Shown here one piece after another: positions 1 through 36,752 of a stretch of DNA of 36,752 bases; position 1 is the first letter of the stretch, and every line of letters begins with the position of its first letter. The DNA lies in the NCBI GenBank assembly GCA_001275005.1, contig JWZX01003043.1, positions 1 to 36,752 on the forward strand, given 5' to 3'. This DNA is from Chrysochromulina tobinii. Its lineage: Eukaryota; Haptophyta; Prymnesiales; Chrysochromulinaceae. Made by a program: the position numbers and the translations under genes. The notes beneath the pieces were generated by a model. It was given only the letters and a program-made list of their open reading frames with translations, had not been told where the DNA came from and made no database searches.

Positions 1-406
1 GGGACGGTGGTGGCGGTGAAGGTGGAGGTGGTGATGGAGGCGGGGGAGAGGGTGATGGAGGCGGGGGGGAGGGCGGCGGTGGCGGCGGCGGCGGGGTGCA
101 CGGTAGATAAGCTAAACCGGCAGTTATCGAAGGGGCGGCCGATGGGCAACCAACGCGGCCTCCATACACGTAGCAGATCCATCCATACACGCCGCTATTG
201 AAGCAGCCACAACGCGAATTGATCACATCGATTCCGCTGTCTGAGGCGCATCCCATTAAGCTGGTTATACAATCACAGCCATTTATCAAGGGTGGCGGCG
301 GCGACGGTGAGGGCGGCGGCGGCGACGGTGAGGGCGATTCCGAGGTTGTAACAGGCATGATCGATAGGATCAGCAGCGCGAGTGGGCCGAGCCACTGGAA
401 CGTCAT
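1..406 (-). CDS. Secreted Cys-rich, proline-rich (extensin/pherophorin-like) protein, 3' end outside window
   Basis: Reading the minus strand from the ATG at 406-404 gives an open frame with no stop to base 1 (134 complete codons), so the C-terminus lies outside the window. Residues 1-22 (MTFQWLGPLALLILSIMPVT plus TS) are a typical signal peptide. Residues 24-39 are an SPSPPPP linker. Residues 44-103 form a compact domain with eight cysteines (44, 46, 53, 66, 68, 78, 87, 103), enough for four disulfides. After that the chain is pure Pro/Ser (PPPPS repeats) to the edge. SPPPP blocks are typical of hydroxyproline-rich cell-surface glycoproteins in algae, so a secreted or cell-surface role is inferred. 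The Cys domain is not one I recognise. The gene is easy to miss because it has no stop codon in the window and the opposite strand is also open. Confidence 0.8.
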   Translation of the reverse strand, partial: MTFQWLGPLALLILSIMPVTTSESPSPSPPPPSPSPPPPLINGCDCITSLMGCASDSGIDVINSRCGCFNSGVYGWICYVYGGRVGCPSAAPSITAGLAYLPCTPPPPPPPPSPPPPSPSPPPPSPPPPSPPPPS

Positions 407-850
407 TTTGTGTGGGTTTTTTTGCGACTCCGTGATTGAAAGCCGTGTGAGCTCAACTAAATCCTTGGGCCCCGAAGTTTGCGTTTCGTCGATGGAATGC
501 AATCGGTGACCAAAAGACGCTGAGAGTCGTCAAAGGTTCGGTACCGACATAAAATGCATGCAACGAATTAACGTAGTTTTTCGAGTTCAATGTATCGCGT
601 CCGGAGAGACCAAGTCGCCGAAATGATCAGCCAAATGTGAAATGAGAAATCAGAAAACAGAAATGTGAGCCGACACTTCACTCTTCAGTATCTCCTTTCG
701 TTTCCGGAGACCGGACACCAACTGACTCAACTCTCTCTAGAAGCGGCGCCAATTGAGCGGCGCGCGACCGCACAACCTTCCCTCCGCCGGACAGGGATAC
801 CGTGTGGTCGGGTACATTGTACACAGGTTGTTCAGTTGGTTGTTCTCACC
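407..850. other. Intergenic region, 444 bp
   Basis: This is the 5' flank of the secreted Cys/Pro-rich gene and the 3' flank of the next minus-strand gene. I see no supported coding region, RNA gene or repeat. An ORF reaches in from the plus strand, but it is the mirror of the minus-strand gene at 851-2113. Confidence 0.5.
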
Positions 851-2113
851 TCACGACCACCCACCGCGGTACGGTCCACGGGCGGGTTTGGAAGCCCTCT
901 CAGCAGCACCGCTCGGCCCACTCATGGGCCCACTCGGCTGCTGGGCAAGCGGCGCACCCCCCATCCACCACGCCTCAAGCTCGTCCCTCTCGAGGCTCGA
1001 GACGTGCGCCTCGCTCGGCAGCGCTGCGGCCAACTCGGCGCGCCAGCCGCCGGCATTGGCTTGCTGAGCGGCACGCATGTACGTATCGAACCAGGGCGGA
1101 GGCGCGACCCTCGTTCGCGCCCTCGCGATGGCCGCCTCGCTCGCCGCCGCCGCCTCGCTCGCGCTCGTGTGGCTCAGCATCCGGCGCAGGGAGGCCTCCG
1201 AGAGCGCCGAGAGCAGCAGACGCTCCGCCTCGAGGTACGGAACCGGCTGCTTAGGATTGCGAACGAGAGCGGGCACGTCGGGGTACGGGCTGCCGATGAT
1301 TGCAACGAGCCGCGTGAGCGTCTTCGGGTCGACCGCCAGTCCCGCGTCCGCGAAGAGCGACTGCACGTCCTGCGAGCGCAGACGCGCACGCGAGGCCGTT
1401 GCGTTTTTGGGAAGCCCCAAATGCTGGCGCAGTGCGCGCTGCTCCTCGAGTTTGGGCTTGCCCTTGCCGAGGGCCGAGCCCGCGGCGTCGAGGGCGAGCG
1501 TCGCCTCCGTGGTCAGCACGAGCGTATCAACAAAGTCGCGCATCCGCAAAAGCGCCGGGTTCTTGCCAGTGCCGCGCACAAAGGTTGGGTGTGCCTCATC
1601 GCTCGAGGTGGGCAGCCGCACCTTGAAGCCGGGCACCAGGCGCAGGCCGCGCAGCGCCGTTAGTGCTTCAGCCACAACGTGCCCAGGCACCTCGAAGCCA
1701 CCTTCGGCGATCACCGTCCACGCATCCTTGATGTCCTCGTGCACGTGAGCCGGCCACTGCGAGGGCGATCGCAGTATGGCGTACAGGTCGCCTGATTGCT
1801 TGGCCTCACCTTGGCCAAGCGAGGCCAGCGAGCGAAGTGCGTGGAGGGCTGCCTTCGGGCCCGGGGCCAGAATTTTGGGGCCGCGCTTCGCTTTCACCGT
1901 CATCCGTCGCGGAGGCTCTCCCTTCGTCGCTGTTGACTCTCCCTTATGCGACTCAACCTCGCAGAACAAGCGGCCGGCCGAGACTTTCCCCACAAGCAAG
2001 CTTCCCCACAACCCCTGTCCCGGTTTTACGCGATCCCGTTGGACGTCTATTGGACGTCCATTCTGCTCGGTGCTGAGAGTGTCGTCTGGTATCAGATAGC
2101 CGTGGCCTCGCAT
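851..2113 (-). CDS. Hypothetical protein, 420 aa
   Basis: An uninterrupted 420-codon frame runs from the ATG at 2113 to the stop at 851. I do not recognise a domain. The first ~60 residues are polar with a beta-rich look (GSLLVGKVSAGRLFCEVES). A basic patch (MTVKAKRGPK) follows, then mainly helical Ala/Leu/Arg-rich sequence to residue ~385. The C-terminus is disordered (Pro/Gly/Ser) and ends RGPYRGGWS. There is no signal peptide or membrane segment. A TTTCAG lies directly upstream of the ATG (2117 onward), so a 5' UTR intron or an upstream exon is possible. Large open frames on the plus strand in this interval (e.g. 665-1663) have the Arg/Ala/Pro-rich composition expected of shadow frames in GC-rich DNA. 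The long clean frame supports a real gene, but its function is unknown. Confidence 0.7.
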   Translation of the reverse strand: MRGHGYLIPDDTLSTEQNGRPIDVQRDRVKPGQGLWGSLLVGKVSAGRLFCEVESHKGESTATKGEPPRRMTVKAKRGPKILAPGPKAALHALRSLASLGQGEAKQSGDLYAILRSPSQWPAHVHEDIKDAWTVIAEGGFEVPGHVVAEALTALRGLRLVPGFKVRLPTSSDEAHPTFVRGTGKNPALLRMRDFVDTLVLTTEATLALDAAGSALGKGKPKLEEQRALRQHLGLPKNATASRARLRSQDVQSLFADAGLAVDPKTLTRLVAIIGSPYPDVPALVRNPKQPVPYLEAERLLLSALSEASLRRMLSHTSASEAAAASEAAIARARTRVAPPPWFDTYMRAAQQANAGGWRAELAAALPSEAHVSSLERDELEAWWMGGAPLAQQPSGPMSGPSGAAERASKPARGPYRGGWS

Positions 2114-2507
2114 GATCTGAAACGTGCCCCAAAAAATTCACACATAATCGAAACCGCCACCCCCGCAAATTCCAAATACAGATAACTTGGGTACTCGAAA
2201 AGTCTCGATAAACGTCGATAATTCCTGATTTTTCCCATTCGCCGAACGCTGTGATATCTATGTTTTATAGCAATCGACGGATCCGGACCACAAACCTTGC
2301 AAAAACCTTGCCACAAACACAAACGTTCCCGCACGAATTCCCCCGACATTGGACATACTGATTAGGTACGTCAGCGAGAAACCAGCGAGAAACCAGCGAG
2401 TCTCCACGGAATCACTCCGCTTTCCTCGTCTACGTTCGTAACAAGCCTCGGTCCGAGCTCTGCCGAGGCCCACAGAGATCTGCACGCCTCGCCGCCCGCG
2501 TGCGGCG
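2114..2507. promoter_or_regulatory. Upstream region of the 420-aa gene with a TATA-like box
   Basis: This stretch separates two minus-strand genes and is clearly more AT-rich than its surroundings. On the minus strand a TATAAAA sequence sits at 2268-2262, about 150 bp before the ATG at 2113, and is a candidate core promoter. A 12-bp tandem (CTCGCTGGTTTC twice) lies near 2375-2400. No coding region is supported. The TATA assignment is by motif only. Confidence 0.35.
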
Positions 2508-3066
2508 TCAGAAAGCCGCCTGGTGTAGCCTGGGATCGCGCGCCACACGCTTGAGGTTGTCGAGCGACACGCCGTACTTCTTTTCGTATTTGAATGCCGC
2601 GGTGGATTGCCTCGCCTCTGTCGCGCGTTTCGCCTCTGCCTCCCGGACTGCCTGCGCTTCGACCTCACGAGCGATGGCCCTCCATCGCCTCGGCGCGCTT
2701 TGCTGCCTCTCTGCTCTTTGCTTCGAGCTCTGCGGCCTTCGCCTCCATCTCCCTAGTCTGCTGCTGCTGCTGCCTTCTCACTTCCCTGGTGCGCGCGGCC
2801 GCGTCCTCTTGCGTGCTCAGAGGCAAGGGAGAGAGCGTCGGTGCAGCGGTTGAACGCGGCCCAAGTCGAGGATAACATGGCGTGTCGGGGCCCGCATGCT
2901 TATCTTCCCAGCGCGTGCGGTCATTCTCCACTTTGTTGTTCCAGCTCACGGGGCCGGTTGCGTCTGGCTTATTGAAGAAGAACGCGCCTGAAGCATGCGG
3001 GTGCTGGCCGCGGAACGTGGCTGATGATCGGTTGACACCTACATTTTCGTTGCCGAAGAACTCCAT
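2508..3066 (-). CDS. Small coiled-coil protein, reading frame broken by a one-base indel
   Basis: The ATG at 3066 starts MEFFGNENVGVNRSSATF, followed by an aromatic/Asn-rich segment (GAFFFNKP, VSWNNKVENDR) and then a Gln/Glu/Lys coiled coil. This frame hits a TGA at 2667-2665 just after AKRAEAMEGH. The +1 frame continues the same heptad-like coiled coil without a break (REVEAQAVREAEAKRATEAR). It ends in a conserved-looking tail (FKYEKKYGVSLDNLKRVARD, PRLHQAAF) with its stop at 2510-2508. Dropping one base in the GGG run (plus strand CCC, 2678-2680) would join the two parts into about 185 aa. The break could be a sequencing or assembly error or a real pseudogene lesion; no GT-AG intron of suitable phase fits. 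An upstream GTG at 3102 is in frame, but ATG 3066 is preferred. Family not recognised. Confidence 0.6.
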
Positions 3067-3402
3067 CGTTCGCGTGGAGTTCTGCAGCCGCACGTAGGTC
3101 ACGGGCGAAGAACCAGGGCAAAGATCACAGCGCGCCTCTGGACAAGAAAGGTACCGTCACCACACCGATCGAGCGACGGGAGAGGGGCGAGACTCACCGC
3201 CGAAGTCCAAGTTTCGTTTACCCGTACAGTATAGCTTGAAGCTTCGAACGAAATGGAAATCGAAACAAGCCGAGGAAATCTCGATTCCGGTTCCGCCGTT
3301 CCTCGGCGGACTCTACGACAAACAGTACTTCTCTCGTTACTCTCGCTCGGCCGACGTTAAACGACATGTATGTGAACACGAGTACGCTGGCGCGCGATGA
3401 CG
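3067..3402. other. Intergenic region, 336 bp
   Basis: This lies between the stop of the WWE-protease gene and the start of the small coiled-coil gene, both on the minus strand. I see no supported gene or repeat. The tract 3215-3370 is less GC-rich and may hold promoter sequence for the coiled-coil gene. Confidence 0.4.
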
Positions 3403-4803
3403 TCAAATAAACTCAACCCTTCTCACGTTCACCAGCCGGGCCTCAGCCGCGTCAATGACCGCAAACCCCTCGGCGATGCTCCTGAGCTCATTGAGCCCGG
3501 CGGCCGTCTGGTACGAGGGCGTCGAGTAGGGGCTCGCGAGGTTACGTACGTTCCACGCGACGACGACGCCACGCTCATCGAGCACGGGGCCGCCCGAGTG
3601 CCCCGGCATCACGAGCCCCTGGAACTTGAGCCAGTTGCCATGCTCATCATGGTGCGGCCCAACGTACTCGCCAAAGGTGGGCGTGGGCGTGTCGCCGCCG
3701 CCGAGCGGGTATCCGAGGGAGAAGAGCCTCTGGCCAAGTACAAGCGGCTCGGGCGGCGGCGTGCGCGCGAGCGTGAAGCATCGCGTCGAGATGAGCGGAG
3801 TCTCAGCGGGCGATGGGCCGCGCCCTCCGAGCTTGCGCACCGCCCGCAGCACGGCCGCATCGGCCACGTCCGCTTCGAGTAGCAGCGCGCCTGTGCTCGG
3901 TCGTGGTCTCTTGGTGGAGGGATCGAGATTGGCCGTGTTCCAGTCGTTGGTGTGCGCGAGCGCCTCGACGACCCATGAGGTATGCCAATCCGTCTCACCG
4001 CCTACGTACAAGCTCGCCACCAAGCACGCGCGCGACGACACATCGTGCTTGCCTGCGCCGCTGCCGGCGCCGTGTGGGTGGGCTCTGTCGGCTGCGGCTT
4101 CGTCGCCGAGGATGTCGACTATCCGCTGCGCGGCGCTGCGCACGTGGTCGCAGGTGAAGACGAGAGAGTGCGCGGCATTGACGAGGAATCCACTGCCCAG
4201 CGGACGCACGTCCCAGGTGCTCCCCCCCTCAAAGGTGACACGTTTCCAATGGGGGCCGCGCGAGGGACGCGCCGTACTGGCGGACAGTGCGGCACCAATC
4301 TGCATGAGCCCACGGCGCATCCACTCCTCTATTGGCGGGCGCAGCGTTGGCGCCGCATAGAAGGTCGTCGGCGGCTCAGGCGCGTCACCGAGGCCCCTGA
4401 CCACGAACACCACGTCCTTCTCGGCATGGTTGTCGTCGTACAGGTACGCGAAGCCGCCGTGGGGCCAGCGCCGCCCGTCGTCCAGCCCCGTGCCGAGTGG
4501 CTCGTACGGTTTCACCCAAAAGAAGCAGCGCACCCCCTTCGCCTTGAGAAGGTCGAGCGTCACCTTATGATGCACCGAAACACCCGCGAGTCCATGCGGT
4601 GCGAGCCAATTGGTGCGTGCCTGCAGTGGCTCGTCCAAAGAAAGCTTACGGAAGCACAGGCCACGCTGCTCACGCGATGGCCACAGGCACTTGACGGCGC
4701 AGATCGGCTCGATCGGGCGCACCTCGCGACGGATCTCCCGAATCTCCGACGAGCCGATCGACGCCCCTGCTGGCACCGCCTCATCGCCCGCGCCGCCACC
4801 CAT

Positions 4804-4839
<36 letters not shown>

Positions 4840-6723
4840 TGCGCTCGTTCGCGTGCCCAGCGGTGCGGGCAATTCGACCTCAACGATGGCGAGCGAGTCG
4901 GGGAGCCTCTCGGCGCGAAAGAGGCGCTGTTCGCTCACGTACAGGTGATGAGTGCGCTGCTCGTCGCCGAGCTCGCACAGCTTGGCGATCTCGGCGTTGC
5001 GGTGCGGGTCGCTGATGGGCTCCCAGGTGCCCGGGGCGACCTCGGCCTCGTACTGCGGCTTGGCCTCAAAATAGACGAACCCACCCGCGCTCAGAAGCGA
5101 CTCGGCAAAGAAGCAGTCCATACGTGCGAGGGAGAAGCAGTCCAAGTCCCTGGGGCGTCCAGCTTGGCGCTGTAGCGCCGAGACGACTACGTCACGTGCC
5201 TCCGCGGGCAAAGGGTAGACGAAGGCATACTCCGAGGCGCGGTCGGGGATGCCAAGCTGCCGCTTGAGCTCCTGCGGGAGAGTCATGAAGTGCTTGCCCG
5301 ACACCGCGCCCGTCGCGACGTGTGTGGGCACGCCGGGGATGTCGAGCATGTAAGCCCCTCCCAGCATCGGCGCGTCCTCGACGAAACTCCGAGCGATCAC
5401 CTGTGGGGAAGTAGGGGCGCCGAGGTGAGCGTTTGCATGCAAGCCGACGAAGCTCCGAGCGATCACCTGGTCAAAGCTCACGCGCAGCCCGAGGCTTGAG
5501 AAGTTGACGGGACCGAATTCAAATGGGCCAAGCTCCTCGAGCGCTGTGGGGTTTAGGTCGAGGGCCGTGGCGGAGCCGAGCGCCGTGGTGGGCACACCGA
5601 GTGCGCGCTGTCGTGGCGACGCGGATTGCAGGGCGCCGCACGTCGGGCAGGCGAGGCACGTGGGCGGGTGCAGATGCGGGATGCTGTCGCTGCTGCTGCT
5701 GCTGCCGCCGCCGCCGCCCATCTCAGCGCCTGCATCCAGGCCGTGCATCACGCGTGACACGTGAGCGGTGGGTGCAGACACGGCACGGCGCAGCTGCGGC
5801 ATCGGTTCACGCGCCGTGTCAGGCATCGGGTGGCGCGACGCTGCCCCGGTGGAGGCGAACGGCCGCAGCCCGGGCGGCACCATGCCATTGGCGCTGAAGG
5901 CATCAAGAGCCGCAGAGGGGACGGCGATGGTGGAGGTGGATGCGCTCGGGATGGCGCTTGGGATCACTTGGGTTGCGGCAGCGGTACCGGTAGGCTCTTC
6001 CTCAACCTCACCTCCATGCCGACGCCGCTTCGCCAGCGGCACGTCCGAGTCCGCCTCCATGCCCGCCTCGGGTGAACCGGCGGCGGGCAGGCGCGCCGCC
6101 TCGGCCGCCGGTTGCAACTCTCGAGCTATAGTCAGCAGGTGGGCGGCCAGCGCGCGCTGGAGCACCAGGCCCCCTGGCAGTGCAGGCCGCACCACCTGCC
6201 GTGCAATCGCGCGATCGCGCCGCCGCCCGTGCGTGTCGAGCATCGGCCGTCCGTCGGGATGGATGGCCGTCTGCTTGTAGTTGACCAGGTCGATCTCACG
6301 ATCGCCGTGCATGCGCAAGCGCACCTTGGGCGCACCGCTCGCCAGGCTCCTTTCTAAGAGCTTGCACAGGTCCTCGCCGCTCTCGTCGTCAGCACGCTGC
6401 ATGGGACGCCAACCGATGGGCGGCGATTCGTGTTCGTCATTCCACCACACCCAGCGGAGAAGCTTGCTGGTGTTATCCGACTGGCGGCGGATTGGAACGA
6501 TCTCGCTCGCTCTCTGCTGCGACATTGTGCCCAGGTCTACAGCGCGCTGATCTGAGCCCACGCGCACCGAACTGTGCCCGCTGCGCCACGATGCCTCAAG
6601 TACCTTGCACTGCGCCGGCGGGAAGTGTTGCCAACCCCATGTCTGCACGCACCCCCACCAGTACCATTGGGGGTCGAGCTGCGCCGGCGGCGGCGCCGAA
6701 GGCAACTCGGATATAGACAACAT
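3403..6723 (-). CDS. Double-WWE domain protein with C-terminal trypsin-like serine protease domain
   Basis: The ATG at 6723 opens 1106 codons, or 1084 aa if the 66-nt intron at 5466-5401 is spliced. WWE domain 1 is at about residues 17-80 (WYWWG, GWQHFPP, VDLGTM, IVPIRR) and WWE domain 2 at about 88-180 (WVWWND, GWRPM, IDLVNY). WWE domains of known families bind ADP-ribose units in poly-ADP-ribose. Residues ~190-390 are low-complexity, and ~400-640 are an unrecognised globular region followed by a poly-Gly tract. Residues ~824-1090 have a chymotrypsin/trypsin-like fold with a visible triad in unspliced numbering: His860 in TCDHV, Asp955 in ADVADAAVL and Ser1043 in MPGHSGGPV. The oxyanion-type GHSGGP motif is intact, so activity is expected. 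There is no signal peptide, which fits a nuclear or cytosolic protein. The pairing of an ADP-ribose reader with a protease is inferred to give targeted cleavage. Confidence 0.85.
5401..5466 (-). other. 66-nt in-frame intron bounded by a 25-bp direct repeat
   Basis: On the minus strand the exon ends TTTGACCAG, followed by GTGATCGCTCGGAG; the intron ends CCCCACAG, followed by the same GTGATCGCTCGGAG. The repeat copies are at plus-strand 5445-5469 and 5379-5403 (25 nt, one mismatch), offset 66 nt. The intron has canonical GT-AG ends and a C/T-rich 3' end, but it is a multiple of three and has no stop, so the frame stays open either way. Unspliced, it would add 22 residues and duplicate QVIARSFV. 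It could instead be a translated tandem duplication; RNA is needed to decide. Confidence 0.65.
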
Positions 6724-7397
6724 AGGGCGAGCCGATGCGGACCGACACCACGCCCGCCGCGACGGCCGCGTCGACGTAAAGCAGCAGTCTCGCCTGAACA
6801 GCCGAGAGGAGAGAGGGGGGAGTGTGAATAGCTCGTTTTACTATTGTAACACTCGGAAGCCAACGGCCTTATCGGAACAGGACTGGGTCCCGAGGGTGTG
6901 AACCGTCAGGGTAGCTATGTCCGGGTCCCCCAAAAGTATACCGGGGTCTTCCCGGCCCGCCCGCTTCGCGCTTCAATAAACGGCGCCGCACTGCGGGTGC
7001 GGCTGTGAGTGAAAGTTGATCGTATTAGTGATGGTTTTTGGATCAGTTTTCGCCGCACCGCACAATCGAGCGCCCCCCCCCCGCCGCCGCGCGCACGGTA
7101 CGTTAGGGTTAGCTCGCCCCACCATTTACGGCGCGCACGCTTCTCTGGCCGCCCCCATCCGTGCCAGCGGCACCTCCCCCCCGGCCAGCCCCGCCGCTAC
7201 CTGTTATACTGTGCTGATCCCTTTCGCGCACACTTGTCGGTGTGACATGTTCTGATCTCAGGCCGAGTCCGCATCCACGACCACATGCACATGGACAAAT
7301 GCTACCGCTTCGCCTTCCCCACTCCCGGGCATGCCTCACAATCCAAAGCGCCGTCTCGGGCACGCATCACAATCCGAAGCGCCGTCTCGGGCATGCC
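6724..7397. other. Intergenic region, 674 bp, with a short telomere-like motif
   Basis: This is the 5' flank of the WWE-protease gene and the 3' flank of the coiled-coil gene. It has C-rich runs (around 7075-7090), a single TTAGGGTTAG at 7103-7112, and the start of a 31-bp tandem repeat at 7327. I see no supported coding region or RNA gene. Confidence 0.4.
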
Positions 7398-7479
7398 TCA
7401 CAATCCGAAGCGCCGTCCCGGGCACGCATCACAATCCGAAGCGCCGTCTCGGGCATGCATCACGATCAGAGCGGGGCTC
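7327..7479. repeat. 31-bp minisatellite, four full units plus a degenerate fifth
   Basis: Units begin GGGCAYGC at 7327, 7358, 7389, 7420 and 7451 and share the core CACAATCCRAAGCGCCGTCYC. Units alternate between CATGCCTC and CACGCATC forms, which suggests duplication of a dimer. Units three to five code, on the minus strand, for the last ~25 residues and the stop (7400-7398) of the coiled-coil protein. Confidence 0.9.
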
Positions 7480-9151
7480 TCATGCGACACGGCGGCCATC
7501 CGCGACGCCATGGGCGAGGCGGACGAGAGCGCGCACGTGGGCGGGGGCGAGCTCGGCGGCGATCTCATCGTCTCCAGATGTGATCTCGACGGCGATCTCA
7601 TCGTCTCCAGATGAGATTTGAGCGAGGCGAGGGAAGTGCTCAGCGCAGCGCTACTCGGGTCGATCGAGCCGCTCGACCCGAGCGTCGCTAGGTGGCGAGC
7701 GGCAAAGGCGGCAGCGCCCCGCGACGGCGGGTGCATCGGGATAGCCGCCACGCTGCGAGGAGCGAGCATACTCTGATCGGAGAGGGCTGCCCTTGGCGAT
7801 GCCGCGTACGTGTCGGAGAGGTCGCACCTGTGCAGCGGCGTGGGCGGGGCTGAGGGCAGAGCCGATGCCGCCACCGACGCCGCCGCCGCCGCCGCCGCTG
7901 CATCTGCCACCGCCGCAGCACTGCCCGTGCCCGCGCCGAATGCGCCTCTCGCACGCTCATAGAGCTGCTGGGCGCTCTCGTACCGTCCCAGCTCCGAGCT
8001 CGCAATCTTGACGCGCTCCCGGTCTGCGCCAACGAAATTGGCCGCGCTGTGAATCAGCGCGCGCTCGGCGTTACCAACCTGCCAGCGGAGGTCATCAGAG
8101 GTCATCAGAGGTCATCAGAGGCCATCAGAGGTCATCGGAGGTCACCAGAGGCCATCAGAGGCCATCAGAGGCCATCAGAGGCCACCAGAGGCCATCTGAG
8201 GTCGTCAGAGGCCATCAGAGGTCATCAGAGGCCATCAGAGGTCATCAGAGGCCATCAGGGGTCATCAGAATCTGCCAGCGGAGATCTGCCAACCTGCCAG
8301 CGAAGGGTCTCCTCACGGCTCACGCTGGTCGAGCTCCTCAGCCGCTCCTCGTGCAGCCGCAGGTCCAGTTGGCGGCGCTCGTTGAGCGCCAGCGCCAGTG
8401 CCTCCGAAGCTTGAGCACGCTCTTGCTCAAGCATGATTCGATTCTTAGCAAGGTCGTCGGCGCGCTGCGCCACCTGAGCGCAGCGCTGCTCGGCCGCCTC
8501 GCGACGGGTCTGCTCGTCAGCCGCCAGGGTGGTCTGGTGCGCCAGGCGCTCGGTGAGGAAGCGATTCTCGCTGATCGCGATTGCCAGCGCGTCCTCCGCA
8601 CGCCATGCCCGGCCGAGCGCCTCGTCGCGCTGAGCCTCGAGCAGCTGCCGCATGCTGGTCGCCTCCGCGTTCGCCTGGCGGAAAAAGTCCTCAACCTTTC
8701 GCCGCTCGGCCACCGCGGCGCTCAGGTCGTTGAAGAGGCGCAGCCGCTCCTGCTCGCTTTGTGCGGCCGCGCGCGACCATTGTGCCTGGTCCGAGGACTC
8801 TTTGATCAGATGATCGTGCTCCTCCTGCGAGAGCCGCGCTTGCCACGCACCCGCTGCAGCGAGAAGCTGCGAGGACGTCGCCTTGGATTCGGCCAGCTCC
8901 TCCTCGGCGCGCCTCCTACGCTCGTCACTTTCGTCGGCGCGCGCCTCCGCCTGCTGCTGCTTCTCGGCTGCGACCTGCAGCGCCTTCTTGAGCTCCACGA
9001 TCTCGTACTTTTGATTGTCGAGCTTCTCGATCAGGCTGACTCGTTCCTCGCGCAGCTGGGTCACCTGTGTGTGCAGCGGACGGTGCCGGTCCGGCGTGAG
9101 GGGGATGGTGGTGCACGCCATTGAAGCTTCAGAACTTTGTCGAACTTGCAT
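7398..9151 (-). CDS. Coiled-coil protein, two exons
   Basis: Exon 1 is 9151-8294 (286 codons) and exon 2 is 8078-7398 (226 codons plus stop), joined in phase 0 across a 215-nt repeat-filled intron, giving 512 aa. Residues ~25-300 are an almost continuous coiled coil rich in Glu/Gln/Arg/Ala (e.g. VTQLREERVSLIEKLDNQ, RRRRAEEELAESKA). After the splice the frame runs LRWQ-VGNAERALIHSAANF and then becomes low-complexity Ala/Ser/Pro. It contains a short tandem (SHLETMRSPSR/SHLETMRSPP). The final residues are encoded in the 31-bp minisatellite. The start could also be the second ATG at 9121. Only 20 bp separate ATG 9151 from the stop of the ankyrin gene upstream, so a joint transcript or a missed intron joining the two is possible. 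A structural or scaffolding role is inferred; no family recognised. Confidence 0.75.
7558..7623. repeat. 33-bp direct tandem duplication inside coiled-coil gene
   Basis: Two adjacent copies of a 33-bp unit starting GGCGATCTCATCGTCTCCAG encode the repeated peptide SHLETMRSP on the minus strand. The second copy has diverged at its end. Confidence 0.85.
8079..8293 (-). other. 215-nt intron made of a decamer minisatellite, bounded by a 14-bp direct repeat
   Basis: On the minus strand exon 1 ends CTTCGCTGGCAG, followed by GTTGGCAG; the intron ends CCGCTGGCAG, followed by GTTGGTAAC. The 14-nt direct repeat (CCAACCTGCCAGCG on plus) lies at 8289-8302 and 8074-8087, offset 215 nt. Both frames are in phase 0, so removing 8293-8079 leaves one repeat copy and an intact reading frame. 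Without splicing, the frame from exon 1 terminates at 8255. Confidence 0.8.
8091..8270. repeat. Decamer minisatellite, 18 units of G(T/C)CATCAGAG
   Basis: Eighteen consecutive 10-bp units fill 8091-8270, mostly GTCATCAGAG or GCCATCAGAG with single-base variants (GCCACCAGAG, GCCATCTGAG, GTCGTCAGAG). On the sense (minus) strand each unit reads CTCTGATGRC and so carries CTGAT, a match to the usual branch-point consensus. The array lies entirely within the intron 8293-8079. Confidence 0.95.
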
Positions 9152-9171
9152 GTAACAGACGCCGCTCTTAA

Positions 9172-11010
9172 TTAACTATCCTCGCCTTTTGCCGCCGTCT
9201 CCTCGCCCGCCTCCTCGCCCGCCCCCCGGAAGGCGTTCGATGCGCATTCATCGCCCAGCAAGAGCAGCTCGCGCACGAATTTCGAGGGCTGGTGCATTCT
9301 GCGGGCCACGTCGATGGGGCGCCGCCCGTCGTAGTCAGCAAGCCACAAGTCGGGAGGGTTCGCGTGTCGGAGCAGCCGCAGGCCCTCGACGTCGTCGTGC
9401 GCGGCCGCAAGGTGACCGGGCGTCGCGCCACGCGCATCGGCTGCCGCGGTGGACGCGCGAGCGCCGAGCAGGGTGCGTACGCACTCGAGGCGCCTCTCGT
9501 GCAGCTTGACGCACCGTGAGCATCGGCAGCCGTTGGTGCCCTCTCCCAGTCGATGGGCCGCCAGGTGCAGAGGCGTCCAACCGACCGCGTCCGCCTGCGA
9601 CGGCTTCGACTGCGAACCACCCAGGCTAAGCAGCGCAGCGAGTGCCGCCGGGTGAGAGTGGTTCGCGGCCACGTGGAGAGGCGTCCATCCAAAATGCGTG
9701 GGGCGCACCATGTCGACCCCGGCCTCGCGCAGTGCGCGCAGGCACGCCACCGAGCCCGAGCGCGCCGCGTAGTGCGCCGCGCTCCTGCCGGCATCGTCCA
9801 CCACGTCAATCGCTGCGCCCGCCTGCACCAGGAACTGGAGGGTCTTCAGTTGCGCACCCACTGCTGAGGCGTGCAAGGCCGTCGCGCCAAAAGCATCCGG
9901 TGCGTCGATCAGCGCACCAGCGGCGAGCAACGTCGCGGTCGCCTCGCGCGCGCCGGCATGAGCGGCGAGGATGATAGGTGGACATCCGCCACGCCTCTCA
10001 AGCGGGGCAGCCCCCGCGCCCTCGGTGGGCCGACGAGGCGCGTAACCACCGTTGGCATCTGCGCCCCTGCTTAGCAGCAATCGAAGTGGCGCGACGCGGT
10101 TGTGCTCGGCAGCAACGTCGAGCGCGCTCCAGCCGCCGGCATCGCGCGCGTCGACCTCGACGCCATGGTCGAGCAGCAGCTGCAGCGCACGCACGCGCCG
10201 GCATGCCGGATCGGCACACCGGCAGCACGTCGTCGCATAGTGCAACGCGCGACGGCCACGCGCGTCCGGACGCTCCACGTTGGCACCACCGCCAAGCAGC
10301 ACCTCAAGGGCCTCAGGCGCGTCGGCAGCGGCGGCGGCGTGGCATGCGGTGCGCTTCTTCTTGTCGATGCCCTCGACGCTTGCCCCATGCCGCAGCAGCA
10401 CCTCCGCCGCCTCCGCCGCGTTCGACCACGCTGCGAGATGCAAAGGCCTCACGCCTTTGCGGCCGCGCCTCTCAGGTTTGGCACCGGCCTCGAGCAGCAG
10501 CGTGCACACGTGCGGCAGGTTGAGTGTGCTCGCCGCGTGCAGTGCCGTCGTGCCCTTGGCGTCCGCCTTGTCGACCGAGGCACCCTCGCGCAGCAGTCGC
10601 TCGAGGCATGCAGTGCGCTGGTCACCTGCAAGGACGGAGAGGTGCAGAGGTATCACGTTGAGCTCTCCTGCAGGCCGCTCGTAGTCCGCGCCCGCACGCA
10701 ACAGGGCGTCGAGCCGGTCAATGTCTTGCTCGATCACGCTGCGGTGCACGCGCGTGAGCCCCAGCTCGTCCGCCTGGTTGAGCTCCTGGCGTAGCGTGTG
10801 CCCGAGCTGCTCCAGTTGCGACTTGAGCTCGGGCGGCATCGGAAGCTCACGATCAGCCACATTCTCGAGCAGCGCGGAGAGCGAGCGGAGGCGATTCACA
10901 ACAGGCGCGGCGTGGAGAACTGGGACCAGGACGAGCGGGAACAGGAGGAGCTGCAGCAACGCGCCTCGCATTGAAAAAAGAGATTTCACTTGTAGCAACG
11001 CGCCTCGCAT
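9172..11010 (-). CDS. Large ankyrin-repeat protein with N-terminal signal peptide
   Basis: This is a single open frame. An ATG at 11010 and a second at 10971 both start MRGALLQ because the region is a tandem duplication. From 10971 the start MRGALLQLLLFPLVLVPVLH is a textbook signal peptide followed by AAPVV. The rest is about 13 to 14 ankyrin repeats (recurring TALHAA, PLHLAA, LLLEAGA, GWTPLHVAA). Two repeats carry Cys-rich inserts (CCRCADPACRR and CRCSRC) that could bind metal or form disulfides. The tail after the last repeat is short and acidic (GEEAGEETAAKGEDS). The protein is inferred to enter the secretory pathway and mediate protein binding. The 5' extension to 11058 lacks an ATG. The next gene begins 20 bp after this stop. 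Confidence 0.85.
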   Translation of the reverse strand: MRGALLQVKSLFSMRGALLQLLLFPLVLVPVLHAAPVVNRLRSLSALLENVADRELPMPPELKSQLEQLGHTLRQELNQADELGLTRVHRSVIEQDIDRLDALLRAGADYERPAGELNVIPLHLSVLAGDQRTACLERLLREGASVDKADAKGTTALHAASTLNLPHVCTLLLEAGAKPERRGRKGVRPLHLAAWSNAAEAAEVLLRHGASVEGIDKKKRTACHAAAAADAPEALEVLLGGGANVERPDARGRRALHYATTCCRCADPACRRVRALQLLLDHGVEVDARDAGGWSALDVAAEHNRVAPLRLLLSRGADANGGYAPRRPTEGAGAAPLERRGGCPPIILAAHAGAREATATLLAAGALIDAPDAFGATALHASAVGAQLKTLQFLVQAGAAIDVVDDAGRSAAHYAARSGSVACLRALREAGVDMVRPTHFGWTPLHVAANHSHPAALAALLSLGGSQSKPSQADAVGWTPLHLAAHRLGEGTNGCRCSRCVKLHERRLECVRTLLGARASTAAADARGATPGHLAAAHDDVEGLRLLRHANPPDLWLADYDGRRPIDVARRMHQPSKFVRELLLLGDECASNAFRGAGEEAGEETAAKGEDS

Positions 11011-11029
11011 TGAAAAAAGAGATTTCACT
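10955..11029. repeat. 36-bp direct repeat (period 39) duplicating the ankyrin gene start region
   Basis: Copies at 10955-10990 and 10994-11029 are identical over 36 nt and separated by TGT. On the minus strand each contains a T-rich stretch and ATGCGAGGCGCGTTGCT, so the start codon context exists twice in frame. Confidence 0.95.
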
Positions 11030-11201
11030 GTGAACGTAAACACGGCAGGACGCGACAAGAGTTAGCCGTTGCGTAACCCGTTGGCTGTGAAGATGCAATG
11101 CGAAATTCCAAAGCTGCAATGGTGTGTGTTTGTCAATAACGTTTGATCTCGCGACATCGTCGCTTGCATCGCCACACGCTCAAAGCACGACAAGTACCCC
11201 A

Positions 11202-12353
11202 TCAATCCCTCCCATTCGCAGGCAAAGGCACGACCGCTGACTCTGCAGCAACGCTGCCTCCAACGACGGCGCCGCAACTACCCTCCGCGTTGCTCGTCTC
11301 CACCACTCTGCAGCTCGCGGCAGCACCGCCGCCACTTGTGCCAGCGGAGCCGCAACCTCCAGCGCCGCCGCGTACCTCGCCGCTGCCGACACACGCCCCT
11401 CCACCAGCAGCACCGCTAGCCGCCGACGCCTCAACCTTGCCCGCCGCCGCCGCCCTGGCGGCCGCTGCGTTGCGTGCGCGTATCGGAACAAACGGCTCCG
11501 TGAATACATCGAGGAGGCGGCGCACTTTGCGATCGCCCAGGCCTGGGCATGCAGTGAGCTCCTCCTCGGTGGCGCTCAGGATGCTCGCAAGCGATCCGAA
11601 GCGCGTGTGCAGAGTGGCCACGTCATTCTTATTGAGCGAGCGTACGGGGTGGAGCGCGTCGGCGAGCTGCGCAAGTAGCGAGCCGTCGTGACGCTCCTTG
11701 ATGAGATCGGCCGGCTTCTTGGCGAAGGCTCGGAAGGTCTCGAGGTAGCGCGCGGCTTCGACCACGCTGAAGGCAAGCACCGTCGTCGCGTCCTGCCGCA
11801 GCGCCTTTTGAGTGATCGCGAGGACCGGCTCGTCCGGGTCGTCGCAGTCAACGAGCACCAGCACGATCCGCAGCGTGTAGCCGAGCGTGAGCTCGAGTAG
11901 CCGGCGCGTAACATAGTTGGGGTGCAGCAGGTGGTAGCGTATTGAGAGGAAGAGCGCGCACGTTGTCTCTGAGAGCACGTAGTCTGCAGTTGTCTCGCCG
12001 TACTGCCATGGCACGTTGCGGATGGCGCGTAGCACCGGATTGCCCTGCTGTCGGCGGGAGACGAGGATCGCGGTTGGGTTGAACGGCGCGGGCGCCGCAG
12101 CAGCGGAAGAGCCTGCGGCGCGAGCTGCCGAGGAGATTGTGGACGAAGAGGTTGCTGTGCTGGGTCCTGTGGGCAACACCGATTGTGGCGGTGCTGCCGA
12201 GGGTAGCGGTGGCATGATGCCGCCTACGGCGACGGCGGGAGCTGGCGCTGGTGCAGTGAGTTGCGACGACGAAGGAACAAATAAGCTCGTGGCCGCGTTC
12301 TTCTTGCGCTCGCGAGCGGCCGCTACCTCCAAGGCAGTCGGCAGACGCGACAT
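11202..12353 (-). CDS. ERCC1: DNA excision repair protein ERCC1
   Basis: ERCC1 is the non-catalytic partner of the XPF nuclease, which makes the 5' incision in nucleotide excision repair and acts on crosslinks. The central nuclease-like domain is clear (ILVSRRQQGNPVLRAIRNVP, followed by WQYG, DYVLSETTCALFLSIRYHLL, HPNY, RYLETFRAFAKKPADLI). It is followed by the tandem helix-hairpin-helix domain that binds XPF (VRSLNKNDVATLHTRFGSLA, ATEEELTACPGLGDRKVRRL, LDVFTEPF). The N-terminus is a Ser/Ala/Pro-rich disordered arm as in other ERCC1 proteins, and the C-terminal ~90 residues are Gly/Ala-rich and disordered. I chose ATG 12353 (MSRLPTALEVAAARERKK). In-frame ATGs at 12407 and 12515 are possible, but the extra residues do not look like ERCC1 and the latter starts only 27 bp after the Mpv17 gene. 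No intron is needed. Confidence 0.93.
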   Translation of the reverse strand: MSRLPTALEVAAARERKKNAATSLFVPSSSQLTAPAPAPAVAVGGIMPPLPSAAPPQSVLPTGPSTATSSSTISSAARAAGSSAAAAPAPFNPTAILVSRRQQGNPVLRAIRNVPWQYGETTADYVLSETTCALFLSIRYHLLHPNYVTRRLLELTLGYTLRIVLVLVDCDDPDEPVLAITQKALRQDATTVLAFSVVEAARYLETFRAFAKKPADLIKERHDGSLLAQLADALHPVRSLNKNDVATLHTRFGSLASILSATEEELTACPGLGDRKVRRLLDVFTEPFVPIRARNAAAARAAAAGKVEASAASGAAGGGACVGSGEVRGGAGGCGSAGTSGGGAAASCRVVETSNAEGSCGAVVGGSVAAESAVVPLPANGRD

Positions 12354-12542
12354 AGGTTTCCTACCGGTATGAATTATCGCGTTGTGTGGGGCGCGAATAA
12401 CAAACATTGGCTGTGAATAGAAAGATAAGATTCCTCTCCCACAAAGGTGTTTCTCAAAACGGTGCCTCTCCCTAGGCGCGCCGGACTCGTTTTGTAAAAG
12501 TGACAGCTTTCTCATGTTGTGTGTCCCTTCAGACCTTGGTCG

Positions 12543-13049
12543 CTATCGTGAATTATGAGCCGTGTGGCTGATGTAGGTGCTCCAGCCAAATGTGAGAAGC
12601 ACCGTGGTCGTTGGCCGTATGTGTGCTGGTATGAGCGAAAACGCAAACAGGTTGTACGGCAGCCACACGCGCATCTCGTTCACGAGCACGCCTGGCATGG
12701 CTGCGCAAACATCAGTAGAGGAGGTGCCACGCAGCCCCATCGAGGCTGCGTTGCCAAATGTACCCAACAGGGCTATATCAGCCAGCGATTTGAAGACGAC
12801 GGCGCGGCCGCTGGTCCCTGGCCACGTGCCGTCAAGCAGGCGATACACCGCTGGCACGAGTACGGCTGACCAAAAGCCGCCAATCGCTGCCGCTCGTACG
12901 GCGCGAGATGTGCTCATCGACGGCGACTCCTCAATGGCTTGAGCAAGGACGTCGCCGGCCGCGCCGAGAGTAGCGCCTTGCAAACCATTCGTCGTGATAG
13001 GACGGTGCACCAGTGCGGACGTATAGGCCGCGGAGATCCGCTGCCACAT
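12543..13049 (-). CDS. Mpv17/PMP22 family membrane protein
   Basis: The frame is 168 aa, close to the usual size of the family. Family landmarks are present in order: an N-terminal WQRISAAYTSALVHRPITTN, a GAAGDVLAQ element, RAVRAAAIGGFWSAVLVPAV, YRLLDG, FKSLADIALLGTF, and the C-terminal signature RVWLPYNLFAFSLIPAHIRP with GWSTYIS. Four hydrophobic segments are expected. Members sit in the inner mitochondrial, peroxisomal or plastid membrane and are thought to form channels or transporters. The substrate and compartment cannot be read from the sequence. The classical W-x-x-WP in the last helix is reduced to VWLPYN. Confidence 0.88.
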   Translation of the reverse strand: MWQRISAAYTSALVHRPITTNGLQGATLGAAGDVLAQAIEESPSMSTSRAVRAAAIGGFWSAVLVPAVYRLLDGTWPGTSGRAVVFKSLADIALLGTFGNAASMGLRGTSSTDVCAAMPGVLVNEMRVWLPYNLFAFSLIPAHIRPTTTVLLTFGWSTYISHTAHNSR

Positions 13050-13291
13050 TTTGCTCGAAGAAGAGTTTTCCTGTGAACAGCCAAAGAATTCAAGTTACCC
13101 TCGACACCGGACCTCAGTGATACCGAGGCGTCTTTTCGCGATCCCTAGGATTCCGTCTTCAGTTTACGGGTTTGCTGAAACCCCCTCCACCTAAAAATAA
13201 AGTACAAGCGCGCGGCGAATCAAATGAGGTCTGTGAGCCCTAGGGAATGAGAGTGTGACCCTGCAACGTCTGCGAAGAAGGTTCCGAGTTC

Positions 13292-15232
13292 TCATTGCGG
13301 CAGCGCCTCTGGCGCCCCAGTACCACCCAAGCTAAGTGCGCTAAGGGTGGCCTGGATAACGTCGCACGTCGGCGGTGCCGTACCCGGCGAGGGCGAGGGC
13401 GCGTCGGCCGCGACGGAGACCCTGAGCTCGGCCGTCTGAAACGCGCCGTGGTGAGCGGCGACGGCGTCTGGCACGTGGACGTCCGCGGCGGCAGCTGCGC
13501 CCGCGAGCGTCGTCGTCGTCGGCGGCAGCGGCGGTGGCATCGGTACGGCCCGCCCAAGGTCGCTGAACACGCCGAGGATTCGTTCCACGGCGCGGCCACG
13601 GAGCAAGAGGTCAAAGCGCGTCTTAGCATTCCGGTATCTCAGCACGTCGTCCACGGCGCGCTCGGGGATGCTCAGCACGGCGTTCGTTGGCCGGAGCGTC
13701 GTCGGGTGCACAGGCACGAAGCGCACTTGCACGGGGAAGCGGCCGTCGCCCCCAAAGGCGCTCGGCTCGAGCTCCAGGCCCGCGGCACCATCAGGTTGGA
13801 ACACCCCGAGGAGCTTTCTGGTACGCACGTTGAAGAGGAAGAGCAGCGACGAGCCACTGAGCTTCGAAAGCAGCGAAGCTTGGCTCTTGGGCAACCCGAG
13901 TAGCCGACGCGAGAGGCACTCGTCCTCGGTCGTCGGGTCGCAGATGAACACCATCCCATTGCGATGCGAGCGATCGCCGCCGCTGCCGTGTCGCTCACCG
14001 CCGCTGCCGTGTCGCTCACCGCCGCTGCCGTGTCGCTCACCGCTGTGTTGTCGCTCGCCGCTCCCGTGTGGGTGCGGCGACCCGCCGCATGCACCCACAC
14101 GCGGCGTTTTCCATCGCTCGTCGGCGCCCACGCCAACGGTCTCGGCACCTCCCATTGTGTCCGCTGCTTCCGGAAGCGTCGGCCGCCGACTGGTCGCCAC
14201 GCCCAAGACAACGCTCGATGGCTGGATCGCGTGCGACATCCCGCTCAGAGGCGTGGCGCGCGGGTCGCCGCACTGATGGAGCAGCTGCGCGAGCCGCGCC
14301 GCGGCTCCCTCACCCATCTGCAGCTCGAAGCGGTTGTGCGTGCCGTGGTACTCGAGCGCTGGTCGCGCTCTTTCTTCTGACAAAGCGAGCACCGTCGCTC
14401 CGTCGAGGCGCACGCGCACCTGGAGAGGGAAGCGCGAGCCGCCGCCGGCGTCCTCGCCAAAGGCGTGAGGCTCGAGGTTCTGCTGCGGCCAAGTCGTCGC
14501 ACGGAACAGCCCGAGCACGTGCCGGGTGCGCACGTTGAAGAGGAACAGCAACGTTGTCTCGGGTACGATGGCGCGCACGATGGCGGTCTGCGTCGCGGGC
14601 AGGCCGAAGAGACCACGTTGCAGGCACTCGGCTTCGGTGCGCGGATCGCATAGGAAGATGACGCCGCCCTGCGGCATGCGTGGCAGCCCTGCAATGGGCG
14701 AAGGGATCAGTGGAGCAAAGTGCTGCGGCAGCTGCTGGTGCTGCGGGTGCGGAGGCTGCTGCGAAAGTTGATGGACGTGCTGCTGCGGCGGCGATGGGTG
14801 CGGCTGCTGAATAGCCGACCCGCCGTGCTGCTGCTGCTGCTGCTGCTGCTGTAGATACGACGGGGTTGGGTACGACTGCTGCATGTAAGGCGGCATGCAG
14901 GAGTATCCGCGCAAATCCTGGTGGTGCCAGGAAGTAGGGCCATCAAAGAGCCACGCGCCTTCCTGCGGTGACCAGCTGTCACCGTGCCAGCCCACAGGCA
15001 AGCTATTGCCTCCAGGCGGCAGAGGCGGCATCACGCCTGGCTGCTCAGGAGGCAGCGGTGGCGCCCAGCTGCCGGCCGAGCTGCTAGGCGCCCCCTGCCC
15101 ACTCTCCGGGGGCAGGGGAGGCATGCCGGGAGCGGCCGACTCCCGGTCTGGGTCTGGCATGGGCGAAAGGCAGCCAAGCCCACCGTCGGGGCCCGATCGA
15201 TGCCGGAATAAATGCTCTGTTGGGAGCTCCAC
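13292..15232 (-). CDS. Protein with two DCD (development and cell death) domains
   Basis: The frame is 646 aa, starting MELPTEHLFRHRSG. Residues 1-185 are Pro/Gln/His-rich and disordered, with a poly-Gln run. DCD domain 1 is at ~188-318 (GGVIFLCDPRTEAECLQRGL, FGLP, TLLFLFNVRTRHVLGLF, FPLQVRV) and DCD domain 2 at ~424-552 (NGMVFICDPTTEDECLSRRL, LGLP, LLFLFNVRTRKLLGVF, FPVQVRF). Between them is a His/Gly/Ser spacer with three tandem HGSGGER units encoded by a 21-bp repeat. DCD proteins of plants (e.g. N-rich protein) are linked to stress and cell-death responses, where the domain is thought to mediate protein interaction; a similar regulatory role here is inference. Most known members have one DCD domain, so the duplication is notable. 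No signal peptide. Confidence 0.88.
   Translation of the reverse strand: MELPTEHLFRHRSGPDGGLGCLSPMPDPDRESAAPGMPPLPPESGQGAPSSSAGSWAPPLPPEQPGVMPPLPPGGNSLPVGWHGDSWSPQEGAWLFDGPTSWHHQDLRGYSCMPPYMQQSYPTPSYLQQQQQQQQHGGSAIQQPHPSPPQQHVHQLSQQPPHPQHQQLPQHFAPLIPSPIAGLPRMPQGGVIFLCDPRTEAECLQRGLFGLPATQTAIVRAIVPETTLLFLFNVRTRHVLGLFRATTWPQQNLEPHAFGEDAGGGSRFPLQVRVRLDGATVLALSEERARPALEYHGTHNRFELQMGEGAAARLAQLLHQCGDPRATPLSGMSHAIQPSSVVLGVATSRRPTLPEAADTMGGAETVGVGADERWKTPRVGACGGSPHPHGSGERQHSGERHGSGGERHGSGGERHGSGGDRSHRNGMVFICDPTTEDECLSRRLLGLPKSQASLLSKLSGSSLLFLFNVRTRKLLGVFQPDGAAGLELEPSAFGGDGRFPVQVRFVPVHPTTLRPTNAVLSIPERAVDDVLRYRNAKTRFDLLLRGRAVERILGVFSDLGRAVPMPPPLPPTTTTLAGAAAAADVHVPDAVAAHHGAFQTAELRVSVAADAPSPSPGTAPPTCDVIQATLSALSLGGTGAPEALPQ
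13980..14042. repeat. 21-bp tandem repeat, three units, in the DCD gene
   Basis: Three identical in-frame 21-bp units (starting GCCGCTGCCGTGTCGCTCAC) at 13980, 14001 and 14022 encode GERHGSG-type repeats between the two DCD domains. Degenerate units flank them. Confidence 0.9.
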
Positions 15233-15644
15233 TTCTCTTCATTTCCGCCCCCGGTCAATTTATCCGCTTCGTCAACTCCGTACTTATGCGTGCTCGCGCG
15301 GGAAGTCACGAATCAAATTGGAGCCTACAACCTGCCATCGCGGGTGCCCAATATGTTCTGAGGCGACCACGGTATTAACGTTAATAACGTTATCCTCACC
15401 ATCATGCATCATCATCGTCTCGTTACGTTGTATTCGGGTATCACAACAAATCTCAACACGAGACAGTATCGGGCACAAGATCTCAGAGATGAGACCTCAC
15501 GTAGAAGAGCTCGCCATCGTCCGCCGCCGCGCATCAGCCGCCCGCGCGTCGCCCCCTCCAGGCTCCAGCACGCGACCCCAGCTGAGCAGGGGACGATCGT
15601 AGGGCACCAGGTCGAGGTGAACGACCGCGGACTCAAAGCTCGGA
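15233..15644. promoter_or_regulatory. Upstream region of the DCD gene with palindromic AT-rich sites
   Basis: This 412-bp gap between two minus-strand genes is AT-richer than the coding flanks. It holds two adjacent palindromes, TTAACGTTAA at 15375-15384 and TAACGTTA at 15385-15392, about 145 bp upstream of the DCD start. They are candidate regulator binding sites by symmetry only. No coding region is supported. Confidence 0.3.
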
Positions 15645-17024
15645 TCATCGGAGCTCATACCGACCAAGCGTCTCGTCTTTGAGTTTGGCCTGGCGATCGC
15701 CATCAGGCTCGAGCCAGGCGACCTGCTTCACGATCTTGAGAAACTCCTCCTGATCCTCTTTGCATGAGATGAGCGGTTTGAAGTGACGGATGAGCTCCTT
15801 GATGGGCAGCTTCCCCTTTTCATGGAGAAGCATCACGATGTCACGCTCCTCGAAGCGCCGCCGCTGCTGGCTGCGAGCGAGCTGCGCGGCCGTCTCCTTC
15901 GCCAGGCGCGCGCGCTTCGCCGCCTCCTCCGCGGCCGCACTCGGCGAGAGCGGCCGCTTGCCACCTGCGCCCGTCGCACTCGCGCCCGCAGCCCCGGCCG
16001 GCGCGGCGTCCGCCTCAGCGTCCGCCTCCGCCACGGGCTGGCCGGCACTAAGAATCCTCCTGAGCGCCTCGGCGCCTTCGTCCAGCGGATCCTCATCGTC
16101 CTCATCCGAGCCGTCCTCATCCGCGCGCATGGCACGCCGCTCGGCCCTCAGGTCTTCCTTGGTACGGCGCAGGTGGTCAGAAATGCCGCGCTGGAGCCGA
16201 CGGTCGTCGTCCGAGTCGTCGTCCTCCTCCTGCGCGGCGGCGGCCGCCGCCGCAAGGGCTTCCGGATCGTCTTCATGTTCGACTGCCGACCCCGGATTGC
16301 GCATCGAGGCCCTTGTATGCTGAGCTTGCAGCCGCCCCTGTAGGCCTTCCTGCTCGTCGTCGTCAAAAATCCCCTCGTCCTCGTCGTCATCTGCGCGGAA
16401 CTCGTCATCCTCCATGTCGAGGCCGTCGTTGCCGTCCTCGTCCTTGTCCCCGAGGCCGTGGCTGTACTTGTTAAACTCGACTTGTTGGTGATGATCCCAG
16501 TCGGGCCCGGCGCCGTCGTCGAAGTCGTCAGCATCGAGCATGCCGCCCGCGCCACCGCGGCCGCCTAGACCGCCGCCACCCGCCTCCTCGTCGTCGTCGA
16601 CGTCCTTCTGGGTTAGTTTCTTGAGCTTCATCTCCGCCTTGAGCGCCTTCCTGTCCTTGGCTGCCAGGAGCGCCTCTGCATCATCGATGCCGAGCGTCCT
16701 GTGCGTGATAGACGGCCGGAACGTGTACCATGCCGCGAGTGGCGTGATCGTCATGACGCCGTTGCGCGCATCGCGGCGCACGACGACGTAATCGCTCGAC
16801 TGATCTGCCCCGACGCCGACCATCTCGCGTGTGCCCTCGTACCGCTTGCCGCCCGCTTGCAGCAGCATGCCCTGCTCTCTGGGCCGACCGGTCGTGCGGC
16901 GCGACACCTTGGGTACGGCGCCAGTGGTCGTCTCGAGCGCTGGCACGCGGTCGCGGAACTTGGCCGCCTCGAGCACGCGTCCCTCGGCGGGCAGCGCGCG
17001 AAGAGAGAAGGACCCATTTTTCAT
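15645..17024 (-). CDS. TFIIF-alpha: Transcription initiation factor IIF subunit alpha (RAP74)
   Basis: This 459-aa protein starts at ATG 17024 (MKNGSFSLRALPAEGRVLEA). RAP74 pairs with RAP30 in TFIIF, which brings RNA polymerase II to promoters. The N-terminal dimerisation domain is visible (GRPREQGMLLQAGGKRYEG, DYVVVRRDARNGVMTITPLA, AWYTFRPSITHRTLGIDDAE). The middle ~200 residues are the expected acidic, disordered region, and the C-terminus is the winged helix that contacts FCP1 (ERDIVMLLHEKGKLPIKELI, FLKIVKQVAWLEPDGDRQAK, LKDETLGRYELR). The first beta strands of the RAP74 fold seem short, so an upstream micro-exon cannot be ruled out, but the start of the divergent plus-strand gene at 17163 leaves little room. 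In-frame codons up to 17174 overlap that gene. Confidence 0.92.
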   Translation of the reverse strand: MKNGSFSLRALPAEGRVLEAAKFRDRVPALETTTGAVPKVSRRTTGRPREQGMLLQAGGKRYEGTREMVGVGADQSSDYVVVRRDARNGVMTITPLAAWYTFRPSITHRTLGIDDAEALLAAKDRKALKAEMKLKKLTQKDVDDDEEAGGGGLGGRGGAGGMLDADDFDDGAGPDWDHHQQVEFNKYSHGLGDKDEDGNDGLDMEDDEFRADDDEDEGIFDDDEQEGLQGRLQAQHTRASMRNPGSAVEHEDDPEALAAAAAAAQEEDDDSDDDRRLQRGISDHLRRTKEDLRAERRAMRADEDGSDEDDEDPLDEGAEALRRILSAGQPVAEADAEADAAPAGAAGASATGAGGKRPLSPSAAAEEAAKRARLAKETAAQLARSQQRRRFEERDIVMLLHEKGKLPIKELIRHFKPLISCKEDQEEFLKIVKQVAWLEPDGDRQAKLKDETLGRYELR

Positions 17025-17162
17025 TTCGCGATGTCGAGACTGTGATGAGATGCACAAGTAAGTCGAGTGAATGTACATGTCAAGACGTAACTGGTGGGAC
17101 GCGGAGCACGAAAACTCAAGCTTCAGCGCGTTTTGCGAGATCGAGCGAACTCCTCTTGTGTG
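17025..17162. promoter_or_regulatory. 138-bp divergent spacer, probable bidirectional promoter
   Basis: The spacer separates the TFIIF alpha start (minus) from the Orange-like gene start (plus). Its size leaves room for only one shared promoter region. No clear TATA box is seen. Confidence 0.45.
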
Positions 17163-18007
17163 ATGGCGAGCCACCTTCTAATTGCTCTCCTCGCCCTCGC
17201 GGTCGTGCCGCGTGCTGGGGCATGGCAATTGGGCAGCGTGAGGTATGCAGGCCGTAGCAGAGCGATCCTCCGACAGCCGAGCGGCGCAGTCGTCATGCTC
17301 GAGGCCTTCGGTGCGCGAGCGCCCTCATGTGCGGAACGTGAAACCGTGCCCTCTTCCTTACACGCGTGTCTGCCGCCTCATTCGCTCGCTCGGCAGATCT
17401 CATGCCCGTGGTCGATTGCCTTAAGCTCGATGGCATGGATGCCGTGCAGCAGTGCATGGACAACATCAAGCCCTGGATGGAAATCACTGACGAAGGTGAG
17501 CTCAACTTCTCGCTGAACGCGGTGAACGGCTTCATCGGCGGCAGCGTGGGAGTGGTTGGGACGGTCGTGTCGACCATGCTCAAGAAGAAGGAAGTCAAGG
17601 ACCGCCTCAAATGCTCGTACTGCGAGGGATCGGGACAGATCCTCTGCGGCCACTGCCTTGGCTCGGGCACACTCTCCGTCATGGGCGCGGACGGCGTACT
17701 CACATCGATGCAGTGCCCAAACTGCGAGGGCACCGGCACGGTGGTGTGCATCAACTGCCAGGGCTCGGGCCTCTCGGTGCCCGACGAGTTCCTGCAGGTG
17801 CTGGGCGACGAGGAAGTGGGCTTCACCGAGCAGGATTACATTGGCCTCTTTGACGAAGCACCCTTCAACCCCAAGGCCGTAGGGGCCAAAGCAGGCGAGG
17901 TGGGCTCCGCCACTGCTACGGCCGCCCCGCCTGCCGCCGCGCCGACCGCCGCCGCGCGCTCAAATAGTGCCCCGAACAAGGAGGACTATACGGGTGGCCT
18001 AGGTTGA
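17163..18007 (+). CDS. Plastid Orange-like protein with DnaJ-type zinc finger, two exons
   Basis: Exon 1 is 17163-17310 and exon 2 is 17397-18007. The 86-nt GT-AG intron is phase 1 and joins LEAF to DLMPVVDC, giving 252 aa. Residues 1-20 (MASHLLIALLALAVVPRAGA) are a signal peptide followed directly by Trp and a basic, acid-poor stretch, as in the bipartite leaders of complex red plastids (aromatic at +1). After a helical region comes a hydrophobic span (GFIGGSVGVVGTVVSTML) and then four CxxCxGxG-type motifs (CSYCEGSG, CGHCLGSG, CPNCEGTG, CINCQGSG). The order GG-x-VGV, basic linker, Cys-rich domain matches Orange (OR) proteins, which stabilise phytoene synthase and promote carotenoid storage in plastids. 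BSD2-type chaperones share the zinc finger, so the exact orthologue is not certain. The C-terminal tail is Ala/Pro-rich. Confidence 0.85.
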
Positions 18008-18447
18008 GCTCGCGAGATCGTCCGAGATCGTGCGCTCACTCACCTTGCCCTGGGGCCGTGCTTCGAGAGAACGCCGAGTACTCCGCCGACGACTGTTGAA
18101 CGTGGGCCGAGGGACGTCACCTGGCGCCTGGCCCGGAGCAGCTTCCAGTTTCCACAGTACAGTGCCATCCACGGACCTGCGCGCCCTCGACGCAAGCTCA
18201 CTTCCGACGTCCGCGCGCCGCGCGCGCGGCGCGCCGCGTCGCGGATCGGAGGTTATATTTTGCGAAATCGGCGCCATGCACCTTCTTTAATACATGTTCC
18301 AACGTCACGCCCAGACCGAGCACGAAGCATCACGAGATGCCGACGGATTGCAACTTTTAAGAAGATAGTACACCAGAGAAAAAGATAAGATTAGTCGTTT
18401 ACTGTCCATGACGCTGGGCGGCGCGGCGCAAAAGGCAAATCAGAGAT
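18008..18447. other. 440-bp region between convergent genes, with a 22-bp perfect palindrome
   Basis: It separates the 3' ends of the Orange-like (+) and double-SAM (-) genes. At 18213-18234 there is a perfect palindrome of alternating GC dinucleotides (GCGCGCCGCGC and its complement), able to form a strong hairpin or Z-DNA and placed where both transcripts should end. No coding region is supported. Confidence 0.5.
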
Positions 18448-19143
18448 TCAGAGCTCCTGCTTCTGCAGTTCTTGAGTTCCTGAGCCACGCCAGCGCAAGT
18501 GGCGGATGAGTGCATCTAGGAGCTCAGCGGCGGCCTCATTCTGCTCCATCGTGTTTGACGTTCCACTTACGAGCGTCTCAAGATCACGCGGGCTCAGCCG
18601 CAGAAGCGTGGCACCGTCCACTTCCGCTGCTTCAAACGCGGGTGCGAACGCTTCTAAACCCGCGTCCTCGAGCCAAGCCGCCACGGCGCCCACGTCCCAC
18701 CCGCTAGGTGGCGGGTGCATCGCGTGGTGTGCCTTCAGCTCGCTCGTCGACATGAGCCCACGCCGCTCACGTAATTCGGCAATCTCCATTGCGATGAGCG
18801 CGATGTGTTCACTTGCCGATAGCATGAGCTCTGAGGACAGTTTATCAGCGTTTAAGGCTAGCAAGCGAGTGCCGTCAATCTTTGCCGACTCGAAGGCGTT
18901 GCGGTACTCGTGAAAGCCAATGCTCTCCACCCATGCCTGCACATCCACAACCTCCCATTGGCGAGGGTCTGCACGCACATGCGGCAGTGAGACGAGAAGC
19001 GATGAACATTCGGTTCGAAGTGGCCCTTGGCAGTCGGAGAGCGCACCAGAGACGGGCTCGAGGCTTCGTGGTGGGTAGGTGTCGTACGTCGGCACGCCAC
19101 GCTGCAACGCGCCGGCAATCGCGACGGCGACGAGCGCGAACAT
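18448..19143 (-). CDS. Double SAM-domain protein with N-terminal hydrophobic leader
   Basis: The frame is 231 aa. Residues 1-15 (MFALVAVAIAGALQR) are hydrophobic and may be a signal peptide or anchor. SAM domain 1 is at ~62-128 (WEVVDVQAWVESIGFHEYRN, FESAKIDGTRLLAL, LSASEHIALIAMEIAEL). SAM domain 2 is at ~148-217 (WDVGAVAAWLEDAGLEAFAP, FEAAEVDGATLLRLSPRDLE). Both keep the hallmark tryptophan, the DG-x-x-LL turn and the C-terminal helix. SAM domains self-associate or bind other SAM domains, and tandem copies suggest polymer or scaffold formation. A secreted or luminal location would be unusual for SAM proteins and depends on the weak leader. The partner is unknown. Confidence 0.82.
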   Translation of the reverse strand: MFALVAVAIAGALQRGVPTYDTYPPRSLEPVSGALSDCQGPLRTECSSLLVSLPHVRADPRQWEVVDVQAWVESIGFHEYRNAFESAKIDGTRLLALNADKLSSELMLSASEHIALIAMEIAELRERRGLMSTSELKAHHAMHPPPSGWDVGAVAAWLEDAGLEAFAPAFEAAEVDGATLLRLSPRDLETLVSGTSNTMEQNEAAAELLDALIRHLRWRGSGTQELQKQEL

Positions 19144-19312
19144 GATTTCGCGTTGGCGAGGTCGTCGAGCTCGTCGAATGTGCCTCGCGGCGTTTCGGTC
19201 TCAACACTTTGGGATCATCGCGGCGTCGTATCGTGCATCGGAGCCGCCGAGCCCCGCGTAACAATTCGGAAACCAAAGTATGCACATATCCTGCGAGGCC
19301 ATCTAGACTCAT
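19144..19312. promoter_or_regulatory. 169-bp divergent spacer, probable bidirectional promoter
   Basis: It lies between the double-SAM (minus) and PX-START (plus) start codons. No specific element is recognised. Confidence 0.4.
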
Positions 19313-20965
19313 ATGCCGACCCCTCGAAATCGGGGTATGAGGATTGATGCGCTGCGCTACTCAAACCTAGAAAGCGCCATAGGGCCAGACGGCACGAGCG
19401 TCTACTCCTTCGCCTTCGACCTCAAGGCGACCAACGGTGCCATGTATCGGCTGACAGCCCGCTACTCCGACTTTCGGCGGCTCACATACAAGGAGCTGCT
19501 GGCAGCGTACCCGGACGCGTACGATTGGATGCCACGATTCCCGCCAAAGAACCCGCTCGCCAAGCAGACGCCGGCGTTCCTGCTTGCGCGCGGCCGCGGG
19601 CTCGAGACCTACCTCGGCGCATTGCTTGGCGACCCGAGGCTGAGTGAGTCAGAGCCCATCCGAGCGCTGCTCGCGATGGCGAGAGTCGTCGAGGAGGCCA
19701 GCGGCGACGCGGACGGTGAAGGGTCGCTGATTCCCACGAGCACGCCGTCCGCCCACGCGGTCACCGCCACGACGGCCATGCAGCGTGCGACCTTTAGTGC
19801 GCTCGAGACTGTTGGTTCGACTTCTGGGCTGGAAGCGTGGCAGGCGCGAGCGGTGGTGGCGTCGGCAGAGGTGGCGGCTGCTAGCTCATGGGCGGCCTGG
19901 TCGCTCGCGGTCGTCTTCGAGCCCGCCACCTCGCTCGGCATCGCCCTCATGTTCGGCGTTGTGTACGAGCAAGCAGTGCTTTATGTCTGCTGTTGCTTGC
20001 TCGGCATGACAGCTGGCCACGTGTGCAAACGGCTGTGGCTTGCCCCGCCCAAGAACGGCAAGGTGCATGCGCCAATGGGCAAGTCGATCTCGTACGCACA
20101 GCCGCGCTTCCCACCCGCCGCGGCCGCAACCTCGGCGGCGGCGCCAGCGGCGTTCGCAACAGCGCCGCAAGAGATGCAGCCCGCCGCCGCCGTGGCGGCG
20201 GCGAGCGAGGCAGCGGGCAGGTCGATCGACGCTGCCGAGGCCACCGCAAATGGTTCGGTCGACGCGGCCGCCAAGGCCACCGAGGTGCAGTTGCGAGCGG
20301 CTTCCGAGGCACTGGAGGCCAACAGAGTGTTCGAGGCATCGATGCCCCATAAAGAGTCTGACGGATGGAGATTCTTTGCGACCAAAGAGGACGTAGATGT
20401 GTACCTCAACGTGCGCCCGAATGGGACGGGCACCTGGGGCATGGGCATCGGGCGCATACCCGCCACTGTCGCGACGGTGCAGGAGGTGCACGATATGGAG
20501 CGGTTCAAAGGAGTCCTCGACAAGCAGTGGGAATCGACGAAACTTCTCGGTGAGGTGCCCCCTTCACTGATCTCGATCGCGGGCTGGGAGGTCAACTCGT
20601 GCACCATCCAGCAGAGCCTGTACCGCAGCCCCGCGTGGCCCGTCGCGCCGCGCGAGAGCTGCACCGTCATGGTGAAGATGCGTTGCCTTGCCGACGGCGG
20701 GGTGAGGCTGCTGCACCGTAGCTTCGACTTCCCAGGCTGCACTCCGCCGGAAGGGTACGTGCGCGTGTCACTGGACGTGGGTGGCTACTCGCTGACGCCC
20801 ATCAGGCCTCACCATCTAGATGGCCTCACCGAGATGCTCTACCTCAACATCCTCGACCCGAACGGCTCCATTCCAAGCGTGGTCGTCAAGAAAACGGTGC
20901 CCGAGAGGGCGCTCAGCGTCGCACGCGTGCGCAAGTGCTGCGCCGAGCTCGCGAAGAGCCGGTGA
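19313..20965 (+). CDS. PX domain - membrane segment - START domain protein
   Basis: The frame is 550 aa from ATG 19313 (alternative ATG 19337, MRIDALRYSN). Residues ~9-125 are a PX domain: the phosphoinositide-binding RYSDF motif is at ~50-54, followed by a Pro-rich loop (MPRFPPKNPLAK) and the final helices (LETYLGALLGDPRL). Residues ~190-241 contain hydrophobic segments (WSLAVVFEPATSLGIALMFG, AVLYVCCCLLGMTAG), probably two membrane passes or a hairpin. An Ala-rich linker follows. Residues ~344-545 are a START lipid-binding domain (SDGWRFFATKEDVDVYLNVR, WEVNSCTIQQSLYRSPAWPV, RSFDFPGCTPPEGYVRVSLD). The design fits a membrane-anchored lipid carrier recruited to PI3P or related lipids at organelle contact sites; this is inferred from the domains. 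No intron is apparent. Confidence 0.85.
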   Translation: MPTPRNRGMRIDALRYSNLESAIGPDGTSVYSFAFDLKATNGAMYRLTARYSDFRRLTYKELLAAYPDAYDWMPRFPPKNPLAKQTPAFLLARGRGLETYLGALLGDPRLSESEPIRALLAMARVVEEASGDADGEGSLIPTSTPSAHAVTATTAMQRATFSALETVGSTSGLEAWQARAVVASAEVAAASSWAAWSLAVVFEPATSLGIALMFGVVYEQAVLYVCCCLLGMTAGHVCKRLWLAPPKNGKVHAPMGKSISYAQPRFPPAAAATSAAAPAAFATAPQEMQPAAAVAAASEAAGRSIDAAEATANGSVDAAAKATEVQLRAASEALEANRVFEASMPHKESDGWRFFATKEDVDVYLNVRPNGTGTWGMGIGRIPATVATVQEVHDMERFKGVLDKQWESTKLLGEVPPSLISIAGWEVNSCTIQQSLYRSPAWPVAPRESCTVMVKMRCLADGGVRLLHRSFDFPGCTPPEGYVRVSLDVGGYSLTPIRPHHLDGLTEMLYLNILDPNGSIPSVVVKKTVPERALSVARVRKCCAELAKSR

Positions 20966-21431
20966 GGCTGACGGGGGCGGGGCTGCCCCGCAGCACGATC
21001 TTTTCTTCCTGCAGCTCCTCGTCGCAGTTGGGCCGCAGAACGAGGAGCGAGCGTCTCGAGCCGCTTGCTCTCTGTTCACTGCTGCTTCAGCCTTCACCGC
21101 ACGGCCGCATCGCCAGTAACTACATTTAGATGTATTGAATAATGCCGCATCTCCAGGTACGACGACGACGTCCCCGGCCGAAAAGTTCACTTCATCTTCA
21201 ATTCACAATTGTGTCGAGTATTTAACGAAATGTTGATTGTTGAACAGATGATCCGTCACCGAGCGTGCGTGCCGGTCAGCGGGGATCGGGATGAGAACAC
21301 ACAGATCGAACTCAGGGCTGACTTGACAGCTCATACCACGACCTCACTACTTTACAGCGCGTGTTGCGTGAGTTAGGCCGCAAAGGAAATTCGGGGATCG
21401 TTTCGAGAGCTTCCAAAAGAAGAGGCGTTGA
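20966..21431. other. Intergenic region, 466 bp
   Basis: This is the 3' flank of the PX-START gene and the 5' flank of the PDZ gene, both on plus. The second half (21110-21250) is AT-richer and probably includes the PDZ promoter. Minus-strand frames here are shadows. No RNA gene or repeat was recognised. Confidence 0.4.
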
Positions 21432-22655
21432 ATGCCAAAAGCGGCACCCAAAAGCGATCGGCAAGCGCTCGCGGCCCGATCGTCGGCAGGAAACGAAATC
21501 GCGGGGCCTGGGCACATGGCACCGTCCTCGATCTGGGACATCACCGTGTTCAAACACACGAGGGACGACCGCCTGGGTATCAGTCTCGAGACTGGCGATA
21601 AAGAGAATGTCGTCGTGGTCAAGGCGCTTGCCCCTGGCGGCCGCGCAGAGATTTGTGGCATCCTCGCTGGTGACGAGGTGCTGTCCATTGGCGGAACGCC
21701 ATACGCGTCCGCTCTAGAAGCGGCCCGTGCGCTGCGCGAGAGCGATGGTTCGGTCAACGTGCGCGTCGAGCGGCGCAGTGGCTTGTCCTTGTCTGCGTGC
21801 AACCTGAGCAACCGCAGCGGCCCTACCTACTCGGAGACTAACTCAGACGAAGTGGGCGACTCCGACGAATACTCCGACGAGCACTCGGACGAGGACATCG
21901 TGGGCCAGTGGGAGGAGTATCTCGACTGGATGATCGTCCGTATCATGGAGCGCGAGGACGAGCTACGCGAGTGCCAGGAAGAGACAGCAGATGCGCTGGT
22001 GCAGTCGATGCTCGCGATTCGCGAGCCGGAACCGCCGTCAGATGCGGACATGGAGGACCCCGAGGCCATGCAGCTGTACATGGAAGCGATGGCCGTGTAT
22101 GCTCAACAGCAGAGGAACCGGCTGACCGAGCTCGATGGCGCCCAAGAAGCAATAGACGAGAACCGCGATGCCTCCGCAGCGTTGTTGCTGTGCACCACTC
22201 GACGGCAAGAACTCGAGGTGCTGCTTGGGCGCGTGCACACGCTGACAGAGCAAGACGCGGAGCGCATCGAGGAAATCTGGCAGGAGCTGAGCGGGGGGCT
22301 CGAGGACGAGGAGGCAGACGTGCAGGAGCAAGGGGAGGAGCAGGGCGATGACGCTGACGAATCCCTCATACTCGAGGCGACGAAGCTAGCGTTGGGTTCG
22401 AGATCATGCCCGAGATCACACGCCCAGTTGCACGTGCCCGAGCCGAGCAGCGCGCTCGAGCGGCTGCGCGAGCACAGCAAGCACGTGCGCCTCAACCAGC
22501 GTCTTCAGCGGGCGCGCTCCGGCAAAATGGGCGCCAAGCCGAGCGCCGTCACGCTGGCAAGCGACGATGAGGTGGGTTGCCAGATCCACCCCGAGGCAGA
22601 GAAGAAGAAGCTGCAGCGAAGCTATTCGTTTGGGCGCCGCACGAAGGCCAGTTGA
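21432..22655 (+). CDS. PDZ-domain protein with acidic and coiled-coil C-terminal half
   Basis: The frame is 407 aa from ATG 21432. A PDZ domain occupies ~residues 34-118: the carboxylate-binding loop appears as RLGIS (a GLGF-type loop), followed by VVVVKALAPGGRAEICGILA, GDEVLSIGGTPYASALEAAR and VNVRVERR. It is followed by a very acidic Asp/Glu/Ser tract (YSETNSDEVGDSDEYSDEHS), which is casein-kinase-like, then a helical coiled-coil region (~155-300), and a basic tail with RSYSFGRRTKAS. PDZ domains bind C-terminal peptides, so this is probably a scaffold. The specific partner is unknown. No leader or membrane segment. Confidence 0.82.
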   Translation: MPKAAPKSDRQALAARSSAGNEIAGPGHMAPSSIWDITVFKHTRDDRLGISLETGDKENVVVVKALAPGGRAEICGILAGDEVLSIGGTPYASALEAARALRESDGSVNVRVERRSGLSLSACNLSNRSGPTYSETNSDEVGDSDEYSDEHSDEDIVGQWEEYLDWMIVRIMEREDELRECQEETADALVQSMLAIREPEPPSDADMEDPEAMQLYMEAMAVYAQQQRNRLTELDGAQEAIDENRDASAALLLCTTRRQELEVLLGRVHTLTEQDAERIEEIWQELSGGLEDEEADVQEQGEEQGDDADESLILEATKLALGSRSCPRSHAQLHVPEPSSALERLREHSKHVRLNQRLQRARSGKMGAKPSAVTLASDDEVGCQIHPEAEKKKLQRSYSFGRRTKAS

Positions 22656-23231
22656 GCGTTGAGCGTGAGCTGACCCGAAGCGGCCGTCGTTGGATGCGTC
22701 GAGTTCATCAGTGGTCATCAGTTGACTCATCAGTGGTCATCAGCGAACGTTTAGATGCATCGAGTTCACGCTCAGTCAGCAAGAGAGGCGTGGTCCGGAT
22801 CCGCAATCGCATCCAAATTCGCAAGATTGTGCCGAATGTGAGACACGACGCGCTGCTGCATGTGTACGACTAATGAGCAGTGGTGACGATCAGTCGGTGG
22901 ACGTGTGGGTGAGGCTCGGCTGAGGCGAGGGGAGTCGGCGGGCGGCGGGGCCGGCGCTGTGCGCGGTGAGCCGTGAGACGGCGACGATGGTAGCTGGAGG
23001 TGGAGCCAGTATAGAAACGAGAGCGCGACTGGAGGCCGCGGCGCCGGTGTGGCTGTGGCTTGTCAGTGGCCGGGGGAGCAAATGACCGATGGAGCCAAGA
23101 CGAGAGGGAGAGCGGTCGACCGTCGCGGTATCGTAAAGGCGACGCGAGTCGGGTATTTGGCGTATGAAAGTCGACCCGAGTCGGTAAAACGCAACACACG
23201 TATCGGCATATAAAGAGTTTCGGGTTTAAGG
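22656..23231. other. Intergenic region, 576 bp, between convergent genes
   Basis: It lies between the PDZ gene (+) and the VPS9 gene (-), both ending here. It holds the repeat-flanked insert at 22693-22768. Purine-rich sequence follows from 22900 to 23110. ORFs in this region have Arg/Pro/Ser-rich compositions and are not supported as genes. Confidence 0.45.
22693..22768. repeat. Direct repeat flanking a GGTCATCAG-rich insert downstream of the PDZ gene
   Basis: GATGCGTCGAGTTCA (22693-22707) and GATGCATCGAGTTCA (22754-22768) are 15-nt copies with one mismatch, offset 61 nt. The 46-nt insert between them contains GTGGTCATCAG twice plus a related ACTCATCAG, the same core as the decamer arrays in the introns at 8091-8270 and 23609-23657. 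Confidence 0.8.
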
Positions 23232-24713
23232 CTACGAAAGCGTCGCTGCGGCGGCGCCGCAAGACCGGCCAGCGGCAGCGCCGGCGCCCTCTCCCATGGC
23301 CTCCGGCCGGAGCAGTGAGTCACTGGTCCAGTTGAGGTCCTGTGCGACGCGGCACGCGCATTGGAGCGACACGAGCGCGTACCCCTCCTTGCCATGCTGC
23401 TGGCCGGCCGGAAGGAAGTCGCAAATGAAGGCGAGCTCAGCCGGCAGAGACGTGACGCGGCTCCGCGTGACCACATACACGAGCAGTGGCAGCAGGTCGT
23501 CGGCACCCATGGCGGCGCCCTTGGATGCCTTGCCCGTGCCCGCGGCGCGCAGGCTCAGTGCACGCGTCGCGCATTTGATCACTTCCTCGCACGCCTCAAG
23601 AAGCACCTGCATGCAATGAGGAAGGCAATCAGATGGCAATCAGAGGCCATCAGGAGTGCACGCCTCAAGAAGCACCTTTGCTTTCTCTTCTGGCGTCCGG
23701 TAAAAGGTCAGCGTGCGCAGCAGCTGAACTGCGATGGCGTATGGCAGGCGCGGGTCGCTCGGGCCGCAGTCACGCAGTGCCACGGCACTCGGGTCGCCGG
23801 GCTCCACCAGCCACAGCGGCGGCGGCAGCTGAAGGTCGCACGGGAGCAACGAACGCATATGATGGCTCGACTGTGCGAGCGCGCTGATCTCGGTCGCCTG
23901 GGCCGCTGCATAGAGGGGGCTGAGCACCGCATAAATGGAGCGGTGGAGCTGGCCGGCGAGCTGGCGCCGTCCCTCGCCCACCGCGCGCGGGTCCTCGCGC
24001 AAGCTCAGCGGTAGGTGCTCGTCGAGAAGCCCCTCGAGCGCCGTCAGTACCTCGTGAACTCGAGTCACCACTTGCTGAAGAGGTGGCGGTGCGCCCTCCG
24101 CTGGCGCGTGGTCGGCTCGAGAGCGCCACCACAGTCGCTGTGGGAGCTGCTGCAAGAGCTGCAGGGATGGAAGCGGCAGCGGCCACAAAGATGACGACGG
24201 CGCGGCCGGCACAGCCGACGGCGCTGAGGCGCGCTCAGCCGGCGCGGCAGCCACCTGGCCGTACATGTCTCGGAAGTCGTCAACAAACTCGCAGAGCGCC
24301 GAGCCGACGGGCAGCGCGGCATCACTCACTAGAGCGCTGAGCTCATGCCGCAGTGCCTCGGTGGGCCTTTGGGCCCCGGTTGCGGCGTCTGCGGTCAACT
24401 CGGCCTGGCTGCTGCTGCTGCTGCTGCCTCCGCCCTCAAGCACCTCAACCATGGCAGTGGGAGGCTGCGGCGTGGCAGCGTCTGCCATGTGGCTGGTGGG
24501 CTTTGCGATTTCGAGAGACCATGGGCGCAGGCTCACATCGGACCGCAGCAGCGCCATCAGCGCTTCGCTCTCCCGGAGCACGACATCTTCTTGTGATCCA
24601 GCAAGCCAAGCGATGAACCGCTGTTGCTGCTCAATCTTCAGAGCCGAGTGTGCCAGTCTCATGGTCCGATTGGACAGCTCCGACGCTGCCGCAGCGACGA
24701 AGTGGCCATCCAT
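23232..24713 (-). CDS. VPS9-domain protein (probable Rab5-type GTPase exchange factor), two exons
   Basis: Exon 1 is 24713-23676 (346 codons) and exon 2 is 23606-23232 (124 codons plus stop), joined in phase 0 across a 69-nt intron; total 470 aa. The VPS9 domain spans the junction (~residues 315-435): LPYAIAVQLLRTLTFYRTPE, EKAKVLLEACEEVIKCATRA, GADDLLPLLVYVVTRSRVTS, LPAELAFICDF and GKEGYALVSLQCACRVAQDL. The invariant Asp and Pro of ADDLLP and the Tyr of EGYALVSL, needed for exchange activity in the family, are present. Exchange factors of this family activate Rab5/Rab21-type GTPases in early endocytosis. The N-terminal ~300 residues are helical with Ser and Ala/Pro low-complexity stretches and have no recognised domain. 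Without splicing, exon 1 would stop after VLLEACTPDGL, losing most of the domain. Confidence 0.88.
23607..23675 (-). other. 69-nt intron bounded by a perfect 20-bp direct repeat
   Basis: On the minus strand exon 1 ends GAGAAAGCAAAG, followed by GTGCTTCTTGAGGCGTGC; the intron ends CATTGCATGCAG, followed by the same GTGCTTCTTGAGGCGTGC. The repeat (AGGTGCTTCTTGAGGCGTGC) lies at 23658-23677 and 23589-23608, offset 69 nt. The 49-nt insert between the copies contains three decamer-like units (GGCAATCAGA, GGCAATCAGA, GGCCATCAGG). Both frames are phase 0 and splicing restores the VPS9 domain. Confidence 0.9.
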
Positions 24714-24908
24714 CCGATTCGATCGCGCCCGACAAGACGGCTCGATGCACGTTCACGTTCAATTGGCCTGGATTGCCATCTCGGCAATACGAGATGCCTC
24801 GTGGTTTCGTTCTCCGGACCGACCGTTTCCAACGATCTACATGTAACCAAGAACCGAACCTATTAGGACTGACTGCCGGTACAGTGGATTCGAGCTTCGC
24901 CCGCAGCT

Positions 24909-25925
24909 TCAGCGCAGGCCGCAGCTTATGTGCGCAGCCGCGTTGTCGCACTCGCATCGTCGCCACGTCCGTGCCACTTCATCGTGCAGAGCGGGCGCAT
25001 AGCGTGGGCGCGGTGTACCTGCACGCAGATCAATGTGCCCAGGCGGGCAGGCAGATTCCCAGCGACTCAATGCATCTGACCGATGAGCGCCGCGGCAGTC
25101 GACGAGCTCCAGCGTCATCTTTGGAAAGAAGGGCGAAAACTGCATCGAGTCGAAGCCCTGCAGGCGCACCTCGCGACAGGTGGGCCTCCTATAAAGGTAA
25201 CTGCTGCCGAGCAGTCGCTTGCTGCGCCCTGTATTCCACCACACGCCTGCTCTCACACGAGGTAGCACGAGGGAGTCGAGCGCGACACGGTCAGGAAAGA
25301 CTTAAATAGGAAGAACCACGCGCTCTTCCGCTCACTCGTTGCGCTATTCACCTGAGCCTGGAGCGGCCCAAAACCACACCTGGCCTACTAGGCACTGGTC
25401 ACGCTCCTGGCTCTTGTCGTTCCGACGCGCAATCCGAATGATCTCGACCCACATGTTGTCAGGCACTCCAGTCATCCGCACGTCCTCGTGGATAGGTGGT
25501 GTGCGAGTCACGAAAAAGCCCGGGAACGGCATAGGCTCAGGCGTGGTGCACGGGTCCATTATGGCGTCGCTCAGCGGTGCCCATAGCGCGCCAGTCGGAT
25601 AGTCACACAAAAAGCAAGCCCACCAGACCTGAAAGTCGTGGCCGAGCGATGGCACAGCCGACCAGAAGAAGCGGAACTGCGAGATATTCACCTGCAACAC
25701 TCCAATCGGCTGTTCGTACACACGGCGCAGATATTGACGCAGCCTCTCAGGATGCGCTTCTGCATCTCGGAGCCATGCTCGCTGCGCTGGAGCTGCGAGG
25801 ACTGCAGCGTTGTCGCACGGAGGACGCGTGGGGCATTTTGAGGCTCCTGGCGGCACTGGTGTAAAGTTCAACGCGGACGACACCAACGGGCTGCGTGACT
25901 GTCGGTGTGGGCAGCCGCTTCTCAT
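24909..25925 (-). CDS. Hypothetical protein with Trp/Gly-rich motif split by an intron
   Basis: Exon 1 runs 25925-25352, starting ATG MRSGCPHRQS. A strong donor (CTCAG followed by GTGAATAG) at 25351 immediately precedes a stop. An acceptor (GAGAGCAG) ends at 25247, and exon 2 runs 25246-24909. Both junctions are phase 1, joining VGQVWFWAAPGSG to VWWNTGRSKRLL; total 303 aa. The core (YEQPIGVLQVNISQFRFFWS, HDFQVWWACFLC, MWVEIIRIARR, VWFWAAPGSGVWWNTGRS, SPFFPKMTLELVDCRG) is rich in aromatic residues and looks like a compact folded domain, but I do not recognise the family. The first ~40 residues are low-complexity and the start is uncertain; another frame at 25944-25747 is partly protein-like upstream and could signal one more 5' exon. 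No signal peptide or membrane segment is clear. Confidence 0.6.
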
Positions 25926-26099
25926 CTATCCATACAAGCAACAAGGCGGCGCCTCATTCATGTGAACAGCAAAACAGGACTCTTATCAGTATGCGCCTAA
26001 AAAGGATGATATTCGTTTCAATCAAATCTCCAAATGATGACGAATTCCCTTTTTAGTCATTGACCGTTCTTTCTACTTCGACGACTTTCTACACGCCTC

Positions 26100-27263
26100 A
26101 TGCTTGCGCTGTTCGTCCTTTGCAATGGTTTCGTCGTGCCCGCACGATTCGCGCTGCAGCGGGTGGAGCCTCTTGCAGTTTATATGGGCGGGGACGCCTA
26201 CGGCGCCTCCGGTACTTCTTTCTACACCACCACCGAGAAGCAGGAATCCTACGACTCGCTCGACACAGTGCTCGCCGCGAAGTGCCGCGACCCCGAGATA
26301 CTAATGGTGATCAAGGAACAGCTCGACGCGTGCGCGAAAATTACCGACGCGCTTCGCTCCACCCTCGTCACCGTCGAAGGCTCCGCCAACACCTTCGGTG
26401 ACGCGCAGCTCTCCGTCGACGTCATAGCTGACCAAATCATGTGGGACGCGGTCAAGTCCTCCGCGGTCGTCGCCTGGGGCGCGTCTGAAGAGGAACCCGA
26501 AATCAAACCCTGCAACCCCAAGGGCAGATTCACTGTGTGCTGGGATCCCCTCGATGGCTCTTCCATCGTCGACAACAATTGGGCCGTCGGTACCATGATC
26601 GGCATCTGGTCAAAGGAATCCGGTTCCGGCACGAACGGGCTGATTGGCGCCACGGGCCGCGACCAAGTCACAGCGCTCATCGCCTTGTACGGGCCCCGTA
26701 CCACCGTGCTCGTCGGTCTCGATGACGGCGTGTACGAGTTCTCCTACGGCTGCACCCCCGACGGCTGCCAACAACCCGACGGCAGCTTCGCTCCCTGGAT
26801 CTGCTCCCGCAAGAAGATCCAGATCAAGCCCGACACGCGCGTCTTCTCGCCCGCGAACATGCGCGCGGGTAACCAGGTCAAGGGCTACAAGGAGCTCCTG
26901 AGCTTCTACCAAGACGAAGGCTACACCCTGCGTTACACTGGGGGTCTCGTCCCTGACGTCTACCAGCAGTTCACCAAGAATATGGGTATCTTCACCAACC
27001 CCACCTCGAAAGAGTCCCCGGCCAAGCTCCGCCTCGCCTTCGAAGCGTCGCCGTTCGGCCTTCTCGTCGAAATGGCGGGCGGCAAGACCTCCGATGGCGT
27101 GTCCGGTGGCTCCGTGCTCGACGTGAAGATCAACACCGTCGACCAGCGCACGCCCTTGTGCATTGGCTCCGCCAACGAGGTCGACCGCTTCAACAAGATG
27201 GTGCTTGGCATGAAAGTCACAGCCCCTACTGTGAGCTTCCCCTCTTTTTCCCCTCGTGAGTAG
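26100..27263 (+). CDS. SBPase: Sedoheptulose-1,7-bisphosphatase, plastid-type leader
   Basis: The frame is 387 aa and intron-free. The enzyme removes the C1 phosphate of sedoheptulose 1,7-bisphosphate in the regenerative phase of the Calvin cycle. The FBPase-fold metal site is at ~148-154 (WDPLDGSS). SBPase-specific blocks are DPLDGSSIVDNNWAVGT, LRYTGGLVPDVYQQF and the C-terminal VDQRTPLCIGSANEVDRF; the SIVD-N and GG-VPDV forms separate it from fructose bisphosphatase. The N-terminus MLALFVLCNG followed by FVVPARF is a short signal peptide with an aromatic at +1, as in complex red plastids. The region matching the redox loop of plant SBPase reads TVEGSANTFGD, so both regulatory cysteines are absent. 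A lineage-specific insert has three other cysteines (GCTPDGCQQ and WICS). Confidence 0.93.
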   Translation: MLALFVLCNGFVVPARFALQRVEPLAVYMGGDAYGASGTSFYTTTEKQESYDSLDTVLAAKCRDPEILMVIKEQLDACAKITDALRSTLVTVEGSANTFGDAQLSVDVIADQIMWDAVKSSAVVAWGASEEEPEIKPCNPKGRFTVCWDPLDGSSIVDNNWAVGTMIGIWSKESGSGTNGLIGATGRDQVTALIALYGPRTTVLVGLDDGVYEFSYGCTPDGCQQPDGSFAPWICSRKKIQIKPDTRVFSPANMRAGNQVKGYKELLSFYQDEGYTLRYTGGLVPDVYQQFTKNMGIFTNPTSKESPAKLRLAFEASPFGLLVEMAGGKTSDGVSGGSVLDVKINTVDQRTPLCIGSANEVDRFNKMVLGMKVTAPTVSFPSFSPRE

Positions 27264-27501
27264 CTTTGCGTTTTTCTATTTTCGGCGCGCCCGGTCGTTA
27301 ATGCGCTATGCGGCATGGTTAATGTCGTGTGGGATCGGCCGGCCGGCGAGCGCCCACCGGTGCGGCACCGGCCCACCCGCCACCGAGATCGCAGACCCGA
27401 TCCTGAGTGACGATGGTCGAGGTTGACGGGGGCTTGACGTGGCCGGGCGCCGTTCGCGCGGGCCCGCCACCGCGCACCGGTCGGCCGACACTCACTTCCG
27501 C

Positions 27502-28341
27502 CTACACAATTTTCCTGGTCTTCCAACACGTGCCACTGGCGCCGCTGCCCCACGCTTCATGCTTGCCGGGGGCGGAGGTCTCAAAGATCACGCGCCGCTC
27601 CGGCTCCAGCCACACGCACCCAGCTAACTCAAGCCACGCCTGGAGCTTGCCGCCGTCAGCGAGGTCCGCGGGCCAGCATGAGGCCGCGACCGCGCCGGAC
27701 GGCACTAGACCGCAGCGCCGGTAGAGCTCCACTATGATCTCGGAGCACCAGTAGGCCTCCGGGTGCGGCGGGGACGGGGCGAGCGGTTGCCCAGGGCTGT
27801 GGCCGTCAAGCCATCGATGAGAACTGTGTGCCAGCACCATCCTGGGCAACTCAAAGGGTGTTGTGGCGCGAAGCCCCTCGACTTCGGCCACGAATTGATG
27901 CATAGCCGCAACTACTGTGGGCTCGTCCGCGACGGGCTGAGTGCGACGAAGGCGCCGCCAGCTGATCTGGTCCGCGAAGAGCTCGCGGTATTCCGTCAAG
28001 CGCCTCTCGAGCGGACAGACGACGGTCCCGTCAACACCGGCCTCGAGCAGCAGGAGCTTTCCATCCTTGCTGGTCACTACGACGCCCACATGGTCCCAGT
28101 TGCACAGCGATACCGCTCGAAACACCGCTGCGGGTAACGTGATACAGCGGAAGAGTAAAATGTCGCCCCAATGTGCTTGCTCGAGCAAGGTGCTCTGTGG
28201 ACACGGACCAGGGGAATGCCGGTCGGGCCCAAAGTCGGGGAAGCGTTCAAAAGGCGCCCAGCGGCTGCTATTCAAAGACGCATTGCGGTCCGGACCGGAT
28301 CCGAAAGGAAACGAGGAGACCGAGGAGAGGGGCGTCTCCAT
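27502..28341 (-). CDS. Permuted papain-fold (NlpC/P60 superfamily, YiiX-like) protein
   Basis: The frame is 279 aa from ATG 28341. The block GDILLF (59-64) followed by NWDHVGVVV gives the catalytic-type His84; LLLLEAG supplies an acidic residue (Glu100); and AYWCSEIIVELYRRCGLVP gives the Cys199 nucleophile. His before Cys is the circularly permuted order typical of YiiX/LRAT-like members of the NlpC/P60 superfamily, which act as amidases, peptidases or acyltransferases. The substrate is not evident. The N-terminal 50 residues are Pro/Ser-rich and the C-terminal ~80 are not conserved-looking. The gene converges with SBPase (238-bp gap) and is divergent from the NUDT22-like gene. Confidence 0.8.
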   Translation of the reverse strand: METPLSSVSSFPFGSGPDRNASLNSSRWAPFERFPDFGPDRHSPGPCPQSTLLEQAHWGDILLFRCITLPAAVFRAVSLCNWDHVGVVVTSKDGKLLLLEAGVDGTVVCPLERRLTEYRELFADQISWRRLRRTQPVADEPTVVAAMHQFVAEVEGLRATTPFELPRMVLAHSSHRWLDGHSPGQPLAPSPPHPEAYWCSEIIVELYRRCGLVPSGAVAASCWPADLADGGKLQAWLELAGCVWLEPERRVIFETSAPGKHEAWGSGASGTCWKTRKIV

Positions 28342-28438
28342 TTGTTGACCGGACCTGTGAACAGTGTTTCTTAGCGTGAATAATGAGAGAAAGGGGCCGA
28401 GTCAACCGCCCATTCACACTCAATATGAAAACTTCAGG
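28342..28438. promoter_or_regulatory. 97-bp divergent spacer, probable bidirectional promoter
   Basis: It lies between the ATG of the papain-fold gene (minus) and ATG 28439 of the NUDT22-like gene (plus). It is AT-rich relative to the flanks. No specific element recognised. Confidence 0.4.
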
Positions 28439-29923
28439 ATGTCTGTGATGAGAGCGCGACGCACAGTGCTCGCCGCCGCCGCCTCAGCCGCCGCCGCCAC
28501 CGCCGCCGCTCTTTGCGCTATTCCGAAGTCCGTGGCGGTTATGGCTGACGAGCCTTATTCTCTTTTGATGAGCCCTCCTGATGACGCGAACGCCATCCAG
28601 CTCGCAAGCATCAAGGTCACCTTCACCTCGACCGCGAACCGCAAGTCACAAGCGGCCGACGAGGCAGGCATCGAGGCATCGTGGGCCGAGGCGCGCGAAA
28701 AACAGCCCAGGCTCTTCGACAAATCAAAGTTTCGGCTCGCATCGATACGATGGACAAATGGTGCCATTAATATCGATCTCGGGCTGACATCCTACAAGGA
28801 TTACGTGGGCACGAACCGGTTGCCCGTGGAGCGGCGCACGGCCCTCGAGGCCGACGGTGAGCGCCTTTACGGCGATCGTACTGCCTTCCTGTCGAATGCT
28901 CTCGGCGTCGAGGCCGTCCTCGAGACGAGTGACGGGCAGATCGTGCTTCTGAGGCGCAGCACCGCAGTCACGGGTGGCCACGGTTTGTACAACGGCCCAT
29001 CTGGCCATCCGGAACCATCGCACGCTGGCTTGGAGGAGGCGCCTGTGCCGACGGCGACAAATGCGGAGGCGGTGGAGGCGGCGTCCCAGGCGGCGGCTCG
29101 CGAGCTCTTCAACTCGGTGCTGCAGGAGATCGTCGAGGAGACGAATGTGCCAATCACGGCGCTCTCTACGCCCCTGATCATAGGTTGCATGGCTGATGCG
29201 AGCGGCAAGCCCGACCTGCTCTTTTTTGTGAGGACGGCGCTGGACGCGGCGGGCGTGCGCGCCGCCTACGCGGAAGGCGCGAGCGACGGCTGGGAGTCCG
29301 ACAAGCTCGCCTTAGTCTCCGCGGAGGCATTTTGCCGGCTTGGTCAACGGGAGGAGTTTGCCGGATGCAGTGATGGCGGCGACGGCGGCGACGGCGGCGA
29401 CGGCGAAGGCGGATGCAGCAGCCTGCTACTCACGTGCGTCACGCGCGCCGCCGCTGCCTGCTATCAGCGTGCGCGCACGAGCGGCGCCCTTGGTGGCGTC
29501 GAGGCTGAGGCGGATGCATCCGGCGTGCGAACTTTTGAGAGCGTGCTGCGAGAGGATGCGGCATTCCGAGAGGCCGCGGCGAGCATCGTTGTTGACGCCG
29601 GCGCCGAGGCTGACGCGCTGCGCCGGCTTCTGCGTCCGGAGGGCGCGTTAGAGGGCGCGAGCGCTGCACGGCTAGCCGAGGCGTGCGAGGAACTCGATGC
29701 GGCGCCGAAGCTCGCGCACGCGAAGGCATGTTTCGGCCCGTGGGCGCATGCATCCAGGGAGGTGGTCGGGGGAGCCGTTATGGCAGTCATCGACGAGCTC
29801 GAGGCGCCACACCTCCTGCCATCGGGCATCGAGACACGCCTGCTTGGTGGTACGAGCGCTGCCGCCTTTGGGCTTTTCACGCTGCTCTCGCAGCCGCGCT
29901 TCGAAGGCGGACCACAGCAATGA
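28439..29923 (+). CDS. NUDT22-like Nudix hydrolase (UDP-sugar diphosphatase) with long C-terminal extension
   Basis: ATG 28439 gives 494 aa; a second ATG at 28448 is equally possible, and the codons back to 28364 start with GTG. NUDT22 cleaves UDP-glucose and UDP-galactose. Family blocks are in order: LFDKSKFRLASIRW, LGLTSYKDYVGTN, ALGVEAVLETSDGQIVLLRR, STAVTGGHGLYNGPSGHPEP, and the Nudix helix RELFNSVLQEIVEETNVP, then PDLLFFVRTAL and SDGWESDKLALV. The atypical GHPEP and spaced Nudix box are normal for NUDT22. The N-terminus (MSVMRARRTVLAAAASAAAA) is basic and Ala-rich and may target an organelle. Human NUDT22 is about 300 residues; here ~175 further residues follow, starting with a DGGDGGDGG tract from a 9-bp repeat (about 29370-29410) and then an Ala/Glu-rich helical region with no known domain. 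Confidence 0.85.
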   Translation: MSVMRARRTVLAAAASAAAATAAALCAIPKSVAVMADEPYSLLMSPPDDANAIQLASIKVTFTSTANRKSQAADEAGIEASWAEAREKQPRLFDKSKFRLASIRWTNGAINIDLGLTSYKDYVGTNRLPVERRTALEADGERLYGDRTAFLSNALGVEAVLETSDGQIVLLRRSTAVTGGHGLYNGPSGHPEPSHAGLEEAPVPTATNAEAVEAASQAAARELFNSVLQEIVEETNVPITALSTPLIIGCMADASGKPDLLFFVRTALDAAGVRAAYAEGASDGWESDKLALVSAEAFCRLGQREEFAGCSDGGDGGDGGDGEGGCSSLLLTCVTRAAAACYQRARTSGALGGVEAEADASGVRTFESVLREDAAFREAAASIVVDAGAEADALRRLLRPEGALEGASAARLAEACEELDAAPKLAHAKACFGPWAHASREVVGGAVMAVIDELEAPHLLPSGIETRLLGGTSAAAFGLFTLLSQPRFEGGPQQ

Positions 29924-30342
29924 ATGCGGACTAAGCTCGAATCAGTTAGGACTGCATGGTCGCATCTCGCATGCCATGGGGAGATGGGGTTGCTATGTGC
30001 TGGGTTCTCCCGCTTAGCGTCGTGGTGCGGGGTGCCGGCCCGTGTTGGCGGTGTTGCGCGTTGTGTATTCGGTGTTCCTACACGGTGTTGATAGTTGAAC
30101 ATCAGCATTTTCTTCGCCGACAACGGCCTAGTTACTAATAGCAAGTTGTGTCGGCCACACCTCCGTCCATAGCGATAGAGGCCCTCGTGCTTGGGGGTCC
30201 GGAGGTTGTGCGCGTTGTGTGTTTCACAGCAACGTTCGTCACAGCAGCAAGCCGAAACTACCGGTAACCCTGGCCGCGCGCTTTCCCGACTCAGAATCCA
30301 CGGGTTGTGGCGGGCGGAGGCTTGCGACCTTTGGCTTTACAC
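29924..30342. other. Intergenic region, 419 bp
   Basis: It lies between two plus-strand genes. It includes an imperfect inverted repeat (CACACCTCCG and CGGAGGTTGTG, about 30150-30215) with a ~35-nt loop. No coding region or RNA gene is supported. Confidence 0.35.
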
Positions 30343-31053
30343 ATGGGGTGCGGCGGTTCCAAAGAGAACCCCGGTCAGGTCCCAGGCCCAAACAGGCCAG
30401 ATCTAAAGAAGCAACCATCGTATCCTGTGCTGAAGAAGGAAGGATCCAGCAGCCGGCGTGACTCCGAGCGGAGCATCGAACGTAGCATCTCCTTCCCGGC
30501 CATGGAGTTTCCTGAGGTAGTCACCGGGAAAATGGAGTGCATGATTCCGTGCCCTGCCGGATTTTTTCCGGGCGAAATGCTCAAGGTTGAATTGCCTGAC
30601 GGGTCAGTCACATATACGACAATCCCGAAGGGGGCCAGGATGGGGCAGCTCTTCAAGGCTCAGTTGCCAAACAAGCGCAAATCGGTCGAGACTTCGGCAT
30701 CCGGGCCAGGCTCATTGCAGAATTCCCTCCGGCAGGATTCCCTCCGGCAGGATTCCCTCCGGCAGGAGACGCCTGATGTGCCCGACGGCGAGACACTCGC
30801 GGACCTGATCAAGCGCAAAGAAGCGCTCATGAGCAAGCTCAACGACGGCACAGCCACACGCGACGACCACCGCGCGCTCGACGCTACGATGACTGAGATC
30901 GAGAGGCGCAACACTGAAAGCTCGGGCAGCGTCAAACGCAGCGACACGGCGGAGGGTGCGGCGCCGGGGGGTGCGTCGCCGGAGACAGGGGCGGCAGCCT
31001 TGGAGACAAAAGTGGAGGCGCCGGATGCTTCAACACCACAAACCCATATCTGA
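30343..31053 (+). CDS. Predicted myristoylated/palmitoylated small protein with a PxGxxPG module
   Basis: ATG 30343 gives 236 aa starting MGCGGSKENPG: Gly2 with Ser6 and Lys7 fits N-myristoylation, and Cys3 fits palmitoylation, so membrane attachment is predicted. Residues ~60-107 hold a module (CPAGFFPGEMLKVELPDGSV, followed by TYTTIPKGARMGQLFKAQLP) with the pattern P-x-G-x-x-P-G-x-x-x-x-V-x-x-P-D-G, which recurs in algal proteins and which I cannot name. A Ser-rich part with a tandem SLRQD/SLRQD/SLRQE follows (three 15-bp repeats), then a helical segment (ETLADLIKRKEALMSKLNDG) and a Gly/Ala/Pro tail. The frame back to 30307 begins with GTG and would destroy the acylation signal, which favours ATG 30343. 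Function unknown. Confidence 0.72.
   Translation: MGCGGSKENPGQVPGPNRPDLKKQPSYPVLKKEGSSSRRDSERSIERSISFPAMEFPEVVTGKMECMIPCPAGFFPGEMLKVELPDGSVTYTTIPKGARMGQLFKAQLPNKRKSVETSASGPGSLQNSLRQDSLRQDSLRQETPDVPDGETLADLIKRKEALMSKLNDGTATRDDHRALDATMTEIERRNTESSGSVKRSDTAEGAAPGGASPETGAAALETKVEAPDASTPQTHI
30721..30765. repeat. 15-bp tandem repeat, three units
   Basis: The units GATTCCCTCCGGCAG at 30736 and 30751, with a near-copy at 30721, encode the repeated DSLRQ of the acylated protein. Confidence 0.95.
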
Positions 31054-31843
31054 TCAACCGGGATATTATGCGAACGCGCACATTTTTTGCTTTTGGAGCA
31101 ATGGCTGAAGGCTCGTCCTCTAACCGGGCTCCCCGGTGGCTGGTACGCGCGGGCTCGCGGGCGTGTAACTGAAAGCCCTGGAAGCTGTGACCGCGTGAGG
31201 CGGTTAGCGCCTCATAGTCATAAACGGACGCATACACCAAAACTCTGAGTTACACTTCTTGTCAACTTGAACTCGAACCCAGCAAGCAGAGCGAACGGAA
31301 AGGCCCACCCTCACTCGACTGGCGTCGCGTTCGAGCGAGGCAGCCGCGACCCAGCACCGACGACCGAGGCACCGGGTGCATGAGGCAGAGAGACCCGGTT
31401 TCGTCTCGACCCTCCGAGCGCGATCGCACGTCGGGTCGGGTCGCACGCCGAACGTGTCTTAACACCGTACACGCTCTGTATGCCTGGGGGTGTCCCCCTC
31501 GCCACGTGGTGTACGCTGCCTGTTGGCATGTTTTACTTACTTACTTTATACTTACCGGCCCGCACGTGTCTTCTCACATCTCACAGCACAGGGGTCACTT
31601 CTCAGTGGAACACGACCCTTCATCCTCATGACAGCCATGTTTCAATAGGCCATTTGTCTCCATTACGTGCTCGCTGCTTCGCTCTTGCCTGGTGCCATCA
31701 ACGTACCGAGTGTCCACCGCGCCGCGCCACGCAACATCACCCATCTGTCGTCTAGGACGCTGAGAGCGTGTCGCGACCGCCTCGTCGCACGCTGCCGCTC
31801 GTGGCCGTGGCCGTGGCTGCGCGCGACATGTGCTGCGCCCGGC
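31054..31843. other. Intergenic region, 790 bp, between convergent genes
   Basis: It lies between the 3' ends of the acylated-protein gene (+) and the p47-like gene (-). Frames on both strands are short with Arg/Ser/Pro-rich content typical of noncoding GC-rich sequence. I checked for tRNA and snRNA features and found none convincing. No repeats stand out. Confidence 0.4.
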
Positions 31844-32987
31844 TCAGGCGGGGCTGAACACGATGCTCTCATTGAGCAGCTTGGCGTCCGCAAGAGTGAG
31901 CGCGTCGTCGTTGAGCGGCTTGGGCGGGAAACCTCCCTTAAGTGTGAAGGCGACGCCGGGCGCAAGGGTGGCAATGTGCTTCTTGAGCTGCAGCACCGTG
32001 TGCGTGTGGTTCGCCTTGACGACCTTGCGCGAGCCGTCGGCCATGCGCACCTGCAGCGTCGTCGTGGGTGCCGCCATGTCCAACGTGAGCTCCTGCGGCT
32101 CGGTGGCGGCCGCGCTGCTCCCTGCAGCGGCGCTCTCGTCGCGCATAGAACGCCCCTCGCCGCTGAATGGTTTGAGGGTGACGGGCGGCGGCTTGTACGC
32201 CTGCGCAGGGGCACGGGCGATGCGGCCGGGCGGTTGTCGTGGGTGTGAGTGGCGCGGTGAGAGGGCTTGGGGAGCGTCGGGAACGCGGCAGGGGAGCAGG
32301 GCCGAGGGGCATTTGGAGGGAAAGCTGGGGCGGTAGGCGGCACGTCGGAAGCGCGTTGGCACAGGCAGCCAGTGCCGGTCACAACTCAACCGCTGCCCTC
32401 CCTCCCCCTCCCCACGCACGCACGGGCGAAGATGCACCTCGCCGCTCTTGTCAATGATGTGGACATCGCCCTCGGCAGCGCCGTCCTCGCCAATGAGCTC
32501 TGCAGGCATCTGGCCTTGGTTGACGGCGGCGAGGAAGGCGGCGTTAGCGGGGTCGTCACCCTTGCGAAGCGGACCGTCGTCCACGGTGAAGCCGTCCTTG
32601 TAGAAGGTGATCGAGTGCTCGGTCGGCGGCTTCGGCGCCGGTGCGCCCTGCACCTGCTCGCCCGAGAGCGTATGGCCCGCACCGGTGAAGGTCGATGGGC
32701 CCGCCTGACCGCCGCCCGCCGCGCGGTGTGCGTCGATGCTCTGAGCGCCCATCTCATCGCGTGCGCGCTTCATGAACTCGCGCGGGTCGAGCACCTCTTG
32801 ACCACTGCGTTCGTTGGGCGGGGAAGGAGTGAGTGGGGACGCGCTGGGGCTGGCGACCCTGTGCACGTGGGTGACGCGTTTGCACGCACCTGCCGCCGCC
32901 ATTCTTCCCCTGCCCACCTGCGTAGTAGGCCTGGCGCTTGTCGTCATCATTCTCCTCCTTCACGTCCTTTATGCCGACGACGGGCAT
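31844..32987 (-). CDS. p47/UBXN2-like protein with SEP and UBX domains (Cdc48/p97 cofactor), three exons
   Basis: Exons are 32987-32890, 32804-32420 and 32200-31844. Intron 1 (32889-32805, 85 nt) is phase 2 and joins GKNGGG to SGQEVLDPREFM; intron 2 (32419-32201, 219 nt) is phase 0. Total 279 aa. The start MPVVGIKDVKEENDDDKRQA leads into YYAGG, as in plant PUX proteins. The SEP domain is at ~95-150 (ITFYKDGFTVDDGPLR, NAAFLAAVNQGQMPAEL) and the C-terminal UBX domain covers the last ~80 residues (TTTLQVRMADGSRKVVKANH, TLKGGFPPKPLNDDALTLAD, AKLLNESIVF). The family recruits the AAA ATPase Cdc48/p97 for membrane fusion and degradation; the FPPKPL loop corresponds to the p97-binding FP signature. 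Intron 2 is 3n and open, but its translation has no family similarity. The N-terminal UBA domain of p47 is absent, as in short plant PUX forms. Confidence 0.88.
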
Positions 32988-33084
32988 GGTGTGTCTTGTT
33001 CGTGCAATGCAATGGTGAAAGGCGAAGCGCGCGGGTTTCGGTGCCTCGCTTCCCGCTTCGAGTTCGAAAGCGCTCATTCTTCCA
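32988..33084. promoter_or_regulatory. 97-bp divergent spacer, probable bidirectional promoter
   Basis: It lies between the start codons of the p47-like gene (minus) and the coiled-coil gene (plus). No motif recognised. Confidence 0.4.
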
Positions 33085-34170
33085 ATGTCGGAGGCATTCT
33101 TCATCCCTCTCGTGCCGTCCTCGAAGCACTTGGAGCTCGCTACTCAGGCGCCCCTTCCGAGAGGTGAGGCCATCAAGGAGAAGATCGAGGCCCTCCACGC
33201 GAACGCCGAAGACAGGGCCTTCCAGAACCTCTCCACGCGCGCAGCAACTGCACAACTGCACAACCAAAAGGCGTCCTTTGTTGCGGCCGGAGCGAAGATG
33301 GCTGACACGATTGTGTTCCACGAGCGCGCTATCAACGTGGCTATGGACATGGCCGCTCACGATGAGCGCCGCGCCAACGAGCTGCAGAAGAAGCGCGCCA
33401 AGGCGACGCGCGAGATCAACAAGGTGTGCGATGCTGTGGCCGCATTGCAGGACCAGGAGGTCATTCGCGAGAAGGAGCACATCATGAAAATTGTGCACGC
33501 GGAGGAGCGCCGTCAGCAACACCTGAGCACCGTGTCTGCCAAGGCCGCCGCTGAGACCGCTAAGGTGGTGAGTGCGGCCGCTAAGAAGCAGGCGGAGACC
33601 ATGGCCAAGGCAATGGCGAATGATCAGCGCCACTTCAAAGCGGACCTCTACCGGTGCGAGGTGTACTATGAGGGCGTGACCAAGGAGAAGGCGAAGCACG
33701 AGGCTGCATGCGCGCGTCGCGAGGCCGCCGAGACGGCCCACCTCGCCAAAGCAGCCTGCCAGGCTGAGCGCGAGATGGGGGCGGTTAGAAAGGCGCAGGA
33801 GCACCTCGAAGCGGTGGCTGCTAAGGCGCATGCGGAGGCGACCAAGGTGGAGGCGGCGAGCGCGCGGCTAGCAGAGGAGACGGCGTCAAAGGCGGCGAAG
33901 ATCGAGGAGAAGCTCGCCGCCGCCGCCGTGCGCAAGGCTGCTGTGACCTACCCGCCGTGCGCTCGCACGAAGAAACCCACTCCAACGGTCGCGCCGACTA
34001 CGAAAAAGATGGCGATCCGGGTGGCGCTCGCGCTGGCGGGCGGCGCGATCGCGCGCAGCCTATTCGTGTGGGGTGTCAAGCTCGGAGGCCTCGCAAAGCT
34101 CTCTGCTGCCGGCCTGCTCCAGTTTGGCTCTCGGGTCGCCAAGGCGGCGGCGGTCGCCAAGCTCAAGTAA
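33085..34170 (+). CDS. Ala/Lys/Glu-rich coiled-coil protein with hydrophobic C-terminus
   Basis: The frame is 361 aa from ATG 33085. Residues ~20-290 are almost entirely helical coiled coil with many Ala, Lys and Glu (e.g. KAAAETAKVVSAAAKKQAET, KAHAEATKVEAASARLAEET). Several Cys occur mid-chain (YRCEVYYEG, EAACARRE, KAACQAE). After a Pro/Thr/Lys hinge (PPCARTKKPTPTVAPTTKK) the C-terminus has two amphipathic to hydrophobic stretches (VALALAGGAIARSLFVWGVK, GLAKLSAAGLLQFGSRVAKA), which could be a tail anchor. A cytoskeletal or membrane-tethering role is possible. No family recognised. Confidence 0.75.
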   Translation: MSEAFFIPLVPSSKHLELATQAPLPRGEAIKEKIEALHANAEDRAFQNLSTRAATAQLHNQKASFVAAGAKMADTIVFHERAINVAMDMAAHDERRANELQKKRAKATREINKVCDAVAALQDQEVIREKEHIMKIVHAEERRQQHLSTVSAKAAAETAKVVSAAAKKQAETMAKAMANDQRHFKADLYRCEVYYEGVTKEKAKHEAACARREAAETAHLAKAACQAEREMGAVRKAQEHLEAVAAKAHAEATKVEAASARLAEETASKAAKIEEKLAAAAVRKAAVTYPPCARTKKPTPTVAPTTKKMAIRVALALAGGAIARSLFVWGVKLGGLAKLSAAGLLQFGSRVAKAAAVAKLK

Positions 34171-34894
34171 AAGCGAGCCCTTTGGGCGATGCGCGCGGGT
34201 TGCACCGAGGGGATACGTGGCGCAGAAAGCGCCCCCGTGCACTGCCATCGCGGCGCGGCTGAGGATCGACTTGGCGTGGTCATGCAAACGGATCTGTGGG
34301 GAGCGAACGGGTGTTTCAGAGGCCCCTGCTGGCACATGAGACATGACAGACATGAGACGTGTGCGCAGATTGACGAATGAGCCGCTGTGCGTCTGGACCT
34401 TAGTGCGGATGGTGTTGAAGAATCGCCACGTGTGTCGCCACTGCCGCTGTGATGACGCAGAGTCGCGCGGCATCCGGCAATGGCAGAGTGCGTGAAGAGT
34501 GGTATGAGCGGATGAGCGTTTAGTTACTCGTGTGTATGGGGCACTACGGAGAAGAAATAGGTGCTGTGCTACGGTGCGGCGTGCCGCGAAGCTACATGTA
34601 GACGACCCTCTGAGTGCAATCTGCACACTTCCGGTTCTCAGCCTCTTCACACTCGTGTCAAGTCAAGTGCTCAAGTCGATACAGAAACAATTCCAAACGG
34701 AAGCCTATCGAATGTGCTCCGGAAGCCAGCAGGGGAGGACGGGCGTCGATGGAGATGGCGGAGGGGAATCCCCTCGGAGAACGTGTACGTGATTGACTTG
34801 ACTTGACTTGACTTGTAGCGCCTACTTCTGCGAACGACCGCGCGTCGCCGCTTCTCGTGCAGACCCTCAAGCGCCTTGCTCGACCCCTTGGCAA
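34171..34894. other. Intergenic region, 724 bp, with TTGAC repeats before the CWC21 gene
   Basis: This separates two plus-strand genes. At 34793-34815 the pentamer TTGAC is repeated four times plus TTG. The complementary GTCAAGTCAAG lies at 34657-34667, forming an inverted pair about 130 bp apart. A short hairpin (GAGGGG-AAT-CCCCTC) lies around 34761-34775. The TTGAC array is 80 bp upstream of ATG 34895 and could be a regulatory cluster. Other ORFs here are not supported. Confidence 0.45.
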
Positions 34895-35554
34895 ATGTAC
34901 AACGGCATCGGCCTCGCGAGTGTGCGCGGGAGTGGCACCAATGGCTACGTCACGAAGAACATGGCGCACGTGAGCCGCCAGCGCCAGGCAGACCGCAAGA
35001 GCCAAGATCATTTCCGGGAGCCGCCAAAGCTCAGAGCGCCAGCCAAGGCGAACAGTGAGATCCTCGACCACAACCGCAAACGTGAGGTCGAGGTCAAGTG
35101 CCTCGCTCTGCAGGAGCAGCTCGAGGAGCAGGGGCTGGCAGCCGACGAGGTCGAGGAAAAAGTGAGCGCGCTGCGCACCAAGCTGCTTGTTAAGCTTCCA
35201 GCACCCGGCGAGAGCAGCAGCAGCGGCGTGGGCGGGCGGACGGGCGAGACGCACGCCGACGCCGAACGCAAGGCGGCCGAGGCCGCGGCGCTCAAAGGCG
35301 CGCTCGGCATCAGCGAATCGTACGTGCCCGGGCAGGCCTTTGACCGGGAGCTGCAGCAGAAGCTCAAGGAGGAGCGCATGGCGAAGCGCGAGGCCGAGGA
35401 GCAGGCGCGGCGCGAGGCGGAGGAGGAGCTCGAGCGCGAGCGCGAGCGCGAGGAGCGGCGCAAGCGCAAGGAGGCTCGGCGCGAGGAGAAGGAGGCGGCG
35501 CGAGCAGAGAAAAAGCTGAGGAGGAGCAAGCATCGTGACGAAGAGGACGACTGA
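34895..35554 (+). CDS. CWC21: Spliceosomal protein CWC21/SRRM2-like (cwf21 domain)
   Basis: ATG 34895 starts MYNGIGLASVRGSGTNGYVT with KNMAHV following, the hallmark N-terminus of Cwc21/SRm300 proteins. The cwf21 helix bundle follows at ~45-100 (ILDHNRKREVEVKCLALQEQ, EEQGLAADEVEEKVSALRTK). In the yeast and human spliceosome this protein contacts Prp8 and Snu114 near the catalytic centre and stabilises the 5' exon. A Ser/Gly linker and a very charged Arg/Glu/Lys C-terminus (REREREERRKRKEARREEKE) complete the 219 aa. The upstream in-frame codons to 34808 are not family-like. The protein keeps the short form seen in yeasts, without the long SR repeat of animals. Confidence 0.92.
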   Translation: MYNGIGLASVRGSGTNGYVTKNMAHVSRQRQADRKSQDHFREPPKLRAPAKANSEILDHNRKREVEVKCLALQEQLEEQGLAADEVEEKVSALRTKLLVKLPAPGESSSSGVGGRTGETHADAERKAAEAAALKGALGISESYVPGQAFDRELQQKLKEERMAKREAEEQARREAEEELEREREREERRKRKEARREEKEAARAEKKLRRSKHRDEEDD

Positions 35555-35694
35555 CACAGAGGATGCTTCAACATGAGTGAGAGCACGACCAAGGTTGTTT
35601 TACGGCAGCAAAAAGTTATCTCATCTCGAAACCGCCGTGTGAGGAAAAGGTGCAAGACAGCAGACTTGACACGACTCTGCCTCCGCAGCCAGAC

Positions 35695-36309
35695 ATGCCC
35701 AAGAAGAACAAGCGCAAGGCGGAGGAGGAGGAGAAGGAGGAGAAGGAGGAGAAGGAGGAGGAGGGCGAAGAGGACGACTACGAAGACCCAAATGACGGCG
35801 AGTATGAGGAGAAGCCCAAGAAGGGCAGCGCCAAAAAAGGCAAGAAAAAGGACGAGGACGAGGATGAAAAGGCCGCCGACGACGACGACGACGACGACTC
35901 CGCGATTCCCACAGCGGACCTGAAGAAGAAATATGTGACGCTGACTCTCGTCCGCAAGGACGACAGCCTTGGATTGTCCCTCGACAACAATCACGTGACT
36001 GCAGTGAAACCAGGCGGCGCAGCAGCGGAAGCAGGCGTGCTGGTGGGCGACATCATTGTCGAGGTGATGGGCAAGGACTGCAACATTGAGCCATTCGGAA
36101 GCCTGCTCCCGAAGAACAAGTCGCTGCCCGTCAAGTTGAAAGCTATGCGCTTTGTCAAGGATGACGGCGTCAAGAAGCCGAAGAAGCCAAAGACGACGGA
36201 GACGGAGGGCGAGGCGTCCACTAGCGCTGAGACCAAGCCCGACGAAACAAAGGAGGAGCCCGAGAAGGAAGCCCAGGCCGATGAGGCCAAGGAGGAGACC
36301 AAGGCGTAA
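35695..36309 (+). CDS. Acidic/basic nuclear-type protein with PDZ-like domain
   Basis: ATG 35695 (MPKKNKRKAEEEEKEEKEEK) gives 204 aa; the upstream in-frame codons begin with GTG at 35650. A CTCCGCAG directly before the ATG could be an acceptor for a 5' UTR intron. Residues 1-75 are alternating Lys/Glu/Asp blocks, with the potential nuclear signals PKKNKRK and KKGKKK. Residues ~82-160 look like a PDZ domain: the loop SLGLSL, then HVTAVKPGGAAAEAGVLVGD, IIVEVMGKD and LPVKLKAMRF. The tail is again Lys/Glu/Thr-rich. A scaffold role is inferred. The domain assignment is weaker than for the PDZ gene at 21432. Confidence 0.72.
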   Translation: MPKKNKRKAEEEEKEEKEEKEEEGEEDDYEDPNDGEYEEKPKKGSAKKGKKKDEDEDEKAADDDDDDDSAIPTADLKKKYVTLTLVRKDDSLGLSLDNNHVTAVKPGGAAAEAGVLVGDIIVEVMGKDCNIEPFGSLLPKNKSLPVKLKAMRFVKDDGVKKPKKPKTTETEGEASTSAETKPDETKEEPEKEAQADEAKEETKA

Positions 36310-36752
36310 GACTAATATCGAGGCTGCTCCCGCTGCCGCCAGTAAGTCACAGGCTGGGAATGAGAGCGCGGTTGCCCCTGATGACAGCCCCAATCGCATG
36401 GTGGACGCGTGCCCGAACTTGCAATCGCGTGCTGTGGCTCGTGGTCGTGCAAGTGACCCGGCGTATATATGGGAGACATAGACAGAGCTATACGGCATTG
36501 TGTACGGGCTATGCAACGTGTGTCGTCTAGGGGCCGCGGGTCCTTGACGCCCAACTCCGAACTCGGGCGGCCTGTGCGCGGTCTACTATTTTTCATGTTT
36601 ATAAGGCCCAACCCTACAGTCACCGCTATGTTTGGGAATTGAATGGTCGCCGCTCCTGCACGCTGCAGCCTGGAATACGATTTAGTTAACGCGCCGACCG
36701 CGCGCGCGGGCCGGGGACGGCGACGGGGGGGCGGGGCGGCGGGGGGGGGGGG
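36310..36752. other. Right-end region, 443 bp, ending in a G-rich low-complexity tract
   Basis: Downstream of the acidic PDZ-like gene. A TATATAT sequence occurs near 36464 and an AT-richer stretch near 36590-36690. The last ~50 bases are G-dominated (runs of 7 to 12 G). No complete coding region is supported; on the minus strand the G tract would read as poly-Pro, so the 3' end of a proline-rich gene might enter from the right. Confidence 0.4.

Follow-up and report, generated by a model that had tools for sequence, protein, structure and literature searches.

Three introns in a 36,752-nt stretch of the Chrysochromulina tobinii genome (contig JWZX01003043.1; hereafter the window) raise the question of how an intron comes to be bordered by long direct repeats that run across both of its splice sites. 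An earlier note on this DNA had assigned all three to one design, with repeats surrounding a shared decamer filler. The border repeats are indeed present in all three, but the decamer (TCTGATGRCC on the sense strand) is confined to introns 2 and 3, and is degenerate in the latter. All three introns lie on the reverse strand. Intron 1 (5401..5466, 66 bp) leaves the frame open when unspliced and consists of a 22-bp target copy (5445..5466), the source of its GT 5' splice site, followed by an element (5401..5444, TTGCATGCAAACGCTCACCTCGGCG...CCCCACAG) that lacks the decamer, resembles by eye a second repeat family (family B, below) and contains a CTCAC which we take to fit the branch-point consensus. 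Its second target copy (5379..5400) forms the start of the downstream exon, and the in-register direct repeat over both splice borders measures 25 bp with one mismatch. Intron 2 (8079..8293, 215 bp) is of family A type, with an atypical 3' end and a decamer array expanded to 18 units (8090..8269). The in-register test gave it a border repeat of 18 bp with one mismatch and an exact core of 14 bp (CGCTGGCAGGTTGG), copy 1 (8289..8302) reading CGCTGGCAG/GTTGG and copy 2 lying at 8074..8087; this repeat extends at least nine bases to the left of the GT. Intron 3 (23607..23675, 69 bp), a family A type intron whose 3' end is a variant, interrupts a VPS9-domain gene with its ATG at 24713 and has an exact border repeat of 20 bp; its target copies (23658..23675, and 23589..23606 coding for VLLEAC) are 18 bp long when counted from the GT and 20 bp with the shared AG included. 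One and the same repeat test gave scores of 22, 15 and 20 for introns 1, 2 and 3, against 2, 4 and 4 for the introns at 17311-17396, 25351-25247 and 32889-32805, which the earlier note had rightly named as controls free of such repeats. The decamer itself matched the window 25 times at one mismatch or fewer, with 4.1 matches expected.

Comparison with related proteins indicates that these are new introns placed inside exons that are continuous in relatives, less strongly so for intron 2. A relative 91% identical in protein sequence (P0014) is without exactly the 22 amino acids that correspond to the 66-bp insert of intron 1, and intron 3 is likewise absent, at the protein level, from six more distant relatives (P0004-P0009; P0010-P0012 were left out of this comparison, and P0003 diverges ahead of the junction). 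For intron 2, the distant relative P0017 is continuous across the junction, with only about eight residues aligning upstream. Protein continuity in VPS9 and CHD4 suggests that the elements are removed by splicing: the VPS9 match (80 bits) was obtained for the spliced open reading frame only, the unspliced one matching no family, and a CHD segment joined across three introns aligns to CHD4 over its full 181 aa. In the genes tested, removal of the element restores the conserved reading frame.

The three introns belong to a system of introners that spans this 53-Mb algal genome and comprises two families, with many similar introns at unrelated sites. Family A is rich in the decamer and ends in TTGCCTCCCTCATCAG, for which there are 526 forward and 548 reverse exact matches (1,074 in all); the core of family B, GCATGCAAGTGCTCACCACGGCG, was found 460 and 457 times (917, variants included). 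CTCCCTCATCAGGT had 570 forward and 638 reverse exact matches, and the reversed control of each of these three patterns gave 0. The doubled decamer occurred 1,336 and 1,391 times against 0 and 1 for its reversed pattern, a genome-wide count that did not refute the earlier note. Its proposals of a recurrent process and of a small mobile donor are supported, with two such families of about 1,000 exact matches each. The element core, of about 40-60 bp, contributes a motif that resembles the branch-point consensus (CTGAT in family A and CTCAC in family B), a polypyrimidine tract and the AG. Both families have a constant 3' end (CAG), while the 5' ends of family A vary and show microhomology; by eye, the 5' end of family B (GCATGC) is fairly constant. 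In viral contigs, family A had no match and P0014 no relative; family B matched once, where a contig of 4.5 kb ends.

Where the repeats were readable (43 unique events, both families), the element lies between two target copies of 12-44 bp (median 25), the lower limit of 12 bp reflecting the score cut. Window introns 2 and 3 do not match the end patterns of these events and are not part of the set. The second target copy starts directly after the terminal CAG of the element, that is, at the 3' splice junction, and the 5' splice site comes from the first copy, as GT in most cases and as GC in some, although these dinucleotide counts come mostly from loci picked for GT. The two copies are identical in 24 of the 43 events, and base -1 is G in 38. 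In the sampled loci such repeats are far more frequent than in controls, and the refuting condition set by the earlier note, splice-site repeats no different from random, was not borne out there: 46 of 101 family A ends scored at least 12 compared with none of 976 swapped controls, and 58 scored at least 8 (43 fell below) compared with 22 of the 976. In random loci together with the window, 11 of 15 ends reached 12, tandem copies counted in. For family B, gapped alignment separated 9 of 13 ends, at sites picked for a following GT or GC, from 0 of 96 controls. Gapped alignment was too noisy to be used for family A (59/101 against 62/770 at a score of at least 12), its contrast being weakened because decamers align with one another.

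Ends picked for having no GT also carry repeats (9/21 at a score of at least 12 against 0/194 swaps), seven of the nine directly at the element end, and this weakens the idea that the machinery needs GT. Five of the nine remain once four special cases are set aside, namely L079, whose match lies inside its own array, L080 and L082, both stacked behind another element end, and L088, a whole-unit repeat that begins with GC; L076 was dropped since its score-8 match sits in a coding repeat. An argument against free placement (P = 0.003) was abandoned as well, because GT-less insertions exist and because insertions with AGGT in the repeat would likewise be purged if splicing took the first AG downstream of the branch point. 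When exact repeats of at least 12 bp were sorted by the dinucleotides at their left border, in 16 spaced 10-kb loci plus the window, AG/GT accounted for 9 of 116 pairs, no clear excess (mean 4.5 over 256 classes, several of them higher), and a looser repeat scan was inflated by a coding minisatellite in L019; neither serves as evidence here.

Direct repeats flanking introns would also be expected if a stretch of exon that includes AG/GT were duplicated in tandem in the genome, one of the routes put forward in the earlier note. Whole units of target copy plus element are in fact duplicated in tandem at L016, L020, L051 and L054, and the repeat of intron 2 reaches to the left of the GT. However, the interior of these introns is a shared element and not exon sequence, and the repeat extends no more than four bases to the left of the GT in any of the 35 non-stacked events; window intron 2, which is not among them, is an exception. 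Tandem duplication is contradicted as the primary route, for which we regard it as highly improbable; we retain it as a means of secondary expansion, and perhaps as the source of the odd ends seen in intron 2. The other route then envisaged, staggered-break repair with random filler, fails to explain a filler that is common to hundreds of introns and has a constant 3' end.

A non-autonomous, MITE-like DNA transposon moved by a transposase with loose cut spacing also seems improbable here. DNA transposition is thought to be the route of most described introner families, whose earlier characterised members have duplications of 3-9 bp according to the available excerpt of Gozashti et al. 2022 (PMC9860276). 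The duplications of 12-44 bp seen here are neither short nor fixed, and over 43 events their variable length argues, as had been proposed, against a transposase with a fixed duplication. A CTGATG/CATCAG inverted match can be seen by eye in family A, which is also an effect of the decamer; no terminal inverted repeat was seen by eye in the family B consensus. The same architecture is found in two unrelated families with different ends, which speaks against one transposase recognising element ends and suggests machinery that works on introns themselves and not on transposon ends.

At the 5' junctions of 26 of the 27 non-stacked family A events, microhomology averaged 1.13 against 0.51 (sd 0.10) for shuffled tails, and none of 5,000 shuffles reached 1.13; the measure includes a chance part, ambiguous bases being assigned to the target, for which the shuffles correct only roughly. 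The fillers between target and element are partly long or tandem (at least 8 bases in 11 of 35). Because the duplications vary, one end is fixed and the 5' junction is microhomologous, target-primed, RNA-templated insertion with microhomology closure is suggested. We favour, as the probable explanation, that these introners are small mobile introns, of two sequence families, which enter exons by an RNA-templated mobility resembling target-primed reverse transcription (TPRT) or the partial reverse splicing known from group II introns. The 3' end of the intron RNA would be used at a genomic nick and the opposite strand cut at a variable distance; copying would begin at the RNA 3' end, fixing the 3' boundary in either family, fill-in would duplicate the target, and the far end of the copy would be closed by microhomology joining, leaving a variable 5' end. 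Splicing selection may then retain chiefly insertions before GT.

Group II intron retrotransposition and LINE TPRT are characterised by variable target duplication, a precise 3' end, a variable 5' end and 5'-junction microhomology. These features recur in the elements described here, the variable 5' end and its microhomology in family A; the elements differ in being spliceosomal introns with no ribozyme, encoded reverse transcriptase or tail seen. The variable-length duplication typical of TPRT is present; a 3' tail, either poly(A) or a simple repeat, is missing, the repeat following directly after the CAG. The near-constant 5' end of family B counts against random 5' truncation, and usual SINEs are longer than these element cores. 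No partner retroelement was recognised among 26 reverse-transcriptase matches, of which four loci of 2.7-3.5 kb were read, two of them with an RNase H of LTR type; the search also gave ten integrase matches and one LINE-type endonuclease match. At L069, one A-type end motif lies at or inside a reverse-transcriptase match.

The RNA-templated step is inferred, and DNA template switching is a serious rival. In this view a single event of template switching or staggered-break repair, through MMBIR or end joining by polymerase theta, would yield both duplication and filler: the broken end would copy part of an existing intron by microhomology and return to the target 12-44 bp upstream, with no dedicated mobility machinery. 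We consider this possible but rather unlikely. It would accommodate the 5'-junction microhomology and the variable duplication length, and the G at -1 could represent return microhomology with a donor CAG/GT, although the 5' splice-site consensus fits too. By eye, some fillers look locally templated (L057, L018), and in Daphnia introns with short direct repeats have been described as gained when breaks are repaired (PMC3443670, in the part available). Against it, the CAG 3' boundary is constant across two families that are unrelated and have about 1,000 exact matches apiece, and holds also at several ends without a following GT; ordinary repair would often run into donor exons, though selection would purge many such cases.

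As far as the available portions of the relevant papers go, the closest known systems resemble these introns in some respects and differ in others. The introners of Gozashti et al. (PMC9860276) are similar in being many near-identical introns inserted into exons of unrelated genes, but their examples have 4-8 bp duplications, often with inverted repeats, unlike the variable 12-44 bp found here in two families; in an example from a Chrysochromulina sp. (TARA MAG) the duplications are 4 bp long and it is the element that brings the 5' splice site, opposite to the present arrangement. Repeated introns with direct repeats across the splice borders are also known in Amoebophrya (PMC7789003), with direct repeats of 3-5 nt, inverted repeats of 8-20 nt and largely non-canonical splice sites in the excerpt, whereas here the repeats are long and the introns mostly GT-AG or GC-AG. 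In Daphnia (reviewed in PMC3443670, as excerpted), the direct repeats, called short, were ascribed to staggered-break repair and one insert matched mitochondrial rRNA, in contrast to the long repeats here, whose insert is of one of two recurring kinds. At the borders of introns or close to them, Rogers and Bendich 2025 (PMC11782384, in part) reported direct repeats of 4-30 bp (mean 11.4 bp, 213 introns of many kinds, manual inspection); the present border repeats are linked to two mobile families and were tested against swapped controls.

The origin of new spliceosomal introns is a long-standing question, and intron birth is open to study in this genome. Many of the insertions look young, given the identical target copies in over half of the 43 events and the lack of the intron 1 insert in P0014, and their junctions, with duplications that are both long and variable, a fixed 3' end and 5' microhomology, show more detail than the available text of the introner papers describes. 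Such detail allows models based on RNA templates, DNA transposons or repair to be tested directly, in a culturable alga. Tentatively, we raise the broader idea that spliceosomal introns here might transpose as introns regardless of their sequence, the excised 3' end being joined to or copied at a nick much as group II introns do in partial reverse splicing, a staggered cut duplicating the target and the copy supplying the new 5' splice site. If this were true, a good 3' module might suffice to make any intron a donor, and families A and B would be just two winners.

Three minus-strand introns of the window, intron 1 (5401-5466), intron 2 (8079-8293) and intron 3 (23607-23675), carry direct repeats over their splice borders, the best in-register repeats measuring 25, 18 and 20 bp and scoring 22, 15 and 20, respectively. 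The introns that an earlier note had singled out as repeat-free controls indeed scored just 2, 4 and 4 in the same test. The same note had proposed a decamer filler common to all three introns, which holds for introns 2 and 3 but not for intron 1, where there is none; by eye, intron 1 resembles a diverged member of a second introner family (family B), and its unspliced sequence leaves the reading frame open. Decamer-like repeats (TCATCAGTGGTCATCAG, twice) also lie outside these introns at 22705-22744, just 3' of a plus-strand frame ending at 22655, while 31-bp tandem repeats (7323-7477) and a 39-bp tandem duplication (10952-11029) apparently bear no relation to introners.

The genome searched comprises 53.15 Mb in 2,253 contigs, of which the window is one, and its GC content was 63.65% in a 196,752-bp sample made up of the window and 16 spaced 10-kb loci; the published Chrysochromulina tobin genome description gives 59 Mb, 3,472 contigs, 63.4% GC and a mean of one intron per gene (PMC4580454). 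The decamer-rich family A has the consensus end cTGATtGCCTCCCTCATCAG, and its form TTGCCTCCCTCATCAG matched exactly 1,074 times genome-wide, while the family B pattern GCATGCANGTGCTCAYNACGGCG matched 917 times, tandem copies included in both counts; reversed control patterns of either family gave 0 matches genome-wide. The 196,752-bp sample held 15 family A ends (CYYYCATCAG) and three family B cores.

The exon start was sought again 40-450 bp upstream at 101 family A ends, with exon starts swapped between sites as control; 66 of these ends lie in loci picked around CTCCCTCATCAGGT, 15 in the spaced loci and window, and 20 in decamer-rich loci. The splice-site repeats suggested by the earlier note were borne out: scores of at least 12 occurred at 46 of the 101 ends, some of them non-independent because they sit in tandem whole-intron copies, versus 0 of 976 swaps, and scores of at least 8 at 58 versus 22; the spaced loci and window alone gave 11 of 15 at the higher threshold. 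Taking out tandem copies left 43 events, 35 with family A ends and eight with polypyrimidine-CAG ends (six B-like by eye); 35 of the 43 were not stacked behind another element end. The two target copies were identical in 24 events, base -1 was G in 38, and the target began with GT in 38, GC in three, TA in one and GG in one, the choice of loci leaning to GT. In loci not picked for GT, it followed 28 of 35 family A ends, and repeats of at least 10 were present at 19 of these 28 and at two of the other seven. For family B, where the sites taken were those with GT or GC next to the element, gapped alignment recovered repeats at 9 of 13 (0/96 controls), the best aligned stretch beginning 9-12 bases inside the exon in three of the nine. 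A long coding minisatellite of the GAGGTCATCAAGGAGGT type (locus L019, 5795-9530) confounds scans for splice-site repeats. Introners are a known kind of element; previously characterised families have duplications of 3-9 bp (PMC9860276), whereas those of families A and B span 12-44 bp (median 25 over the 43 events, the score cut setting the lower limit). Among the matches listed in searches of an open-licence library, we found no report of long, variable-duplication introners in a haptophyte.

Whole intron units of 54-93 bp, each a target copy plus element, also occur head to tail at six loci (L016, 4088-4258, minus strand; L020, 1314-1700; L041, L051, L054 and L059). Every unit is bounded by GT...AG or GC...AG, and unequal exchange between target copies probably produced these back-to-back introns. 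IMG/VR contig 3300027760_000958 terminates (L073, 4230-4554) in a family B element together with a minisatellite of the GACGAACCCT type; by eye, the frames to which these are joined have a prokaryotic or phage-like appearance, and the contig is possibly chimeric.

Comparison with homologous proteins, themselves predictions from contigs and compared at protein level, indicates that introns 1-3 are gains and probably spliced, with a weaker case for intron 2. Once spliced over intron 3, the frame matches the Pfam VPS9 domain at residues 328-436 (80 bits, E 1.9e-22), the junction falling after residue 346, inside the match, and the Pfam search of the unspliced frame gave no match. Twelve homologues were listed and nine read, scored among the 7,999 candidates with most shared words: P0001 (100% identical, 75% covered) continues into the same intron, the C-terminal residues of P0002 (91%) resemble a variant of it, P0003 departs upstream of the junction, and P0004-P0009 (41-62%) lack it, being uninterrupted with one VLLEAC-type motif each. 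The intron 1 insert is present in P0013 (98%), and P0014 (91%) lacks exactly its 22 residues and has a single QVIARSFV copy. P0015 (98%) continues into intron 2; P0017 (41%) lacks it, its alignment upstream of the junction covering only about eight residues, hence the weaker case. At L010, a chromatin-remodeller segment freed of three introns (borders set by eye) aligns over all 181 residues to CHD4; these are one family A intron, one GC-AG family B introner (9127-9212) whose duplicated target begins with GC, and one decamer intron with a different end.

At the 5' junction, microhomology between the last target bases and the bases preceding the element's first bases elsewhere averaged 1.13 in 26 of the 27 family A events that were not stacked. 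Shuffled tails gave 0.51 (sd 0.10), and none of 5,000 shuffles reached the observed mean, although part of it is chance, ambiguous bases being assigned to the target and the shuffles correcting only roughly for this. Variable duplication, a fixed 3' end, a microhomology-closed 5' end and no dependence on family fit a process in which copying would be primed at a nick from the 3' end of an intron RNA and microhomology joining would then close the 5' end. Partial reverse splicing of group II introns leads to the same junction geometry. A search for a partner retroelement returned 26 reverse transcriptase matches, and no partner was recognised in the four loci read, two of which carry RNase H of LTR type; there were one LINE-type endonuclease match and ten integrase matches. 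As no such partner was found, DNA template switching remains a serious rival to RNA-primed copying.

Twenty loci picked from exact family A ends without a following GT contain 21 such ends, eight followed by GC. Repeats of at least 12 occurred at nine of them versus 0 of 194 swaps, starting at the element end in seven and two and three bases beyond it in the others. Four were set aside (L079, matching its own array; L080 and L082, stacked; L088, a GC-start whole-unit repeat). The five independent insertions left (L081, L083, L090, L091 and L092) show that precision of the element end does not depend on a following GT, and that GT is not strictly needed. By eye, the elements at L083 and L091 immediately follow what looks like a pre-existing 3' splice site; they would give the old intron there a new acceptor, seemingly replacing the former one with no new intron made. 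The excess of GT after element ends reflects, at least in part, selection for splicing. Yet GT directly follows 726 of the 1,074 exact family A ends. Free placement would hardly give such a share where much of the genome is non-coding, and the elements therefore likely prefer transcribed exons or G|GT.
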